From positions 62,001 through 126,000 of the IMG/VR virus record IMGVR_UViG_3300023208_000004: a stretch of DNA of 64,000 bases, one strand, 5' to 3'. Both the position numbers and the translations under genes were made by a program. Below, in pieces: positions 1 to 64,000 of the stretch. The notes under the pieces are model-generated. The model had not been told where the DNA came from. It saw only the letters and a list, made by a program, of their open reading frames with translations, and ran no database searches. The stretch's first letter is position 1, and each line of letters starts with the position of its first letter. The stretch comes from a virus.

Positions 1-2
1 GC

Positions 3-257
3 GCAATAGATATTCTCCTCGCCGACGTAGAAGGTTCTGAATGGTTTATTCTTAAAAATCTAATAAGCAGACCAAGAATCATAGCCCTAGAAACTCATTG
101 CGAAGCAGAATACACAAATCCCAATATAGAAAAAATCTGGGACTGGATGAATAAAAATACATACAAGGTCTTATTTAAGAATACAACCGACTCTTTCTAT
201 ATCCGAGGAGACGATTACGGATGGGGTAAAGGAGGAAACACCAATTGGCGCTGTTAA
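3..257 (+). CDS. FkbM-family methyltransferase, C-terminal part (cut by window edge)
   Basis: An open frame enters from the left edge and stops at TAA 255-257, giving about 84 residues. It begins with an Asp-Ile-Leu-Leu-Ala-Asp-Val-Glu-Gly-Ser-Glu stretch, the hallmark acidic motif of FkbM-type SAM-dependent methyltransferases, which O-methylate sugars or polyketides. The Rossmann core with the SAM-binding glycine loop would lie to the left of the window. Its 3' end overlaps the next gene by 13 bases and contains that gene's ribosome binding site (GGAGG at 231-235), so the two are translationally coupled. A role in glycan modification is inferred from the neighbouring glycosyltransferases. 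Confidence 0.75.
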   Translation, partial: AIDILLADVEGSEWFILKNLISRPRIIALETHCEAEYTNPNIEKIWDWMNKNTYKVLFKNTTDSFYIRGDDYGWGKGGNTNWRC

Positions 258-1069
258 ACCCAATGAAAGCTTTAGGATTTAATCAAGGACAGTATGGGGA
301 TATTGTTATGGGGATTGTAGCAGCAAAACAATTTAAAAAGACATACCCAGACAGCTCATTAACGCTTTCCGTAAATAAAAAATATTCAGATATTTTGCCT
401 CTTTTTTTAAATAACGAATATTTTAATAAATACATCATTTGGGAAAACTATAATGATTGGCCATCTGCAAATGATTTAAAACTTTTAGAAGAGGAGGGTT
501 TTAATGTAGTATTTAACCCAATGCCCAAACACGCGAGAGAAGACTGGTATCTTTTTAGACACCAGACTGATGAATTGTGCTTGATGCACGGATTACAAAG
601 TCCAACAGACTCACAAATAGAATTAAAAACACACTTCAAAAGACAGCAAAAAGCAAAAAAAATCTGCCTCACCCTATCTGGAGAGACAAGGGGAAGCTGT
701 AAATCTCTCAGTGGCGAACAGAAAATAAATCTTTGTAATAGATTAAGAAAAGAAGGATTCACATTAATACAAATCGGAGCAAAAAATGAAGAAAAATACG
801 GAGACATTCAAATTTCTGATTTTTTTATCGGAGCAAAAACGCTAGTAGAAACAGGACTGCTACTGACCGTTGACACCTGTTGGGCGTGGATAGCGTCTGG
901 ATACAAAGTTCCAACCGTCGGACTTTACGGATTCTCATACTATCCAAACGCAAAAACAGCAAAAAACTGGATGCCAATTAACCCAAATGCAGAATATTTA
1001 GAGTCCACAAACGTCTCAAATATACAAATAGACGAAATAATTACTTCAATTAAAAAACTTTATGATTAA
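245..1069 (+). CDS. GT9-like (heptosyltransferase-type) glycosyltransferase
   Basis: The 274-residue product has the two-lobed outline of glycosyltransferase family 9 (ADP-heptose:LPS heptosyltransferases). An N-terminal Gly-Asp-Ile-Val motif is followed by a helix and an 'FKKTYPDSSLTLSV' strand. A C-terminal Val-Asp-Thr-Cys-Trp-Ala-Trp-Ile-Ala-Ser-Gly segment followed by 'VPTVGLYG' forms the nucleotide-sugar binding lobe. It is shorter than most family members (about 320-350 residues), so the middle is reduced. The TTG at 245 is preferred because GGAGG lies nine bases upstream; an ATG at 263 is the alternative. The natural acceptor is unknown, and phage glycan genes may modify virion proteins or host surface sugars. 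Confidence 0.65.
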   Translation: MALLNPMKALGFNQGQYGDIVMGIVAAKQFKKTYPDSSLTLSVNKKYSDILPLFLNNEYFNKYIIWENYNDWPSANDLKLLEEEGFNVVFNPMPKHAREDWYLFRHQTDELCLMHGLQSPTDSQIELKTHFKRQQKAKKICLTLSGETRGSCKSLSGEQKINLCNRLRKEGFTLIQIGAKNEEKYGDIQISDFFIGAKTLVETGLLLTVDTCWAWIASGYKVPTVGLYGFSYYPNAKTAKNWMPINPNAEYLESTNVSNIQIDEIITSIKKLYD

Positions 1070-1412
1070 AATATCAGTAGATGAAGGGTATGCGTTTGAT
1101 TTTTTATCAATCTTAACAATTAAAAAAGACAAAACAAACAACAGACAAGCTGGAGTTTACGCCTTCGACACCGCGCTTTCCATTATTGAGCAACTTGGTG
1201 TTACAAGGTATTCGGAGATAATAGCTTCACGAGAATACAAAAATCTGAATAAAGCAAACGAATTAGTTTTTGACCTAATTAACAAAATAAGAGACGGCGA
1301 CGACTCTATATCAGCAAATCAAGTTGATACGGCAAATAATTTGCGTTTTGAATGTAAAAAAGACCTGCAAAAAAGATTTTTTAATACTGAAACTAAAGAA
1401 ATAAAAATATGA
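1062..1412 (+). CDS. Hypothetical protein in glycan cassette
   Basis: This 116-residue protein is not recognised. It is mixed alpha/beta by composition, with no signal peptide, membrane segment or cysteine pair. It overlaps the upstream GT9-like gene by 8 bases and the downstream methyltransferase by 4 bases (ATGA), so it is co-translated with both and probably belongs to the same pathway. The opening 'MIKISVDEGYAFDFLSIL' could be a short protein-interaction domain. No enzymatic motif is visible and no function is assigned. Confidence 0.6.
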   Translation: MIKISVDEGYAFDFLSILTIKKDKTNNRQAGVYAFDTALSIIEQLGVTRYSEIIASREYKNLNKANELVFDLINKIRDGDDSISANQVDTANNLRFECKKDLQKRFFNTETKEIKI

Positions 1413-2071
1413 AACAATTTGGTATAAGAATGGACGGATGCGAAGAGCCAATTGAACAGTTAATAAAAGAACGGTTATCGAACACCGAAAAAGAATTTAA
1501 TTATCTCGAAATAGGCGTCGCAGAATGCAAAACGCTATTAGCCGTCACGCAAATTATTTTAGAAAATAAATTTAATAAAAATTTTACAGTGATTGGATTA
1601 GACCTACCAACCTGCGGCTACGTTATGGACAATTTAACAAATATTTCAAAAAAATTTCAAGAAATAGCCGATTTCTCCATTCTTTTTGATAACTCAAACG
1701 TTCAACCAGACACAGTATCTTTAATTTTAAATAAAAACCCAAGAGAAGAAATAATCCCAAAATTAAACTGTGACCTAGACTTTGTGTTTATAGATGGATG
1801 CCACGGACGGAATTGTGTCGTTAGTGACTTTTTAGCGATAGAAAAAAAAGTAAAACAAAACGGAATAGTCCTGTTCCACGATGTAGGATTAGAAGAGCAA
1901 GGAACAGACTGGCAAGACCATTGCAAGGAAAACATAAACGTCAGACAAGCCGTGATTGATTTGGGACTTTGGGACGAAACGCGGGTTGGTTGGAAAATTT
2001 TAAAATATATAAACGGAACAAGAACAACTGGCGGATATGGGAACAGTTGCGCCGCCTTCGTGAAGGATTAA
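1409..2071 (+). CDS. Class I SAM-dependent methyltransferase (Methyltransf_24 type)
   Basis: The 220-residue product shows the Rossmann methyltransferase order. Motif I is Tyr-Leu-Glu-Ile-Gly-Val-Ala-Glu near residues 32-39. An acidic 'VIGLDLP' follows at the end of beta-2, then Asp-Phe-Val-Phe-Ile-Asp-Gly-Cys-His at beta-4, the 'FIDG.H' signature of Methyltransf_24/CmcI-like enzymes, and finally 'NGIVLFHDV'. Such enzymes methylate small molecules or sugars. It overlaps the upstream gene by 4 bases and is followed one base later by another methyltransferase-like gene. Substrate is not deducible; sugar O-methylation is an inference from context. Confidence 0.7.
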   Translation: MKQFGIRMDGCEEPIEQLIKERLSNTEKEFNYLEIGVAECKTLLAVTQIILENKFNKNFTVIGLDLPTCGYVMDNLTNISKKFQEIADFSILFDNSNVQPDTVSLILNKNPREEIIPKLNCDLDFVFIDGCHGRNCVVSDFLAIEKKVKQNGIVLFHDVGLEEQGTDWQDHCKENINVRQAVIDLGLWDETRVGWKILKYINGTRTTGGYGNSCAAFVKD

Positions 2072-2072
2072 C

Positions 2073-2669
2073 ATGGGGTCACTCAATAAACTTTGTCACT
2101 TGCTAGAGGAATTCGCCCCACGAAACCCTATATTTATAGAAACCGGGACACACATGGGAAACGGAGTGCTTGAAGCTCAAAAATACCCATTCAAAAAAAT
2201 AGCTTCCATCGAAATAATTCAAGGACAAGTTCTAAAACTCAAAAATTTGTTTAAAACAGACATAAGAGTAGAAATTATATGTGATAACAGCCACCACGGA
2301 CTTAAAAATTTGCTTCCTCAAATTACCGATAATGCTGTTTTTTGGCTAGACGCCCACTTCCCCGGCGCAGACTTAAACGTTGCGTCTTACACATCTGAAA
2401 AAGACAACGACATAAGACTACCGCTCGAAAAAGAACTAACGCTGATTAAAAATCTACGGAAAGAATTCAAAGATTTAATTTTATTTGATGACTTGTTTTT
2501 ATACAAGGATAACGGAGCGCACGTAATGAAGGTTTGGGGAAACCGGCCAGAAATAATGCCCAAGCAAAGGTTTTCTGCTAACGAATTTTACAAAGATATT
2601 TTTAAGGAGACGCACGACTTCGAAGAACTAGACCAACACGAAGGCTACGGAATCCTTAGACCTAAATAA
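2073..2669 (+). CDS. Probable SAM-dependent methyltransferase-like protein
   Basis: The 198-residue protein has a 'FIETGTHMGNG' loop near the N terminus, resembling a Rossmann motif I. 'IASIEII' would be the ribose-binding acidic strand, and 'AVFWLDAHFPGAD' resembles the Asp-Ala-His motif of methyltransferases acting on small sugars. It also carries 'LILFDDLFLY' at the beta-5 position. It starts with ATG one base after the preceding stop. The family is known from sugar-gene clusters of bacteria and phages, usually without a characterised substrate. Overall fold assignment is reasonable; catalysis is inferred. Confidence 0.6.
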   Translation: MGSLNKLCHLLEEFAPRNPIFIETGTHMGNGVLEAQKYPFKKIASIEIIQGQVLKLKNLFKTDIRVEIICDNSHHGLKNLLPQITDNAVFWLDAHFPGADLNVASYTSEKDNDIRLPLEKELTLIKNLRKEFKDLILFDDLFLYKDNGAHVMKVWGNRPEIMPKQRFSANEFYKDIFKETHDFEELDQHEGYGILRPK

Positions 2670-2672
2670 GAT

Positions 2673-3506
2673 ATGCTAATTGACGCATTTCCATTTTGTA
2701 ACGAATTAGACGTTTTAGATATTAGATTAAATACGTTAGATGCGTATGTTGACTATTTTATCCTTGTAGAAAGCGAAAAAACACAAACACTAAAAGACAA
2801 ACCTCTCTATTTCGACAAAAATAAAGAAAGATACGCTCAATTTCTCAAAAAAATTGTTCATGTCAAAGTTTTGGGAAATGAGTGTTCTGGCCTAGACCCG
2901 ACAACGTGGCAAATGGAACACTTTCAAAGAAATTGTATCCAAAAAGGAATAAATACCATCCAAACAAAGCTCAATCTCACTGCACATGGAGAACATTATG
3001 TAATGATTTCCGATGCAGACGAAATTCCAAATTTAGAAATCTTATACAAAGCAACAAGTAGATGGGACTTGACTAAACCAATTAGCTTTGATATGACATA
3101 TCATACATTTTATCTAAATCTTCTGACGAAAAACAAAAGATGGATTGGAACGGTTTTAGCACCGTTAAATACTATTGTCAATGCGACCCCACAAGGAGTA
3201 AGAAACTCAAAAGACAACATCGCTCAACAGATAAAAGGCGGCTGGCATCTGGGATATATGGGCGGAAAAGAGATGGTTTATAAAAAATTCTTTAACTGCG
3301 TAGAACCAATGGATAAAAGTCTTATTCCACCCTTTGAAGTTTTCTCCAAAGAATTTGACAGAAAAATTAAAAATACAGGTTCATTTTTATTTTCTGACAA
3401 AAAAGATGACTCCATTACCCTTGAAGAACATCCGGTAGAATACCCAACCCTACCTCAATACGTAATAGAAAACAAAGAAAAACTAAATCACCTAATTTTC
3501 AAATAG
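2673..3506 (+). CDS. Glycosyltransferase family 17 protein
   Basis: The 277-residue protein matches the GT17 layout (relatives of beta-1,4-mannosyl-glycoprotein N-acetylglucosaminyltransferase). It opens with 'IDAFPFCNELDVLDIRLNTL', then 'DYFILVES' and 'QRNCI', and has Ser-Asp-Ala-Asp-Glu-Ile-Pro around residue 114 as the metal and nucleotide-sugar binding DxD-type motif. 'GGWHLGYMGG' in the C-terminal half is also typical of the family. It would transfer a sugar in the cytoplasm during glycan assembly. It sits between methyltransferases and GDP-mannose dehydratase, consistent with one pathway. Acceptor and donor are unknown. Confidence 0.75.
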   Translation: MLIDAFPFCNELDVLDIRLNTLDAYVDYFILVESEKTQTLKDKPLYFDKNKERYAQFLKKIVHVKVLGNECSGLDPTTWQMEHFQRNCIQKGINTIQTKLNLTAHGEHYVMISDADEIPNLEILYKATSRWDLTKPISFDMTYHTFYLNLLTKNKRWIGTVLAPLNTIVNATPQGVRNSKDNIAQQIKGGWHLGYMGGKEMVYKKFFNCVEPMDKSLIPPFEVFSKEFDRKIKNTGSFLFSDKKDDSITLEEHPVEYPTLPQYVIENKEKLNHLIFK

Positions 3507-3516
3507 TCTAACCTAC

Positions 3517-4617
3517 ATGAAAGAAAAGGTTATTGTAATTACTGGCATTCTAGGCATGGATGGCTCAAACATGGCGGAATATCTGCTTAAAAATGAACCA
3601 GATTTTAAAATAGTTGGAGTTCATCGTCGCTCTGCAAATGCAAATTTTAAAAATATAAAAGCTTTTGACAATAACCCTAAATTTTCTTTAGACTACTTGG
3701 ACCTAGCGGACAGCGTAAGCATAGAAACAGTTATCCGAAAATACTCTCCAATGTATTTTTTAAATTTTGGTGCTAATTCGTTTGTAGGTTGTAGTTGGGA
3801 TATGCCGCTGCAAGTTATAGATGTAAACGCATTAGGGGTATTAAGATGCCTAGAGGCTATAAAACAACACTGCCCAACTTGTAGATTTTATTCAGCAGGA
3901 AGTTCCGAAGAGTTTGGGAACGTGGACTATTCGCCACAAGACATAAAACACCCAATAAAACCAAGAAGCCCATACGGAGTATCAAAAGCTACAGCAAGAC
4001 ACATCGTTAAGGTTTATAGAGAGTCTTATGGACTATATGCAGTGCATGGAATATTATTCAACCACGAAGGAAGTCGTCGTGGAATAGAATTCGTGACAAA
4101 AAAAATAACAAACGGCGCTGCAAGAATAGTTCAATCTATTAAAAATAATCAAAAATTCGAGCCCATACAACTCGGAAACGTAGATGCAAAACGCGACTGG
4201 TCAGACTCTCGTGATTTTGTAGATGGCATCTGGAGAATGATTAACCAAGAAAAATATCGCAAACCCAATTGCGGTATCTTTTTCCCAAAAGATTATGTCC
4301 TCGCTTCAGGACGAACTAACAGCGTCAGAAAATTTGTAGAAGTGGCGTTTGAAAAACTAAATTTTTTCCAAAATTTAAGATGGCAAGGAACTGGTCTTAC
4401 AGAACAATTCACGGGAGATTTCATAAATAATACCGGCGAACCTTGGAGAGTTCCATTAGTCATTATCAATGAGAAGTTTTACCGACCAAACGAAGTAGAG
4501 CTTTTACTGGGGGATTCAACACCAGCAAGAGAAGAGTTACAGTGGAGTCCACAGATTTCGTTTGACAAACTTGTAGAAGATATGGTAAAATCAGACCTAG
4601 ATGAAATCTCCAAATAA
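3517..4617 (+). CDS. gmd: GDP-mannose 4,6-dehydratase
   Basis: The 366-residue enzyme is an extended short-chain dehydrogenase that converts GDP-D-mannose to GDP-4-keto-6-deoxy-D-mannose, the precursor of GDP-fucose, GDP-rhamnose and related sugars. Residues 10-16 give the NAD(P)-binding Gly-x-x-Gly-x-x-Gly, and Tyr153-x-x-x-Lys157 is the catalytic pair preceded by the 'AGSSEEFG' segment. The 'NHEG.RRG.EFVTKKIT' block is specific for the GMD family. Length matches the family. No partner reductase or epimerase lies in the window, so the deoxysugar would be completed by the host or by genes further left. The promoter for the next gene lies inside its last 60 bases. Confidence 0.92.
   Translation: MKEKVIVITGILGMDGSNMAEYLLKNEPDFKIVGVHRRSANANFKNIKAFDNNPKFSLDYLDLADSVSIETVIRKYSPMYFLNFGANSFVGCSWDMPLQVIDVNALGVLRCLEAIKQHCPTCRFYSAGSSEEFGNVDYSPQDIKHPIKPRSPYGVSKATARHIVKVYRESYGLYAVHGILFNHEGSRRGIEFVTKKITNGAARIVQSIKNNQKFEPIQLGNVDAKRDWSDSRDFVDGIWRMINQEKYRKPNCGIFFPKDYVLASGRTNSVRKFVEVAFEKLNFFQNLRWQGTGLTEQFTGDFINNTGEPWRVPLVIINEKFYRPNEVELLLGDSTPAREELQWSPQISFDKLVEDMVKSDLDEISK
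4562..4591 (+). promoter_or_regulatory. Sigma70-type promoter, near-leaderless
   Basis: TTGACA at 4562-4567, an 18-base spacer and TAAAAT at 4586-4591. The ATG of the next gene is nine bases after the -10 box, so transcription should start within a few bases of the start codon. There is no Shine-Dalgarno sequence. It lies inside the end of the gmd gene. Confidence 0.6.
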
Positions 4618-4948
4618 ATACCAAAAATTAATTTTAAGATTTCTTAAAGACACAAAATATTTTAAACAAACCGAATGGAAAAGAGAAACCGCGCTGGCAA
4701 AAAAACTATTACTAGAAAATTCAATAGATTTTTGGATGTCAGTTTCGCTGCCCTTTGAACTTAATTCTTTAGCTTGGTTTCTTACGCCAGAAGGCAAGAC
4801 TCACGTAGCGGTTACAGAAAAGAAGCTTGTCCTAGATTTGAAAAAAGAAGCTACATTCTCTATTATAGAAGAACCAAAACAAAGCGAAAATACAGAAGTT
4901 AAAAAACCTCAAACAATATTAGATTTTTTAAAACATGGCAAAACATAA
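4601..4948 (+). CDS. Hypothetical small protein with a C-terminal clamp-binding-like tail
   Basis: The 115-residue product is not recognised by family. Residues 1-80 are charged and mixed alpha/beta. A low-complexity acidic linker follows, and the protein ends in Gln-Thr-Ile-Leu-Asp-Phe-Leu-Lys, which fits the hexameric QxxLxF sliding-clamp-binding pattern of bacterial proteins. It also resembles the hydrophobic C-terminal tails with which T4 late-transcription proteins gp33 and gp55 bind the gp45 clamp. It has its own near-leaderless promoter and overlaps the UvsX-like gene by 14 bases. A late-transcription coactivator or a clamp-tethered replication factor are both possible. The function is an inference only. 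Confidence 0.55.
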   Translation: MKSPNKYQKLILRFLKDTKYFKQTEWKRETALAKKLLLENSIDFWMSVSLPFELNSLAWFLTPEGKTHVAVTEKKLVLDLKKEATFSIIEEPKQSENTEVKKPQTILDFLKHGKT

Positions 4949-6047
4949 ACAGACCGAAGAAGAAGAAAAGCCAAAAGAACTTTCTTCAGAACAACAAATA
5001 GATTCCTTTTTAAAGGATAATGAAGAGTTCCATTATAATAATGTAATCCAACAAGACTACGCTGTTTCAAGCGGAAGCCTTAAAATGGACATAGAAATGG
5101 GAGGAGGATTACGCCCCGGCATAGTAAGATTCAGTGGAGTTACAGAGGGGGGTAAAACCTCCTGCGCTCTTTCATTTGCCCGCTCTTTTCAAAAGAATAT
5201 ACCAAATTCCAAAGTCGTTTACATTAAAGCAGAGGGTCGGCTATCTGAAGATATAATTTCAAGAGCAGGCATTAACACAGACAAAGACAAATGGTTTGTA
5301 TTTAAATGCAATATTTACGAAACATCCGTGCAGCTTATTAATGAGCTAATACATAATAATCCCACTAACAGAAAATATTTTTTTATAATTGATTCAATGG
5401 ACTCTCTTAATTTAAAAGAGGACATGAATAGGGTGTTCGGAACCGCAAACAAAGTAGCAGGCGCAGCATACTTAACGGCAGATTTTTTAAAGAAAATGGC
5501 ATTACCGCTTTCTTCTTTAGGACACACCTGTATAATGATTTCGCAAATACGAACGGCGGTATCAATTAATCCATACGAAAAGAAAGACCCAAGAGTAACC
5601 AATGCGTCTGGGGGTAACGCGATGCTGCATTATAGTGACTGGATTTTAGAATTCCAAACTAGGTATCGCTCTGACCTAATAACGTCACTCCCAGAGTTGA
5701 AAGGAGAAGTTTTAGGACATTTTTGTAAGATTATCTTTAGAAAATCCCCAAACGAAAAAACATACAAAGAAATATCATATCCGATTAAATACGGAAGAAC
5801 GGGTGGCACAAGTATTTGGGTTGAATACGAAATAGCAGACCTGATGATAATGTTTGAAATGGTAAAGGTAAAAACCGCATGGATTACTGTAGAACCAGAA
5901 ATCTTAGAAGAACTCAAAAAACAAAAATTTGAAATTCCAGAAAAAATTCAGGGACTTGATAACTTTAGGAAACTTTTAGAAACTAATGAAAACCTAACAA
6001 AATACCTATACCAAAAATTTGAAAAAGTTTTAAAGAAAAATACATGA
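4935..6047 (+). CDS. uvsX: UvsX/RecA-like recombinase
   Basis: The 370-residue protein has a RecA-type ATPase core: Walker A Gly-Val-Thr-Glu-Gly-Gly-Lys-Thr at residues 68-75, a 'YIKAEG' strand, 'FFIIDSMDSL' as Walker B, and 'NASGGNAMLHYSDWILEF' as the loop-2 and polymerisation-motif region. Size is close to T4 UvsX (about 391 residues), and the lack of a long C-terminal RecA domain favours UvsX over host RecA. It would form filaments on ssDNA for recombination-dependent replication and repair. The gene overlaps its upstream neighbour by 14 bases and its downstream neighbour by 4 (ATGA). No UvsY was recognised. Confidence 0.85.
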   Translation: MAKHKQTEEEEKPKELSSEQQIDSFLKDNEEFHYNNVIQQDYAVSSGSLKMDIEMGGGLRPGIVRFSGVTEGGKTSCALSFARSFQKNIPNSKVVYIKAEGRLSEDIISRAGINTDKDKWFVFKCNIYETSVQLINELIHNNPTNRKYFFIIDSMDSLNLKEDMNRVFGTANKVAGAAYLTADFLKKMALPLSSLGHTCIMISQIRTAVSINPYEKKDPRVTNASGGNAMLHYSDWILEFQTRYRSDLITSLPELKGEVLGHFCKIIFRKSPNEKTYKEISYPIKYGRTGGTSIWVEYEIADLMIMFEMVKVKTAWITVEPEILEELKKQKFEIPEKIQGLDNFRKLLETNENLTKYLYQKFEKVLKKNT

Positions 6048-6460
6048 GACTAAAAAATACCTTTGGCAAATTGGTCTATAAAAACGTTTCAAAGCATATT
6101 ATTGATTGGGAGGGAAAGTCGCGCTCCCTTCTTCAATTTAAAACAAAACAATTTTTAAAACCATACTGGTGCGGACAAATCGTTTATGAAGAGTTTCCCG
6201 TGTATGGGACCAAAATGAAAGTTGACATTCTCAACGCTACAAAAAAAATAGCAATAGAAGTCAACGGCCCACAGCATAATTCATTTAATAAATTTTTTCA
6301 CCAAAACTCACCAGAGAGATATTTAAAATCCATTAAAAGAGATTATTCCAAACGGCAATGGCTGGAGCTTAACGATTTTACACTTATAGAAATAGAAGAA
6401 GAAGAAATTGAATTACTCTCGGAGAATTTCTTTTTTAAGAAATTTAATGTCACACTATAA
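6044..6460 (+). CDS. Vsr/DUF559-like PD-(D/E)XK endonuclease
   Basis: The 138-residue protein has the compact restriction-endonuclease fold of Vsr/DUF559-like nucleases. Asp61 lies in 'MKVDIL', and 'IAIEVNGPQH' (residues 69-78) contains Glu72 and His78. It ends in an 'RDYSKRQWLELNDFTLIEI' stretch that corresponds to the conserved C-terminal strand and helix. The usual Lys or Asp after Glu-Val is Asn74. It is coupled to uvsX by an ATGA overlap, so a role in recombination, mismatch or junction cleavage is plausible. The substrate is not known. Confidence 0.65.
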   Translation: MRLKNTFGKLVYKNVSKHIIDWEGKSRSLLQFKTKQFLKPYWCGQIVYEEFPVYGTKMKVDILNATKKIAIEVNGPQHNSFNKFFHQNSPERYLKSIKRDYSKRQWLELNDFTLIEIEEEEIELLSENFFFKKFNVTL

Positions 6461-6464
6461 TTTA

Positions 6465-6472
6465 GTGTAATT
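6465..6472 (+). promoter_or_regulatory. GTGTAA-type octamer (candidate phage promoter)
   Basis: GTGTAATT lies 7 bases before the ATG at 6480 and 16 bases before the ATG at 6489. The 16-base distance matches two minus-strand late genes with the same motif. It overlaps a small palindrome (6452-6468, 6-bp arms). This is the only plus-strand member of the set described in the findings. Confidence 0.4.
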
Positions 6473-6488
6473 ATATTTAATGAATCTT

Positions 6489-6758
6489 ATGCCAAAACAC
6501 AAAGACTTCAAATTTCCGGAAAAACTTTTGTCTCAAATTAATGAATGTTCTGGAGGAGGGTTTTGTATTTTTACCTTTGATGAATATGGTAAGCCTCAAG
6601 TTTACAGCCAATTTGATAATCCAATTTATGCAATGGCAATGCAATATTATATAGAGAATTGGACGGCAGCGGTTTCTAATGTTCAATTAAATACATTTTC
6701 AAATGCAGTTGACAGAGCTATCAATCCAGAATCAGGAGACGGTTCCGAAAAAGCATAG
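6489..6758 (+). CDS. Hypothetical small protein
   Basis: An 89-residue protein from ATG 6489, or 92 residues from the upstream ATG at 6480. It is not recognised. It begins 'MPKHKDFKFPEKLLSQINECSGGGF' and has an aromatic-rich middle ('YAMAMQYYIENW') and a polar C terminus. The later ATG is preferred because it sits 16 bases after a GTGTAATT motif, as at two late genes. It lies between the nuclease gene and the helicase promoter and ends five bases before that promoter's -35 box. No function is proposed. Confidence 0.55.
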   Translation: MPKHKDFKFPEKLLSQINECSGGGFCIFTFDEYGKPQVYSQFDNPIYAMAMQYYIENWTAAVSNVQLNTFSNAVDRAINPESGDGSEKA

Positions 6759-6763
6759 CAGAC

Positions 6764-6791
6764 TTGACAAAGCTTCAAACATCGCTATAAT
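6764..6791 (+). promoter_or_regulatory. Sigma70-type promoter, leaderless geometry
   Basis: TTGACA at 6764-6769, a 16-base spacer and a perfect TATAAT at 6786-6791. Six bases separate the -10 box from the helicase ATG at 6798, which puts the predicted transcription start on the start codon itself. No Shine-Dalgarno sequence is present. Confidence 0.8.
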
Positions 6792-6797
6792 ACCATT

Positions 6798-8285
6798 ATG
6801 GCGAATAATTTAGTTTCCCTTCAAGTAGAAAAGCACGTATTAGGCGGTATAATTAAAAACCCAGATGTCTTCGCAGATATAGAGAGATTCGTTCAAGATT
6901 CTGATTTTTTTAACAGAGTCCATTCTGTATTATTCTCAATAATTAAACAGACCCTTTCTAAGCAAGAAAAAATAGACAAAATTATTCTCGCTCAAAAAAT
7001 TAAAAATCTTGGAATTGTTTTTAAAGACGATATAGATATTTTCGACTATGTAGATTCAATTGCTTTCACACAAATTACGCCTACGGCGACAATAGACGCG
7101 GCCAAGGAGCTTGTAAAGCTAAGAGTATTAAGAGAGGTCTGCTCTACAAGCTCAGAAATAGAAAAATACGTCAGAGAAAACGCCAACGAACCGATAGAAA
7201 AACTCATAGCAAACGTAGATAGCATATATTCCAAAAAAATAGAATCTTATTCTTTTAACGACGAACCAGAAAATGTATTCGATAACCTAGCCGCTAGCGT
7301 GTTAGAAACTGGGAAAAACCCCAAAGACGAAACTGGATTTAAAACGCCATTTAGTGAATTCAACAGATTATATGGCGGGTTGCGCCCAGCGAACATCTAC
7401 GCTATCGCATCAAGGCCGGGACAGGGTAAAACAACATTTCTTAACTACATAGCGTATAAAACAAGCATCATTAATAAAATCCCTGTTCTTGTTTTAGACA
7501 CGGAAATGATGACTAAAGAAATACAATTCAGAAAAGCCGCCGCCCTCACCGGAGTCCCACTTTGGTATCTTGAAACGGGTAACTGGAACAGAAATGTAGA
7601 GCTTCGAGACAAAGTAACAAACGGACTCAACAAAATAGAAAAAACCCCATATTACCACCATCACATAGGTAACAGAAATATAGACGAAGTTTGCGCCATC
7701 ATCCGAAGGTGGTATTGGAGCAGAGTTGGTAGGGGAAACCCATGTTTAGTGGTATATGACTATTTAAAACTTACCGGAGAAAAAGTTGGCGCAAACTGGG
7801 CCGAACACCAAGCAATAGGAGAAAAAGTTGATAAGCTCAAGAAAATTTCAGAAGAAATCAATTGTCCAATTTTTACAGCTATTCAAATTAACAGAACTGG
7901 AGAAAATTTTAATAGAAGCGCCGACTCTGTTGTTGACGACAGTTCTGTTCTCGCACTATCAGACAGGCTTCAATGGTTTGCGTCGTTCGTCTCTATTTTT
8001 AGAAGAAAAACCATAGACGAAATTGCCCTTGACGGAACAGAGTTTGGAACACACAAGCTTGTTCCGCTAAAAACTAGATTTCAAGGAAAAGACGCCGCAG
8101 GACATCAAGACTTGGTGAGGAGAAGGCTTCCAGATGGCTCGCAAAGCTATGTTCAGAATTATCTAAGTTTTGATGTAAATAACTTTGCATTAACAGAACG
8201 TGGCTCGCTTAATGATATTATAGAACACCAAAGAGCACAAATAACACCCGACGATGGAAGCCAAAACGACGGAGAAACTCTTTGA
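6798..8285 (+). CDS. dnaB: DnaB-like replicative DNA helicase
   Basis: The 495-residue protein starts with a DnaB-type N-terminal helical domain ('EKHVLGGIIKNPDVF', residues about 11-25). The RecA-like motor has Walker A Arg-Pro-Gly-Gln-Gly-Lys-Thr with Lys211, 'LVLDTEM' as motif H1a, 'CLVVYDYLKL' as Walker B near residue 320, and a 'TAIQINRT' sensor segment. It unwinds duplex DNA 5' to 3' as a ring on the lagging strand. It is the first gene of an operon with primase (4-base overlap) and a nuclease, driven by the leaderless promoter at 6764. Length is close to bacterial DnaB. Confidence 0.9.
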   Translation: MANNLVSLQVEKHVLGGIIKNPDVFADIERFVQDSDFFNRVHSVLFSIIKQTLSKQEKIDKIILAQKIKNLGIVFKDDIDIFDYVDSIAFTQITPTATIDAAKELVKLRVLREVCSTSSEIEKYVRENANEPIEKLIANVDSIYSKKIESYSFNDEPENVFDNLAASVLETGKNPKDETGFKTPFSEFNRLYGGLRPANIYAIASRPGQGKTTFLNYIAYKTSIINKIPVLVLDTEMMTKEIQFRKAAALTGVPLWYLETGNWNRNVELRDKVTNGLNKIEKTPYYHHHIGNRNIDEVCAIIRRWYWSRVGRGNPCLVVYDYLKLTGEKVGANWAEHQAIGEKVDKLKKISEEINCPIFTAIQINRTGENFNRSADSVVDDSSVLALSDRLQWFASFVSIFRRKTIDEIALDGTEFGTHKLVPLKTRFQGKDAAGHQDLVRRRLPDGSQSYVQNYLSFDVNNFALTERGSLNDIIEHQRAQITPDDGSQNDGETL

Positions 8286-9208
8286 ATAATTCAAACGTAA
8301 AAGACATACTACAAACGATAGGCTATACACCAAACGAATTTGGTAGGTCGTTTAGATGCAAGCCCCTGTATAGGGATTCCGACAATGCCACAGTCCTTTG
8401 TGTTGACAAATCTACAGGCTGTTGGTATGATTTTAAAGAAGGAATTGGAGGCTCCCTAAATCAGCTTGTCAAGCTTACGCTTAAACTAAAATCAGACCAA
8501 GAAGCAGAAGATTTTTTATCTGAAAAAAAATATATTCAAGCTATAGAACCTCAAGAAGAACCGCTTATAACGCTTCCTAAAATCTTTCCACAAGAACAGC
8601 TTAAAAAGCTCGAACCAGAAACATCATACTGGAACAAACGAGGGATTTCAAACGAAACGTTGTCAATATTTAAAGGCGGCATTGCTCTCGACGGAAGAAT
8701 GTGTAATAGATATGTCTTCCCTATCCCAAATTCAAAGGGCGAAACCGTTGGATACTCAGGAAGAGATTTAACAAATAGCGATAAAAGACCAAAATGGAAA
8801 CATATAGGGCATAAAAAAGAATGGTGTTATCCTCTTTTTTTTAATAAACAATTTATTGCTGACGGGAAAGAAGCGGTCATGGTAGAGAGTATAGGAGATA
8901 TGCTTGCGCTTTGGGAGGCTGGAGTTAAGAATTCTATTGTTACATTTGGGCTCAAAATTAATCCTAAAATTATTTCTTATCTTATTAAAATAGATATTTC
9001 TAAGATAATAATAGCCCTCAATAACGATAATCAAAAAAATTTTGCAGGAAATAAAGCCTCGAATGAAATGGAAGAACAACTGTCTAATCATTTTGACAGA
9101 AACCAACTATGTATAGCGCTGCCGTCTAAAAAAGACTTTGGAGAAATGGAGAAAGAAGAAATAAAAACATGGAAACAGAACCTAAAGTCCTCTCAGCTTC
9201 AAAAATAA
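8282..9208 (+). CDS. DnaG-like DNA primase
   Basis: The 308-residue protein contains a degenerate N-terminal zinc-ribbon-like region ('FRCKPLYRDSDNATVLCV', then 'WYDFKEGIGGSLNQLVKL'), in which the second cysteine pair has been lost. A TOPRIM core follows: 'VMVESIGDMLALWEAG' with the catalytic Glu near residue 199, and 'IIALNNDN' near 243, where the usual DxD is Asn-Asp-Asn. It would make RNA primers for lagging-strand synthesis. The start is TTG in a TTGA overlap with the helicase stop, favouring coupled translation of helicase and primase. It is much shorter than bacterial DnaG because the C-terminal helicase-binding domain is absent. Confidence 0.78.
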   Translation: MNNSNVKDILQTIGYTPNEFGRSFRCKPLYRDSDNATVLCVDKSTGCWYDFKEGIGGSLNQLVKLTLKLKSDQEAEDFLSEKKYIQAIEPQEEPLITLPKIFPQEQLKKLEPETSYWNKRGISNETLSIFKGGIALDGRMCNRYVFPIPNSKGETVGYSGRDLTNSDKRPKWKHIGHKKEWCYPLFFNKQFIADGKEAVMVESIGDMLALWEAGVKNSIVTFGLKINPKIISYLIKIDISKIIIALNNDNQKNFAGNKASNEMEEQLSNHFDRNQLCIALPSKKDFGEMEKEEIKTWKQNLKSSQLQK

Positions 9209-10158
9209 AAACTTTTGAAAACTGTTCATGGTTGTATTGGGGAAACTACCACCTCAAACTGCCTCAAAAGTCAAACGAAGGAGCGCAAAGAGGAACCATT
9301 TGTCATTTAATTTTTGAAATTCTTTTAAATCCAAAACATAAACTCCATTTTAAAAAAATCAAAAAAGCAGAGACAATAACAAGTTCTCCACCAATTCGAC
9401 GGCTAGTAATCAAGCATTTAAAGAAAATGCAAATCAATACAGATAAAAATTTTAAACTAATTGATGAAATGATTTTAGTTGGTATTAATAATGATTTTTT
9501 TATTCGTGGTGCAATATTATTAGACCCAGAATACGAATTCAACCTTACAAACGAGACGCCCAAATATTCACTAACTGGGTTCATAGACAAAGCCGCAGAA
9601 AACACTAAAAACGGGACGTTTATTATTACAGACTATAAATCTAGTAAATTTAAATTTGACGAAAACGACTTAGAATCAAACATCCAAGCGATGATATACA
9701 GTTTAGTAGCAAAAAAAATCAAACCAGAATTAACACCCATAGTCAAATTTATATTTTTAAGATATGGTAAAGACCCTATCCAAACAGTTCAATTCAACGA
9801 CGTAACACTTAAAGGATTCGAGCATTATCTACAAAAAATAAACGAAACCCTAAATAATTTTTCCGAAGAACAAGCGGTGCAAAATTTTGCGGCGGATAAA
9901 AAACCCAAAGGAGGCGGATTCAACGGCTCTCTTCTTTGTGGGCTTGCAAAATCTCCAAATGAAAAGAAAAAAGACGGACAACCCATGTGGGCGTGTCCAT
10001 ATAAATTTTCTTTTAAATATTTCATTTTAAAAGATAAAAATGGCAAAATATTAAAATCAGATTTTAACAATTCATTTACACCCAAAGAAGAGGAAACGGT
10101 AGAAGAATTGACATATCAAGGGTGTCCACGGCATAAAGCTACAAGCCCAGAATTCTAA
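9169..10158 (+). CDS. RecB/Cas4-type PD-(D/E)XK nuclease, probably Fe-S containing
   Basis: The 329-residue protein carries the RecB/Cas4-like nuclease motifs: 'RGTICHLIFE' (His46, Glu50), 'GFIDKA' with Asp140, 'ITDYKSSK' with Asp155-x-Lys157, and a downstream 'NIQAMIYS' helix that corresponds to the Q-x-x-x-Y motif. One cysteine near the N terminus (Cys19) and three C-terminal ones (in 'LLCG', 'WACPY' and 'GCPRHK') match the one-plus-three layout that binds a 4Fe-4S cluster in AddB and Cas4. It overlaps the primase gene by 40 bases and is the last gene of the helicase operon. It probably resects DNA ends for recombination. Confidence 0.75.
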   Translation: METEPKVLSASKIKTFENCSWLYWGNYHLKLPQKSNEGAQRGTICHLIFEILLNPKHKLHFKKIKKAETITSSPPIRRLVIKHLKKMQINTDKNFKLIDEMILVGINNDFFIRGAILLDPEYEFNLTNETPKYSLTGFIDKAAENTKNGTFIITDYKSSKFKFDENDLESNIQAMIYSLVAKKIKPELTPIVKFIFLRYGKDPIQTVQFNDVTLKGFEHYLQKINETLNNFSEEQAVQNFAADKKPKGGGFNGSLLCGLAKSPNEKKKDGQPMWACPYKFSFKYFILKDKNGKILKSDFNNSFTPKEEETVEELTYQGCPRHKATSPEF

Positions 10159-10187
10159 TTGACAAAACACGAAACAAAGGCTATGAT
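10159..10187 (+). promoter_or_regulatory. Sigma70-type promoter, leaderless geometry
   Basis: TTGACA at 10159-10164, a 17-base spacer and TATGAT at 10182-10187. Six bases then separate it from the ATG at 10194, the same spacing as at the helicase gene. No Shine-Dalgarno sequence is present. It starts immediately after the nuclease stop codon and drives the polymerase operon. Confidence 0.78.
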
Positions 10188-10193
10188 AGAACT

Positions 10194-10973
10194 ATGCAAA
10201 GCTTGCCATTATGGAAGTCTCATTTTTCAATAGGAAAATCCATTTTGACCTTAGCTAAAGCTGGCGAAACAGACAATTCTTGTCCTGATTCTATTTTTGA
10301 TTTAGCCGAAAGCGCAGGGCTCAAAGAGATTATCCTAGTAGAAGACTCGATTAGCGGCTTTTTGGAGGCTTTTACCAACTCAAAGAAAAGTAAGAAAAAA
10401 TTAATCTTTGGACTTAGACTGTCTGTTGTAGAAAACATGGAAGAAAAAACAGAACAGTCGCTAGACAAAGTATGTAAATATGTAATTTTTGCCAAAGATA
10501 CAATTGGCTACGAAACTCTAATTAAAGTCTCTTCGCTTGCAGCAAAGAACGGTTTTTATTATGAGCCCAAAATAGATTTTAAAAATCTTAAAGATGTGTG
10601 GAGCGAACATTTGCAGCTTGCCGTTCCATTTTATGATTCATTTATTCATAAAAACGTATTGGAATGCGGTGCCTGTGTGCCAGATTTTTCTTTTACAACT
10701 CCAGTCTTCTTCATGGAAGATAACGATGTGCCTTTCGACGAAATACTTTCGACCCAAGTGACCGACTTTTGTTCAAAAAACAAATTTGAATCTGTCAAGA
10801 CAAAAAGCATTTACTATAATCTCAACAAAGATTTTATTACATATCTAACCTTTAGATGTATAAATGCGAGGACTTCTCTGGAAAGGCCAGAATTACCGCA
10901 TATGTGCAGTCAAGAATTTTCCTTTGAATCATGGAAAAAACAAAATCAAATTTCAAATTTAACACCCAACTAA
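10194..10973 (+). CDS. DNA polymerase III alpha, separate PHP domain
   Basis: The 259-residue protein aligns by eye with the N-terminal PHP domain of DnaE. The family start 'HxHSxYSLLDG' appears as 'LWKSHFSIGKSIL'. 'IFDLAESAGLKEIILVEDSISGFLEAF' matches the 'ALTDHGNLFGA' region, 'KKLIFGLRL' matches 'IKPIIG', and 'FTTPVFFMEDNDVPFDEILSTQV' matches the 'VATNDVHYL..ED' segment. Most PHP metal ligands (the first His, the Asp-His pair) are gone, so it is probably structural, as in E. coli, where the PHP domain docks the proofreading exonuclease. The frame ends exactly where the palm would begin; the rest of the polymerase is encoded at 12029. Confidence 0.75.
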   Translation: MQSLPLWKSHFSIGKSILTLAKAGETDNSCPDSIFDLAESAGLKEIILVEDSISGFLEAFTNSKKSKKKLIFGLRLSVVENMEEKTEQSLDKVCKYVIFAKDTIGYETLIKVSSLAAKNGFYYEPKIDFKNLKDVWSEHLQLAVPFYDSFIHKNVLECGACVPDFSFTTPVFFMEDNDVPFDEILSTQVTDFCSKNKFESVKTKSIYYNLNKDFITYLTFRCINARTSLERPELPHMCSQEFSFESWKKQNQISNLTPN

Positions 10974-11401
10974 AAATTGGAAAATCTGGAGAAGACCTGT
11001 TTAAAAAACATTATGGGCCGATTTACGGCATACGTCCAGACTCCGAAAGTATGGAATATGATTTCATTTTAGAAAATGGGGCCAAAGTAGAGCTTAAAAC
11101 AGACACTTACGCAATGAGCGATACGCCAAATTTTTTCTTTGAAAGATTTAGCGATATTAATACAAAAAAACTCGGTGGCCCTTGGAGGGCAAAAAAAGAT
11201 GAAGTAGATTATTTCGTTTATCTTTACGTCAAAGACAAAATGTTTTACTGGTTTAACCCAATTCTCCTTTGCGCCGAGCTTGACAAAATTACAAAAAAGA
11301 TGCAAACTAAGCATATTAGAAATATAGCTTGGACAACCAGCGGATTTGCAGTTCCACGAGAGCTTTGCTTACACGTTTGCCTAAGACAAGAAAAGATATA
11401 A
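10931..11401 (+). CDS. PD-(D/E)XK-type endonuclease-like protein
   Basis: The 156-residue protein shows a minimal restriction-endonuclease fold pattern: 'GKSGEDLFKKHYG' with Glu21, 'MEYDFIL' with Asp44, and 'AKVELKTD' with Glu54-x-Lys56. This Glu-Asp-ExK arrangement is typical of phage junction- or flap-processing nucleases. It overlaps the PHP gene by 43 bases and ends one base before the exonuclease gene, so it is inserted in the middle of the polymerase operon. No sequence-specific DNA-binding domain is visible. Whether it assists the replisome or repairs recombination intermediates cannot be decided from the sequence. Confidence 0.6.
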   Translation: MEKTKSNFKFNTQLKIGKSGEDLFKKHYGPIYGIRPDSESMEYDFILENGAKVELKTDTYAMSDTPNFFFERFSDINTKKLGGPWRAKKDEVDYFVYLYVKDKMFYWFNPILLCAELDKITKKMQTKHIRNIAWTTSGFAVPRELCLHVCLRQEKI

Positions 11402-11402
11402 C

Positions 11403-12047
11403 ATGGATGGACACCTTTTAAGATTTGACAAGCAAAAAAAGCTCACATTTATAGACTGCGAGACATACAACCTATGCCTCTCTTTTGTTAAGAACAGGCC
11501 TTGGCAAATAGCCTTAATTGATGTCATTGGTAACGAAATCATAAAAGAAACAGATTTACTAATAAATTGGCCCAAAGAAAAAAATCTCGGAATCAGCGTC
11601 AAAGCCGCGCAAATGACAAGACACGACCCATCTAAGGTAGAAAGCTTAGGGATTTCACCAGAAGAAGCTTTTGATATTTTAGATGAAAAACTTAAAACAG
11701 CAGACTACATATTAGGCCACAATATTTTGGGATTTGACGTTTACCTAATTAGAGAATATTATAGACTAATGGGCTTTAAGACAGACTTTTTTTTAAAAAA
11801 AATCATTGACACAAAATGTCTAGCTCAAGGAATAAAACTTTCTACGCCATTCAACGGAACCGAAAATTTACTTAATTATCAATATCGAATGTATAATTGC
11901 CCAGTAAAAGGCGTTAAAACAAACCTAGCCTTGCTTGGGAAGGAATACGAAATAGAGCATGATTACAAAAATCTGCACGACGCCCTAACCGACCTTCAGT
12001 TAAACGTAAAAATTTGGAACAAAATTAAATGGCAGGTTTCAATTTAA
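11403..12047 (+). CDS. dnaQ: DnaQ-like 3'-5' proofreading exonuclease
   Basis: The 214-residue protein is a DEDDh exonuclease. ExoI is 'FIDCETYN' (Asp18, Glu20), ExoII is 'ILGHNILGFDVYL', and ExoIII is 'LHDALTDLQLN' with the general-base His. It is the counterpart of the epsilon subunit and would remove misincorporated nucleotides from the polymerase encoded next to it. Its gene lies between those for the separate PHP and polymerase parts, which fits the known docking of epsilon on the PHP domain. It overlaps the polymerase frame by 19 bases. No clear clamp-binding peptide was seen. Confidence 0.88.
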   Translation: MDGHLLRFDKQKKLTFIDCETYNLCLSFVKNRPWQIALIDVIGNEIIKETDLLINWPKEKNLGISVKAAQMTRHDPSKVESLGISPEEAFDILDEKLKTADYILGHNILGFDVYLIREYYRLMGFKTDFFLKKIIDTKCLAQGIKLSTPFNGTENLLNYQYRMYNCPVKGVKTNLALLGKEYEIEHDYKNLHDALTDLQLNVKIWNKIKWQVSI

Positions 12048-14608
12048 TGAATACAGAACTCTTTTTAGAAAAATTTAAAGAAATTGAACTACCTTTGCAC
12101 GGAGTCAGACTTCCAAGGTTTGAGGTTAGCGAATCAGACAAGGCCAAGCTGAAACTGAAAAAAAACGCCGATAACTATGCGTTTTTAAGAGAACTTTGCG
12201 TTGAATCCTTTAAGGGTCTAAAACTCTCAAAAGATTCACAAGCCCATAAAGAATATGGAGAAAGAGTAAAATACGAGCTTGAAATTTTAAAAGAGCTTGG
12301 GTTTGTGGATTATGTTTTAATGGTATGGGATGTCATTAATTACTGTCGAACACACGGTATTCCAACTGGATTAGGTAGGGGAAGTGCTGCGGGTAGCTTG
12401 GTCTTGTTTTTGATAGGCGTGACAAAGATAGACCCAATCAAGCACAAATTATATTTTGAAAGATTTGTTTCTAAAATTAGAGCCAAAAAACAGGTCATAG
12501 ACGGAATTACTTACCTAGATGGCTCGCTAATGTGTGACGTTGATTTGGATATATGCTACTACAGAAGAGGCGAAGTGATTAAATACCTAGAAAACAAATA
12601 CTCTGGGAAAGTTTCAAAAATCTTGACGTTTAATACTTTGAGTGGTAAATTACTAATGAAAGAGTGCGGCAAAGTAGTGGGAAGTAAAAGCGAACAAGAA
12701 ATGAACGAAATCAGCCATTTGATACCCCGGCTGCACGGTGTAGTAAGCGACATTTCAGAAGCTTATGAAGATGTTTCAGAGTTTAAGAAATGGTGCGACG
12801 AAAATGAGCAAATATACCAAATAGCCCTTAAACTAAGAGACTTAAACAAAAACAAAGGGGTTCACCCGTCGGGAATTTTGATTTCATTTGATGAACTTGA
12901 GAAAACTTGCCCAACCGAACTATCCTCAGATAAGGATAGCGTATCATCTTATGATATGAATTGGATTTCAATGTTCAATATTAAATTAGACGTATTAGGA
13001 CTTAGAGGCGTTTCTGTTGTTGATGACGTATGCAAATCTGTTGGTATCGAGGCAAATGACATCAACTTAGACGACCCCGCAATTTATCAAAATTTACAAA
13101 ACCTAAAAGCAAGACATGGCCTATTCCAAATCGAGGCCGACCTAGCTTACAAAGTTGTTCAGAAAGTCAAACCCAAAAACCTAGAAGAACTTAGTGGCGT
13201 GTTGGCCCTAGCCAGACCGGGAGCTATGGCGTTTGTTGACCAATACTCTTTATATACAAACCATCAAACCTATCAACCTATTCACCCCTTCTTTGATGAG
13301 ATTTTGAAAGAAACTGGTGGCGTTGTTCTTTATCAAGAACAGCTAATGAAAATGGCAAATAAAATTGGTTTTACTTTAGATGAATCAGAAATCATTCGCC
13401 GCGTAGTCGGCAAAAAGAAAATAGAAGAAATGAAGCAATGGGAACAAAAAGTCAAAGACAAAATCTCAGAAAATAAATTAGAAGAAGAAATAGGAAAAAT
13501 TTTCTGGAAAATTTTAGACGCGAGTAAAAATTATTCGTTCAACCGGTCACATTCGCTGGCTTATTCGTCTCTTTCAGCAATTACAATTTATCTAAAATTT
13601 AAATACCCACAGCAATTTTATCTGTCTTTGTTGAAGATGACCAAACATGAACCAGACCCAATTGGAGAAATTTCCAAAACTCACAAAGAAATGGCGCAGT
13701 TTAACATCAAGCTACTACCACCACACCTGCTCATGTCCGACATGGACTTTAAAGTAGAAAGCAAAGATATAAGATTCGGACTATTATCCGTAAAAGGAAT
13801 TTCAAACAAATCAATCTCCAAGCTTAATAAATTCAAAAACGAATACTCGAATAAATTTGAAGTATTTGAAGCCGCAAGTGAAGCGGAATTAAATATCGGA
13901 GCGCTTTCAGCTCTTATTCAAGCGGGAGCTTTCGATAACAATTTAAGACAGTCTCGAAGCTATATTGTATATGAAGCTCAATTATGGAATCTTCTTACCA
14001 CCAAAGAAAAGAAAACCGCCCTATTACTTGGTAAAGAAAACGACTTTTCGTTGGTGAAAATTTTAAATACTCTTATGTCGCTAAAAGACGAAAAGGGTAA
14101 GCCAATCATTAAGCCGTCCCGCTGTGAAACCATTAAGAAAAACTCAGACCCCTATAAGAAAATCTACGAACAAAATAAATCGTCGGAAAAGTTTGCTAAC
14201 TGGTGGTATGAAAATAAGCTACTTGGATATAGTTGCACAGTTAATTTGATTGACATTTTTAAAGAAAAAATGCAGTCCCTAGTTCCCATAAAAGACATTT
14301 TAGACGCCACAAGTGGATTAGGAGTCGCTTTCGTCGGGACAATAACAGACCAACCAAAAACCGGCAAATCTAAAGCGAAGGGTGCAAAATACGCTAAAAT
14401 GAACGTTTCAGACGAAACCGGAACAATAACTACTTTGATTTTTAACAATAATCTAAATGAGTGCGAAACGCTTAATGGCAAACTACCAGAAGAAGGGGAT
14501 ATTGTTATTGTCAAAGGCTCAAAAAAAGAAGACGCTGTTTTTGCAAACCTGATTGCAGTTCAACAGTCAAAGATATATACAAAACTTTCAGAATTAAAAA
14601 ATTCCTGA
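12029..14608 (+). CDS. dnaE: DNA polymerase III alpha (C-family), lacking the PHP domain
   Basis: The 859-residue protein begins at the palm of DnaE. 'HGIPTGLGRGSAAGSLV' (109-125) is the nucleotide-binding loop, 'CDVDLDI' (Asp170, Asp172, Asp174) provides two catalytic aspartates, and 'IKLDVLGLRG' supplies the third. 'GVHPSGILI', 'VVLYQEQLMKMA', 'RRVVGKKK' and 'SFNRSHSLAYS' are further palm and fingers signatures. An OB-fold domain lies near the C terminus ('GVAFVGTITDQPKTGKSKA'). An alternative start is the ATG at 12047, which forms a TAATG overlap with the exonuclease stop and would remove six residues. Its last 15 bases overlap a convergent gene. All catalytic residues are present. Confidence 0.92.
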   Translation: MAGFNLMNTELFLEKFKEIELPLHGVRLPRFEVSESDKAKLKLKKNADNYAFLRELCVESFKGLKLSKDSQAHKEYGERVKYELEILKELGFVDYVLMVWDVINYCRTHGIPTGLGRGSAAGSLVLFLIGVTKIDPIKHKLYFERFVSKIRAKKQVIDGITYLDGSLMCDVDLDICYYRRGEVIKYLENKYSGKVSKILTFNTLSGKLLMKECGKVVGSKSEQEMNEISHLIPRLHGVVSDISEAYEDVSEFKKWCDENEQIYQIALKLRDLNKNKGVHPSGILISFDELEKTCPTELSSDKDSVSSYDMNWISMFNIKLDVLGLRGVSVVDDVCKSVGIEANDINLDDPAIYQNLQNLKARHGLFQIEADLAYKVVQKVKPKNLEELSGVLALARPGAMAFVDQYSLYTNHQTYQPIHPFFDEILKETGGVVLYQEQLMKMANKIGFTLDESEIIRRVVGKKKIEEMKQWEQKVKDKISENKLEEEIGKIFWKILDASKNYSFNRSHSLAYSSLSAITIYLKFKYPQQFYLSLLKMTKHEPDPIGEISKTHKEMAQFNIKLLPPHLLMSDMDFKVESKDIRFGLLSVKGISNKSISKLNKFKNEYSNKFEVFEAASEAELNIGALSALIQAGAFDNNLRQSRSYIVYEAQLWNLLTTKEKKTALLLGKENDFSLVKILNTLMSLKDEKGKPIIKPSRCETIKKNSDPYKKIYEQNKSSEKFANWWYENKLLGYSCTVNLIDIFKEKMQSLVPIKDILDATSGLGVAFVGTITDQPKTGKSKAKGAKYAKMNVSDETGTITTLIFNNNLNECETLNGKLPEEGDIVIVKGSKKEDAVFANLIAVQQSKIYTKLSELKNS

Positions 14609-17600
14609 TTTAATATCTAAAATAGTTGCCCCTCTTGCTGCAAGATAAAAGCCATCTTTTTCTTCAAACTCAGAGATTGGCATTTTTGATGTCATCAAAG
14701 TTCCTGAGTTGTAAATAGCGTCCCCCATTATACTATCGTAAAACTGATTTTGCCGTATGACTTTATATTTTTTTCTGTAATTTGGATTATTTGTTCCGTC
14801 TGCAAGTCTTTGTCCACGGTCTGAACTTGTCAACATAGTAGTATTTGGGAAAATCAATCCATCGTCTTCTGGAACAGATTCGTAAGAAATATGACCGTTC
14901 AACATTGCGAAATCACTTATTGCAGGGACAATGTATTTGTTGTAATTATCTGGAGAGTAATATCTCTCAAAAATCCAGTCTGGATTTTTAAAACCAGAGA
15001 CGTTGCGCCTAGAAATCATTTTTGATGGAAATTCGACTAAAGACCTATTAATAGGAGTCTCTATTAAGATTCCGCTTCTTTTCATTACTTCTGATGCATA
15101 ATTTTTTGTATAAATTTCGCTCACTGGGTCGTTTGTGATGTCCTCAAGAATACATCCCTCGCTATAAACAGACGCCTCTCCTTGCTCTAAATATTTAAAT
15201 TCTCCATTTATAATACAATTTCCAGTTGATTCGCAAAGATGTTCCACGTCGAAAGGTAAAGCTACATAATCTGTAAAGATTAATGGAGAAATAGTTACGA
15301 CTAATTTTGACTGCTCTCTCCATCCAGAAATGACCCCAGAACGGGTTGACCAAAACCCAGTAATGGTTGGCCAATCTACGTTACCATAGCAATCTTTAAC
15401 GCCTAACCATCCATTTCCACTAGGAATATCAAATAATTGACCGCGACGCTCTTTATTTAAAAACGTATAAGTATCCCCAAAAGCAAAATTAGAAATATCT
15501 AAATGGATTCCAGAAACAAACGTCCCCAAACCTATATCGTTATTATCTTGTCTTCCTGTATTTGGGAAATATTTTAACGCTCTATAATGAATGTCAAGTC
15601 CACTAGACGTTATTGCAGGCAAAAAAACCCTGTCATCTTTCATTGGGTTTCGGAAAAGAACTCCACCAAGGCCAGTAGCTATTCCAAGATGCCCAGCTGC
15701 CAAACCTAACCACTGGTCGCCAACTATTCCAAATTGATGCAGGCCACCTTGCTCTTCCGTATTTCCAGCTACGGACAAAAGATATAATGGGTCCGAGGCT
15801 GGAAGATAAACTGGATTTGCACAAACTACCTCCATAATCGGGAAAGCTTTATAAGCGTATTCAGAATGAAAACTGCTATCACTTAAAGTCCAAGCTGGCC
15901 TTGTGTATAGGGCTTCTACATCAAATTGATATTCGGCATATTTTGTGTATAGCCCAACCGGAGAAGTATTATTTTGCCTTTGGAGCGCGATAGCGGGGTT
16001 AGAACAATCCTTTCCAGTATAAAAAATGTTATCCCAGAAAGTCCTATAAGCTTGTGGGTCAGCAGACATATCCTCATCGTTTATGAAGCCCTGAATAAAA
16101 CTTGGAGCGCTATTATAAATTAGAGGATTTCTACCGCTTGTAAAAGACGTGTCGTTAAGACCCATCCCAGCCAATAAATCTATTTCCGCATAGTTAGAAT
16201 CTACTTTATTAGTTTTAGAAAAAGTGTTTTTCTTTTTAAAACCAATCGGGTCATAATTGAATTCTGTTTTACCAAGAAGCCCATCTGGATTATATTGCGC
16301 TCCAGAAAAAAACTCTTTCGTAGCATATTCTTCGATAGAAAGATTAAATTTGATTTTTTCAGCAAATCCTATTGACGGCACAAAAAATAAATCATGCCAA
16401 CGTTGAGCGTTGGGATAAAGGAACTTTTTATGAGCCGTGGCGAACGGCCCCTTAAAATATCTGGGAAAGAAATTCTCAGTTCTTTGTTCTCCCAAAACTG
16501 GCCTCCATTCGCTTAATTCGTCAACCGGCTTGACGCAAAACTTATTTTGAGGATAAATAATTTTAGGAAACGAACTTGGAGTTATCCTATTGTCGAAATA
16601 TTCATATGTGTATTTGGTTCTATCCCCATTATAGGCATACATTATAGAAGTATTAGACTGAGTTCCGGCACCAGCCCCACTGTTACTTATATATCCTTTA
16701 ATATATTTAACATTCTGTCGCCCGTCTCCAATTACAAAACTAGGACTATATTTTTTCCATAGAAAATAATTTCCAGACACAAACTCTCCGGTTATATTGT
16801 ATAGATTTCCAGAATACTCATAACCAGCATTATTTCTTATATATCCAGTGAATAAACCGCCATCAATAGAATTACCCATTCCAAATGTCTTTTCGGTAAT
16901 AAATTTGTCTTCATCCTCTTTTGGGGAAAAATTACTTTGAATTATAGCGTTAATCTTAGCTTTTGGCTGATGAGCTTCAACCGGGTCATAATAGTATGTG
17001 TCACTCCATCCACCCATAAAAAAATCAGACTCTTCTGCGTTTTGGAAGTATCCAAGAATAGGGTCGTATTCTATACGAGTCAACCCACACCCCATTTTCA
17101 CAAAGGCCGGACGTTTATATGTTTCACTGCTAAAATTTTGATAAAAAATAAAACTTGGTAAATCACAGTATAAGCCTCTTTGGGGTCTGCCCGCTATATT
17201 TCCGTCTTCGCCAATCATATAACCGGAATGGACATTTAATCCAAGTTTAAAAATTCTTCCAGAATCTATATGAGGAGAATATTTGACATCTTTGTATTTC
17301 CCAGCCCAAAGTGGACGGCTCAATTCAAGTGGAATATATTTAAAACCAGTAACACCGGTATATGCTAATGCAAATCTTTCCTTTCCGTATTCATCGAAGC
17401 CGCTCTCTGCAAATCCCCATTTAACGCCCGTAAAACCCATATGATTCAATTCGTAAATTAGATTTCCTTCCGAATCATAACTAGAAGGCATATTATATTG
17501 CTCTCGCGCCAATGGATACTGATACTCGCCGAACATTGCGTCAACGGGGACGGACTTACCTATAAGTTGTCCAGAAAAATTTGTCAAATGATGAACGTTT

Positions 17601-18538
17601 GTATTAAACCGAACGGAAGGCTGGAGCTTTATTTTATCTACATCATTTAAAGCAGACTTAACTGTTTCGGTCCAAATGCCAGATGAATATGGGCCATCAC
17701 AAAACACTCGATTAAATATAACGCCGGTAGCTGGACAATATGCGTTTTGTTCATCTATGCAAGGGGTGTTTGCTGGCCCAACAACTCTTTCTCCAGTTAC
17801 TATTCCATAAGAGTCTTTTAATGGAATAACTATCTCCTCACAATAAGGAAGGGTTTCCCAAAAAACCGGGTCATAATTTAATTTTCCACTTAATTGATAA
17901 TACTGAACCTCAGAATCTTTCATCAATTTTAGATTAACAGGCGTAGAAAACAAATCCTCAACATCTAAGTATCCAAACCCAATTAAATCAACGTCTTGGT
18001 TTTTTTCAGATTGTGAAATTTCAAGAACCGTTTGTCCCCAATCCTTGTCGAAATAATATTTAAGTTCAGTATTTGAAAAATCGCCATACGGGACTCCACA
18101 TCCTGCACCAGAATATGTCGCGCCTAAACATATATTTATTATTTTGTTTAAATCTCCGGTGGAGATATTTGAAATCCTAGATGCAAAAAATAAACCAGCA
18201 GAAAGAGTGCTCAAAAAAGTTCTACACGGGTCAGTTGTATATCCAAAATGACCAGTGGCCAATTCTTTTTGGACATTATCGAAAAAGCTGCCGTTTGAAA
18301 ATCCAATCGCAGAATTTAATCCCGTATTATTGTTGATTCCATAGTCAAAAATTGCCTGCGCTATATCTGGCTCTTTTCCTATGCCAGAGCATACGACGTT
18401 ACAAATCAACCACTCGTAAAATGGGTCAGTCAAGGACGAATAACGAATCCTACGAACAGCGCTTGTAATAGCATGAGAAGCAAAAATCCTGAATAATGGA
18501 TTTTGCTCTTCTCCCCAAAAATTACCCTCTGATGGCAT
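14594..18538 (-). CDS. Giant protein of unknown function, probable virion protein
   Basis: The 1314-residue product matches no family I recognise. It is rich in Gly, Tyr, Ser, Asn and Phe, has many short beta-type segments with repeated 'TGV' and 'SG' turns, and has neither signal peptide nor membrane helices. That composition is like tail-tip and fibre proteins. It shares the minus strand with the morphogenesis genes and follows another giant gene after only 20 bases. These points support a virion role, but its position inside the plus-strand replication region is unusual. Its 3' end overlaps the dnaE gene by 15 bases in convergent orientation. Minus-strand ATG at 18538. Confidence 0.55.
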   Translation of the reverse strand: MPSEGNFWGEEQNPLFRIFASHAITSAVRRIRYSSLTDPFYEWLICNVVCSGIGKEPDIAQAIFDYGINNNTGLNSAIGFSNGSFFDNVQKELATGHFGYTTDPCRTFLSTLSAGLFFASRISNISTGDLNKIINICLGATYSGAGCGVPYGDFSNTELKYYFDKDWGQTVLEISQSEKNQDVDLIGFGYLDVEDLFSTPVNLKLMKDSEVQYYQLSGKLNYDPVFWETLPYCEEIVIPLKDSYGIVTGERVVGPANTPCIDEQNAYCPATGVIFNRVFCDGPYSSGIWTETVKSALNDVDKIKLQPSVRFNTNVHHLTNFSGQLIGKSVPVDAMFGEYQYPLAREQYNMPSSYDSEGNLIYELNHMGFTGVKWGFAESGFDEYGKERFALAYTGVTGFKYIPLELSRPLWAGKYKDVKYSPHIDSGRIFKLGLNVHSGYMIGEDGNIAGRPQRGLYCDLPSFIFYQNFSSETYKRPAFVKMGCGLTRIEYDPILGYFQNAEESDFFMGGWSDTYYYDPVEAHQPKAKINAIIQSNFSPKEDEDKFITEKTFGMGNSIDGGLFTGYIRNNAGYEYSGNLYNITGEFVSGNYFLWKKYSPSFVIGDGRQNVKYIKGYISNSGAGAGTQSNTSIMYAYNGDRTKYTYEYFDNRITPSSFPKIIYPQNKFCVKPVDELSEWRPVLGEQRTENFFPRYFKGPFATAHKKFLYPNAQRWHDLFFVPSIGFAEKIKFNLSIEEYATKEFFSGAQYNPDGLLGKTEFNYDPIGFKKKNTFSKTNKVDSNYAEIDLLAGMGLNDTSFTSGRNPLIYNSAPSFIQGFINDEDMSADPQAYRTFWDNIFYTGKDCSNPAIALQRQNNTSPVGLYTKYAEYQFDVEALYTRPAWTLSDSSFHSEYAYKAFPIMEVVCANPVYLPASDPLYLLSVAGNTEEQGGLHQFGIVGDQWLGLAAGHLGIATGLGGVLFRNPMKDDRVFLPAITSSGLDIHYRALKYFPNTGRQDNNDIGLGTFVSGIHLDISNFAFGDTYTFLNKERRGQLFDIPSGNGWLGVKDCYGNVDWPTITGFWSTRSGVISGWREQSKLVVTISPLIFTDYVALPFDVEHLCESTGNCIINGEFKYLEQGEASVYSEGCILEDITNDPVSEIYTKNYASEVMKRSGILIETPINRSLVEFPSKMISRRNVSGFKNPDWIFERYYSPDNYNKYIVPAISDFAMLNGHISYESVPEDDGLIFPNTTMLTSSDRGQRLADGTNNPNYRKKYKVIRQNQFYDSIMGDAIYNSGTLMTSKMPISEFEEKDGFYLAARGATILDIKSGIF

Positions 18539-18558
18539 TTTTATTATAATCTAATAAA

Positions 18559-21500
18559 TCAAGAATTTGGTATCAAATTTCTTATATTTAAAAGTGTAGC
18601 TTGATAACCATTGTTTTGACCAATTAAAAATGATTCTTCTCCAATATGAATGGTTGGAGTAATAAAATTACAATGTTCTGCGCCGCCAGCCTTACAAGGG
18701 CTTATTGTCAAGTCTTGCGGGGTGCCAGAGGCGTTTTTACGTTCCTCCTCATATGGAGACATCCCCGGTCCACGTAAACGTTGCTGTGGGCTGGTTGAGG
18801 ATGAAGGGGAGACGTTTCTATCGGTGTCTGAGGCGTTATTCGTAATTCTTGTGATAGCTTTCATTGAAACGCCAGCTAATCCATCCTGTCCATTAGCGGT
18901 CATCATATCCAGTAATTTACCACCGGGGAAAAATCCATGACTATAACGCATACTCAAACAAGGGTCAAAACAAACGCCGTCTTTTAGATTTCTTTGAGAG
19001 CAATAATACTCATCATAAATAAATAAATTAGATTGTGCTATTTTTAAATATTTGCATTTCGCTTCATTACTGCCATTTGAATAGTCGTTCGGGTCTTCGC
19101 TAGTCAAGTCGTAATCGTTACAATTAATTCTAATATCTCCATATCCATAGCCCTCCCCCGGCCCACCACGTTTGCCAAAATATTTACCTCTTAATACAGC
19201 GGGGTTTTCATTAGGAAAAGCTTTTTCCCGCCAAGTCTTCATCAATGCTATTAAGGCGTTGCGAGCTGAATTACCGTTGATGGGACTACTTAGGCTCAAA
19301 TTTTTAGTTTTAAGGTAAAGACCGTAAGCGGCTGGCGAATCATACATTAAAGAATACTTGCTTCCATAACTCATTGAATACAAACCCTCCGTGACTCCGT
19401 TTCCATTTCTATCTCTATTATGTCTATTAACCTTCCACTGATAAGCGTATGGCCCATACATCGGATGACGTTTAACGAAAGTGTCAGATGGTTGTCCAAG
19501 CCAAAAATACTGCATACCAGCATTACCAAACCTTAAACCGGGAGCGACAAAGTTAAAATTAGGAACCCTTACTTTTCCTTTATCGTCACACAAAATGTAA
19601 TATCTATCAAAAGCCTCTACAAAATATAATTGATTTCTTCCCAATGACGGAGTTGTATATCCACAATTTGTTCCCGCTAAGTCTGTAGGTTTCAATACTT
19701 TAGTTTTAACATGAAGGTATGCCTCTTGTTTTTCGGTCAAGTTATAAACGCTTGGGATAAAAATAAAATCTTTATTTTCATCTTGAAGGGTTGAAGCTTT
19801 ACCAAATCTTTTTATTAGTCCTAAATTATTATGAAATTGCCATTGACTTATACCAAGATACGGTTGTTCTCCCCTAGATAATATCGGAGGATAAAGTTCT
19901 CCAATATGATTCAATTTAGAATATAGAACCGCAGGAGGGTTTCTCATCCCAAAAACGGCGGGTTGCTCGACGAATTGATGTCTAATCTCTTTGCCTCCAA
20001 GAGTTGCATTTATTTTAACACCTTTTCCGCCAATTGGCATTGCGTAATTAGAACAAGTTGGTAAATGTTTATAACCATAGAGAAGAGCGCCCTTTTCGTC
20101 ATCAAGGTCAATTTTAAATCTGACCAATGCTCCATATTCTATTGGCCTTGCCATTTCTCCTCTTTGTCCCCGATTATCTATTGTTGTAGCTGGTGCATAA
20201 GAACGAGTTTGACCCCGTTTTCCAATTAATCCTTTTATTTTTGTTCCTATTGCCGTTTCGCCCAATCTAATAAATCTTTTCTTTTCTATAGTTTCTTCTA
20301 TTACGGCTCCAACATCAGTTTCATATCCGTCATAAGAAACGGAAACCGCATCGGAAACTGGGGTCGCAGCAACAGTTTTCTTATCTCCAGACTTGTCTTC
20401 TATCTCGAATTTAATATCCAATTGAGCCCCAGCATATCCACCACCATTTTTAAAAGATACATCAAACAGTGTAAAATTTTCTGCCTTTATCTCAAATGGG
20501 TCACTGGCCCTTACCCCAAATCGTCCCGACGCCAAACAGTAATAGTAGTAGTTAGAAGCGTCTGAGTTTTTGACGCCCTCTAAAAACAAATAACTGTCTC
20601 TGTTTACAGATTTTAACGAACTCCAAACTGGGGAACATCCAGTTGGATGTATGAAAGAACATTCAGGTCCGTCGGTTCCCTCCAAACAACTCCAAACGCC
20701 AGTTGGGTCTGCCGCTTGAATATTTTGATGCCAATAGTTTCCACGTAAAACCTCGTTGATGTCTGCTTTCCTAACTCTATGCCAAGAGTATTTCATAGGA
20801 TAGAGATAACGGCCCTTCGAGTCTGTAAGCTTCAATCTATCAGTCCAATATTTGACTTCTGGATACCTTTTGTTGATTTTGTCTTCTGGAATTGTGTGAT
20901 AGTCAACCGCTAAAGCTCTAAAAGTTGGTGACTGGCCCAATTTACAATAAACGCTTTGTGGATTTTGAATAAAAATTGGAGTAAAACAAGAAAAATTATA
21001 ATCCAATTTACCTATTTCACTGACTCCAACCCCTAACCACCCACTTGTCCTATATTTTTGAGGTGGCGAAACTTGTGGATTTGGGTTTATTTCACCATCA
21101 ATTACTGGATGATAACTTTTGTTAGGTAAAGTTCTTCCGCAAGCAGGATTGTTAAAAGCGCCGGGATAAAAATAATTAGAACCAACCGAAAGACCATTTA
21201 CAATAGAAACAACATCTATTAAATTTTTGCCGGTATTAGCGAATGCCCCCTCAAAATAACGGCGCGGAATATCCGGTAAAATAGAATTCTTTCCCCAAGT
21301 CGCAAACCTTCTCCCCCAGCGCTCATGCTGTTCATAATCTATCGCATTGTCAAAAGAATAATAAATATCATTCAATGGAAATAAATCAATAGGATAACCC
21401 TTTGAAAAATTTTCCAAATATCTAGTCCTTAATCGCTCTTCCCTACCAGATATACCGCTTTGATAATAGTCATATCTTGGAGAACCATCACTATTCGCAA

Positions 21501-23418
21501 CAAAACTACCCCAACTAGATAAAAGCCAATTAAAATCAACTTTATTTTCTACACCAGTGAACAATTTATTAAGTCTATTTTCAAAAAGATTATAAGTTTT
21601 TGAATCATGTAAAATATCAGCTCCATATCCACGTTGCAAAATTATATTTAAATGCTCATGTCCCTGCTCCTGATAAGATGGTTTGATTACAATTGAAGGC
21701 TTGGCAGTTCTACTGATTAAATTTGGAATGTTCTTTAAACTATAAGAATACAAATTCAGTAAAGTAATAAAATCAGCAGCAAATTCTTTATTTGAGGCTA
21801 GCCTTTGATATTCTTGGCTGCCTGAAAAATAAGGGAAGTTCGCCCACAAATAAAACCCGCGATTGCCGACTGCATGATTATTAAAGTATTCTTCTGCTTT
21901 TGCCGTAAGAAGTAAATTGTTATAAACCGCGTCCGAATACAAACCATTAGATTCATAAGGCGGGTCAAAATTTCTTTCTGAATCGTCTAGGCTTAAAGGT
22001 TGCGGCACTTCATAAACTGGCACGCCACTTTTTATTCCGCTTTTGTCAAAACTAATTTCTCTATTTAATTTTTTACAAGTATTAAAAAATCTAGTTCCAA
22101 AAAAACCAAATTTTTTAATTGCGCTATAATAAGGAACTTCAAAATAATCACTTGGACAAGCCTTAATAGCGCCACCAAAAGAATAAGGAAGAAAATCAAC
22201 AATATCCTGACACTGCCTATTGTCCCACCAATAATTTACATCAGAAAGTCTAGCGTCAAATAGTTGAGTCCCTTTACTACTAGCCCTTGCAAAAGCCCTA
22301 TTTGGGTCAGCCCCCTCTGGAAGACTTGCCGTAAGAAAACTATTATAAAATGGAAGCGTATCGGCATTTTCTTTAAAAACCCATTCCCAATAATCCCACG
22401 GGTCGTAATTAAACGTCACATCTGAATCGTGGAAATACTGAACTAATTGTCCGTTGTTACCTATCCCAGCGCTAACCTTCGTTTCCATCGTAGAGGCGCG
22501 ACACAGGTTGTTGTTTATTTTGCTATGGTTTCCTATAGAGCCTGAATTTGTGGTCCAACTGTATGATGTATAGTTTGAAATTGTTTCGTCATCTTCGTTT
22601 ACATCTCCAGTAATTTTATAAGTTGAAGGGAGCCCTTGTCCATTGTAAATTTTTTCGAGTTTATATCTTGCGCCTAAATTTAATTCGTCAATATCGAGAG
22701 ATGTAGGAACCGGATTGTTGTTATAGCAATTACCACCCAGCCCACCAGAGAAAGTTCCAGCAATAAATGTATAATTTAATTCTTCAAAATAAAATGGTTG
22801 CGTTAAAACAGGAGGGCATTCTTCGTAAGGTCCATGAATCGGTAAAAGCTGGTCCCGAACCATTGTCGGGTCAATGACGTGATTAGTCACGTTTTTAGAA
22901 ACAATACCAATAAGTTCATTGTATTCTTTAACGTTTATTTTTGCACACCCGCCGTTTTCCAACTGTTCTGTGAAAGAGTAAGCATCGCCCAGCGCCTCGG
23001 CCATTGAAATCGTTTGTCCATGAGGAGGCTCGAAAAAACCCATCGGATAAAAGCCTTGATAAAAATTGAATCTATGCTTTTTATCAACTTCTCGACCACG
23101 GCAAGTTTCAAATAAAAGAGAATTTCCAGAAACAATTAAAAATCCAGATATGTCACTACCAATTAAGTCGTTTGGATGGACTATATTTCCATAACCAGCA
23201 ATAGCCCCACCAAAAAGATAATTGTTTGATAAAGAATTATCTGGTTTAATAACAAAAGCGTCGAAATCTTTAGAAGACGTTTGCGGGTCAGATTTGTATA
23301 TATTAAATTTTCTATTTAAAATACCAGTTTGACGAAAACTTATTGACCCCAAAAATAGGTTAGAATTATAATTTTCACTATAATTCCTTACCACTCCACC
23401 TGTAATACGCAACTTCAT
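18559..23418 (-). CDS. Giant protein of unknown function, probable virion protein
   Basis: The start is placed at ATG 23418 ('MKLRITGGVVRN'), giving 1619 residues. The same frame is open for another 95 codons upstream, but that part is Cys- and Phe-rich, unlike the rest, and lies over the divergent promoter and the start of the plus-strand gene at 23470. The protein is Tyr-, Gly- and Asn-rich with scattered cysteines. An Ig-like segment near the middle contains 'SNYYYYCLASGRFGV'. There is no recognised enzymatic motif. Length, composition, strand and pairing with the next giant gene suggest a virion component such as a tail fibre or tip. The ribosome binding site is weak. Confidence 0.55.
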   Translation of the reverse strand: MKLRITGGVVRNYSENYNSNLFLGSISFRQTGILNRKFNIYKSDPQTSSKDFDAFVIKPDNSLSNNYLFGGAIAGYGNIVHPNDLIGSDISGFLIVSGNSLLFETCRGREVDKKHRFNFYQGFYPMGFFEPPHGQTISMAEALGDAYSFTEQLENGGCAKINVKEYNELIGIVSKNVTNHVIDPTMVRDQLLPIHGPYEECPPVLTQPFYFEELNYTFIAGTFSGGLGGNCYNNNPVPTSLDIDELNLGARYKLEKIYNGQGLPSTYKITGDVNEDDETISNYTSYSWTTNSGSIGNHSKINNNLCRASTMETKVSAGIGNNGQLVQYFHDSDVTFNYDPWDYWEWVFKENADTLPFYNSFLTASLPEGADPNRAFARASSKGTQLFDARLSDVNYWWDNRQCQDIVDFLPYSFGGAIKACPSDYFEVPYYSAIKKFGFFGTRFFNTCKKLNREISFDKSGIKSGVPVYEVPQPLSLDDSERNFDPPYESNGLYSDAVYNNLLLTAKAEEYFNNHAVGNRGFYLWANFPYFSGSQEYQRLASNKEFAADFITLLNLYSYSLKNIPNLISRTAKPSIVIKPSYQEQGHEHLNIILQRGYGADILHDSKTYNLFENRLNKLFTGVENKVDFNWLLSSWGSFVANSDGSPRYDYYQSGISGREERLRTRYLENFSKGYPIDLFPLNDIYYSFDNAIDYEQHERWGRRFATWGKNSILPDIPRRYFEGAFANTGKNLIDVVSIVNGLSVGSNYFYPGAFNNPACGRTLPNKSYHPVIDGEINPNPQVSPPQKYRTSGWLGVGVSEIGKLDYNFSCFTPIFIQNPQSVYCKLGQSPTFRALAVDYHTIPEDKINKRYPEVKYWTDRLKLTDSKGRYLYPMKYSWHRVRKADINEVLRGNYWHQNIQAADPTGVWSCLEGTDGPECSFIHPTGCSPVWSSLKSVNRDSYLFLEGVKNSDASNYYYYCLASGRFGVRASDPFEIKAENFTLFDVSFKNGGGYAGAQLDIKFEIEDKSGDKKTVAATPVSDAVSVSYDGYETDVGAVIEETIEKKRFIRLGETAIGTKIKGLIGKRGQTRSYAPATTIDNRGQRGEMARPIEYGALVRFKIDLDDEKGALLYGYKHLPTCSNYAMPIGGKGVKINATLGGKEIRHQFVEQPAVFGMRNPPAVLYSKLNHIGELYPPILSRGEQPYLGISQWQFHNNLGLIKRFGKASTLQDENKDFIFIPSVYNLTEKQEAYLHVKTKVLKPTDLAGTNCGYTTPSLGRNQLYFVEAFDRYYILCDDKGKVRVPNFNFVAPGLRFGNAGMQYFWLGQPSDTFVKRHPMYGPYAYQWKVNRHNRDRNGNGVTEGLYSMSYGSKYSLMYDSPAAYGLYLKTKNLSLSSPINGNSARNALIALMKTWREKAFPNENPAVLRGKYFGKRGGPGEGYGYGDIRINCNDYDLTSEDPNDYSNGSNEAKCKYLKIAQSNLFIYDEYYCSQRNLKDGVCFDPCLSMRYSHGFFPGGKLLDMMTANGQDGLAGVSMKAITRITNNASDTDRNVSPSSSTSPQQRLRGPGMSPYEEERKNASGTPQDLTISPCKAGGAEHCNFITPTIHIGEESFLIGQNNGYQATLLNIRNLIPNS

Positions 23419-23430
23419 GTGTTTTATGTC

Positions 23431-23459
23431 TTGACAAACGCCTAAATCCTTCGTAATAT
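23431..23459 (+). promoter_or_regulatory. Sigma70-type promoter in divergent intergenic gap, near-leaderless
   Basis: TTGACA at 23431-23436, a 17-base spacer and TAATAT at 23454-23459, then ten bases to the ATG at 23470. No Shine-Dalgarno sequence is present. It occupies most of the 51-base gap between two divergent genes. The same AT-rich stretch read on the minus strand contains GTGTATAT, a weak relative of the late motif. Confidence 0.7.
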
Positions 23460-23469
23460 ATATACACTT

Positions 23470-24012
23470 ATGATACAACTTTATAAACCCAATTCTAGGG
23501 TAACAGGAGCAGCGTGCGGCATATGGTTTAGCACAACCGAACAGGCGTTTTTCTTTCAAATTATCAAACAGGCTAGCTGGAATGAAAAAACAAAAACCGG
23601 TTCTTTTGCAGAAAATAGAACTAACCAAGATAAAAAAGTCGTAGTCAAATTCAGCGTATTTGAAATAGGAGGATTTCTTAATGCGATTGACAACAATACG
23701 CAACTAAGCAAATATCACAAAACCGCCAATCATAGCACCCAAATTAGATTTGGCCCATACATGGATAAAGTTGACCCAAGTAAACAACTTGGATTTTCAC
23801 TATCAGTCATTAAAGAAAAGAAAGAAGATTCAGTAAATAAAATCTCATTCCTAATCGGAATTACGCCAGACGAAGCAAGGGTCATTAAAGAATATTTAAC
23901 ATTTGGAATAAATGCCATCCTTAATGCCCCAAGAGAAAAAGAGCCCGCAAAAGAACCCATCCAAGAACAGGAACAGCAAGAGGCTCCTAATTCTCCTGAA
24001 CCAGCCTTCTAA
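23470..24012 (+). CDS. Putative ssDNA-binding protein
   Basis: The 180-residue protein has a compact beta-rich domain (residues about 10-150) with the alternating strands 'ACGIWFS', 'KVVVKFSVFEIGGFLNAI', 'STQIRFGPYM' and 'KISFLIGIT', ending in a helix 'DEARVIKEYLTFGINAIL'. The pattern is reminiscent of Whirly/PUR-type nucleic-acid-binding folds. It is followed by a disordered Glu/Gln/Pro-rich acidic tail ending in '-EPAF', like the acidic aromatic-terminated tails by which SSB recruits partner proteins. No other SSB was found in the window. It has its own promoter and overlaps the next gene by one base (TAATG). Family assignment is inference. Confidence 0.5.
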   Translation: MIQLYKPNSRVTGAACGIWFSTTEQAFFFQIIKQASWNEKTKTGSFAENRTNQDKKVVVKFSVFEIGGFLNAIDNNTQLSKYHKTANHSTQIRFGPYMDKVDPSKQLGFSLSVIKEKKEDSVNKISFLIGITPDEARVIKEYLTFGINAILNAPREKEPAKEPIQEQEQQEAPNSPEPAF

Positions 24013-25937
24013 TGAAGAAAAAAAAGATTTTATTCCAATCAGATTTTAGTTTAGCGAAAACTGGTTTCGGCAGAAATGCAAAAGCTTTGCTTGAATATCT
24101 TTATAAAACAAATAAATATGAAATTATTCACTATTGCGTTGGTATAAACTATTCTAATCCAGAATTAGAAAGAACTCCTTGGAAGTCTGTCGGTTGTCTG
24201 CCAGACAGCCAACAGGAGCTTCAAGAACTAAACCGCGACCCACATATAGCCAGACAAGCCGGATACGGGGCGCACTTTTTAGATAAAGTAATCTACGAAA
24301 ATAAACCAGACGTTTATCTAGCTGTCCAAGACATATGGGGCGTAGATTTCGCAATTGGAAGAAAATGGTTCAATAAAATTAATTCAGTAATTTGGACTAC
24401 GCTAGACTCTTTACCGATACTACCAAGCGCCATTGACGCAGCGAAAAAAACAAAAAATTATTGGGTGTGGAGCAATTTCGCAACCAAAGCTCTACATGAA
24501 AAGGGGTTAAATCATGTCAAAACGCTACATGGAGCCATAGATGATAAGTTTTTTTATAAACTTTTAGACTCTCAAAAGCAATCTCTCAGACAAAAGTTTA
24601 ATATTCAAGATTCATTCGTTGTTGGATTTGTATTTAGAAACCAACTAAGAAAATCCGTTCCCAATCTTCTCGAAGGATATGCTCTTTTTAAGAAACAAAA
24701 CCCAGAACTTAAAAATGCAAAACTATTATTACATACACATTTTGGAGAGGGATGGAAAATTCACAAATTAGCAGAAGAATATCAAATTCCAAAATCCGAC
24801 ATTTTAACAACATACGTCTGTAAAAATTGCGCCCAGTATCAGGTTAAAGAATTTTCCGGACAAGACATAAAATGTCCATATTGTAATGATGAAAAAGGAC
24901 AGGTGACTACACAGCCGGGTATAGGCGTTTCAGAAGCCCAGTTAAATGAGATATACAATCTTATGAACGTATATTGCCACCCATTTACGTCAGGAGGGCA
25001 AGAAATTCCCATTCAAGAAGCTAAACTCTGTGAGCTTGTCACGCTCGTAACTAACTATAGCTGCGGAGAAGAGATGTGCGAACAAGAAGCTCACTCACTT
25101 GCACTAGACTATGCCAAGTATAGAGAGCATGAAACCGAGTTTATCAAAGCCTCTACGTCCCCAAATTCAATAGCAAAACAGTTAAGTAAGGTTTATGAAC
25201 TTAACAAAAAAAATAACAGCATATTAAAACAAATGGGTAAGTCTGCAAGAGATTGGGTTTTGAAAAACTTTAGCATCTCTGTCATTGGTAAAAAAATAGA
25301 AGATTTTATTGACAACTCTCCAGAGGTTGAATTTTCTTTCTCTCAAGAGGAGGAACAAAAAAACCCTTTCGCAGAAATTAATTCATCTCTCCCCGATGAG
25401 GAATGGGTGCTTTCTTTATATAAATCAATCCTAAAAATGTCAGACATTACAAAAGAGGATGAAGGATTTAAGTATTGGATACAGGAATTATCTAGGGGTG
25501 CGTCCAGACAAGAAATAGAAAAATTCTTCCGCACCGAAGCCATGAAGAAAAATCAACAAAATAAAACTCATAATTTTGAAGATTTGCTTGGGCGAGAAGG
25601 TAAAGACAAAAGAATACTCTATGTTATGCCAGAATCCATTGGGGATGTGTTTCTATCAACGGCTCTTTTTAAATCTTTAAAAGAGTCTTACCCAGAACAC
25701 AATCTGTATGTCGCCACAAAACCAGAAAACTTTGAAATACTCGAAGGAAACCCAAGCGTTTTTAAAATTCTCTCTTATTCTCCGGTAATGGACAACTTAC
25801 TTTGGCTTGAGGGGCATGGAAAACATCAAGGATTTTTCAAAGCGGCTTTTCTGGCCCATTTAGGGACTCAAAGAATTTTAAACTACATTCATAATGGAGA
25901 AGATAGAAGCCCAATCGAATTGAACTACAACAGGTAA
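24012..25937 (+). CDS. Multidomain glycosyltransferase: GT4 + zinc ribbon + DUF4214 + GT9 N-half
   Basis: The 641-residue protein joins several parts. Residues 1-450 form a GT-B (GT4-like) glycosyltransferase, with 'QSDFSLAKTGFGRNAKALLEYL' at the N terminus and 'SGGQEIPIQEAKLCE' as the donor-binding Glu motif. A four-cysteine zinc ribbon (CKNC near 271, CPYC near 290) is inserted in its C-lobe. Residues about 460-515 match DUF4214 ('LYKSILKMSD...GFKYWIQELSRGASR'). From residue 527 the N-terminal lobe of a GT9 enzyme begins ('ILYVMPESIGDVFLSTALFKSL'). The GT9 C-lobe is encoded by the next gene, joined by a TAATG overlap. It probably builds a phage-directed glycan. Confidence 0.72.
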   Translation: MKKKKILFQSDFSLAKTGFGRNAKALLEYLYKTNKYEIIHYCVGINYSNPELERTPWKSVGCLPDSQQELQELNRDPHIARQAGYGAHFLDKVIYENKPDVYLAVQDIWGVDFAIGRKWFNKINSVIWTTLDSLPILPSAIDAAKKTKNYWVWSNFATKALHEKGLNHVKTLHGAIDDKFFYKLLDSQKQSLRQKFNIQDSFVVGFVFRNQLRKSVPNLLEGYALFKKQNPELKNAKLLLHTHFGEGWKIHKLAEEYQIPKSDILTTYVCKNCAQYQVKEFSGQDIKCPYCNDEKGQVTTQPGIGVSEAQLNEIYNLMNVYCHPFTSGGQEIPIQEAKLCELVTLVTNYSCGEEMCEQEAHSLALDYAKYREHETEFIKASTSPNSIAKQLSKVYELNKKNNSILKQMGKSARDWVLKNFSISVIGKKIEDFIDNSPEVEFSFSQEEEQKNPFAEINSSLPDEEWVLSLYKSILKMSDITKEDEGFKYWIQELSRGASRQEIEKFFRTEAMKKNQQNKTHNFEDLLGREGKDKRILYVMPESIGDVFLSTALFKSLKESYPEHNLYVATKPENFEILEGNPSVFKILSYSPVMDNLLWLEGHGKHQGFFKAAFLAHLGTQRILNYIHNGEDRSPIELNYNR

Positions 25938-27112
25938 TGCATTTACTGAAAACATATTCATTAGCCAGCGGAGCCATGATAGACAAGCCATTTATCTATC
26001 AGAAATTTTTTCCATTACCATTTAGTGATTTTATTACATTTCATCCATGCTCTAAAAATTCTAAAACCTATGATTATTGGCAAGATGTCATTGATGAAAT
26101 TTTTCCAGTATTAAATAATTTAAATATCAAAATAATACAAATTGGCGCATCTGGGGAACATTCTTATAAAAACTGCATTAACATACAAGGCGGGACGGGT
26201 TTGGGACAAGTGGCGTATCTTTTAAACAAGGCGCGACTGCACTTAGGCGCTGATAGTTTTCCAGTTCACATGGCGTCTTCAATGTCAAAAAAGATAGTCG
26301 CGCTTTATGCAAATAATTTTATATCAAACGTTTCTCCATATTGGAGTAGGCCAGAAGACGTTGCCCTTTTAGAACCAAACAGAGGGAAAGACAATCCCAA
26401 TTTCGTATTAGACGAAAATCCAAAAACAATAAATAAAATTCCAACAGAGGATATTGTTAATTCTGTATTCAAGCTGCTTGAAATAAATTCAAAAAGCCAA
26501 AACAAAACAATATTTGTTGGTTCTAGGTATTCAAACACAAATCTTATAATGGATTTTGTTCCAAATCAAGTTGTCAACTTTGCAGGGCAAAAAATGCCGA
26601 CAATCGAACTGAGAATGGACTTAGAGTTTAATGAAGAAATCCTTAAAAAACAACTTTCTACCTCAAAGTGCTCCATTATTACAAACAGGCCAATAAGTAA
26701 AGATATTCTTGTTTATTTTAAGAAAAATGTCGTGGCTGTTTTTTATATTGTAGAACAGTCTGACAACCCAGAGTTTATTAGATTACTTAAAAATCTCGGA
26801 ATTAAAACCGCGCTGATTTCCTATCTAAGCGAGGAAGAGCTTTCTACTAAAAAAATAAACTACTACGAACTTGGAAAAATCAATAGGATTCCAGCCACAA
26901 ATAAAGAAATTTTAGATTTATTGAATAAAGAGTCCAATCTTTATTATAAATCAAACAAATTAATCCACAGTAACAAAAACATATTCTTTAGCGTTGCAGA
27001 CTTCAAAAATAATCTACCAGCAAGCATAAATCAATACGTAAAAATTAACAAATTAAATGAAGATTTTGCTTCTGAAATTGAACATTTCAAAATCGTAAAA
27101 AAGCTTGACTAA
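25937..27112 (+). CDS. GT9 (heptosyltransferase-like) C-terminal lobe plus unknown domain
   Basis: The 391-residue protein starts with the second half of a GT9 enzyme: 'FITFHPCSKNSKTYDYWQDVI', 'IKIIQIGASGE', 'GQVAYLLNKARLHLGADSFPVHMASSMSKKIVALYAN'. The GT9 N-lobe is at the end of the preceding gene. From about residue 185 a second region follows ('TIFVGSRYSNTNLIMDFVPNQVV') that I do not recognise; it resembles a stand-alone Rossmann-like sugar-binding unit. The start ATG shares its A with the upstream TAA, and the upstream sequence in this frame is open. A -1 shift would fuse the two proteins, so a sequencing frameshift or a real split are both possible. Confidence 0.65.
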   Translation: MHLLKTYSLASGAMIDKPFIYQKFFPLPFSDFITFHPCSKNSKTYDYWQDVIDEIFPVLNNLNIKIIQIGASGEHSYKNCINIQGGTGLGQVAYLLNKARLHLGADSFPVHMASSMSKKIVALYANNFISNVSPYWSRPEDVALLEPNRGKDNPNFVLDENPKTINKIPTEDIVNSVFKLLEINSKSQNKTIFVGSRYSNTNLIMDFVPNQVVNFAGQKMPTIELRMDLEFNEEILKKQLSTSKCSIITNRPISKDILVYFKKNVVAVFYIVEQSDNPEFIRLLKNLGIKTALISYLSEEELSTKKINYYELGKINRIPATNKEILDLLNKESNLYYKSNKLIHSNKNIFFSVADFKNNLPASINQYVKINKLNEDFASEIEHFKIVKKLD

Positions 27113-27133
27113 TCAACAGGAACAGGGTAATCT
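27105..27133 (+). promoter_or_regulatory. Sigma70-type promoter, leaderless geometry
   Basis: TTGACT at 27105-27110 (overlapping the end of the glycosyltransferase gene), a 17-base spacer and TAATCT at 27128-27133, then six bases to the ATG at 27140. This is the same -10-to-ATG distance as at 6764 and 10159. No Shine-Dalgarno sequence directly precedes the ATG. Confidence 0.65.
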
Positions 27134-27139
27134 ATCAAG

Positions 27140-27874
27140 ATGAGCGAAAACACTCCAAAACTAACTACGCGTAATGAACTTGGCCTCATAGACACGGTAA
27201 CTTATGCATTTAACGAAGATGGCTCAATTGATTGGCGCAAAATGATTAACCCCAAATACCTTGTCCCGAACAAACAAGTTTTTGATAAAAGAAAAAAAGA
27301 AATCCCCCAATCAATAGAGGGTCTTGAAGATAAAGAATTGTTAATTCTGCTCCACGGCTTAAAAGAACTTGCAAAAATTAGGGGCTTTTCCTCTGTCGAA
27401 TATAAGGTTTCTGCGCCATCTGACTCTTGTATTTTGGCGGTCTGTTCAATATCTTGGATTCCTAATTACGAAACAGAAAACAGACCCGTCCTTTTTTCTG
27501 CCATCGGAGACGCGACGCCATTTAACACTAATGGATTTGGTAGAACATTTTTAGGACCAATAGCAGAAAATAGGTCTTTCGTTCGGTGCGTTAGAAACTT
27601 TTTGAGAATTAATATCACCGGACAAGACGAAATCGGTGGACAAAACCCTTCAGAAGAACCCTCTCAGGAGTCTTCTCAAAAGGAAACGATAGTCACCCCA
27701 GCCTCTTTATTAAACGAGGTAATGAAAGGAAAAAAAATAACATTTGAACAAGTAAAATCCAAACTTAAAAAAGAAGGATTTAAGGATGCAGACGTTCTTT
27801 CTTCGTTAGAAGAAATTCCCAAGGTTAAAATTTTTGAACTTATAGAAAGAATCAAAAACTACTCTCAATGCTAA
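27140..27874 (+). CDS. Possible Rad52-like single-strand annealing protein
   Basis: The 244-residue protein has a central region with the pattern of Rad52-superfamily and Sak-type annealing proteins: 'LHGLKELAKIRGFSSVEYKV', 'CILAVCSISWIP', then 'SAIGDATPFNT' and 'AENRSFVRCVRNFLRI', which resembles the conserved 'GdAs...AeTRA.nRAlr' block. After residue 165 comes a Ser/Glu-rich linker and a helical C-terminal domain ('ASLLNEVMKGKKITFEQVKSKLKKEGF'), possibly for partner binding. It has its own leaderless promoter. Together with the UvsX-like protein it would provide recombination functions. The match is by pattern only and should be treated as tentative. Its stop overlaps a convergent gene. Confidence 0.45.
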   Translation: MSENTPKLTTRNELGLIDTVTYAFNEDGSIDWRKMINPKYLVPNKQVFDKRKKEIPQSIEGLEDKELLILLHGLKELAKIRGFSSVEYKVSAPSDSCILAVCSISWIPNYETENRPVLFSAIGDATPFNTNGFGRTFLGPIAENRSFVRCVRNFLRINITGQDEIGGQNPSEEPSQESSQKETIVTPASLLNEVMKGKKITFEQVKSKLKKEGFKDADVLSSLEEIPKVKIFELIERIKNYSQC

Positions 27875-28911
27875 GAGACTATAATTGGAGAATAGGTCGG
27901 ATTATAGATTATCGTTCCCGCTTGCCTTACTTGGGGTGTTGGGAACGAATTAGGAGTAGTAACTATTAAGGGTTGACATTCGTTGTTTATTTCTCTAACT
28001 TTATTGTCTTCATTTATATCTTCGTAAGCTACATTTGTGAAGAATATATTTTGAAATACTCTAAAAACATATGGATTATTTTTGATGTTTGTGGCTCCCG
28101 CAAAATTAAAAGTATTTAATAAAATCTTATCATATTTACAAATTTCACTTGAATGAATATATCTCCAAAATAAAGCAAAAGCATATCTATTGAGCAAAAA
28201 CCAATAGGTGTTGCCGTCAATGGTTCCAGCAACTTTAGTCACGCCTATTGGAAAGGATGGCATATATCCACTAAAAAGATTATTGTAATTATTTGCTGTG
28301 TTTGGACTAGCCAAACACTTTTTCTTCGCTTCTGTAAATCGAGCGTTTTGCGGTGGGTTTGTTCCATATATTTGAAATCCAGTAGAGCAAGCGGTGTCGG
28401 GCGTAGGGTCTGTGGCGATATATGCGGCGTTCATATCATAATCCGCACCAGTCAATGTTGAGTTACCGAACTCTGATTTGAAAATCGCGTCCGAAACAGG
28501 AATTGGAGTTTTGAATTTTTTTATTTTTAATGTCTCTCCAATTTGATAAGGCTTGTTAATTTTCGGAATATTGCTAAGTGAATAGTTTTGAATTGAGCCT
28601 ATATTTATGTTCCCAACCGCATCTGAGCGTCTCTGGTTTGCTTGAGAACCAGAGACACCACCATCTACATTAATCCAGAGATGTTGTGGGCGCAAAACAA
28701 CGCCAAACATTGACCTGTATTGGGTTGACGTAGGAATTCTATCGCACGATTCAAGCATCACAATAACAAACCTACTTAAAATATCAAAATGTTTGTCTTC
28801 TGTAATGCCGGGGTCGCCATAATTAGCCACAACCCTAGCAGTAAGAATTTCCTCTTCGGTATTCTTTTTTGTTATTTGTCGCTGATTTAAATTTTGTTTA
28901 TTTTGTGACAT
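27871..28911 (-). CDS. Probable virion protein
   Basis: The 346-residue protein is not recognised. It has a polar, Gln/Asn-rich N terminus, then a body with 'FGVVLRPQHLWINVDGG', 'YWFLLNRYAFALFWRYIHSS' and a Pro/Thr-rich C-terminal end. There is no signal peptide or membrane anchor. It is the last gene of a four-gene run (36124 down to 27871) whose members touch or overlap by one base, all apparently served by the motif at 36141. The location at the end of a tail-protein operon suggests a tail-tip or fibre-associated protein. The 3' end overlaps the convergent gene by 4 bases. Confidence 0.55.
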   Translation of the reverse strand: MSQNKQNLNQRQITKKNTEEEILTARVVANYGDPGITEDKHFDILSRFVIVMLESCDRIPTSTQYRSMFGVVLRPQHLWINVDGGVSGSQANQRRSDAVGNINIGSIQNYSLSNIPKINKPYQIGETLKIKKFKTPIPVSDAIFKSEFGNSTLTGADYDMNAAYIATDPTPDTACSTGFQIYGTNPPQNARFTEAKKKCLASPNTANNYNNLFSGYMPSFPIGVTKVAGTIDGNTYWFLLNRYAFALFWRYIHSSEICKYDKILLNTFNFAGATNIKNNPYVFRVFQNIFFTNVAYEDINEDNKVREINNECQPLIVTTPNSFPTPQVRQAGTIIYNPTYSPIIVS

Positions 28912-30804
28912 TTAATTGAAAAAGTCTATGTCTCCAGCGTCTCCACTCGGTTCTTGAATTACTTTTAAATATCCAGTTTCTTTATTAAATATATTTACAC
29001 CCCGCAGCATACACGAAAAAAGAGAATTATCTTGTAAAAGCAAAGACAACTTTGACTGGATTGGATTATTGTTTGTTGTTTGAATATAAAACGTCCTAAA
29101 TAATACCGAATTCGACGTAGAAGAAAGAAGGGCTTCTCCGCTATATCCAGTTCCTTGATAAAAGGGAACGTCCGTCAAGGAATCAACATTTTCCCCCGTG
29201 CATAATCTCCAAATTCCAGAAAATTGCACTGTTTGTCCACTGGCATTTAAATAAAACTGACCAGAAGCATTAAGCCCAGAGTCAATGGCGATTGAATTAA
29301 ATATATCGTCAGACTTACGATGAAAAACCATCTTAGGCAAGTAAACCGAATTATACCCAGAACCAATGTTAGTTATTTCTATTCCGGTAGCTTGGATGTA
29401 AACGTATTCAACGCCAGTGACGAACCCGGTCACGCCCGTATTGTAAAAAGCTTCAGCAAATAAATAAGAAGCCAAAGGATTCATTATTGCAGAGCCGGAA
29501 AAGGGAGCGTATATATATTGATTGCCGCTAACCGCTGAGACATCAAAACAGTCGCTCGCAATACTGCCCGTATTTAGAACAACAGATGGAGCGTAGTTAT
29601 ATCCAGTTCCGCCAGAAAACATATTAATTCCAGTTATGGTATAAAACGTATTATTACCGTAGATGTTCAATGAAACAGGCTTTAATAAAGCCTCTCCACT
29701 AGCCCCAGTTCCCAAACCGCTACTGACTAAAAATGAAATCGGAATTGCAGCGCCCCGACATCCACTAGAAAACAAATTATTGATGGCAAAATCAATATTT
29801 TTTATAGAATAGTAGCTTATAAACTCCAAGTCTGGAAATTGTTGATAAATTCCAGAATTTGTCACTCTAGCGCCAGTGATAAAATCTCCAGTAAATGTCG
29901 CCGAATATCCAGAGGGGAAAATCGGAGATAGTTGGCATTTAAATGTTTTGGAAATTTCAGAGCCATTTGAATTATAAGCTTCATACACAATTTGTTGGTC
30001 TTCAAATAGTTCGCTATTCTTGACGAAAAGGAATTGACAATTTTGAGCGCCACCAGTTAATAAGCCAGTAAAAGGCGTCAAAACATCCGTATTGATGAAA
30101 TCAAATATCCCGCTAATTAAGAAATTACCAGTTACTCCAGAAACTCTATTTAATACAAAATCAGAAGTAAGTCCTCCATAAGAAGTTTCCAAATTAAACG
30201 TAAATGGAACTGGCCCGTCTAAAGCTCCACTCGTTATGTCTGGCAATTGAAATCCAAAAGACGCATTCCCGCTTACTGCACCTGAGATTCGTTTATTAAA
30301 GCTTGGTTTATCACCATTCTTAAAAATATAAGATGAGTCAAAAATCTGAAAAGAAATGTCTGAATTATTTACCACCCGTCCAGTTGCAAAAGTCCCGGCA
30401 CGGAATTCATTTTCAAATTGTATTGATACATTTGGTTGTGGAGCATAAAGGTAAGGATTAACAGACAAACTACATCCGGTTACATTCACAAAAAAATATT
30501 TATAAACAATAGAATTTTTGCTTTCCCCATCGCAGAATAGTCCGCTGTCTATATAATACCTATAAACATTGTCCGAAAGCTCTGCTCTAATAGAGGTTTC
30601 TTCATCTGGCCTATATGAACCTATAAATCTTTTTTGCGGGTCCAAAATTCTTCCAGAAACAAAAGAAAAACATAACATCTGCCCCTGACCAGAAACGCCT
30701 ATTTCGGCGACGCCGGTCGAGTTGTTAAGATAAAGATTCTGTAAATCGAATACTACGTATTTCGATTGTGGGATTAATCTAAATTTATTCTCGTTAAATA
30801 TCAT
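28912..30804 (-). CDS. Tail fibre-like beta-repeat protein
   Basis: The 630-residue protein is rich in Gly, Ser, Thr and aromatic residues. It contains repeats of the Gly-(Thr/Ser)-Gly-Tyr-x-x-x-x-Pro type, for example 'SGGTGYNYAPSVVLN' and 'NIGSGYNSVYLPKMVF', each followed by an 'ASG' or 'ATG' turn. This 'GSGYxxxPxV' repeat is widespread in phage tail fibre and adhesin proteins and forms beta-rich shafts. It abuts the next gene with no gap and overlaps the preceding gene's stop by one base. A receptor-binding or shaft role is likely but not demonstrated. Confidence 0.65.
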   Translation of the reverse strand: MIFNENKFRLIPQSKYVVFDLQNLYLNNSTGVAEIGVSGQGQMLCFSFVSGRILDPQKRFIGSYRPDEETSIRAELSDNVYRYYIDSGLFCDGESKNSIVYKYFFVNVTGCSLSVNPYLYAPQPNVSIQFENEFRAGTFATGRVVNNSDISFQIFDSSYIFKNGDKPSFNKRISGAVSGNASFGFQLPDITSGALDGPVPFTFNLETSYGGLTSDFVLNRVSGVTGNFLISGIFDFINTDVLTPFTGLLTGGAQNCQFLFVKNSELFEDQQIVYEAYNSNGSEISKTFKCQLSPIFPSGYSATFTGDFITGARVTNSGIYQQFPDLEFISYYSIKNIDFAINNLFSSGCRGAAIPISFLVSSGLGTGASGEALLKPVSLNIYGNNTFYTITGINMFSGGTGYNYAPSVVLNTGSIASDCFDVSAVSGNQYIYAPFSGSAIMNPLASYLFAEAFYNTGVTGFVTGVEYVYIQATGIEITNIGSGYNSVYLPKMVFHRKSDDIFNSIAIDSGLNASGQFYLNASGQTVQFSGIWRLCTGENVDSLTDVPFYQGTGYSGEALLSSTSNSVLFRTFYIQTTNNNPIQSKLSLLLQDNSLFSCMLRGVNIFNKETGYLKVIQEPSGDAGDIDFFN

Positions 30805-33800
30805 TATCTTATAAGTCTTGGGCCTATTTTATTTAATATTGATTCTTGATTTGGTAAAGTCGGTGGACGGCTGGAAAAAGACAGGTCGGTAGAAACTCCA
30901 TTATCATCAAGAGTAATGTTGAAATTTGTAAGGCCGGATAATGGATTTATCGCAGATAAAAAGCTTCCAAACATATCTGGCGAGCCGATTAATTTTACAT
31001 CAACGGTTTGTTTTATGTCTGGGCTTTCGTTTCTGTTCAATGCAGAAATTACCGAATGATATTCGGAAACCGTCGTAATCGCATTATTTGCGCCAGTTAA
31101 AAGGGTTGTAAAATGTAAGAATCCCTTTCCATTTATCGAAAGATATGGATTCAAGTCTGGGTCAATCGTGTTATTGATTATTTTTAACCTAGACGTGTTA
31201 TTATTTTTCTTATTTGGTGGTTCCCCATAAATCTCAGTAACTTCTGGAACTCTAAGCTCTGTTTCTATATGGGTCGTCATTATTCCCGAATACATTTGTG
31301 TATTTGCTGGACTTTGTCCACTTAGCATTGATAAAGATGCAAAATATGGATTACAATTAACTGGATAAATAATTGCTGCATTTCTATAAGCTGCTGGATA
31401 AGTTAATAATGATTCACTTAAATCAGAAACATAAAAATATCCAAGCTCGTCCGTTGGGGCAAATTGATTGTTTGGGCTTATTCTTGTATTTCTTCCAACG
31501 CTCACTACTAAGCCTCTCGAATTTGGAGAGTCCAACATTTCTCTTGAAAAACCAGCCCTGTATATGCCAGTAGGATTTGGGTCGCAACTATAATCATGTA
31601 AATCCTTATTTTGCGCTGTGGCGGCTTTGAATTTTAACCCATCATTGCAAATTTCGTCCAAAGGATGTAAGTCACAAATAGAGGGTTTCTTTTCTTGAGT
31701 CCTGCGTTTCAAAGCCTCTTTCTCGTCTTCCAAGAATTTTTCCCACATCACAGGATTCTTAGTTTTGAACCCAGACACTTCAAAAACAACCGTGCAATTC
31801 GGGTGGCGACTGGCCCTGACATCTGGGATAATACAAACGTGAAGTTTGGGGCAAATATTTTTATAGATTCCTTGATAATTGTAGTAAACGGTAGATATTT
31901 GGTCAGCGCTTAATGCCCCATTTGTTGTCGCCGCTATTTCCTCAATCTGAGATTGGAATTCCCTATAGAACTCATCCAAATCTGGATGAAAAGAAGGCTT
32001 AAAATTATCCAAATCCCACTGTTGCTCCGTGAATCCGTCCAAATCTTGCAACTGATTTATTGCCGAAGCCGTTGTGTATGACTGACAACTTTGGTCATTA
32101 AATTCAAGAGCCTTGTTAAAATTGTCCGGAGTTGTTCCCCATGCATTATCAATAGAAGCATAGTAAAATCCAGTTGGCCCAACAATCGGAACATATCCAG
32201 TATATCCAATGTCTTTAAATAAAACTTTTTCTGCAAGACCAGTATAAGGAATTAAATCAACAAAAGGCGCAAATCGAACGCTCGGATATTGTTGTGCAGA
32301 GGGCTCAAATTCATTTTTGTAAGTTGTAAAAGAAAGTCCGCTGCTTCCGTATTCAAATCCGCCAGCGGGAGACGCGTCGTATAAAATGTCACTAGGAACA
32401 TACGGCGTTCCTTGTAGGGTTCCCTGTTGAACTCTGACGAATTTATACATATTTTCGGCACAACTGTTCTCCCAAGATATAACTTCTTCATGGAAATCAG
32501 AATAATAATACCCAAGAAATATCTGATAAAATGATTGGTCCAATACTATACTTTGAGTTGCGGCGTCATTTCCGCCGCCTTTGAATTTTGATATGAGATA
32601 AGATTTTATTTCTTCATTTTCGAGCCGGACAATTGGCGCAAACCCTAAAGCTTTAAAGTTTGAGTCGAAATCTTTTTTTGCATTTCTGGTGGATTCAATT
32701 GTGTTTGACGCAGATACATCAAGGATGGCTAATGACTCTAATATTCTTTCCCCAACAAATATATCTCTCAAAGTTTTATTAAACTTCGATAAAGCCATAC
32801 AGGTATCAATGTCTCCAAAAGTTCTATTTGTGAATTTTTGGAAGCGTTGAGCCCTATCAGAGCCCTTTGTAAAAGAAGCCGCTTGAACCCCACCAATTGA
32901 CCCGTTATATGTGATTATGCTCCCAAGAGTATCGAAATCCCACTGATACACATAATCAAGATACCCAAATCCAAATATGTCGTTCCTTACCACTTGGTTC
33001 GACATATTAAAATAATTCAAATCAATTGGATGCAAAGGATACATTCCTACATATCTTTTTACGTCTTTTGATTCTGTTTTATGTTCGATTGCTCTTATAT
33101 TTGCAGTAATGATTCCTTGACTATATGCGTCCTCCAAAGATGCGGCTTCACTATATGTATTTATCGCAGCCGCATTAGCAATAAATGGCCGTGAAATATC
33201 TTTTGCTGAGTCAGGCAAGTCGAACAACCCCTTAACATTAATAGATTTTGAAATGTCCAGTCCAATAAAAGTTCTTCCAGAGCAATAATAATCCATCGCA
33301 AAATCTGAACACCAATTTCCGAGAACTTCTCTTAATGTTCCAATATAGTTTTGCCTGTAGCCATAAATTCTTTCCGAATAACCAGTTGGGAAAACTCCAT
33401 CAAATTTAAGTCCTCTTAATTTTAACGAAGCAATCAGTTCCGCAAAACTATATTTGACTTCTGGCAATGCGCCGCAATTTTCTTCAGGCATTTCTTCGGT
33501 GCCAAGCATTAAATAGCCACCATTTAAATCAAATTTATTTGAATAAGAGAAGTTCTGAGATTTTTCAATAAAGTTTGTCCAGTTTTTGAAAATATTTTCC
33601 AGCGCAGAATTAGTGACGCTGGAGAAATTATCTTCTGTTTTTTCGTTAAGTCCAACATATGAACCATAGGCTAATTCTCTAACAAGTTGACCTGTATATG
33701 GAAAAAATCCACCAGTCAAAGTGCAGTCTGGACATTTTGCCGGTATTTGTCCAGAAGCAAAGGAAGAATGTAAAAATTTATTTCCTTGTCTTTTTATAAG

Positions 33801-34244
33801 CCCCACGTAAATTTTATCTAGCAAAACTGAATAATCTTTAAAAACTACTGATAAGATTTTTCTATTTGATTGAATATCCTTCTTGTAAGAGAATAAAACC
33901 ATATCAGAGTAGAATACGCCATTAAAATTTATATCGTATAAGTTTTCGTTAATGGGTCCACCATCGCCAGCATCGCATCTTAAATCTGTATCTAAAATAT
34001 CAAAATTTGCCGCTTTTTGGGATAGCGAAGACGGGCTTTCTAAGGTCATGTATAAAGTGATTTCAGTTGGCTTTTGCCCGAATCCTATCGAGCAATTGGC
34101 TGAGTAAATCCATCCACCAAAAGCGTATGAGGTTGGCCAAGGCCACAATCTTACCGGACTTACACCAGCAGAAGCCGAAAACCTCCCTAGAATAGAGCCT
34201 TGTTTGGGCGTAACCGTAATACCATTGAGAATCTGTATAGACAT
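30804..34244 (-). CDS. Large tail-tip/hub-like protein
   Basis: The 1146-residue protein starts 'MSIQILNGITVTPKQGSILGRFSASAG' and has an early beta-rich domain. A middle region has 'YIGTLREVLGNWCSDFAMDYYCSGRTFIGLDIS', resembling the segment of phage hub and late-control-type proteins in which a helix packs against a beta barrel. The C-terminal part has several Cys and Pro, then 'VDVKLIGSPDMFGSFLSAINPLSGLTNFNITLDDNG'. It lies between a LamG-type tail protein and a fibre-like protein, downstream of the tape measure gene, which is the usual place of tail hub and tip genes. The assignment is positional plus weak pattern. Confidence 0.55.
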   Translation of the reverse strand: MSIQILNGITVTPKQGSILGRFSASAGVSPVRLWPWPTSYAFGGWIYSANCSIGFGQKPTEITLYMTLESPSSLSQKAANFDILDTDLRCDAGDGGPINENLYDINFNGVFYSDMVLFSYKKDIQSNRKILSVVFKDYSVLLDKIYVGLIKRQGNKFLHSSFASGQIPAKCPDCTLTGGFFPYTGQLVRELAYGSYVGLNEKTEDNFSSVTNSALENIFKNWTNFIEKSQNFSYSNKFDLNGGYLMLGTEEMPEENCGALPEVKYSFAELIASLKLRGLKFDGVFPTGYSERIYGYRQNYIGTLREVLGNWCSDFAMDYYCSGRTFIGLDISKSINVKGLFDLPDSAKDISRPFIANAAAINTYSEAASLEDAYSQGIITANIRAIEHKTESKDVKRYVGMYPLHPIDLNYFNMSNQVVRNDIFGFGYLDYVYQWDFDTLGSIITYNGSIGGVQAASFTKGSDRAQRFQKFTNRTFGDIDTCMALSKFNKTLRDIFVGERILESLAILDVSASNTIESTRNAKKDFDSNFKALGFAPIVRLENEEIKSYLISKFKGGGNDAATQSIVLDQSFYQIFLGYYYSDFHEEVISWENSCAENMYKFVRVQQGTLQGTPYVPSDILYDASPAGGFEYGSSGLSFTTYKNEFEPSAQQYPSVRFAPFVDLIPYTGLAEKVLFKDIGYTGYVPIVGPTGFYYASIDNAWGTTPDNFNKALEFNDQSCQSYTTASAINQLQDLDGFTEQQWDLDNFKPSFHPDLDEFYREFQSQIEEIAATTNGALSADQISTVYYNYQGIYKNICPKLHVCIIPDVRASRHPNCTVVFEVSGFKTKNPVMWEKFLEDEKEALKRRTQEKKPSICDLHPLDEICNDGLKFKAATAQNKDLHDYSCDPNPTGIYRAGFSREMLDSPNSRGLVVSVGRNTRISPNNQFAPTDELGYFYVSDLSESLLTYPAAYRNAAIIYPVNCNPYFASLSMLSGQSPANTQMYSGIMTTHIETELRVPEVTEIYGEPPNKKNNNTSRLKIINNTIDPDLNPYLSINGKGFLHFTTLLTGANNAITTVSEYHSVISALNRNESPDIKQTVDVKLIGSPDMFGSFLSAINPLSGLTNFNITLDDNGVSTDLSFSSRPPTLPNQESILNKIGPRLIR

Positions 34245-36124
34245 TAATTTATGTTAAAAAATGAGTCATTATTGTTAAAAAATAGATAATTTGCCTCTGT
34301 AAAAGAAGAAAAATCAGAGATGAGACTACAAGGAGTTGTTTTAATATAATTGGTTTTTTCAAATTGTCTTACGCCGTTTATCCATATTTGCTCTGAAAAG
34401 CCAGTAATATAAATATTGGGAACACTTTCTCCAGCGCCCAAATACCTTACATACCTTCTGCGAGATTCTCCAGTTATCCTTTCCAAGAACGACAGTAAAG
34501 AATATTGTATATTTGTAATTGTATTGACGTTTCCATTGGGAAGATAAGTAACGTCGGCGGTGAAATCTGGAAGCTCTTCCGCGTAAATCATTACGTATGG
34601 ATAACTGCCAGAAATGCCAGTTTCATAGTCGTAGTCTTGAATTAGTTTTTGACCATTTAAAAATAAATCATATCCTGTCAAATTAATTCCAGATATGCCA
34701 GTAATTATAATATTCAGACCGCTCTCGATATACTGGGCTCCAGATGGAAAATAAAGAGGCCCACCATCTTCTATTTGAGTTCCTGAATTGATTAAGATTT
34801 TCGACCTACTCCACAAACCGCTATAATTAGTAATCAAAACATTTTCATTTAGTCTATCGTAAAATAAAAACTCATCATCGTCATAACCAGAAAGTTTGTT
34901 AGAGATTAAATTGTAGTCCAAACCACTAATATTGTAAAGCCCATTGTCGAATACATTAACTCTCTTATATCCAGAAGTATATGCGGAAAAATCTTGCGGG
35001 ACTTTGATGTTTAAATTATTGACCGGCCTTCTGTATGTGTATATTTCTAATAAATCTCCTTCTCTCAACTCATTATAAAATGAAAGAAAAATATTAGAAT
35101 AACTTTCTTTCGTAACATAATCAAAATAAAAATTAATTCCTGTGACGGACGGCGCGGTAAATGTATTGCTGCCAGTCAATAGACTTACTCTTTCTTCTAC
35201 GGAAGAGACTCCAGTTACACCCGAATAAATCCAAACAGTAGAGTATCCGCCTGTAGGATGCGGAACCTGCTGCTGAACATAGGAATATCCAGTGACGCCA
35301 CTTATATTAACTGTATCAAATAAATAACCGGTCACTATTGGCACAGCGATATTGTCCCCAGAAAAAACAACGTTCTCGTATCCAGAGCAAAAAAGACACT
35401 CAATACATCTTTCTTGACCAGTGATTTCTACCGTATCATTGAACAAAACAAAATTTTCTATTTCACCAAATAAACCAGTATATCTTTTGTCTGCGTTGTT
35501 GTAAAATCCTCCGATATACCATGTATCAGATTTTTTATAATTTACTAAAGGGACATTGATATTTTTCAGAACATTTTTTGAGTAGTCGAAAATTCCTACA
35601 TTAGCTAGATTATCATTAAAAACAGAAAGGGCAACCGTATTCTTCTCTCTAAGAAGCGTTGAAAAAGAATAAGAGGTCTTGATGCCTCCGGTATTTATAT
35701 ACTCTAAATATAGGTGATTTGCCTGATTCATCCCTAAACTAAATCCGCTTAAACCAGTTGGCGACTGCATTGTAGAAAGGATTACCGAAGATTGATTATT
35801 TCCAGTAAGATTACAAAAAGAATTATTAAAATCAATAACAACGGTAAAATTACTTAAACTGTTATCGTAACCAATCCTTACTATATCTCTACCAGAAAAA
35901 ATACCAGAATTTATGACCCTAGAAAGATTATAGTCGAGCGTTTGGACAACGACGCCGGGATTTTTTTCTGAATTAAAAATGCCATTGATTATTTGCTCGC
36001 CAGTTGAAAAAAGTTTATTATATACAAATTCTTCCCTTCCACTTGTGAAATCGTAAATTACAGACAACAGCCCAGTATTGATGGTCTTTATATCTATACA
36101 GGTTTTGTAAGTGTCTATATTCAT
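34244..36124 (-). CDS. Tail protein with LamG/concanavalin-like domain
   Basis: The 626-residue protein contains a lectin-like jelly-roll region near residues 90-230: 'FTVVIDFNNSF', 'SGFSLGMNQANHLYLEYIN', 'NTVALSVFNDNLANVGIF', 'DTWYIGGFYNNADKRYTGLFGEIENFVLFN', the strand order of LamG/concanavalin folds that often bind glycans. Further on are 'VTGVS'-type turns and two 'FLNGQKL'/'WINGVRQ' segments typical of phage fibre domains. It is preceded by the candidate late promoter GTGTAATA, 16 bases before its ATG, and an AAAGGA ribosome binding site. It probably helps bind host surface sugars. Confidence 0.65.
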   Translation of the reverse strand: MNIDTYKTCIDIKTINTGLLSVIYDFTSGREEFVYNKLFSTGEQIINGIFNSEKNPGVVVQTLDYNLSRVINSGIFSGRDIVRIGYDNSLSNFTVVIDFNNSFCNLTGNNQSSVILSTMQSPTGLSGFSLGMNQANHLYLEYINTGGIKTSYSFSTLLREKNTVALSVFNDNLANVGIFDYSKNVLKNINVPLVNYKKSDTWYIGGFYNNADKRYTGLFGEIENFVLFNDTVEITGQERCIECLFCSGYENVVFSGDNIAVPIVTGYLFDTVNISGVTGYSYVQQQVPHPTGGYSTVWIYSGVTGVSSVEERVSLLTGSNTFTAPSVTGINFYFDYVTKESYSNIFLSFYNELREGDLLEIYTYRRPVNNLNIKVPQDFSAYTSGYKRVNVFDNGLYNISGLDYNLISNKLSGYDDDEFLFYDRLNENVLITNYSGLWSRSKILINSGTQIEDGGPLYFPSGAQYIESGLNIIITGISGINLTGYDLFLNGQKLIQDYDYETGISGSYPYVMIYAEELPDFTADVTYLPNGNVNTITNIQYSLLSFLERITGESRRRYVRYLGAGESVPNIYITGFSEQIWINGVRQFEKTNYIKTTPCSLISDFSSFTEANYLFFNNNDSFFNIN

Positions 36125-36140
36125 CCTTATTCCTTTAAGG

Positions 36141-36148
36141 TATTACAC
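36141..36148 (-). promoter_or_regulatory. GTGTAATA candidate late promoter
   Basis: Minus-strand GTGTAATA ends 16 bases before the ATG at 36124 and lies just past the stop of the preceding gene. An AAAGGA Shine-Dalgarno sequence lies between it and the ATG. It would drive the four-gene tail block down to 27871. Confidence 0.5.
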
Positions 36149-36150
36149 TA

Positions 36151-37809
36151 TTAATAACCAAATTGATGTCCCGGCGCTCTAGTAAAAGTAGGAACAGAAA
36201 CAATAGAACTTGCAAATTTATTATTCGCTCCTTCAAGCAAAGAAGAAGAAAGACAATTTTCAGACATGACCTCTCTACTAACTTCAAGTGAAAAATTGCC
36301 AGAATTTATTCCCGAAGCTGTAAAATAATAAGGCGAAGCGTTACTTAGGGTGTTTGTCAGTAGATTATTAATTAGTCCATTTAGCCCAGTATAGCATACC
36401 ACAAAATTGCCTGTATTTTGGGCGTTTGTTTGGATTTTGATTTTTTCTCTTGTCTTACACTGTAGGTCTTGGACAACAAAATGGCCTTCAATGTTTGCGG
36501 CCGGATATAAATTAAACAACCAGCGCTCAGGCGTAACCGAAACAGAATAATCAACGCTATGGGCATAGTCGGCGAAGTCTCTATCGCTAAACGAAGCGCT
36601 CATTGAAAACGTAGCCTGACCGGTGTTTTCTGATATTGAAAAAGAAATTGGCAAAGGATTTATAACCCTCGCACCCGTGTTCAATACGTTCGCAACTTGG
36701 CTCCCAATTATAAAAGAATACAAATAAGAATGAAATTGCCCACTAGATAATACTTGATTTTTAAATGCAGTAATTCTTTCTCTTCTATATTTAACTGGAC
36801 CCCTTACAATGAACTGGCCGTTTAAATTATAAGTTTTTAGGTCGTTGATTTCATCCCAATTGACGCTTATTTGGGCGTCGAAATAACCAGCAAAATCTCC
36901 AGAATTTCCAGATAAAAAAGAAGCTTTCAATGAAGCGCTATTTTTGCCGCTATCTTCATTGATGGACATTGTATTTAAGTAGCAGTTACCACTACTTATG
37001 CCATATTCGGCAAGTTTTTCATAGGGATTGTAAGAAGATAGACTTGTTCTTAATTTTTGCAAATTAGAATCTATGGGAGAGCCCAAAAATTCAACATTCA
37101 AATCATAAGAATCGAAATCCTGAGTTCTTCCTTCTGTTACGCTTAGAGTTGCAGTCTCTACGTATGTGTTTGGAGAATTTGAGCCAGTAACAGGATTGTA
37201 TCTATAAGTTTCATTGATTGAAACAGACCCGGCGAGTCTATCAATGTTCTCTGTTATTGAAAGCATTATACCGCTACCTACGCCGACAAATACGGGTAAA
37301 CAACTAGAGTAGGGGTTTTTACCTGTAAACATTTTTACAAATTCGATGGCGTTTTCTATTGCCAAAGAATTATTTCTTACACCCTTCGCGGCGATTTTAT
37401 GAGAAACGGTTATTGTATTGTCTGTATTTTCTAAGAAAGAATATTCATTCGATACATCTAAAACGCCACTGGGAATATCAAAAGCTTTTATTTTTACAGA
37501 ATATGGTATGCCCCCAAATCCAATCAAATTATAAGCGTTGCTTTGTAAGGAAACTTCCTCGACATGACAGCATGGAATTGAAAGATACTCGTGATTCTCG
37601 CCGCTAACCAAAAGCTCTTTAAAGTTTTGCTTAAATATATCAAGGATGGAATACAAGACTCCCGTTCCAGTTATGTCGCCAGTTATCCATCCGTTCAAAT
37701 CAACCGACTGAGTAAAACCCCACCTGTTACCATAGTTGACAGGCTCAAATTGCCTAGAAACAAATGGGGGTGGATTTATTGCTTGATTGTTATACTTTAC
37801 TATGGCCAT
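36151..37809 (-). CDS. Tail protein, paralogue of the next upstream gene
   Basis: The 552-residue protein has no enzymatic motif. It has regular beta-strands separated by turns and shares an overall layout with the 580-residue protein encoded just upstream. Here it reads 'TVSHKIAAKG...NAIEFVKMFTG' and 'SITENIDRLAGSVSINETYRYNP', against 'SHVLNLTLRSG...AQEVASGLFT' and 'YFTENYDLFKNTFSFEKKKELAP' in the neighbour. Tandem duplicates between the tape measure and fibre genes are often distal tail or baseplate-type components. It starts by a one-base overlap with the upstream stop. Confidence 0.55.
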   Translation of the reverse strand: MAIVKYNNQAINPPPFVSRQFEPVNYGNRWGFTQSVDLNGWITGDITGTGVLYSILDIFKQNFKELLVSGENHEYLSIPCCHVEEVSLQSNAYNLIGFGGIPYSVKIKAFDIPSGVLDVSNEYSFLENTDNTITVSHKIAAKGVRNNSLAIENAIEFVKMFTGKNPYSSCLPVFVGVGSGIMLSITENIDRLAGSVSINETYRYNPVTGSNSPNTYVETATLSVTEGRTQDFDSYDLNVEFLGSPIDSNLQKLRTSLSSYNPYEKLAEYGISSGNCYLNTMSINEDSGKNSASLKASFLSGNSGDFAGYFDAQISVNWDEINDLKTYNLNGQFIVRGPVKYRRERITAFKNQVLSSGQFHSYLYSFIIGSQVANVLNTGARVINPLPISFSISENTGQATFSMSASFSDRDFADYAHSVDYSVSVTPERWLFNLYPAANIEGHFVVQDLQCKTREKIKIQTNAQNTGNFVVCYTGLNGLINNLLTNTLSNASPYYFTASGINSGNFSLEVSREVMSENCLSSSLLEGANNKFASSIVSVPTFTRAPGHQFGY

Positions 37810-39551
37810 TAAGGAATAGGTGTTTTTTTATTAGTATATGTTATCTCTAAACCCATATTTATAGTATTTTTAGAAGAAAACGAATACTCAAAATTAGACA
37901 AAAACCAAGTTGTTTTAAATCCATTTAAATTTAATAAACGATTTAGCGCCAATTTTTTTGCTAGTTTTTTAAGAGCTACGAGTTTCGATACTGGAACGGC
38001 ATATGGAGAAAGTAGGTTATTGGCATTTGGCCTCTCAATAGTCGCATCCAAAGAGACGTTTATTTTGCCCTCGGTGCTTTGATAGGCATAATCTATGACG
38101 CTTTTATTAGTTGGGCGGTTAATAATTTTTATTTCATTAAAAATATCGGCCGGTTTTGTCTCTGATATTTTTGCGTCAATAATTCTAAACCCATCTACAC
38201 CATCAAGAGAAACTTGATAAATTGGATTCGTAGTGTATTTAAATGTCGCAGAAAAAGCCTTTCCTCTAGTTGGGAATTCGTAATCGGAAGATAAGCATAC
38301 AATGTTGGTCTTAAAAGATGGATTATAATATCCATAATTCGCATACAAATTCTGGCAACGGGTTCTTGAATCTGAACGCTCTCCAGCAACTATTTGTGGC
38401 ATTGTTTGGCCGTTTTCAATTATTAAATTCAGATAATCAGCCTGCTTTGGTTGTAGCGCGGCATATCTAATTGAGTCTGTAATGTCCACGTAGCTTGCCT
38501 CATTTCTATCCAGAGTCGTATTGATTTCTTTACGAAATTTCGTTGACCAACTTTTATCATTTGAAAATTTAATTGTAGAATTTATTGTAAGAGCTGGCTT
38601 GTTTAGTGTTTTTGATACATCTACTGGCTGATTCATTAGGGCGTCTATTGACGTATAACCGAATTGATTTACCCAAGACTGTAGAGCGTCATTGCATCTA
38701 TTAAAACTTTGTCCATAGAGTGTCGAGAATCCGGCTTCTGCCTGTGCAAAAGAAAACCTACCAACCACAGTAATGTTTTCAGTAACATTGACTATACCAT
38801 CTTCGCCCATGTCCAAAGAGCGGGCGACATTATGAGTAGATGTGCCGAGATTGCTCGGAGCCAACTCTTTCTTTTTCTCAAAACTGAAAGTGTTTTTGAA
38901 CAGGTCGTAATTTTCGGTGAAATAATTTTTGCTTGTGGAATAATCGGCATAATCGAGGAGCGCTCCAGTAAATCCGTAAAAACTAAATCCACTGATTAAA
39001 TTATCTGTTGTGAAAAGTCCAGACGCGACCTCTTGGGCTAAAGTTTTTGTAGATTTCTGCGAGTCTCCAGAGCGTAAGGTAAGGTTGAGAACGTGGGAAT
39101 AACTTTTGCCGCCGTCTTCTTTCGTTTCAAAATTAAATGATTCCGAAAATTCATCTAGGTATTTATAATAACCAGTTATTGTGCTCTTTATTCCGGCGTA
39201 ATATTTGTTTTCGCTGAATTCGCCCGTGTGAGAACCTAAAAAATCGCCGGTTTTCCTCACTTCTACAGTGGTTATGTATTTGCAGAATCTTATATTGTCT
39301 TCTTTGGTTTCTTGGGAGATAGGCGCAGAAAGGGAGACGATATTAATATCTCCTGAAAAAGCTCCGATTGCTTGGGAAATTGTTGATTTTAAATATGAGC
39401 TTAAATTCGCAGTATTAAATAGGTCTGTTCCATAAATTTCAAGGGTGAGGGTTTCTATTTCTCGATGTTGTAATGCGTTTCCAAGATATTCTTTTTTTGA
39501 AGAGTATCCTAATAATCCAGTATAGATTCCTTGATTTAGATTAAGTGGCAT
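37809..39551 (-). CDS. Tail protein, first gene after the tape measure gene
   Basis: The 580-residue protein follows the tape measure gene after eight bases, the position normally held by the distal tail protein or a baseplate component. It starts 'MPLNLNQGIYTGLLGYSSKKEYLGN', is beta-rich, and ends with 'LSNFEYSFSSKNTINMGLEITYTNK', a pattern of paired strands. A paralogue lies immediately downstream. No family was recognised with certainty, and the distal-tail role is inferred from gene order only. Confidence 0.55.
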   Translation of the reverse strand: MPLNLNQGIYTGLLGYSSKKEYLGNALQHREIETLTLEIYGTDLFNTANLSSYLKSTISQAIGAFSGDINIVSLSAPISQETKEDNIRFCKYITTVEVRKTGDFLGSHTGEFSENKYYAGIKSTITGYYKYLDEFSESFNFETKEDGGKSYSHVLNLTLRSGDSQKSTKTLAQEVASGLFTTDNLISGFSFYGFTGALLDYADYSTSKNYFTENYDLFKNTFSFEKKKELAPSNLGTSTHNVARSLDMGEDGIVNVTENITVVGRFSFAQAEAGFSTLYGQSFNRCNDALQSWVNQFGYTSIDALMNQPVDVSKTLNKPALTINSTIKFSNDKSWSTKFRKEINTTLDRNEASYVDITDSIRYAALQPKQADYLNLIIENGQTMPQIVAGERSDSRTRCQNLYANYGYYNPSFKTNIVCLSSDYEFPTRGKAFSATFKYTTNPIYQVSLDGVDGFRIIDAKISETKPADIFNEIKIINRPTNKSVIDYAYQSTEGKINVSLDATIERPNANNLLSPYAVPVSKLVALKKLAKKLALNRLLNLNGFKTTWFLSNFEYSFSSKNTINMGLEITYTNKKTPIP

Positions 39552-39559
39552 TTTTTATT

Positions 39560-42500
39560 TTATGCTGTAACTGTTGCTGGAGTTGGTTCTCCGAACTTAG
39601 AAGAAAACTTACTATAAAGCTGATTATAAATCATTTCTCCAAATTCTTCTTTATTATCTTCAAATTTTTCTGACAATAAAGAAACCAAAGCTTCATCTCC
39701 AGTTAGATTAAATCCAATATCTAAAAATAACTTTGTGTCTGGTTGAACAGCGCTCAAGTTAGGATTACCACTGTCATTGGTGCTCGGAGTAGGATTACCA
39801 CTGTCATTGGTGCTCGGAGATTTTCTATTTTTATTAAGGATTTCCTTAATGTAGCCGTTTATTTCTTTTAGTTGCGTATTTAGAGAATCTCGTTCTGTGG
39901 AATTAGAAGATACGTTTACCTTTCTGTAAAGTATGTCTCTACGTTTTTCTAACCTTTGTAAAGCGATATTGTCTTCTTCAGTAAGTCCGGCCCGACCTAG
40001 GGCTACGCCTCTAAGCGCATTAATGCTTTTTATTTCTTTTTCAGTTCCTGTCATTTTTTGATATGCAACATCAGCCGGTGTAGGGACTCCTTCTGGTAAA
40101 AACGAAGGAAAAAGTGAAGAAATTATCATGCCCCCCAGCGAGGAATGAGCAGCAGCAATACGCGCGTAGTCCATCTTTGAAAATTCCCTTTTTCCATCAT
40201 CTTCTGGAAGACTGTTTGCAAAATTTTCTGCTTCTTTAAGTTTTGGATTTGGTTTATTTTCACCACCCCTTAACGCGGCCGATTTTATTTCATTTATCAA
40301 CTTAATTTGATTTTCTAAAGATTTATTATGAGCATTCCAAAGCGCAACTGTTTGTGCGGCAGCCGTTCTTAAATCTGTGAAATTAGTTTTCAATCCTTGC
40401 GATTCATTCGCTATTTCCCTAAAACGCGCAAGTGCATCGGCTATATTTGTGTCTAATTGTTGTTTTGCAAATTTTGGAGAAAGGACTTTTTCAAGCTCGT
40501 TTGCAATAGCAGAAGGCAAAACCTGTATTCCCTTTGCTATTGAAGATATATCATCCGGCATTTTATCTGATTTTAGTTCTTTGTTAATTTGCTCTTTCGC
40601 AATAAGCCCAGTCTTTGATTTTGCAGACATAAGTTCTTCTATGGCTCCGAGAATAGCCCCCCTCTTTTGCGGGTCTTTCGTGCGAGATAAAGCTCTTTCT
40701 AATGAAAGGACTTGAGTCCTAATATCTTTATTTAGCGATTTTTCAAGGCCAACAGCCGCGATTTGCCTCAAACCTGCGCCTGACTTTCCTCCCAAATAAT
40801 CGGTGCCAAGCATTTTTTGTAAATTTTGTCCAAGCTTTAAGGCTCCACGTCCACTACGAATGTCATTATTTCCTAAAATGAAAGAGCTTGCTCCACGGGC
40901 TATATTTGTATTTAATTCTCTTGCCTCGTCAGGGTTTGAGAAAGAAGAAGCTCCACCTCTAAAAGCGAGTCTTTGATTTTTGTCATATGAAAAATTTGAA
41001 ATTTTAATTGCGTCAGCAGCCTTTCTGAATTCGTCTCTCATTTCGTCATTGTTTATTTTTTCTAAGATTTTATTTGCATAAATTCTTTCTTCTTTAGATA
41101 TTTGATTCCCCCTCATCAAGTCATCTAAACTTCGTTTCATAATGTTTGTTGAATTCATTATTTCTGTTGTGTTGCCTCTTTTCATTATCCCTTGAAACAT
41201 ATTTGACACTATATCAGTTATATGGGTTTTATCTGTATTTATGGATACCTCTTCTTCTTTTCCGGTTTTTGGATTTTTTCTTTTGGTTTTTGTTTCTGAT
41301 TCAATATCTAAACTAGAAACAGCCTCGCTCAATGTTTTTTTAAACATTTGTCCAATATTGTTGATTGCCGTTTCTTTAGTTTCAAATTCTCTTACGAACC
41401 TTTCTCCAGTAAATGATGAAGCATAATCTATCCCAATACGTCTGTCAGTGAGAGAGGAGTCTATCTTTCGTAAAAATCCAGCTTTTATAGAAGAACGATA
41501 GTCTTTAATTGCTTTAGTAAGCAGTTCTTGTTCTGCGTTTACTAGAGATTTTTTTATTCTATTCTTTTTTATTTCTTCTGTTTCATTAGCTAATGATTCA
41601 TTAACATTTCTTGCTGTGATTGCTAGAGCTTTTATCGCTGAAGTAAGAATAGAAAATTGTAGTGGGTCATTCCCCCCCAATTGAGAAAGAAATATGGCAT
41701 GAGCTTTTCCAAAAATAGATTCTAATTTTTTTAAACTTTCTGTTCGTTGTCCTTCTGTTTCGAAATTTAAAGAATCAGAAGTAAAACTATCAAGCTTTCC
41801 TTTTTGCTCTTCATCCATAGACAGCAAAACTCCTTTTGCGTATGAATTAACATTTAATTCTGCCGCACTCCTACCACGACCAGAGTCAAAAAATATATTT
41901 TTATTATTTTTATAAATCTCCGCATATTTCGAAGCCGTCTCAAATTGCGAACGTTCTTTGTCAGACTTTTCTCGAAATTCTTCTATAACTTTTACTTTTT
42001 CTTTTTCTGATGTTGTATCTTGTAATTTTTTAGCTAAGCCTGCCCCACCAAGAGTAATCATATCCCTGAGCGTCGCTGAAAGTTTGCGTTTCACATTGTT
42101 TAAACTCTCCGCATCTGCATTATCTGAAGATAGAATTTCATTTTGTTTAGAAAGCAACTGAAGATATTTATCACCTTCTTGTGAAATTTTCTTATCGGTT
42201 TCGATTTTTGATTCAAGAGTTTTTATTTTGTAAGTTGCATCTCTTAGGCTTTTTTGATAAATTTCATAAACATTTATTATACCTATTGTTAAACCAGCTA
42301 ATATCCCAATTGGCCCCGGCAAAGCCATCATAACTTGCGCCGAAGTCATCATTGCATTTCCAAGTTCTTGTGTCCTTTCTTTAAGAGGATTTGTATTATC
42401 CATTAAAGAAGAAGCCATTGAGACAGCGCTTGATGCGGCAAACCCGCCTCCAGTTGCATAACTTTTCCATTTTTCTACCGCCCCCTTTCTTGAAAGACTT

Positions 42501-45500
42501 TTTTCAACATCTCTAACTTGAGTTCTAGTTTCTACTATCTCTTTTCTTTTTGCTACCATTTTCGCTTCTGCTAATTGTCTTTGACTTTCTGCATTGTTAA
42601 AATCTGCGCGAGTAACTGATGCTGCTCTGGCTTGTAAAGCTGCATGGCGCTCATCTTTAGCTTTATGAAAGGCTCCCCTACTTTCTATAACTTTTTTATT
42701 TAACATTTCTAAACTGTCTTTTAATTTTTGAGTGCCATCAAGTAGCCCTTTTACGTTCCCTAAAGAATTGACAAACATAGTCAAACCAAACAAACCAGAC
42801 GCTCCAACGCCCCCAATTAACCCATCATCTGCGAAATTCGGAATAAAACCTTTTGCCCTTCCAGCATTTCTTGGGTCAAGACCCTTGCTTAAATAACGAT
42901 TTATTCCTTGATATCCACCAATGGGTTCGTCCCTTTTATTGGCGACTCCAATTCCGAGTGGATTACCAGTTGAAATTAATTTCTTATTAGAGAATGCATA
43001 AATTTGAGAATATGGGAGTCCAGATTGTTTTTTCTCTCTGTTTATCGCTTCAGAAACTCCGAAGCTTGGGATATAACCAAAACTTAAAGATGGAACATTT
43101 TTTATTCCAGCAATTTGAGCAAGAGTAAACCTATGATTTCCGTCGGAAATTTCTCTATGATTTTCTGGAAAATCTCGCACGGAAATAGGATTCTTTTTTA
43201 AAAATTGATAAAGCTTTTTTTTGTTTGTTTTAGAAGAAAATAATTCTCCAATGCCAGATTTTGTAATCTCACCATCATAATCAAAGCCTATATAAGATAA
43301 CAAGTTTTTCAAACCTTCAGTATGTGGACGATTAGCTTGAGATAGTGTTCCTCCAGACTCAAGGAGCTTTTTTATATTAAAAACTTTTGAAAAACTAGGA
43401 ATAAATCCACGAGAAAAAGGAATAAACAAAGAGCCAGATAATCCCCTCGTCTTAAATAAATTACCGTCTCCTTCAGCAAATGGAGCCTTGATTCCAGTAA
43501 ATTTTTGGGCTCTTAAAATATTAGTTAATTCGCGGCCCGCCAGTTGGATAAGTTGTAATTGTTCCTCGCCAGAAGCATTTTTAATTTTTGCTGCCAGACC
43601 TTTTGGTAACATATGTTCGTATTTTTTATATAAACGAACAATATCAGAGTATTTCCCTAGTTCAAGAATTTTATCTGTCTCAGACAGTTTTTGAGAAATG
43701 ACATTTTTGTTATAAAGTTTGGCGATTTTTTCATTATCAGTAAAATTACCTTGTCCTATGACGGCGACCAATTTATTAGCGACTCCAATAGAATTTCTTC
43801 CCAGATTTTCAGGAAGAGTTGGGCGACCAGAGCGAGTTCCTCTAAAAACTGTTGGGCCGCTTGTATCAGGGGTAAAACCACCCGCCAAACTTAATAACCC
43901 TTGATTATGGCCGTATTTTTTCGCAAACTTTTTGGCGGACTTAACGAATTGTTCCATATACTGTGGGTCCGATTCTTTAACGCCTTTCTTCGCTAAAACC
44001 TCTTTCAGCCAACGGCTTTGAAAGACGTTTCTTCCCTTGAAGATTAAATCTTGAGCAAAATTTGGAATATAGCCCAAAGATTTCATTATTCCTCCACGAT
44101 GGGAGTCGGCGTGGATTAGCGTAGCAGTAATTTCAGATTTACCTAACCTAGCAATTGCTTGGATATTTGCAATGGCGTCGTCATTTAAGTGATATTCGCC
44201 GCCCTGCTTTTCTTGTAGTCTTTTTAATAATAGGGCTTTTTTTTGTGCTGAATTTAATTTTGTATAACCGGGAGAATTTTTCCCTCCAGTATTTTTAATA
44301 CGACCAATAGAGTTTATTCTAAGGTCATTAAACATATCTCCAACGCCGATTACCTTCTTAGGGAATAGACCAAGTTTAGTAAGACGATTAACAATTGCGG
44401 CCCTGTTTTCTTTTGAGCTTCTTGCTGTTAGGACTTCTACTTGTTTTCCAATCAAGCCCTCTCCATGAGGTGTTAGTTTAGAGCTAGGATGAAATATAGA
44501 TTTTTCAGGAGTAAATGTGTCCGCATAGCCGACTTCTGGCCCATAGGTTAAAAGAGTTTCGTCCAAGTCCTGAAATACTCTTTGAGCAAAATTCGGGATA
44601 TGACCCAAAGAAGCTAACCCAATTCTAAAATTTGTATAGTTTCCATAGGCTCCTGCATTTTCTGAACTTTTCTCGAAAGATTTTGTATTGAAGCCATGTT
44701 TATCAAGAAAGCTCCTTACGAATTTTATACTGCCAAATTGCGCCCTGCTATTTAATTCTTCGTCGGCGTTGAAACTCGGCATATCAATACGGATTTGCTT
44801 GTAGCCCATTTTCTTGAGCATACCCATATTCACTTTGAAAGCTTGATAAGCGTCTTTTGCGTTTCTAATGGTTCTTAGGTCTATATAAGCTGGCCTGTTA
44901 GCGGCACTTGTCTCTCTTGAACCGAACTTTGTTTGTCCGTAAACGGCTTTGAGCCCAGAGACTAACTTGGAGTTTATTTTTGTTCCAAAGTCTGCGGTTA
45001 GCTTTGTAGAATAAGAGTATGCGCTAACTCCTCTGTTTGCTATGCCTCCACCAGCTTGAAAAAACATACTACCTAAGCTTTGGTCAATTCCAGATTCTAC
45101 ATTTGACAAATTAGGATTTGTATATGAACGAACTATATTTGGGCGGCGCTGCGCTTGTCTGATAAAATTAGATAGCTCATCTGCACCTAAAGTTCCCCTG
45201 CGGCCTATTGTTGGAACTCTCACTCCTAATTTAGATGCTGCGTATAAGAACAACTCGTCCGATAAGCCAATTCCTTCTTTTAATTTTTCGAGAATACTTT
45301 GTCCATTTGGCAAATTAGCACAGGCTTGTGTTACTTTTTCTATAGTTTTTTGAGAAGCGAAATTAGGGATATAACCGCTTGCTGCGAGCATTGGCGCTCT
45401 TGAAGATTTATTTAACAAACTAAGACTCGATACTCCCAGTCTGTCTTTTAGAATTTTAGCCGCCATGCTTTTTCTTGCGTCGTCAGAGTCGGAAGATTTG

Positions 45501-47995
45501 AACTCGGCTTTTCTTCCAATAGGCAAAGGAAGACCTAATGGACTTTTAAAAATCTTTGATAGTTGAGCGGGGATAGCCGCTATATCAAAATCCCCCCCGC
45601 TTGTAGTTCCGGCCACTTTTTCTCCAAATGCCAATCTCATCCCTGACTCGAAAACACCACCAACAACTGACTGGACCGCACCGAGAAGTCCCTTAGACTC
45701 GTTCATAGCTCTATGCATGGCTTTTGAAGCCGTAGCTTGGGATATGGCGGGACCAAAAGTGCCAGCAAATCCAGCAACTTGATTTATTAAAAATTCATTA
45801 ATATTTTTATTTAAATCAATAGGAGGATATACCGAATCTGGACTAAATCCAAATACCCCGAATGGTAATAAATGGCCACCAAGCCTTTTGATTCTCCTTC
45901 CTTGAATTGGGATTCGAGGTTTTGAATAAGAAAGCAAAGAATAATCGGAAACACTTAATGTCCTTATCGCCTCTGGAATATTTACTGATGATTTAGATAA
46001 ATCTTTCTCTGTTTGTTTTTCTTTCGTGCTTACGTATCCAGCTTGCGCTGCCTGTTCTGGTGTTATTTTTCCAATTCTTATTTGATGAGGAATTTGAAAT
46101 TGATTAAATGTTTGTCCATTAATAGTATAAACATCTTTCGCAAAATTAGGAACCCACCCCCTCATGTATTTAGGAATAACCATCGAATCCCCACTACGAG
46201 TAGGCATACCCATCGCTCTAAATTGAGCGCCGGTGATTTCCTTTTCGTGATTATTCATTATGAATGGGCGACCACCAATTGTTCCTTTACCCCATTGTGC
46301 CCTGACAGAAGAAGGAGCGCCCAATCTTCTAGCCGAAGCTTCTTCTATTGCAAAAGCTGGAACGTGACCAGCGGCAGAAGTTTTAGGAGCGCCAAATAAA
46401 TTTGTTACCGAAGTTCTAACTCCAGACTTAACCATTTGTAGAGCTATATCCTGCGCGACTTTTGCCTGAAAAGCTAAAAGAGAATTTTCATCTCTTATAC
46501 TCTGTAGAATTCTTTGATGCGCCTGTTCTACTGTCACAGTTCCTCGATTTATTTCTTTGAGAATTTCTGGATTCTTCTGAAGATAAAGAAGGACTTGTTG
46601 TTGTATTAATTGATAATCTTTTGCGGATTGATTGATTCCCATGAATTCTCTAAAAGAATCGCCAGCAAATCTTGTCAATTTTTCAAAAAGCTTCAACACT
46701 GTAAAAGTCAACAATTGGACGCCGGGACCGCTCAATAATTGCCCAAAAGATTTTAGAAATCCTTGAAAGATTTTGTCTCCAATTCCTTCTCCAATGGCAG
46801 AGTCTCCTATATTTTTCGCTAAATCTCCAAATGTATCCAAACCCCCTTTAAGGGTCGGAGAAAGGGTAATATTTCCCACGTTTGCCGCTGCTCTTGTAAA
46901 GTTATTTAATGTTTGAGTGAGTTTGGCGGAAATTGTTTGATTTAACTTATTATTTCTGTCTATCGCGTCATCAACTGTATTATTGGCGGTTTTAAGAGCT
47001 GAATCGTAAACGCTTACTCCATTGCCTAAGTCTTGCAGAACAGCTTTCAAAATGTTAATTTGATAAACCCCACCAACAGTTTCAGCAATTGAAGACCTTT
47101 GAGAACCGCTTAGATTGTCATATTGTCTAGCTAGACTTTTTAGAACATCAATTAACGGCAGCGCATTTCCAGAAGCGTCTTTAGTAGCTATTCCAACTTC
47201 TTGTAATTGAGAAATCACCTCTGGACGTTGCAAACGAGTAAAAATAGTCTTAAAAGAGTTACCAATAACAGCACCACCGCGAGCCGTAGTCTGTTGCGCT
47301 GTAGTAATTAAGGCAATAGTTTCATTTAGCGAAATGTTCGCTTCACTGGCCGAACTACCCACGCGTTTTATACCTTCCGCTAAATCTCCAGCGCTTACAG
47401 AAAATCTAGCGTCAACAGTTGCCAATCTATTAACAAGTTCGATAGCTGTTAAGGACTCTGTATTAAAAGAGTTAAGTGCGGCAGTAATAGAAGCAACGGC
47501 ATCTGCATAATCAACGCCAGATAATCTACTTAAAATCAAAGAAGCCCTAGTCCTTTCCAATGTTTCAGCAGCAGACAAGCCCTGTCTCGAAAATTCTTGA
47601 GCAGCTTTCGCCGCGTTCCCAAATGATGTAGCGGTATTGTTAGCTACTTCAAAAAGCCCAGTAGAGAATCTACTTAGTTCTTTCTGTGACAAATTAAGAA
47701 TGGCATTGATGTCTGAAAGACTTTTTTCTACTTCAATTGTAGAACCAAGCAACTTATCAAATGCAATTTTTACAGCGGCAATTGCTCCAGCAGAAGCTCC
47801 GAACGCGATAACACGAGCGTTAGACGCTTCAAGAGATTTTGAGAACTCAGAGGCTTTTCCAGTGATTTTTCCTAGAGGCTGGTCAATTCCAGCGACATTC
47901 AATGAGCCAAGTCTCCTTGGCCTATTTAAAGCCCTATCTATGACCTGTTCCAGCGGCCTTGGGTCACCACCCACTGTAAGAATAATATCTGGCAT
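39560..47995 (-). CDS. Tail tape measure protein with embedded enzyme-like domains
   Basis: The 2811-residue protein sets tail length and is injected with the DNA in related phages. Residues about 50-350 are the conserved tape-measure core (TP901/PhageMin_Tail type: 'AAQEFSRQGLSAAETLERT', 'ASITAALNSFN', 'TTARGGAVIGNSFKTIFTRLQ'). Residues about 540-1720 contain eight Gly-aromatic-(Ile/Val)-Pro-(Asn/Ser/Ala)-Phe motifs, between which lie a PD-(D/E)XK-like domain (Glu near 783, 'GGDFDIA' near 800, 'AEFKSS' near 830), a HAD-like domain ('VFQDLDETLLTYG' near 1140, 'VLTARSS') and a ParB-like 'DGNHRFTLAQIAGI' near 1615. A hydrophobic segment ('MMALPGPIGILAGLTIGIINVYEIY') follows near 1890, then coiled-coil. 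Catalytic roles are inferred. The candidate late promoter is at 48021. Confidence 0.85.
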   Translation of the reverse strand: MPDIILTVGGDPRPLEQVIDRALNRPRRLGSLNVAGIDQPLGKITGKASEFSKSLEASNARVIAFGASAGAIAAVKIAFDKLLGSTIEVEKSLSDINAILNLSQKELSRFSTGLFEVANNTATSFGNAAKAAQEFSRQGLSAAETLERTRASLILSRLSGVDYADAVASITAALNSFNTESLTAIELVNRLATVDARFSVSAGDLAEGIKRVGSSASEANISLNETIALITTAQQTTARGGAVIGNSFKTIFTRLQRPEVISQLQEVGIATKDASGNALPLIDVLKSLARQYDNLSGSQRSSIAETVGGVYQINILKAVLQDLGNGVSVYDSALKTANNTVDDAIDRNNKLNQTISAKLTQTLNNFTRAAANVGNITLSPTLKGGLDTFGDLAKNIGDSAIGEGIGDKIFQGFLKSFGQLLSGPGVQLLTFTVLKLFEKLTRFAGDSFREFMGINQSAKDYQLIQQQVLLYLQKNPEILKEINRGTVTVEQAHQRILQSIRDENSLLAFQAKVAQDIALQMVKSGVRTSVTNLFGAPKTSAAGHVPAFAIEEASARRLGAPSSVRAQWGKGTIGGRPFIMNNHEKEITGAQFRAMGMPTRSGDSMVIPKYMRGWVPNFAKDVYTINGQTFNQFQIPHQIRIGKITPEQAAQAGYVSTKEKQTEKDLSKSSVNIPEAIRTLSVSDYSLLSYSKPRIPIQGRRIKRLGGHLLPFGVFGFSPDSVYPPIDLNKNINEFLINQVAGFAGTFGPAISQATASKAMHRAMNESKGLLGAVQSVVGGVFESGMRLAFGEKVAGTTSGGDFDIAAIPAQLSKIFKSPLGLPLPIGRKAEFKSSDSDDARKSMAAKILKDRLGVSSLSLLNKSSRAPMLAASGYIPNFASQKTIEKVTQACANLPNGQSILEKLKEGIGLSDELFLYAASKLGVRVPTIGRRGTLGADELSNFIRQAQRRPNIVRSYTNPNLSNVESGIDQSLGSMFFQAGGGIANRGVSAYSYSTKLTADFGTKINSKLVSGLKAVYGQTKFGSRETSAANRPAYIDLRTIRNAKDAYQAFKVNMGMLKKMGYKQIRIDMPSFNADEELNSRAQFGSIKFVRSFLDKHGFNTKSFEKSSENAGAYGNYTNFRIGLASLGHIPNFAQRVFQDLDETLLTYGPEVGYADTFTPEKSIFHPSSKLTPHGEGLIGKQVEVLTARSSKENRAAIVNRLTKLGLFPKKVIGVGDMFNDLRINSIGRIKNTGGKNSPGYTKLNSAQKKALLLKRLQEKQGGEYHLNDDAIANIQAIARLGKSEITATLIHADSHRGGIMKSLGYIPNFAQDLIFKGRNVFQSRWLKEVLAKKGVKESDPQYMEQFVKSAKKFAKKYGHNQGLLSLAGGFTPDTSGPTVFRGTRSGRPTLPENLGRNSIGVANKLVAVIGQGNFTDNEKIAKLYNKNVISQKLSETDKILELGKYSDIVRLYKKYEHMLPKGLAAKIKNASGEEQLQLIQLAGRELTNILRAQKFTGIKAPFAEGDGNLFKTRGLSGSLFIPFSRGFIPSFSKVFNIKKLLESGGTLSQANRPHTEGLKNLLSYIGFDYDGEITKSGIGELFSSKTNKKKLYQFLKKNPISVRDFPENHREISDGNHRFTLAQIAGIKNVPSLSFGYIPSFGVSEAINREKKQSGLPYSQIYAFSNKKLISTGNPLGIGVANKRDEPIGGYQGINRYLSKGLDPRNAGRAKGFIPNFADDGLIGGVGASGLFGLTMFVNSLGNVKGLLDGTQKLKDSLEMLNKKVIESRGAFHKAKDERHAALQARAASVTRADFNNAESQRQLAEAKMVAKRKEIVETRTQVRDVEKSLSRKGAVEKWKSYATGGGFAASSAVSMASSLMDNTNPLKERTQELGNAMMTSAQVMMALPGPIGILAGLTIGIINVYEIYQKSLRDATYKIKTLESKIETDKKISQEGDKYLQLLSKQNEILSSDNADAESLNNVKRKLSATLRDMITLGGAGLAKKLQDTTSEKEKVKVIEEFREKSDKERSQFETASKYAEIYKNNKNIFFDSGRGRSAAELNVNSYAKGVLLSMDEEQKGKLDSFTSDSLNFETEGQRTESLKKLESIFGKAHAIFLSQLGGNDPLQFSILTSAIKALAITARNVNESLANETEEIKKNRIKKSLVNAEQELLTKAIKDYRSSIKAGFLRKIDSSLTDRRIGIDYASSFTGERFVREFETKETAINNIGQMFKKTLSEAVSSLDIESETKTKRKNPKTGKEEEVSINTDKTHITDIVSNMFQGIMKRGNTTEIMNSTNIMKRSLDDLMRGNQISKEERIYANKILEKINNDEMRDEFRKAADAIKISNFSYDKNQRLAFRGGASSFSNPDEARELNTNIARGASSFILGNNDIRSGRGALKLGQNLQKMLGTDYLGGKSGAGLRQIAAVGLEKSLNKDIRTQVLSLERALSRTKDPQKRGAILGAIEELMSAKSKTGLIAKEQINKELKSDKMPDDISSIAKGIQVLPSAIANELEKVLSPKFAKQQLDTNIADALARFREIANESQGLKTNFTDLRTAAAQTVALWNAHNKSLENQIKLINEIKSAALRGGENKPNPKLKEAENFANSLPEDDGKREFSKMDYARIAAAHSSLGGMIISSLFPSFLPEGVPTPADVAYQKMTGTEKEIKSINALRGVALGRAGLTEEDNIALQRLEKRRDILYRKVNVSSNSTERDSLNTQLKEINGYIKEILNKNRKSPSTNDSGNPTPSTNDSGNPNLSAVQPDTKLFLDIGFNLTGDEALVSLLSEKFEDNKEEFGEMIYNQLYSKFSSKFGEPTPATVTA
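39761..39820 (-). repeat. 30-base tandem duplication at the end of the tape measure gene
   Basis: Positions 39761-39790 and 39791-39820 are identical except for the last base. They encode two copies of Pro-Ser-Thr-Asn-Asp-Ser-Gly-Asn-Pro in a linker before the C-terminal domain. In-frame, so it only lengthens a flexible linker. Confidence 0.85.
42828..46375 (-). repeat. Eight-copy G-aromatic-(I/V)-P-N-F motif array inside the tape measure gene
   Basis: Coding repeats, approximate centres on the minus strand: 46360 (GHVPAFA), 46150 (GWVPNFA), 45368 (GYIPNFA), 44598 (GHIPNFA), 44065 (GYIPNFA), 43400 (GFIPSFS), 43070 (GYIPSFG) and 42842 (GFIPNFA). A weaker GGFTPD copy lies near 43875. They separate domain-sized stretches of about 70-260 residues. 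Confidence 0.75.
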
Positions 47996-48020
47996 AAACC
48001 TATCCTAGTTCCTATTAAAA

Positions 48021-48028
48021 TATTACAC
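48021..48028 (-). promoter_or_regulatory. GTGTAATA candidate late promoter
   Basis: Minus-strand GTGTAATA, 25 bases before the tape measure ATG at 47995. The spacer contains AGGA-type Shine-Dalgarno sequences. It lies just beyond the stop codon of the preceding gene. Confidence 0.5.
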
Positions 48029-48032
48029 TTAA

Positions 48033-48917
48033 TTAGCGAGTAACGTAATTCGTTTTTTTATAAATGCCGTCAGGTTGATTATTTTTATTCTTATTTTGGT
48101 AAATGGAGTGTTCAGTGTCATACCAGTCCACCAACTCTTTTACAGTAGTATCTTCGTGAATATCTGGCGGATTATTTTCTGAATTTTCTATTATTCTGAT
48201 ATTTCTTACTGTCTTGGAAAAAAGATTCAACTGATAATCAGAAAAAGCTATAATTGGTTTCCCAAAAAACTCATATGGCCTATCTTTACAAAAGCTAATT
48301 TGGTTTATGACAAATGGAAGCGCCGCTAAAGACCCGAGACTTGTTTCTGAAAATTTAGAAAATGCCCTATTTTGTTCTTCTATTAAATTGTCTAGCTCAG
48401 ACTCCTCTACGGCATCAAATTCATCACTAGAAAAAGCCTTTATTTTTAATTGTTCATCTTTATAGAACCCATGAAATACAAATAAAGAAAGCAAATATTT
48501 TTGAGCCAAAATATCAGCGGTAGGATTTAGTGCGGAATACCTTTCCATTAACAAGCTGTTGAGTTCTTGTTTTTTTTCGGTAATTACTTTTTCTATAACT
48601 TTTCTTTGCTCTAGGAGTGGCATATTGGCCACGACTTTTGAGTTGTCAGAAATTAAGTATTTTAATTCTAGGATTTTTTCTTCTTTTTCGGGAAGCCAAA
48701 CTCCTTGTTCGGCTAGGATTTTAAGTTTTTCCGATTCAGTTGGAACACCCTCTGAGTTTTTTAACTTTATATAGGCTGATTTTTTTTCAGCAAAGAATGA
48801 GTTATCTAATTCTGAAAAATGCTTTATATACCAACTCGTTTTTTCGCTAAAAGAATAGCCATTTACTATTTCCTTAAATAAGGAGCGAAAATTTTCATAT
48901 TCATCATAGACTAACAC
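48033..48917 (-). CDS. Probable tail assembly chaperone-position protein
   Basis: The 294-residue protein is helical and charged ('LEQRKVIEKVITEKKQELNSLLMERY') with no signal or membrane segment. It is the gene immediately upstream of the tape measure gene and follows a similarly charged 259-residue gene after 12 bases. This two-gene slot between tail tube and tape measure normally holds the tail assembly chaperones (lambda gpG/gpGT type), often linked by a frameshift. Here the two are separate genes and I saw no slippery site. The role is inferred from position. Confidence 0.5.
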   Translation of the reverse strand: MLVYDEYENFRSLFKEIVNGYSFSEKTSWYIKHFSELDNSFFAEKKSAYIKLKNSEGVPTESEKLKILAEQGVWLPEKEEKILELKYLISDNSKVVANMPLLEQRKVIEKVITEKKQELNSLLMERYSALNPTADILAQKYLLSLFVFHGFYKDEQLKIKAFSSDEFDAVEESELDNLIEEQNRAFSKFSETSLGSLAALPFVINQISFCKDRPYEFFGKPIIAFSDYQLNLFSKTVRNIRIIENSENNPPDIHEDTTVKELVDWYDTEHSIYQNKNKNNQPDGIYKKTNYVTR

Positions 48918-48929
48918 ATGATGATAAAA

Positions 48930-49709
48930 TTATACCGGCTCTTCCACTACGACATAATCATCAAATTCATTACTATATAAGTCTTCCAAATTCTTAACGT
49001 CGTTTTGTGACAAAGACCCAGTTGTTGACCAATAGCTGACAAAATATGCAAGTTTCCTCATTACTTCATTAAGAAAAGCGTCGCCATTTTCTTCTGCTTT
49101 GTCGTATGAATCTAATTTCTGTTCATAAGAATCGCCCGTAAAGATAGGGACAAATTCTCCTTTTTCATTTTCAATTACGCCTAAGTGTAGCGTCCACCAA
49201 AAGACCGCTTTGTTTCTTGCTTTGACTTCCGCCGTTTGATTAAAGATAGAGTAATACGGACTCTGGATAGAATCAATCTGTTGTTGAGTTTCTTGCAGTT
49301 GTAATAGAGTATCGTTTTGTTTTTTTTCTTGTTCTGGAGTTTTAGGAGTAATAGCTGCCGACTCTAATAGCTGCCTGTTGAGGTCTTTTCTTTTTACGTC
49401 CAGAAGTTCTATGGTCTTTTTTTCGTCATCATTTAATGCGCCGCCATCGTTGTCATATCTTTTCGCAATCATATGAAGACTTAACAACCCTTCTTTCATA
49501 AGTTGCGAAAGGGTTTTAGCATAGAAAGTTTCTGCGCCTTCTCTAAGTTTGCGCGTTGGTTTGATAAGTTTGACCTTGACAGGCTTGGCTTTTTTGATAG
49601 ACTTTGTTACTTCGACTTCTTTCCCTTCGTCTATCTTTTTTTCTGTAACTTTGTCTTCAATTTGTTTTTTGACAACGAATTCGCAAAGATATTTGTTGAC
49701 TACTTCCAT
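48930..49709 (-). CDS. Probable tail assembly chaperone-position protein
   Basis: The 259-residue protein has a Lys/Val-rich N-terminal third ('KPVKVKLIKPTRKLREGAETFYAKTLSQLMKEG') and a coiled-coil middle ('LLQLQETQQQIDSIQ'). Its C-terminal helical domain has 'AVFWWTLHLGVIE' and an acidic tail. The long helical, charged profile fits tail chaperone or tape-measure-binding proteins. An AGGGG ribosome binding site precedes the ATG at 49709. It lies between the small 106-residue gene and the 294-residue gene ahead of the tape measure. The function is positional inference. Confidence 0.5.
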   Translation of the reverse strand: MEVVNKYLCEFVVKKQIEDKVTEKKIDEGKEVEVTKSIKKAKPVKVKLIKPTRKLREGAETFYAKTLSQLMKEGLLSLHMIAKRYDNDGGALNDDEKKTIELLDVKRKDLNRQLLESAAITPKTPEQEKKQNDTLLQLQETQQQIDSIQSPYYSIFNQTAEVKARNKAVFWWTLHLGVIENEKGEFVPIFTGDSYEQKLDSYDKAEENGDAFLNEVMRKLAYFVSYWSTTGSLSQNDVKNLEDLYSNEFDDYVVVEEPV

Positions 49710-49728
49710 AGATTTCCCCTTTACCTGA

Positions 49729-50049
49729 TTATTCTATTGTTAGGACGGCGTTTGATACAGTTTTTTTAATAATCTTACGTTGTTCTTGCGCGGTTTTTAA
49801 TCTTTCTGGATTGATATAAAAATCAAACACATCCAATAAATTTGTAATTTCCCTAGAACACTCATTTCCAGAATCAAGTATTTTTTTTCTTAGTTGTTCT
49901 GATTTTTCTGCGGAAATTTTATTTTCTTTTTTTAAATCGTCAAGAACATTTAAATAATACTTAAACAGTCTTGTGATTGATTGGTGGACTTGAAGATTAA
50001 CAAAGTCCTTGTTATGAACGCCCTGTTCCTCAGTTGTGTAGTTTTGCAT
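49729..50049 (-). CDS. Hypothetical small helical protein
   Basis: The 106-residue protein is almost entirely helical ('SITRLFKYYLNVLDDLKKENKISAEKSEQLRKKILDSGNE') and unrecognised. It is the first gene after the tail tube gene and its terminator, and has its own GTGTAAAT motif 16 bases before the ATG. The location suggests tail assembly. The motif begins directly after the T-run of the terminator, which would re-initiate transcription for the chaperone and tape measure genes. Confidence 0.55.
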   Translation of the reverse strand: MQNYTTEEQGVHNKDFVNLQVHQSITRLFKYYLNVLDDLKKENKISAEKSEQLRKKILDSGNECSREITNLLDVFDFYINPERLKTAQEQRKIIKKTVSNAVLTIE

Positions 50050-50065
50050 ACCTTATACCAAAGGT

Positions 50066-50073
50066 ATTTACAC
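50066..50073 (-). promoter_or_regulatory. GTGTAAAT candidate late promoter
   Basis: Minus-strand GTGTAAAT lies 16 bases before the ATG at 50049 and starts right after the T-run of the terminator at 50074-50107. This is a variant of the GTGTAATA motif. Confidence 0.45.
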
Positions 50074-50107
50074 AAAAAATCCCGCACTGGACTTCTCCAA
50101 CACGGGA
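50074..50107 (-). terminator. Rho-independent terminator after the tail tube gene
   Basis: Read on the minus strand, an 11-bp stem (TCCCGTGTTGG with CCAGTGCGGGA, three G-T wobbles) closes a 6-base loop and is followed by six T. The hairpin covers 50080-50107 and the T-run 50074-50079. It lies 21 bases after the tail tube stop. Confidence 0.8.
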
Positions 50108-50128
50108 AATTTGGACTCTTATAACTGA

Positions 50129-50956
50129 TTACAGGCTTGTTTGGTCAGAGAAGGTTACGTCAACGCCTTCTGAATTAAAGTTATACGTTGCGCCGACTTC
50201 TCCAGCGCCTTGATTGAAATTACGACTTACAAGTTTAGCATCATTAATTTGACATTTCAAGTGACCAAATTGAACAGCATTTGCTTGTTCGGCGGAAGTT
50301 CCTTCAATTGCGATTGTCCCCTTAAACGGAGGCTTTGCGACTTGAACGTTTGTTCCAGTTACTAAACTTTGCGCTCCGCTAATAACAGAATTGATGCATG
50401 AAATAACTTCATTTGGCATATCAAAAGAAAACTTCGCAGAACGAGGGCAAGTGTCAAACGAACCATCTGGTGTAGTCAAACTGATTTGATTAATAATAGG
50501 GGTCACAGCGGCCAAAGCGCTCGCGTGTTGTCCTCCGCCGATTGTAGTAGGAACTGCATCATAAGCAGGTTCTCCAACGCCAACGAATGACATATCAACC
50601 ATTACGAAGTTACCTTTGGAAGCGTCAATACTTAGACTTGACAAAATGCCCGACATTCCAAATCCATTTGGAACTACGCGAATATCAGAAACAGTCCCGG
50701 CCATAGAGTTGCCAGTCAATGTATTAATTATAGAAGCGGTAAGCGTGTGAGCATTGCCAGTGCCGCTGGCCAAGAAAATTTTAATATCAGATTTACAAGT
50801 TGCAACTTCCTTCTGGAAGCGTCCTGCTGACCCTAATTTTCCTAAAATAACAATGTCTTCCACTGGAATAGTCGTTTCGCATGATGCGGATTGCACTGGA
50901 AATTGTTTTCCATCTATCGTTGCAATTTGGCTTGAGTAAAGAGTTCTTGCTGGCAT
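50129..50956 (-). CDS. Probable major tail tube protein
   Basis: The 275-residue protein is beta-rich with Gly, Ser, Val and Thr, and has no enzymatic motif. It begins 'MPARTLYSSQIATIDGKQFPVQSASCETTIPVEDI' and is followed by 'FVMVDMSFVGVGEPAY' and 'ATYNFNSEGVDVTF', which fit a tail tube fold. Position also supports this: after the connectors, before the chaperones and tape measure. It carries the strong shared leader (TTTAACAAAATAGGAAAAA) that also precedes the capsid protein gene, and a rho-independent terminator directly behind it. This is the pattern expected for a highly expressed structural gene. Confidence 0.7.
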   Translation of the reverse strand: MPARTLYSSQIATIDGKQFPVQSASCETTIPVEDIVILGKLGSAGRFQKEVATCKSDIKIFLASGTGNAHTLTASIINTLTGNSMAGTVSDIRVVPNGFGMSGILSSLSIDASKGNFVMVDMSFVGVGEPAYDAVPTTIGGGQHASALAAVTPIINQISLTTPDGSFDTCPRSAKFSFDMPNEVISCINSVISGAQSLVTGTNVQVAKPPFKGTIAIEGTSAEQANAVQFGHLKCQINDAKLVSRNFNQGAGEVGATYNFNSEGVDVTFSDQTSL

Positions 50957-50978
50957 AGTTTTTTCCTATTTTGTTAAA
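50957..50978 (-). promoter_or_regulatory. Shared high-expression leader with AGGA ribosome binding site
   Basis: On the minus strand TTTAACAAAATAGGAAAAA precedes the ATG at 50956; AGGA acts as the Shine-Dalgarno sequence. The same block occurs before the capsid gene (56057) and with small changes before the decoration gene (56636). Confidence 0.7.
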
Positions 50979-51038
50979 AGTGTCCAATATGTTTTACAGA
51001 TAAAAGCCTCTTCTGTGAAATTAAAAGTCCTATTTTTT

Positions 51039-51863
51039 TTACCCATGTGACCTTAATGTAGAGACTTCGAAATCAATAAAAGAGACATACAAATTATCTC
51101 CGATATTTTTAATCTGAGAATTTGGCAAAACTTTTGATTCAGAGACTTTCCAAATGGTAGATTTTTGCCCAGTTGCATAAGTTTCATAATTATATTGAGT
51201 CCCCGTGTATGCTCCGCGAGCGTCAAAAGGCGGAGCGTCAACGAAATTCATTGTTTTTAAATTTGTATCTTTTAAAATGCCAGCGACAGCATCCAAAACG
51301 TAGGTATTGTCACTAACAATTATAGCCCGAATGTCGGTAGATGTATTGTCCACGCCGCCCAAGGCGAAGGGCTTATTTTCACCACCCCTTTTTTTAATAA
51401 AAACTGCTGGAATGATATACGTATCTGGAGCCAATCCGCTTAAAGTTTGAGGATATTTAGAATTTGTAAAGAATTTTTTTTCAAATACAATCGTTTCATC
51501 TGGGTCTGTCGTCATGTAAACATTTACGTCTTTAATAGCGTAATTACCGCTTATTGTTGCTGAAACATTTGAAGAAAAATCGCAAGTCCCATTATAGTGA
51601 TTTATAGCCAATAAATTGTTTTGGCCCACTGGCGAAAACGTATTATTTAAATATACACCAGTCATTAAATTAGCGCCCACGACTGAAGAATCATTCACAA
51701 GTTGCTTAAAAGGTGCGGCATATGTAAACCTAGATTGATATTTATTGATTGATGGATAAAACACGCTCCCATAATTAGCAAAAGCATTTCCTTTTGTTAA
51801 AATTTCATGGTCAACGAACAACAAAAAACTAGATAAAAGTGAATGCTCAAATTGTTTTTTCAT
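51039..51863 (-). CDS. Probable tail completion/terminator protein
   Basis: The 274-residue protein is not recognised by family. It begins 'MKKQFEHSLLSSFLLFVDHEILTKGNAF' and is beta-rich, with 'VNVYMTTDPDETIVFEKKFF' and 'AIIVSDNTYVLDAVAGILKDTNLKTMNF'. The latter two segments match the general form of tail-terminator and sheath-like proteins only loosely. It lies after the connector genes and before the tail tube gene, the normal tail-terminator slot. It starts with a one-base overlap with the preceding gene. The region from 50979 to 51038 holds no gene. Confidence 0.45.
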   Translation of the reverse strand: MKKQFEHSLLSSFLLFVDHEILTKGNAFANYGSVFYPSINKYQSRFTYAAPFKQLVNDSSVVGANLMTGVYLNNTFSPVGQNNLLAINHYNGTCDFSSNVSATISGNYAIKDVNVYMTTDPDETIVFEKKFFTNSKYPQTLSGLAPDTYIIPAVFIKKRGGENKPFALGGVDNTSTDIRAIIVSDNTYVLDAVAGILKDTNLKTMNFVDAPPFDARGAYTGTQYNYETYATGQKSTIWKVSESKVLPNSQIKNIGDNLYVSFIDFEVSTLRSHG

Positions 51864-52456
51864 TATTGTTTAAAAGAGTTTTTGAACTTCTCTATTATAT
51901 TAGAGATATACGGAACCTTACCAAAGGCTCCAGAACGTATAATGCTTGAAGACTGTAATCCACCCCCAGAACGAGAGCGAATGGAATTTCTTTTCATGTA
52001 TTGACCAAATCCAGATATTCCCTTTTCAATACCATATGCCCAACTATTCCCAGATTCCCAAGGGAGGGGTGTATTTTTCTCAATTTTTTCTTGACTAGGA
52101 TAAGTGATTTTAAACTGCCAAGCTAATTTTAAAGCTCGTCCACGAGACATTTGGGTGTCTTCTAATAAAATTTGATTTAATTCTTTTGTTGGTCTGGTCC
52201 CATCCTGAAACCCAATAAAAGTAAAAAGATTTCCATATCCCCCAAGAGTATTGCTTATATTGGAAGCTCCAGTTCCACCCTCTATTTCTTGAGTAACTGG
52301 ATGAGCGGCAAAGGCTTGAAGCATTGCGTTTTTTCTTGATTTGAACAAGATGGAAGCCCTTCTCTCGGCAAGCTGCCAACCCTTAAAGCGCAAAGACGTG
52401 GAGTTTGCTATTTTTTTAGCAATAGAATCTTTATCAATTTTAACATTTATAGTCAT
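51863..52456 (-). CDS. Head-tail connector-like protein
   Basis: The start is placed at ATG 52456 ('MTINVKIDKDSIAKKIANSTSL'), giving 197 residues. The ATG overlaps the stop of the previous gene in a TAATG. The frame is also open for another 27 codons upstream, but that part covers the previous gene. The protein is basic with an N-terminal helix and 'SGFGQYMKRNSIRSRSGGGLQSSSIIRSG' near the C terminus. Position and size fit the HK97 gp10-like connector or tail-completion group. Assignment by context. Confidence 0.5.
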   Translation of the reverse strand: MTINVKIDKDSIAKKIANSTSLRFKGWQLAERRASILFKSRKNAMLQAFAAHPVTQEIEGGTGASNISNTLGGYGNLFTFIGFQDGTRPTKELNQILLEDTQMSRGRALKLAWQFKITYPSQEKIEKNTPLPWESGNSWAYGIEKGISGFGQYMKRNSIRSRSGGGLQSSSIIRSGAFGKVPYISNIIEKFKNSFKQ

Positions 52457-52902
52457 TATGTTATTTCGTCTAATGCGTAAATAAAAAGGCTCGCATTTAA
52501 AAATGTTTGTTTTTTTGGTCCGCCCACTATCTTCCAAAATTTGTTATCAAATCCAATTTTTTCAGTTTGACCACTTTGAATAAAAAACAAGCAATCCTGC
52601 CTTACTTTTACAGAGCAGTCCCCCTGTGTATATTTAGTTTCTATTGCGGATATAACATCGTTTTGCTTTTTGACTCGATTGTAGATAACTCTTGCGTCAA
52701 ATATTCCAGACACGGGGACGTATGTATAATTTTCTGTATTTTGATTGTCTTCGTATCCGAATACCGTATTAACAGATGGAGTTGAAACAATGACTTTAAT
52801 TGGCTCCTTAAATACTGTAATTGACCTAGAGAAAGTATCAAAATTCTCACCAAAACTTTCAGTGAGAGACGCTTTTTCTTCCAATGTTAGTAGGCTAGAC
52901 AT
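52456..52902 (-). CDS. Head closure/connector-like protein
   Basis: The 148-residue protein has a beta-barrel-like strand pattern: 'IKVIVSTPSVNTVFGYE', 'YTYVPVSGIFDARVIYNRV', 'DCSVKVRQDCLFFIQSG' and 'KFWKIVGG'. This is the arrangement of phage head-closure (SPP1 gp16-like) proteins that plug the connector. It touches both neighbours (TAATG with the next gene, one-base overlap with the previous one), so it belongs to a translationally coupled connector module. Confidence 0.5.
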   Translation of the reverse strand: MSSLLTLEEKASLTESFGENFDTFSRSITVFKEPIKVIVSTPSVNTVFGYEDNQNTENYTYVPVSGIFDARVIYNRVKKQNDVISAIETKYTQGDCSVKVRQDCLFFIQSGQTEKIGFDNKFWKIVGGPKKQTFLNASLFIYALDEIT

Positions 52903-53387
52903 TATCTTCTATAAAATTTAGGAAAATTATTATGACTTTCTGTATCGTCTCCAGCGACTTGCAATGGCGTTGCATCTCCAAGAATAAAACCATTCACCAA
53001 TTTATAAAGTTCGTCAGATTCTTGTTTTTTGAGAGATGTCAAGGATTTGATAACTTCATTCTTGTTGACCATTCTTACTGTAGCTCCATCGTCTGAAACT
53101 TCTATAACCGAGTTAGATTCAAGCGCCAATATTCTCGCTCTAATTTTTGAGTTGAGACGATGAATTGAATACATTTTTTTCAAAATAGCGGCGGCTTTTT
53201 CTGAAATTTCAACCCCATTTTCATCAAGAACCTCCAAAGTAACTTCATTAATTTGAAAGTTAGTAAAAATCAAATCATTCAATTCTCCTATTTTGTTTCT
53301 GACCCAGTATGCAATAGCTGGGACGCTCAAATCGGATGGTTCATCAAGCTCTTTAAAAATTTGGTCGGCAATTGTTACAACTTTCAT
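52902..53387 (-). CDS. Head-tail adaptor-like protein
   Basis: The 161-residue protein is mostly helical ('VTIADQIFKELDEPSDLSVPAIAYWVRNKIGELNDLIF'), with 'AAAILKKMYSIHRLNSKIRARILAL' and a short disordered C-terminal tail. Helical adaptor proteins of this size bind the portal bottom in siphoviruses (HK97 gp6/SPP1 gp15 type). It overlaps the next gene by one base and follows the Ig-like small gene after five bases. The adaptor role is inferred from size, helicity and order. Confidence 0.5.
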   Translation of the reverse strand: MKVVTIADQIFKELDEPSDLSVPAIAYWVRNKIGELNDLIFTNFQINEVTLEVLDENGVEISEKAAAILKKMYSIHRLNSKIRARILALESNSVIEVSDDGATVRMVNKNEVIKSLTSLKKQESDELYKLVNGFILGDATPLQVAGDDTESHNNFPKFYRR

Positions 53388-53392
53388 AATTT

Positions 53393-53731
53393 TTAATATG
53401 TGACCTCTGGATTTACTGATACGACCCCTTTGAAAACTTTAAATGCGCCAGTGACATTGCCACTAAATACTTCTATATCATAGACAAATTTACCTACTGG
53501 CAATCCCGCCGTCCCAGTAGCATTTAAATTCAGGTCAATTAAACCACTGACATAAGAACTATGGATGGATGGATTTAAATTAAACAATACTCCGCTAGAA
53601 CCGTATTGGTGGCGGATAAAACCACTTGCGCTGTGATTAGTTAAATTCAAAGCGTTTCCAGCAGAATCTACGCCAGTAAGTCTATTGGTGTAAAATTCTC
53701 CTTGATTAATTGTTAAGTTTAATAGTGTCAT
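53393..53731 (-). CDS. Small beta-sandwich virion protein
   Basis: The 112-residue protein has the strand pattern 'LNLTINQGEFYTNRLTGVD', 'LNLTNHSASGFIRHQYGS', 'VSGLIDLNLNATG', 'GKFVYDIEVFSGN', 'FKVFKGVVSVNPEVTY'. This is seen in small phage baseplate/upper-baseplate-like and decoration proteins, where the final strand ends in a Val-Thr. It has its own GTGTAATT motif 11 bases before the ATG. There is no Shine-Dalgarno sequence. Exact role unknown. Confidence 0.55.
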   Translation of the reverse strand: MTLLNLTINQGEFYTNRLTGVDSAGNALNLTNHSASGFIRHQYGSSGVLFNLNPSIHSSYVSGLIDLNLNATGTAGLPVGKFVYDIEVFSGNVTGAFKVFKGVVSVNPEVTY

Positions 53732-53742
53732 GTTACACTAGT

Positions 53743-53750
53743 AATTACAC
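53743..53750 (-). promoter_or_regulatory. GTGTAATT candidate late promoter
   Basis: Minus-strand GTGTAATT ends 11 bases before the ATG at 53731. A second GTGTAAC copy follows directly before the ATG. The 11-base distance equals that at 54435, 58642 and 62800. Confidence 0.5.
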
Positions 53751-53757
53751 CCCAAAG

Positions 53758-54423
53758 CTAAAACATACCCGTATTAAGTGCTATCCTTTTCCAGAAATTG
53801 CCGCTCGTGCAAAGATATAAATAGTTCGAATCAAACGCCGCGTCTCCTTTTATTCCAGAGCTATATGACCCAGTAATTGTAGATTCTCTAATCTTTGTGC
53901 CGGTTATAAATCCTGATGGGTTCGATTTTTCATACAAAATTCCCGTTAAGTCACTTGTAACATACCCGTTTGGATTTTGTTCACGAGGATAAAATAGACC
54001 AGTAGTTGTTCCTGTCCAAGATTTGATGGAATTGATTCCAGAGTCAAGATTAGAGCCAGTTAATATTAAACTACCAGAGAGCGCAACACCAGACATTGAC
54101 AATTCATAAAATCCTATAACCCGCTCAGACCCTACAAATGCTTGAGAAAAATAACCAGTTCCAGCGTCTATCTTAAAATTTTTGCCAGATAAATGAAAAT
54201 CAAATATAGGTGCTGAAGTTCCAAATCCCACTCTTCCATTAACGAAATCATAATAAAGTTCGGACCCCGCCAAATATCCGCTTTTATTAAATTGAATTTG
54301 TTGATTTGTTCCGCTGGCAGGAGTTTGTCTAAATCCTGTGTATGGATTTATAACGTCAAGAATAAAACCAGAGATTTCTGGTTTGTAAATTTGTTCGATT
54401 TGAATTAAATTTGCTCTACTCAT
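53758..54423 (-). CDS. Fibre-like or head-fibre virion protein
   Basis: The start is placed at the ATG at 54423 ('MSRANLIQIEQIYKPEISGF'), which lies exactly 11 bases after the GTGTAATA motif; an in-frame ATG nine bases upstream (54432) is closer to that motif. The 221-residue protein has 'NQQIQFNKSGYLAGSELYYDFVNGRVGFGTSAP', the common phage tail-fibre segment followed by strands, and a C-terminal 'FDSNYLYLCTSGNFWKRIAL', a repeat found in fibre and appendage tips. It lies between the capsid and connector modules, so it may be a head fibre. Confidence 0.6.
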   Translation of the reverse strand: MSRANLIQIEQIYKPEISGFILDVINPYTGFRQTPASGTNQQIQFNKSGYLAGSELYYDFVNGRVGFGTSAPIFDFHLSGKNFKIDAGTGYFSQAFVGSERVIGFYELSMSGVALSGSLILTGSNLDSGINSIKSWTGTTTGLFYPREQNPNGYVTSDLTGILYEKSNPSGFITGTKIRESTITGSYSSGIKGDAAFDSNYLYLCTSGNFWKRIALNTGMF

Positions 54424-54434
54424 GCTCCGCATTT

Positions 54435-54442
54435 TATTACAC
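54435..54442 (-). promoter_or_regulatory. GTGTAATA candidate late promoter
   Basis: Minus-strand GTGTAATA lies 11 bases before the ATG at 54423. The gap between the two genes is 38 bases. Confidence 0.5.
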
Positions 54443-54461
54443 AGGAGCCGGTATTGTTAGA

Positions 54462-54818
54462 TTATTTACCTTCGTCAAGGATTGCTTGGACTTCTTTTGA
54501 TATTTTTTTAGGCTTCTTTGGTTGTTGAGGAGGGGCTCTAAATGAAGCTACGTGTTTTTTGAATTCCTTCATTAGTCTATCCCTCATAAGAGAGAGATTA
54601 TCTATTGCCACAATACCTACTTTAATAGCGTGCCTATGAAGGTCTGACCTGCTTGCCTCCATTAAGAATTGGTCATATTCTTCTTCGTTCATCGTCCCGT
54701 ATTTTGATGTCCCATCATCGCCCCAAACTTGCTCTAATGTTTGTGGGACAAATTTTACAGCCTCTTCATCCTTCCCGTGAGTTTGGCGAATTGATTCTAG
54801 GCTTTTCTTTTTTGGCAT
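54462..54818 (-). CDS. Hypothetical protein downstream of the capsid gene
   Basis: The 118-residue protein is highly charged and helical, with a Lys-rich start ('MPKKKSLESIRQTHGKDEE') and a Lys/Pro-rich linker ('PPQQPKKPKKISKEV') near the C terminus. It has a GGAAAGG ribosome binding site before its ATG. It lies past the capsid gene's terminator, so read-through or an unseen promoter would be needed. No GTGTAA motif was found in front of it. Function unknown; a small head protein is plausible. Confidence 0.55.
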   Translation of the reverse strand: MPKKKSLESIRQTHGKDEEAVKFVPQTLEQVWGDDGTSKYGTMNEEEYDQFLMEASRSDLHRHAIKVGIVAIDNLSLMRDRLMKEFKKHVASFRAPPQQPKKPKKISKEVQAILDEGK

Positions 54819-54871
54819 AAACTTTCCTTTCCCTTATTAGACTATGATAATAATATCGCCACGTTCTGTCT

Positions 54872-54907
54872 AAAAAAACAGAAAGGGAGAGAATTTCTTC
54901 TCTCCCT
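54872..54907 (-). terminator. Rho-independent terminator after the major capsid gene
   Basis: Read on the minus strand, AGGGAGAGAA pairs perfectly with TTCTCTCCCT around a GAAA tetraloop (54884-54907). TTCTG and seven T follow (54872-54878). It lies 31 bases after the capsid gene stop codon. Confidence 0.88.
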
Positions 54908-54937
54908 ATCTTTTGATTTTAAAAGTTGGTAGCGTAA

Positions 54938-56056
54938 TTAGACTACGATACCTGCAACTGCGCGAGCGTCCAAGCAAACACGACCTTCTTCAAGGAATCC
55001 CCAGAAGCCAGCCTTGTCAACCCTCGAAAGATTGAACTGGTCATCTGGCATAACTCTGAATGTCCCACCGCTATCCGCTTGACGAGCCACTGGGCGCACA
55101 AACGCTCCACGAGAGTTGTCAATACCGACAAGAATTTCGTCCGTGCCTGCTCCAGCCCATGAACCGCCACTTGAACCGGGAACGCTATTTCCAGCCGTAA
55201 ATGAATGGAAAAGAACGTTGTATTTCTTACCAATACCAAGTTCAACGAGTTGATTGATATTCACACCGAAGATACCTTGCATACCAGCATTCTTCCATAC
55301 TTCCATCTTGAGTCCTTCTGGAAGGTTTTGGGCCGTATTAGCCGCGCTTGTATCAACCGGATTGAATGCAAAGGCGCGAATCTGAGCCTTAATTTCTGGA
55401 CTTACATACAAGTCTGTTGGGCCATTGCTATAAACCCCATCTGGAGTATTACCAGAATAAGATTCATTAAGACGCACTTCACGAACCATCAAATTGTTCA
55501 AATCGGCAAGATTAAAACTATTTGCTGTGCCAGCGGCAATTACGTGCTTGAGAGCCGCGCCGCCCTTTGGAGTTGTTGAAGCTTCTGCGAGAGCCTTTAG
55601 AATAACCGCCCAACCGTTCTTTTCTTGTTTGATAAGAACTTCGTTAAGCAAACGTTCTACAGCTTTGCTGACAACATCAAGACGATGTTTGCGAGCATAA
55701 CGCTTATTGAAGGAAACCGCGCTATCGAGACGATAGGTTGCGATTTTCATTTCCTTAACGCCTTCGATTTGGTTGGTTGGTAAACCACCAGCCATGTTTT
55801 GACTCCAAACGGTTACATAACCATCTTGTTCGCCATAATACAAATCAAGAGGATAACTTGGGGAGTCATCTTCGTCAAATTCAACATTTGAGAAGATGGA
55901 ACTTACAGTTCCCTTGGTCATAAGAACCTTTTGAATCACCGGGCCAAGCCACGCGGCGAGCGCTTCTTGAGCTTCCATTGATGCTTGAAGATTTCTTGAA
56001 CCGATTGCTTCGACTAGAGCGATTTGCTCTGGTGTTTCTTTTAGCTTGAAATTCAT
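54938..56056 (-). CDS. Major capsid protein
   Basis: The 372-residue protein has the features of an HK97-fold capsid protein: an N-terminal helical arm ('SRNLQASMEAQEALAAWLGPVI'), a long spine helix ('HRLDVVSKAVERLLNEVLIKQEKNGWAVILKALAE') and a C-terminal beta-rich P/A region ('ILVGIDNSRGAFVRPVARQ' and 'KAGFWGFLEEGRVCLD'). It follows protease/scaffold and decoration genes in the usual order. The shared leader (TTTAACAAAATAGGAAAAA) and a perfect terminator mark it as one of the most strongly expressed genes. Length is normal for the family. Confidence 0.85.
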   Translation of the reverse strand: MNFKLKETPEQIALVEAIGSRNLQASMEAQEALAAWLGPVIQKVLMTKGTVSSIFSNVEFDEDDSPSYPLDLYYGEQDGYVTVWSQNMAGGLPTNQIEGVKEMKIATYRLDSAVSFNKRYARKHRLDVVSKAVERLLNEVLIKQEKNGWAVILKALAEASTTPKGGAALKHVIAAGTANSFNLADLNNLMVREVRLNESYSGNTPDGVYSNGPTDLYVSPEIKAQIRAFAFNPVDTSAANTAQNLPEGLKMEVWKNAGMQGIFGVNINQLVELGIGKKYNVLFHSFTAGNSVPGSSGGSWAGAGTDEILVGIDNSRGAFVRPVARQADSGGTFRVMPDDQFNLSRVDKAGFWGFLEEGRVCLDARAVAGIVV

Positions 56057-56078
56057 AATTTTTTCCTATTTTGTTAAA
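56057..56078 (-). promoter_or_regulatory. Shared high-expression leader before the capsid gene
   Basis: On the minus strand TTTAACAAAATAGGAAAAA lies directly before the ATG at 56056, matching the block before the tail tube gene base for base over 19 positions. AGGA is the Shine-Dalgarno sequence, spaced about eight bases from the ATG. Confidence 0.75.
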
Positions 56079-56095
56079 TGTTTTTTTATCCGAGA

Positions 56096-56635
56096 TTAGA
56101 TGTCAAGTTTTACAGTGACGTAGCCGAGACTGTCTTTCGCGCTTAGGGCTTGTCCGACCTTTACCGCGCCATTACGCTGCGTAGAATCAATTAGTCCGTT
56201 GTCGCCCACATATAAAGAAGCTCCTGCGGTCACTGACCCAGTAAATCCGCTATACATGAATGTTCCGCGAGTTACGAGAGGCACAACTTGACCGCTTAAT
56301 ACCGCCTCCATTTCGGCTGCTTTGCGTGGATTAAACTTCAAAAGTTCTCCGTTTTCGTCAGTTTCCTTAACGTCGAAGAGCATCATTCCCACTACAGCGT
56401 CGCCCGTGCCAGCTACCGCAACTTTATAAGGCGTGCCGTATCTTTGTGAAACTGTATTGTTATATCCTGCTCCAACGTTTCCTAGCATTTCAAGTGAATC
56501 TTGGTCAGTTGGCAAAAAGCCAGAGCCGACAATCTTTACTAGAGTGCCTTTGTTGGTTGGGATGCTGCCTGAAAAAGAAAATAAATTGATTACATCTCTT
56601 TCGTCATAGTCTCTGAATGGTCTTAGTGTTGGCAT
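56096..56635 (-). CDS. Probable capsid decoration protein
   Basis: The 179-residue protein is beta-rich with alternating Gly and Val ('GTLVKIVGSGFLP', 'KVAVAGTGDAVVGMMLFDV', 'GQVVPLVTRGTFMYSG', 'AGASLYVGDNGLID'). The pattern is typical of head decoration or stabilisation proteins encoded right before the major capsid gene. No enzymatic motif. A shared high-expression leader precedes its ATG. Strand, size and order support the assignment. Confidence 0.65.
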   Translation of the reverse strand: MPTLRPFRDYDERDVINLFSFSGSIPTNKGTLVKIVGSGFLPTDQDSLEMLGNVGAGYNNTVSQRYGTPYKVAVAGTGDAVVGMMLFDVKETDENGELLKFNPRKAAEMEAVLSGQVVPLVTRGTFMYSGFTGSVTAGASLYVGDNGLIDSTQRNGAVKVGQALSAKDSLGYVTVKLDI

Positions 56636-56657
56636 AATTTTTCCTGTTTTTGTTAAA
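56636..56657 (-). promoter_or_regulatory. Shared high-expression leader, variant
   Basis: On the minus strand TTTAACAAAAACAGGAAAAA precedes the ATG at 56635. It differs from the other two copies at TA/AC and in length by one base. Confidence 0.65.
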
Positions 56658-56669
56658 TTGTTTTATTGA

Positions 56670-57305
56670 TTACTTAATTTCAAATCCGTCATCTTTTAGG
56701 GCGTCTTTCCATTTTTCTGCTTTGTTTTTGTCTGCTACTGAAGAGTTGGCAAGGGCGGCTTTCTTTTTCTCTGCATTGTCCATTGCGTTATCTAATGCAT
56801 CAGACGCTTTTGAGTCTTTTTTAGCGTTTTTCTTGGCCTCCTCATCATCCGCTGCTTTCTTAGCGTCTTCATCAGTCTTTTTCTTTGCTGCCTTTGATAG
56901 AGGCTTTAGGAAAACTTCCATATTCTTTTTCCATGAAGCAAAGTCTTCATCTTTGTCTAAGACTTTGATTTGAGAAGCCAAAACTTGACGAATTTCATCT
57001 GAAAGTTCATATTCTGCTTCAACCGACTCCATACGAGAATTAAATTGGACCACTTTTGCGCGTTCAGCTTCTTGTTTTTCAAAGGCTTCGACCTTTTGTT
57101 TAAGAGTATTCAATTCGCCTTCGACTTTAGTTACGTTTTCTTTTGCTTTTTGGGCCGCTTCTAAAGATAGCTTATGAGCTTCTTTTTCAGATTCATATTG
57201 CTTGGAAGCTTCCTTAATTTGTTCGGCAAGGAATTCTGTTATAGCGGACGCGTTGATTTGTTTTAAAGTCTCGTCGGTAATATCTTGAACTTTAGTGATT
57301 TTCAT
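56670..57305 (-). CDS. Possible nested scaffold protein from an internal start
   Basis: The ATG at 57305 would give a 211-residue scaffold made of the coiled-coil half of the fusion. The ribosome binding site is weak (a GACGAG stretch upstream). Lambda C/Nu3 and similar phages produce scaffolds from such in-frame nested genes. This one is a proposal based on the domain boundary, not on a strong signal. Confidence 0.3.
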   Translation of the reverse strand: MKITKVQDITDETLKQINASAITEFLAEQIKEASKQYESEKEAHKLSLEAAQKAKENVTKVEGELNTLKQKVEAFEKQEAERAKVVQFNSRMESVEAEYELSDEIRQVLASQIKVLDKDEDFASWKKNMEVFLKPLSKAAKKKTDEDAKKAADDEEAKKNAKKDSKASDALDNAMDNAEKKKAALANSSVADKNKAEKWKDALKDDGFEIK

Positions 57306-58106
57306 ATCTCGTCTGTTTTGATTTACATTAAAATCTTGGGATTGTGAAATATTTTTTTGAGGTAATTGTGTATTTTGAGAAGAAATTCCCTTCACCTCTG
57401 CGGCGGGAGATTCTGTTAGACCTATACCCAAAGGCAGCACTTCTCCGACTGGTTGACGATAAACTTTTTGACCATTTATCTCTCCAGAGCCTCCAAATGA
57501 TTTTAAATGTTTAGATATTTCGTCACAATCTCCAAGTAGGGGAACGCAATCCTCCAAGTTCTTAGAGGAAGAGCCTGCGCTTGTGCTTACAATTTTAAAA
57601 TCATCAAAACCAAGCTCCCAACTCGCGGAAATTGACTGAAAACTCTCATTAGCTGGGTCTGTAGAATCTTCTATTTTCGTCACCACGTCAGGATTTACAA
57701 TTCTCCATAAAACACCGCCCAAAGTGATATTAAAGGGCTTCTTTGAATCTTTAATATCTTCAGCTTTAAGAGGTAAATCGGAACCAAATTCACTAAAACC
57801 GACATTCAAGATAACACCAATAACATTTTTTCTATTATGTTCTATGTTAATTGGTTTATTCACAAAATAGTTTGCTATTGAAAGGGCTGTCTCAGTGTCA
57901 ATTACGTCTCCATTTTTATTTATACGATTGACTACAAAGGCGTTAAATGCAATTGGCAATAAATCATAATTTTTTGACACATCAACGTCTGGAATAAAAT
58001 TAGCAACATCAAGGAATGATGCCATAGCTAAGTATTTATCTTTTTCTTCTGAAACCAATGGTCTAAGTAAAGAGCTGAACGAAATTTTAAATCTAAAATC
58101 TTTCAT
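56670..58106 (-). CDS. Prohead protease fused to scaffolding domain
   Basis: The 478-residue protein appears to join two parts. Residues 1-220 resemble a prohead maturation protease: 'AFVVNRINKNGDVIDTETALSIANYFVNKPINIEHNRKNVIGVI', with His in 'IEHN' as a candidate catalytic residue, and 'FQSISASWELGF' with a candidate serine. Residues 268-478 form a long charged coiled-coil ('AQKAKENVTKVEGELNTLKQKVEAFEK') with a Lys/Asp/Ala-rich tail, typical of scaffold proteins. Internal Met268 starts the scaffold half. The gene follows a 171-residue gene after eight bases and precedes the decoration and capsid genes. Confidence 0.65.
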   Translation of the reverse strand: MKDFRFKISFSSLLRPLVSEEKDKYLAMASFLDVANFIPDVDVSKNYDLLPIAFNAFVVNRINKNGDVIDTETALSIANYFVNKPINIEHNRKNVIGVILNVGFSEFGSDLPLKAEDIKDSKKPFNITLGGVLWRIVNPDVVTKIEDSTDPANESFQSISASWELGFDDFKIVSTSAGSSSKNLEDCVPLLGDCDEISKHLKSFGGSGEINGQKVYRQPVGEVLPLGIGLTESPAAEVKGISSQNTQLPQKNISQSQDFNVNQNRRDMKITKVQDITDETLKQINASAITEFLAEQIKEASKQYESEKEAHKLSLEAAQKAKENVTKVEGELNTLKQKVEAFEKQEAERAKVVQFNSRMESVEAEYELSDEIRQVLASQIKVLDKDEDFASWKKNMEVFLKPLSKAAKKKTDEDAKKAADDEEAKKNAKKDSKASDALDNAMDNAEKKKAALANSSVADKNKAEKWKDALKDDGFEIK

Positions 58107-58114
58107 ATATTATA

Positions 58115-58630
58115 TTATATTAACGAATCAAGCCTTGCTAAAATTTGCTTTTTTAATTCTTGTTCGTCATCAAGATAAAGGTTTAGAAAAGTTTTACAAC
58201 TATTATCTAATTTAAAAGCAACAATATCTCTTTTAGCAGAAGCAAAGTCTTCGTCTAAGATTTGGAGCCTCATTTCTGAGAGGGGTAATGAAGTTTTGTT
58301 CAGTCTTTTGGCAATACCAGTTAGATTATTTTCTATAGCTTTTAGATAAGAGTTTAGGTATGCCAATGAATACTCTAACAATGGAATAGTAGAATTTACT
58401 TCATTTTTCCAAAGCTCTTCCGCACGAATTAAAAGAGATTTTAATTGAGCAAGACTGACCCTTTTATTGTTTTCAGAATTATGGGATTTAACCTTTGCGT
58501 CCAAGCAAGCGACAATTTTAGAAGATAATGATATTGCCGAACATTGACATTTATCTTTTAAAGTAGAACAATTCACACACAGGTCAATCTGTGACGCCTT
58601 TGTATATTCAAATTCAAAAAGATTGTTCAT
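58115..58630 (-). CDS. Hypothetical protein with N-terminal Cys motif
   Basis: The 171-residue protein has Cys-Val-Asn-Cys and Cys-Gln-Cys close together near residues 18-31, which could bind zinc. The rest is helical ('LKSLLIRAEELWKNEV' and 'NSYLKAIENNLTGIAKRL'). GTGTAATA lies exactly 11 bases before its ATG. It lies between the PSCyt1-like gene and the protease-scaffold gene and may be a head-assembly protein. It is not recognised. Confidence 0.6.
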   Translation of the reverse strand: MNNLFEFEYTKASQIDLCVNCSTLKDKCQCSAISLSSKIVACLDAKVKSHNSENNKRVSLAQLKSLLIRAEELWKNEVNSTIPLLEYSLAYLNSYLKAIENNLTGIAKRLNKTSLPLSEMRLQILDEDFASAKRDIVAFKLDNSCKTFLNLYLDDEQELKKQILARLDSLI

Positions 58631-58641
58631 GGCTCATTAAA

Positions 58642-58649
58642 TATTACAC
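58642..58649 (-). promoter_or_regulatory. GTGTAATA candidate late promoter
   Basis: Minus-strand GTGTAATA lies 11 bases before the ATG at 58630 and just after the stop of the PSCyt1-like gene. No Shine-Dalgarno sequence follows. Confidence 0.5.
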
Positions 58650-58671
58650 GCAAATAATATAAAAAATACGA

Positions 58672-61395
58672 CTAATTAATGAAAACGAACTCATTCCCCA
58701 ACAACAGGGTTTGCGAGTATTTTGTCCAAGCATTTAGTTTATTTTTAAAATCTTTTAAAGGCTCATTTACGAATGCTGTTCCTAACTTAATTTCTAATTC
58801 TGCTGGTAAGCGTTGATAGACGATTTTATATAGATAAATTATTTTTTCCTTATCTGTCTTGAGAGCTTCAAAATCTTTTGAGCTTGTGATTGCTACGGAA
58901 CTTTGGATAACCAAATCTCCGTTCATTAAAAACAGCGCTTGTTTAGGAACTATCGTGCTAAAACGTTTTCCAGTTGGCATTTCTGGGGTTGCCATATCAA
59001 AAGTTGTAAAAAGGTCAGGTAAACGGCCCCTATCTATCAAACCATAAACGCTTCTTTTATACACGTCTGGACGCATCAAATCTACTGATTGTCCGCCGCC
59101 AACGAAGTCTAGCCTTCTACTAACCATCAATAAAGAGTCCCTCATTGATTCAAAATCCAATCTAATCATATTCATTTTCCAATACAGGGAATTTTCTTGG
59201 TCTTGAATTGCGTATTTTGTATTGTTTTTTGATGATTGTTGATAAGTGCTAGACATTACTATAAGTTTGTGAACATATTTCGTTGACCAGCCGTGCTTGA
59301 TAAAGTCATTAGCTAACCAATTTAATAGATTCAAATGTTTAGGCTTTTCAGATTGAGTTCCAAAATCGTCAGGAGAATTGACAAGTCCCACCCCGAAATG
59401 ATGTTGCCATAATCTGTTTACATAGACCCTCGAAGTTAATGGATTTTTTGGGTCTGCTATTGATTTTGCCAACTCTAATCTACCGCTGCCATTTGTATAA
59501 ATATTATTTGTCGGAGAAAGGACTTCGAGAAAACGTCTTGGAACAATAGACCCACGAGAATTAGGGTCGCCCTTTATAAAAACTGGCGAATTTTGCGCCG
59601 TCGGCTTATCATAAATGGCCATTGCTCTAGGGGTAGCTGCTGGATGTGATAATTCGAGGGTGACTAATTTACCTTTTTCTCTTCTTAAATCATTGTCATA
59701 TCTCATTGTCTGATTATTGTCAGACAGAAAACGAGCAAAATTTTCTCTTGTAAATTCAAGGGGTCCACTATTCTCAAAAATTATTTCATAAAATTTCTTT
59801 TCTTCGGAGTCGGAACTTTTTTGATAGCGTTTTTGAGAATCTAAAACCGCAGCTTGATACCCATTGCATACTTCTAAAAGAGTATTGGCATTTTTTGTAT
59901 ATCTAAAAATATATGAATGAATTGTTTTTTCATTTTCTTCTATGTATTTTTTGAATTCAACTCTAAAGTCATTCGTTATTTTAATAGCTTTAAGATATGG
60001 AGAATAAATTGACGCCTCAATTTCTTGTTTTTTCGTTGTCCTCATGGCGTCAGTCCATTTTTTAATCATTCGAGGATTTAGGGAATTAGTTCTTATAAAA
60101 TCTTGCTTTCCGTCTTGCTTTACTAAATCTAGCAAATAGTTGCCGTATAACCATTTTGAGGTATTGGTTATGAAACTTAAAAATGCCTCATTATATCTTT
60201 TGGTGATAAAATCTTCAACTTCTTTTTCTATTTTTGATTTTTGGGCTACATAGTCTGGAAATAGATTTGGGAATCTGCTTTCTGAAATTATTGGTTTTTC
60301 TTCAGGAATTGTGCAACTGTTTAATATGCCATGCAGCGCATAGTAATCTTTAATAGTGATAGCGTCAAATTTATGGTCGTGGCATCTGGCGCAAACAACA
60401 GTTGAGCCAAGAAAACCCTTTGTGATTACATCAATTCTATCATCTATAACATCATTATTGTTGTTGGAATTTTTTCCCAGAGTCAAGAATCCAAGCGCCG
60501 CCAAAGATTTTTTGTCATTTGGTTTATATAAATCGGCAGCAAGTTGTTCTATAACAAATTCATTAAATGGTTTATCCTCATTAAAAGAAGAAATTACATA
60601 ATCTCTATAAGTATAAGAATAAGTATATCTTCCTTCGGTGTTTGCTCTAATTGAACCAGAGGTGTCTGCATACCTAGCGACATCTAACCAATGTCTCGCC
60701 CATCTTTCTCCATAAAGAGGAGATTTTAGTAGTTCATCAACAAGATTTTCGTAAGCCTTTGGAGATTTGTTTTTAACAAAAGATTCCACTTCTTCATAAG
60801 TCGGAGGAATGCCTAACAAATCAAAATATAATCTTCTAATCAAAACTTCTTTGGGGGCCGATAAAGAGGGTCGCAGATTCTTCTCTTCTAGTTCTTTTAG
60901 TATAAAATTATCAATAGGGTTACTAATCCATCTGGATGACTTTACTTTTGGAATTTGCGCGTCTGGAACCGGTTGATATGCCCAGTGATTTTTCCTGTCT
61001 TCAACGACTGAAAAGATTAAATTCGTGCCGCTTCTTGGGTCTGGAGCGCCATTCTTAATCCATTTCTCAAAATCAGCTAAAACATAATCTGGAAGCTTTT
61101 CATTTGGAGGCATCTGCAAAGAATTATCCTTATAAGATAAAGCTTTTAAAATTAAAGATTTACTCAAATCATTCGGGACTATGGCTGGGCCAGTATCGCC
61201 GCCCTTAATCAAACCATCCTTTGTATCTAATAAAAGCCCACCTTTTATTTTTTCAGCAGTTTTGCTGTGGCAGCGATAGCAATTAGAAGATAAAATTGGT
61301 CTAATTTTTTGCTCGAAAAAAGAATAATCTTCTTTCTGAGCGCCGAACAAATTAATACTTAAAAAGATTAAAAATGTAAATATCCATCTTGCCAT
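58672..61395 (-). CDS. PSCyt1/DUF1549/DUF1553 planctomycete-type cytochrome c protein
   Basis: The start is placed at ATG 61395, one base after the DUF1501 stop, giving 907 residues. A signal peptide (MARWIFTFLIFLSINLFGA) is followed by Cys39-Tyr-Arg-Cys42-His43, a covalent heme c site, and 'NSLQMPPNEKLPDYVLADFEKWIKNGAPD', the PSCyt1 domain. Then come 'SRWISNPIDNFILKELEEKNLRPS...LIRRLYFDLLGIPPT' (DUF1549/PSCyt2) and 'SRVYVNRLWQHHFGVGLVNSPDDFG' with 'MPTGKRFSTIVPKQALFLMN' (DUF1553/PSD1). The protein should be periplasmic. It is found in Planctomycetota and Verrucomicrobiota as a pair with DUF1501; in a phage it is unexpected. It appears complete. Confidence 0.9.
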   Translation of the reverse strand: MARWIFTFLIFLSINLFGAQKEDYSFFEQKIRPILSSNCYRCHSKTAEKIKGGLLLDTKDGLIKGGDTGPAIVPNDLSKSLILKALSYKDNSLQMPPNEKLPDYVLADFEKWIKNGAPDPRSGTNLIFSVVEDRKNHWAYQPVPDAQIPKVKSSRWISNPIDNFILKELEEKNLRPSLSAPKEVLIRRLYFDLLGIPPTYEEVESFVKNKSPKAYENLVDELLKSPLYGERWARHWLDVARYADTSGSIRANTEGRYTYSYTYRDYVISSFNEDKPFNEFVIEQLAADLYKPNDKKSLAALGFLTLGKNSNNNNDVIDDRIDVITKGFLGSTVVCARCHDHKFDAITIKDYYALHGILNSCTIPEEKPIISESRFPNLFPDYVAQKSKIEKEVEDFITKRYNEAFLSFITNTSKWLYGNYLLDLVKQDGKQDFIRTNSLNPRMIKKWTDAMRTTKKQEIEASIYSPYLKAIKITNDFRVEFKKYIEENEKTIHSYIFRYTKNANTLLEVCNGYQAAVLDSQKRYQKSSDSEEKKFYEIIFENSGPLEFTRENFARFLSDNNQTMRYDNDLRREKGKLVTLELSHPAATPRAMAIYDKPTAQNSPVFIKGDPNSRGSIVPRRFLEVLSPTNNIYTNGSGRLELAKSIADPKNPLTSRVYVNRLWQHHFGVGLVNSPDDFGTQSEKPKHLNLLNWLANDFIKHGWSTKYVHKLIVMSSTYQQSSKNNTKYAIQDQENSLYWKMNMIRLDFESMRDSLLMVSRRLDFVGGGQSVDLMRPDVYKRSVYGLIDRGRLPDLFTTFDMATPEMPTGKRFSTIVPKQALFLMNGDLVIQSSVAITSSKDFEALKTDKEKIIYLYKIVYQRLPAELEIKLGTAFVNEPLKDFKNKLNAWTKYSQTLLLGNEFVFIN

Positions 61396-61396
61396 A

Positions 61397-62788
61397 TTAT
61401 GCGATGATGTCTTTGACAACATTGCCGTGAACGTCTGTTAGACGGAATTCGCGGCCATTGTAATTATATACAAGTTGAGTATGGTCAAATCCAAGTAGCG
61501 CTAATATTGTAGCGTGCAAGTCGTGAACGTGGACTTTATTTTTTACAATTTTAGCTCCAAAATCGTCAGTTTGTCCATAGACAGTTCCCCCCTTTATTCC
61601 TCCACCAATTAAAACAGAGCTAAAAGCCTGACTCCAGTGGCCTCTTCCAAATCCATCTTTCCCACCCTGACCATCTCTTTGAGGAGTTCTTCCAAATTCG
61701 CCACTCATAACAATAAGAGTGCTATCAAGTAGTCCTTTTTCTTTTAAGTCTGCAAGAAGAGCGGCAATTGGCTTATCAACCTGATTCGCCGCGCTTCTTA
61801 AAGAGCGAGAAAGTCCATCGTGCGTGTCCCATCCACCCGTGAACACTTGAACAAATCTTACGCCTCTTTCTACAAGCCTTCTTGCTAGCAGCATTTGCTT
61901 GCCTTGAGCCGTGTCTCCAAATTTTTCTCTTGTTTCTTTTGACTCTTTTGAAATATCAAAGGCGTCGGTCGCTTCAGACTGCATCCTAAATGCGACTTCA
62001 AAAGATTCTAGTCTTGCTTCCAAATCGGCCTCTTTTTGTAGGTTTTGGCCATGAATAGTATTTAGTTTTTGCAGCAAATCTAATTGCTTTCTTTGTTCTT
62101 CGATGGAAACATATTGAGATTTAATATTTTCAATCATTTTATCTACAGAATTCAAAGTCGTATTTACCGAAGTTCCTTGATAAACGCCCGGTAAGAAAGC
62201 TGAACCAAAATTTTGCGTGCCTCCAAGCGGAATCCCCCCCGGCCTTAAAGAAACAAAGGCTGGCATATTTTGATTAATTCCGCCTAATCCATAACAAACC
62301 CATGCGCCCAAACTTGGTCTTACGAATCTGGCTGACCCAGTATTCATAATCAATGTTGCTAATTCATGGGCTGGAATATCGGTGTTCATTGACCTAATAA
62401 CAACAGCATCATCAATAAATTTACCAATATTTTCAAAAACTTCACTAACTTCAATGCCACTTTTACCCATCTTATTAAACTTGAATGGAGAACCACAAGC
62501 CAAGCCATTCATTCCAGAACCAAGTTGTGAACCGTCAAGTTTTATGAGTTCTGGTTTATTATCCCAAGTATCAATATGAGATTGTCCGCCTCCGAAAAAG
62601 ATATGAATAACCCTCTTGGCTTTGGCAGGAAAATGTGAAGATTTTGGTGAAAGTCCGTCGGCCTGAGCAAGAAGCGGTGCAAGACCCAACATTCCCATTC
62701 CCATACCCATTGTTTGCAAAAATTCCCGGCGAGTTTTTAGAAAGTCTTTTGCAGATAATTCGTTTTGGTTGCAAAATAATTGTTTCAT
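61397..62788 (-). CDS. DUF1501 protein with Tat signal
   Basis: The start is placed at ATG 62788, 11 bases after a GTGTAACA motif; the open frame extends 8 codons more. The 463-residue protein begins with a twin-arginine signal (Thr-Arg20-Arg21-Glu-Phe-Leu, then a hydrophobic 'MGMGMGMLGLAPLLAQA'), so it should be exported folded. The body has 'FFGGGQSHIDTWDNKPEL', 'RSMNTDIPAHE' and 'FGRTPQRDGQGGKDGFGRGHW', the family's alkaline phosphatase/sulfatase-like metal-site segments. DUF1501 proteins are of unknown activity and occur next to PSCyt1/DUF1549/DUF1553 genes, as here. Intact. Confidence 0.92.
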   Translation of the reverse strand: MKQLFCNQNELSAKDFLKTRREFLQTMGMGMGMLGLAPLLAQADGLSPKSSHFPAKAKRVIHIFFGGGQSHIDTWDNKPELIKLDGSQLGSGMNGLACGSPFKFNKMGKSGIEVSEVFENIGKFIDDAVVIRSMNTDIPAHELATLIMNTGSARFVRPSLGAWVCYGLGGINQNMPAFVSLRPGGIPLGGTQNFGSAFLPGVYQGTSVNTTLNSVDKMIENIKSQYVSIEEQRKQLDLLQKLNTIHGQNLQKEADLEARLESFEVAFRMQSEATDAFDISKESKETREKFGDTAQGKQMLLARRLVERGVRFVQVFTGGWDTHDGLSRSLRSAANQVDKPIAALLADLKEKGLLDSTLIVMSGEFGRTPQRDGQGGKDGFGRGHWSQAFSSVLIGGGIKGGTVYGQTDDFGAKIVKNKVHVHDLHATILALLGFDHTQLVYNYNGREFRLTDVHGNVVKDIIA

Positions 62789-62799
62789 ATCTTTAAAGA

Positions 62800-62807
62800 T
62801 GTTACAC
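62800..62807 (-). promoter_or_regulatory. GTGTAACA candidate late promoter of the host-type gene pair
   Basis: Minus-strand GTGTAACA lies 11 bases before the DUF1501 ATG, the same distance as at three phage genes. It overlaps the last codon and stop of the collagen-like gene (GTG TAA). Confidence 0.5.
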
Positions 62808-63263
62808 TCCATTCAAGAAGACAAGTTCTGTGTCTTCGACGATTGGTTGAGAAATCTCAAATAAGTTATTTACTGCATCCACATCTCCAACCGGAGTTTC
62901 TCTCATCACAAAATCTGCCCCAATACCTGATGAACCAGACGAACCGCTGGTTCCAGACGTTCCATCTACTCCACTGGTTCCCGAACTGCCACTTGAACCA
63001 GACGAACCGCTAGAACCTGATGAGCCACTTGAACCAGACGAACCGCTGGTTCCGTTTATGCCACTTGTCCCATTTACTCCAGATGAACCACTAGACCCAG
63101 AGGTTGAATCTGACCCATTAATTTTATTTGCAAGCTCAAAAATAGTTACTTTTTTATTTTTTTGGCCAGAATTGGCAGAAACATCAACAATTGGTATCAA
63201 ATCTGTATCCGCCATCTCAGACGCAGAGATACTTAGAGATTTGCTTATCTTTAGACCTTGCAT
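62802..63263 (-). CDS. Collagen-like virion protein
   Basis: The 153-residue protein has about 50 N-terminal residues, then a run of Gly-Ser-Ser and Gly-Thr-Ser triplets with Gly at every third position (residues about 54-116). It ends in 'FVMRETPVGDVDAVNNLFEISQP' and 'ELVFLNGV'. The Gly-X-Y triplets predict a collagen-like triple helix, common in phage fibres and head appendages. The C-terminal 'V.G.VDAVNNLF....ELVFLNG' module normally continues past this point with 'lq.pg.DYt', so the protein seems truncated just where the DUF1501/PSCyt1 pair begins. Its stop lies inside a candidate promoter. Confidence 0.7.
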   Translation of the reverse strand: MQGLKISKSLSISASEMADTDLIPIVDVSANSGQKNKKVTIFELANKINGSDSTSGSSGSSGVNGTSGINGTSGSSGSSGSSGSSGSSGSSGSSGTSGVDGTSGTSGSSGSSGIGADFVMRETPVGDVDAVNNLFEISQPIVEDTELVFLNGV

Positions 63264-63282
63264 AATATGTAAATTCTAATAA

Positions 63283-63999
63283 TTAGTTACACCCAGAAAC
63301 ATCAGAAGGACAATCCGAAGACCAAATCATTTTGAATGTCATTGTCAAGTTGTCAAATAGGTCAACATAAGGATATTGCCCAGTAATCGAGCCAGTATTA
63401 TATGTATATGCTCCCGTATTAATAGAAGGCAAAAGCTCCCTTGCTTGTGTGGCAAACAGCATATCAACCAAAGGATAATAGCTGTTAAGTCCTTGGTTGT
63501 AAGCCAAAACTAAAGATTTGAGTCTCTGAGGAAGCCCTTCTGCATCTACAAAGTTATTTTGAACACTGTTCCAACTAACTTCTCTTACCAGAGAGCGAGT
63601 TCTTCCAGTAACAACAAAACTTAAAGGGGTTATTGTAATATTTTCAGCTTCATGTTCAAAAACTTCTGTATTCGTTTCTTGCCGAAAATCGTCCTGATTT
63701 GGAATTGGAACAAAATCTTTGCGAATATTAAGAATGGACTGTTCTACAGCAGAATTATCCTGAGAAAATAAATCGTAATGATAAGTGCAGATACCACTTC
63801 CAAATGGCTTGGCTCCAACCCCGTTATAGTATGGCTTAAATTGGGATGTAAGAATTTTCCCGCCCGAAAAGCTATTCACTAAAAATTGATAGCCGTCGGT
63901 TGATAAATAACAAACAAGCTTATCCTTTGTTGTAGATGGTTCCATCGGAGCCCCATATGGTTCTGGAATAAAACTTTCTCCATCCTCTTCTTCAGCGCC
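63283..63999 (-). CDS. Virion protein of unknown function, 5' end cut by window edge
   Basis: The frame is open through the right edge; an ATG at 63945 is internal, and 'AEEEDGESFIPEPYGAP' precedes it in frame. The visible 238 residues have no enzymatic motif. There are several beta segments ('LVCYLSTDGYQFLVNSFSGGKILTSQFKPYYNGV', 'SFVVTGRTRSLVREVSWNSV') and a C-terminal Cys-x5-Cys ('SDCPSDVSGCN'). Position at the upstream end of the head-gene block suggests a virion or head-associated protein. Not recognised. Confidence 0.5.
   Translation of the reverse strand, partial: GAEEEDGESFIPEPYGAPMEPSTTKDKLVCYLSTDGYQFLVNSFSGGKILTSQFKPYYNGVGAKPFGSGICTYHYDLFSQDNSAVEQSILNIRKDFVPIPNQDDFRQETNTEVFEHEAENITITPLSFVVTGRTRSLVREVSWNSVQNNFVDAEGLPQRLKSLVLAYNQGLNSYYPLVDMLFATQARELLPSINTGAYTYNTGSITGQYPYVDLFDNLTMTFKMIWSSDCPSDVSGCN
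63285..63292 (-). promoter_or_regulatory. GTGTAACT possible late promoter, weaker case
   Basis: Minus-strand GTGTAACT lies 21 bases before the collagen-like gene's ATG. It also encodes the last residues and stop of the gene to its right (Cys-Asn-stop), so coincidence cannot be excluded. Confidence 0.3.
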
Positions 64000-64000
64000 A

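Follow-up and report, generated by a model that had tools for sequence, protein, structure and literature searches.

The phage genome described here carries about 20 promoters of the sigma70 type that stand directly in front of gene starts and occur across the genome except for the late structural region. They are most likely early promoters read by the host, and transcription very probably begins on the start codon or 0-4 nt before it, giving leaderless or near-leaderless mRNAs. The phage belongs to a large clade of uncultivated aquatic bacteriophages.

The window, i.e., the whole 64,000-nt stretch of DNA that was analysed, comprises bases 62001-126000 of a virus record of 164,097 bases (IMGVR_UViG_3300023208_000004). 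Gene starts were taken from the window and five further stretches of the record with one simple ORF caller, the output of which defines them. A near-DNA search among phage records gave no match, and a search for a tmRNA gave none either. For the DnaB protein 219 relatives were present in IMG/VR, of which the best 80 loci (L006-L085, about 57-61% identity) were read. Counts in relatives were made after a redundancy filter at 80-85% identity and ignore shared ancestry beyond this filter. A start was counted as promoter-bearing when TTGAC-N-TAnnnT with a spacer of 15-19 nt ended 3-13 nt upstream of the ATG. For density counts the strict pattern TTGACN{17,19}TANNNTN{5,8}ATG was used, with the reversed pattern as control.

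The first-pass annotation had described five promoters in the window and proposed that they produce leaderless mRNAs of early replication genes. All five sites were confirmed in the sequence with the boxes, spacers and gaps it had given (Table 1), each with a TTGACA-like and a TATAAT-like hexamer separated by 16-18 nt, as is typical for sigma70-type promoters. However, they are only a part of the genome-wide set. The assignment to replication genes holds for the DnaB and the PHP-domain gene, whereas no function has been assigned to the genes at 4601, 23470 and 27140. A restriction to replication genes is not borne out for the genome either, as the set includes RNA-repair and uncharacterised genes. 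Further promoter-bearing genes encode a RuvB-like ATPase, an RlaP-type nucleotidyltransferase, two RNA ligases, a phosphoesterase and a DUF3127 protein, the last with a sigma factor gene next behind it.

Table 1. Promoters abutting gene starts in the window and the genes behind them (gap: nucleotides between the -10 box and the ATG).
Feature	Position	Strand	Boxes	Spacer (nt)	Gap (nt)	Remarks
Promoter	4562..4591	+	TTGACA 4562-4567, TGGTAAAAT with TAAAAT 4586-4591	18	9	ATG at 4601
Gene, 115-aa product	4601..4948	+				start served by the 4562 promoter
RecA/UvsX-like gene	4935-6047					next after the 4601 gene
Promoter before dnaB	6764..6791	+	TTGACA-16-TATAAT (6786-6791)	16	6	within a 39-nt gap
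DnaB-like replicative helicase gene	6798..8285	+
Promoter	10159..10187	+	TTGACA-17-TATGAT (10182-10187)	17	6	-35 box immediately 3' of the stop codon of the upstream gene, which encodes a PD-(D/E)XK nuclease
PHP-domain gene	10194..10973	+				distinct from the pol III alpha gene (12029-14608)
Promoter	23431..23459	+	TTGACA-17-TAATAT (23454-23459)	17	10	ATG at 23470; in the divergent gap 23419-23469; AT-rich, alternative -10 reading a few bases downstream possible
Gene, 180-aa product	23470..24012	+				heads an operon with glycosyltransferase-like genes 24012-25937 and 25937-27112
Promoter	27105..27133	+	TTGACT-17-TAATCT (27128-27133)	17	6	ATG at 27140; -35 box includes part of the stop codon of gene 25937-27112
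Gene, 244-aa product	27140..27874	+

The boxes alone prove nothing, since a plain consensus scan of positions 4000-15000 returned 44 promoter-like sites vs. 33 +/- 6.4 in shuffled sequence; it is the position relative to gene starts that decides. The full arrangement was found at 20 of 178 ATG starts but only at 36 of 4361 other ATGs (0.8%; Fisher p = 6e-15). In these 20 cases the gap between the -10 box and the ATG was most often 6 nt (9/20) and never 13-17 nt, and the spacer was 17 nt long in 14. Upstream of starts, TTGAC had its maximum at 30-39 nt in the phage and at 35-39 nt in the relatives. The strict pattern matched 34 times in the 164-kb record, its reversed form once. TAnnnT about 10-12 bp upstream of the start, the mark of so-called TA-led genes, thus occurs well above chance. 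With a gap of 6 nt the usual transcription start falls on the A of the ATG, while gaps of 9-10 nt leave room for 3-4 nt of leader, and some of the mRNAs would accordingly be near-leaderless. Leaderless translation favours AUG (or GUG) starts, and the start codons behind these promoters in the phage genome (n = 21) are 20 ATG and one GTG.

The arrangement is conserved in related phages. Among the non-redundant starts in relatives 66 of 587 carry it in full, where about 2 are expected, with gaps mostly of 6-10 nt. The exact arrangement precedes the orthologs of gene 4601 in 19 of 28 non-redundant relatives, dnaB in 23 of 26 (again mostly with gaps of 6-10 nt, of which those of 9-10 nt allow leaders of 3-4 nt) and gene 23470 in all 21. 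For the PHP gene it was exact in 10 of 25 non-redundant relatives and present in 22 of 25 when one mismatch in TTGAC was allowed. No ortholog of gene 27140 was found among the 80 loci. The alignment with related phages, which had been proposed beforehand as a check, therefore shows the sites to be conserved at all four genes with orthologs, and together with the position statistics it strongly supports the leaderless placement. At ten neighbouring genes of the same relatives, all non-promoter genes, the exact arrangement was not found once. The earlier proposal that genes lacking a promoter of their own rely on overlaps agrees with the tight operons observed.

The promoter at 4562 lies within the 3' end of a GDP-mannose dehydratase gene (3517-4617), where it coincides with the protein motif FDxLxxxMV. 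This motif is also conserved in relatives that have no gene behind it. The site was considered as a by-product of the protein motif, but the codon analysis overturned this. GAC is used for D in 10 of 10 relatives with a 4601 ortholog behind and in 3 of 11 without, and it makes up 21% of the D codons in these genes. Likewise, the valine codon is GTA in 9 of 9 relatives with the ortholog behind and in 5 of 13 without; in L020, which has the ortholog, an isoleucine codon ATA replaces the valine codon and retains the TA. These contrasts are significant for GAC and GTA (Fisher p = 0.001 and 0.006, respectively, with ancestry ignored). In two of the three relatives with GAC but no 4601 ortholog (L033 and L046) an ATG follows 12 nt behind the -10 box. 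As these synonymous codons are preserved only in front of a gene start, the promoter seems to be maintained through codon choice within the preceding gene. That the promoters as a whole are products of chance or coding constraint, with AT-rich DNA yielding promoter-like matches and the 4562 site being nothing but its F-D...M-V protein motif, is highly improbable. It would agree with the small excess of unpositioned matches over shuffles and with the motif being conserved regardless of a following gene, but is contradicted by the position test, the conservation test and the synonymous choice of GAC and GTA.

A further alternative is that the promoters are real but transcription begins further upstream, or that the true start codon lies downstream, which would give ordinary leaders. 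The distance between a -10 box and the transcription start does vary, and five promoters in the genome have longer gaps of 18-47 nt, some with A/C-rich leaders that have no Shine-Dalgarno (SD) sequence. Several orthologs of gene 4601 begin with TTG, which is unusual for a leaderless start and counts against the leaderless reading. However, the modal gap is 6 nt in the phage and 6-10 nt in the relatives, with almost nothing at 13-28 nt, and for dnaB, the PHP gene and gene 23470 the orthologs align within 0-3 residues of the proposed starts in nearly all relatives. In addition, an SD core was found behind none of these promoters. Ordinary leaders are thus distinctly unlikely, and initiation at or next to the start codon is the preferred reading.

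The lack of an SD sequence, which the first-pass annotation had pointed out for its five genes, extends to all promoter-bearing genes (SD core in 0 of 20), but it does not distinguish them. In the phage an SD core precedes just about 10% of the gene starts, vs. 30-52% in stretches of five other phages. Duplex energies compared with shuffled sequence were not significantly different for any gene class, the late genes being borderline (p = 0.08). The genome is SD-poor throughout, and a missing SD sequence is therefore no mark of the promoter-bearing genes. The data suggest that the host, like the phage, is SD-poor, and that it is prone to leaderless initiation.

In the preferred model the housekeeping RNA polymerase of the host would read these promoters early in infection and initiate at the start codon or immediately upstream of it. 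The host, which would make little use of SD sequences, would then translate the leaderless messages, and the promoterless genes would follow in tight operons. The assignment to the early class is deduced from gene content (DnaB, PHP, RuvB-like ATPase and RNA repair genes) and from the absence of these promoters in the late region. In many cases the -35 box reaches into the stop codon, or even the coding part, of the preceding gene, so that the whole promoter fits into a gap of 27-40 nt. The genes for DnaB and the PHP protein and gene 4601 stand in runs of genes on the same strand, and no clear terminator was found before any of the three. Read-through from upstream could therefore add messages with leaders, and dnaB, the PHP gene and gene 4601 may be represented by such leadered copies as well.

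In the structural region on the minus strand no TTGAC-type promoters abutting gene starts were found. Of the 34 late genes 9 have GTGTAA in the 40 nt before the start, vs. 3 of the 160 others (p = 9e-6), and in terminase relatives it again stands before late genes, at 23 of 121 starts (background 0.13 per 5-nt bin). The GTGTAAT box lies either about 15-19 nt from the start, i.e., near leaderless, or at 25-34 nt. To our knowledge no described phage has a late box like it. The genome also contains three genes for sigma-factor-like proteins (genome coordinates 44961-45575, 55686-56420 and 137604-138284), and the late box would probably be recognised with one of these three factors. We infer that the early promoters are read by the host sigma factor and the late ones by a phage sigma factor.

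It had also been proposed that the arrangement frees early genes from canonical initiation. In such a deliberate strategy leaderless early mRNAs would be directed to intact 70S ribosomes during a shortage of initiation factors or free 30S subunits or an attack on them. Translation of leaderless mRNAs can indeed be started by 70S particles, with the lambda cI mRNA as phage example (PMC9031893). The location of the arrangement on early-type genes, the different box on late structural genes and a density far above that of the sampled cellular genomes would agree with this idea. However, no factor gene or regulation indicating such a switch was found. Moreover, with the SD poverty being genome-wide and some late GTGTAAT boxes also lying near the ATG, leaderless initiation would not be confined to early genes. 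We therefore consider this strategy unlikely. Matching the habit of an SD-poor host would explain the data as well as 70S-type or factor-independent initiation does, and is the simpler account. A wider version is likewise unlikely, in which most early genes of this widespread clade would be expressed from leaderless mRNAs as an adaptation for bypassing factor-dependent initiation, with compact promoters within preceding coding sequence, before a switch to a new class of late promoters (GTGTAAT) that phage sigma factors would read.

Regarding the host, the gene content resembles that of large actinobacteriophages. An actinobacterial host, guessed from this resemblance, is not supported, as the phage has no WhiB gene and two cultured actinophages with similar genes do not show the arrangement. 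A search for DnaB relatives across 84,980 bacterial and archaeal genomes gave only distant matches of 22-27% identity and no close cellular contig, so that no host could be obtained from binning. Patescibacteria are a host candidate on general grounds; in a literature search leaderless mRNAs were not found described for this group. The suggestion of an SD-poor, leaderless-prone host narrows the host search. Beyond this, the data show that in uncultivated phages start points and start codons can be predicted from the position of the promoters alone. For a large clade the data provide an early promoter consensus, TTGAC[AT], 17 nt and TAnnnT about 6 nt before the ATG, often with TGG or TGA preceding the TA, together with the late consensus GTGTAAT. 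The 4562 site adds a clear case of a promoter within another gene that appears to be preserved through the choice of synonymous codons.

Two cultured phages, Rhodococcus phage Peregrin (MH153807) and Streptomyces phage Tribute (MN369743), share with this phage DnaB, primase, pol III alpha, RecA and many tRNAs. Peregrin also has a pol III alpha that is split as in this phage, rII-like proteins and RNA ligases, and Tribute a tmRNA and a Ro-like protein. However, their proteins are only about 27-31% identical where compared, an SD core is present in 45% (Peregrin) and 30% (Tribute) of the genes, and each has a single leaderless-type start in 49 kb. Over the stretches of the five other phages compared for SD cores, the number of such starts was 0-1 per 49 kb, vs. 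23 of 224 genes here.

In T4-type phages the early promoters use the host sigma factor, and a separate late box is read with phage sigma-like factors. The promoter classes of the present phage appear similar, with early promoters that would depend on the host sigma factor, a separate late box and phage sigma-like factors, but its late box is GTGTAAT. The T4-like relative VR5 shows no leaderless placement. Lambda cI is likewise a phage gene expressed from a leaderless mRNA; however, it is a single regulated gene, whereas about 20 promoters per genome are found here, in many genomes and outside the late region.

Among bacteria, leaderless genes are recognised by a -10 signal about 12 bp before the start, and such TA-led or leaderless genes are common in Actinobacteria and Deinococcus-Thermus (Zheng et al., 2011, PMC3160421). 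Leaderless transcription is predicted for about a fifth of bacterial species (PMC9581028). The phage promoters resemble those of TA-led bacterial genes in having TAnnnT about 12 bp before the start, a sigma70-like -10 box and no SD sequence, but differ in belonging to a phage clade and in their strong TTGAC -35 box. They are also far denser. The strict pattern reaches 207 per Mb in the phage (34 per 164 kb), vs. at most about 30 per Mb in the cellular genomes sampled (119 Actinomycetota and 115 Verrucomicrobiota); many genomes of both phyla exceed the control count, but none comes near the phage density. The arrangement most likely represents a known kind of bacterial gene start, here unusually dense and kept through evolution.

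A GTGTAAT box lies 10-35 nt 5' of late genes in the late region, where the structural genes occupy the minus strand, and the box is conserved before late genes at the loci of terminase relatives (L098-L110). GTGTAAT is probably a late promoter class of this phage clade. A predicted promoter of this late type is also contained in the early replication cluster, ahead of a small gene (window 6480-6758) between the RecA-like region and dnaB, and at this site the relatives keep (A)AGTGTAAAA.

The phage encodes three sigma-70-like proteins, and the first of the genes listed follows a DUF3127 gene and a promoter of the leaderless type. About 20 tRNA genes (L001, L003-L005) and a tmRNA gene are also carried. 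The predicted tag of this tmRNA, ANKKALFAAVGKGVIRASRKLAVA, is unusual and long, and no similar DNA was found in a search of phage records.

Among the longer leaders, some are rich in A and C (AACAACAAAC...) and lack a Shine-Dalgarno sequence. In several orthologs of gene 4601 (e.g., at the relatives' loci L030, L031, L068, and L072) the apparent start, 6 nt past the -10 box, is TTG, an unusual codon for leaderless mRNA.

Location of features in the window and in further stretches (L001, L003-L005) of the same phage record
Feature	Location	Strand
GTGTAAT box, example	upstream of window gene 62802-63263	minus
GTGTAAT box, example	upstream of window gene 58115-58630	minus
GTGTAAT box, example	upstream of window gene 39560-47995	minus
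GTGTAAT box, example	upstream of window gene 34244-36124	minus
Late-type GTGTAAT box	window 6440-6480	
Sigma-70-like gene 1	L003:4961-5575	minus
Sigma-70-like gene 2	L003:15686-16420	plus
Sigma-70-like gene 3	L004:11604-12284	minus
tmRNA	L003:10153-10542	minus
A/C-rich leaders, examples	upstream of L001:13744-14640, L001:15010-17208, L005:16828-17334	
Sugar-modification genes	window 3517-4617, 2673-3506, 24012-27112	

The replication genes are adjoined by sugar-modification genes (GDP-mannose dehydratase, glycosyltransferases). The PHP domain (window 10194-10973) and DNA polymerase III alpha (12029-14608) each have a gene of their own, and between the two lies one for an exonuclease-like protein (11403-12047). 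In Rhodococcus phage Peregrin pol III alpha is likewise split.
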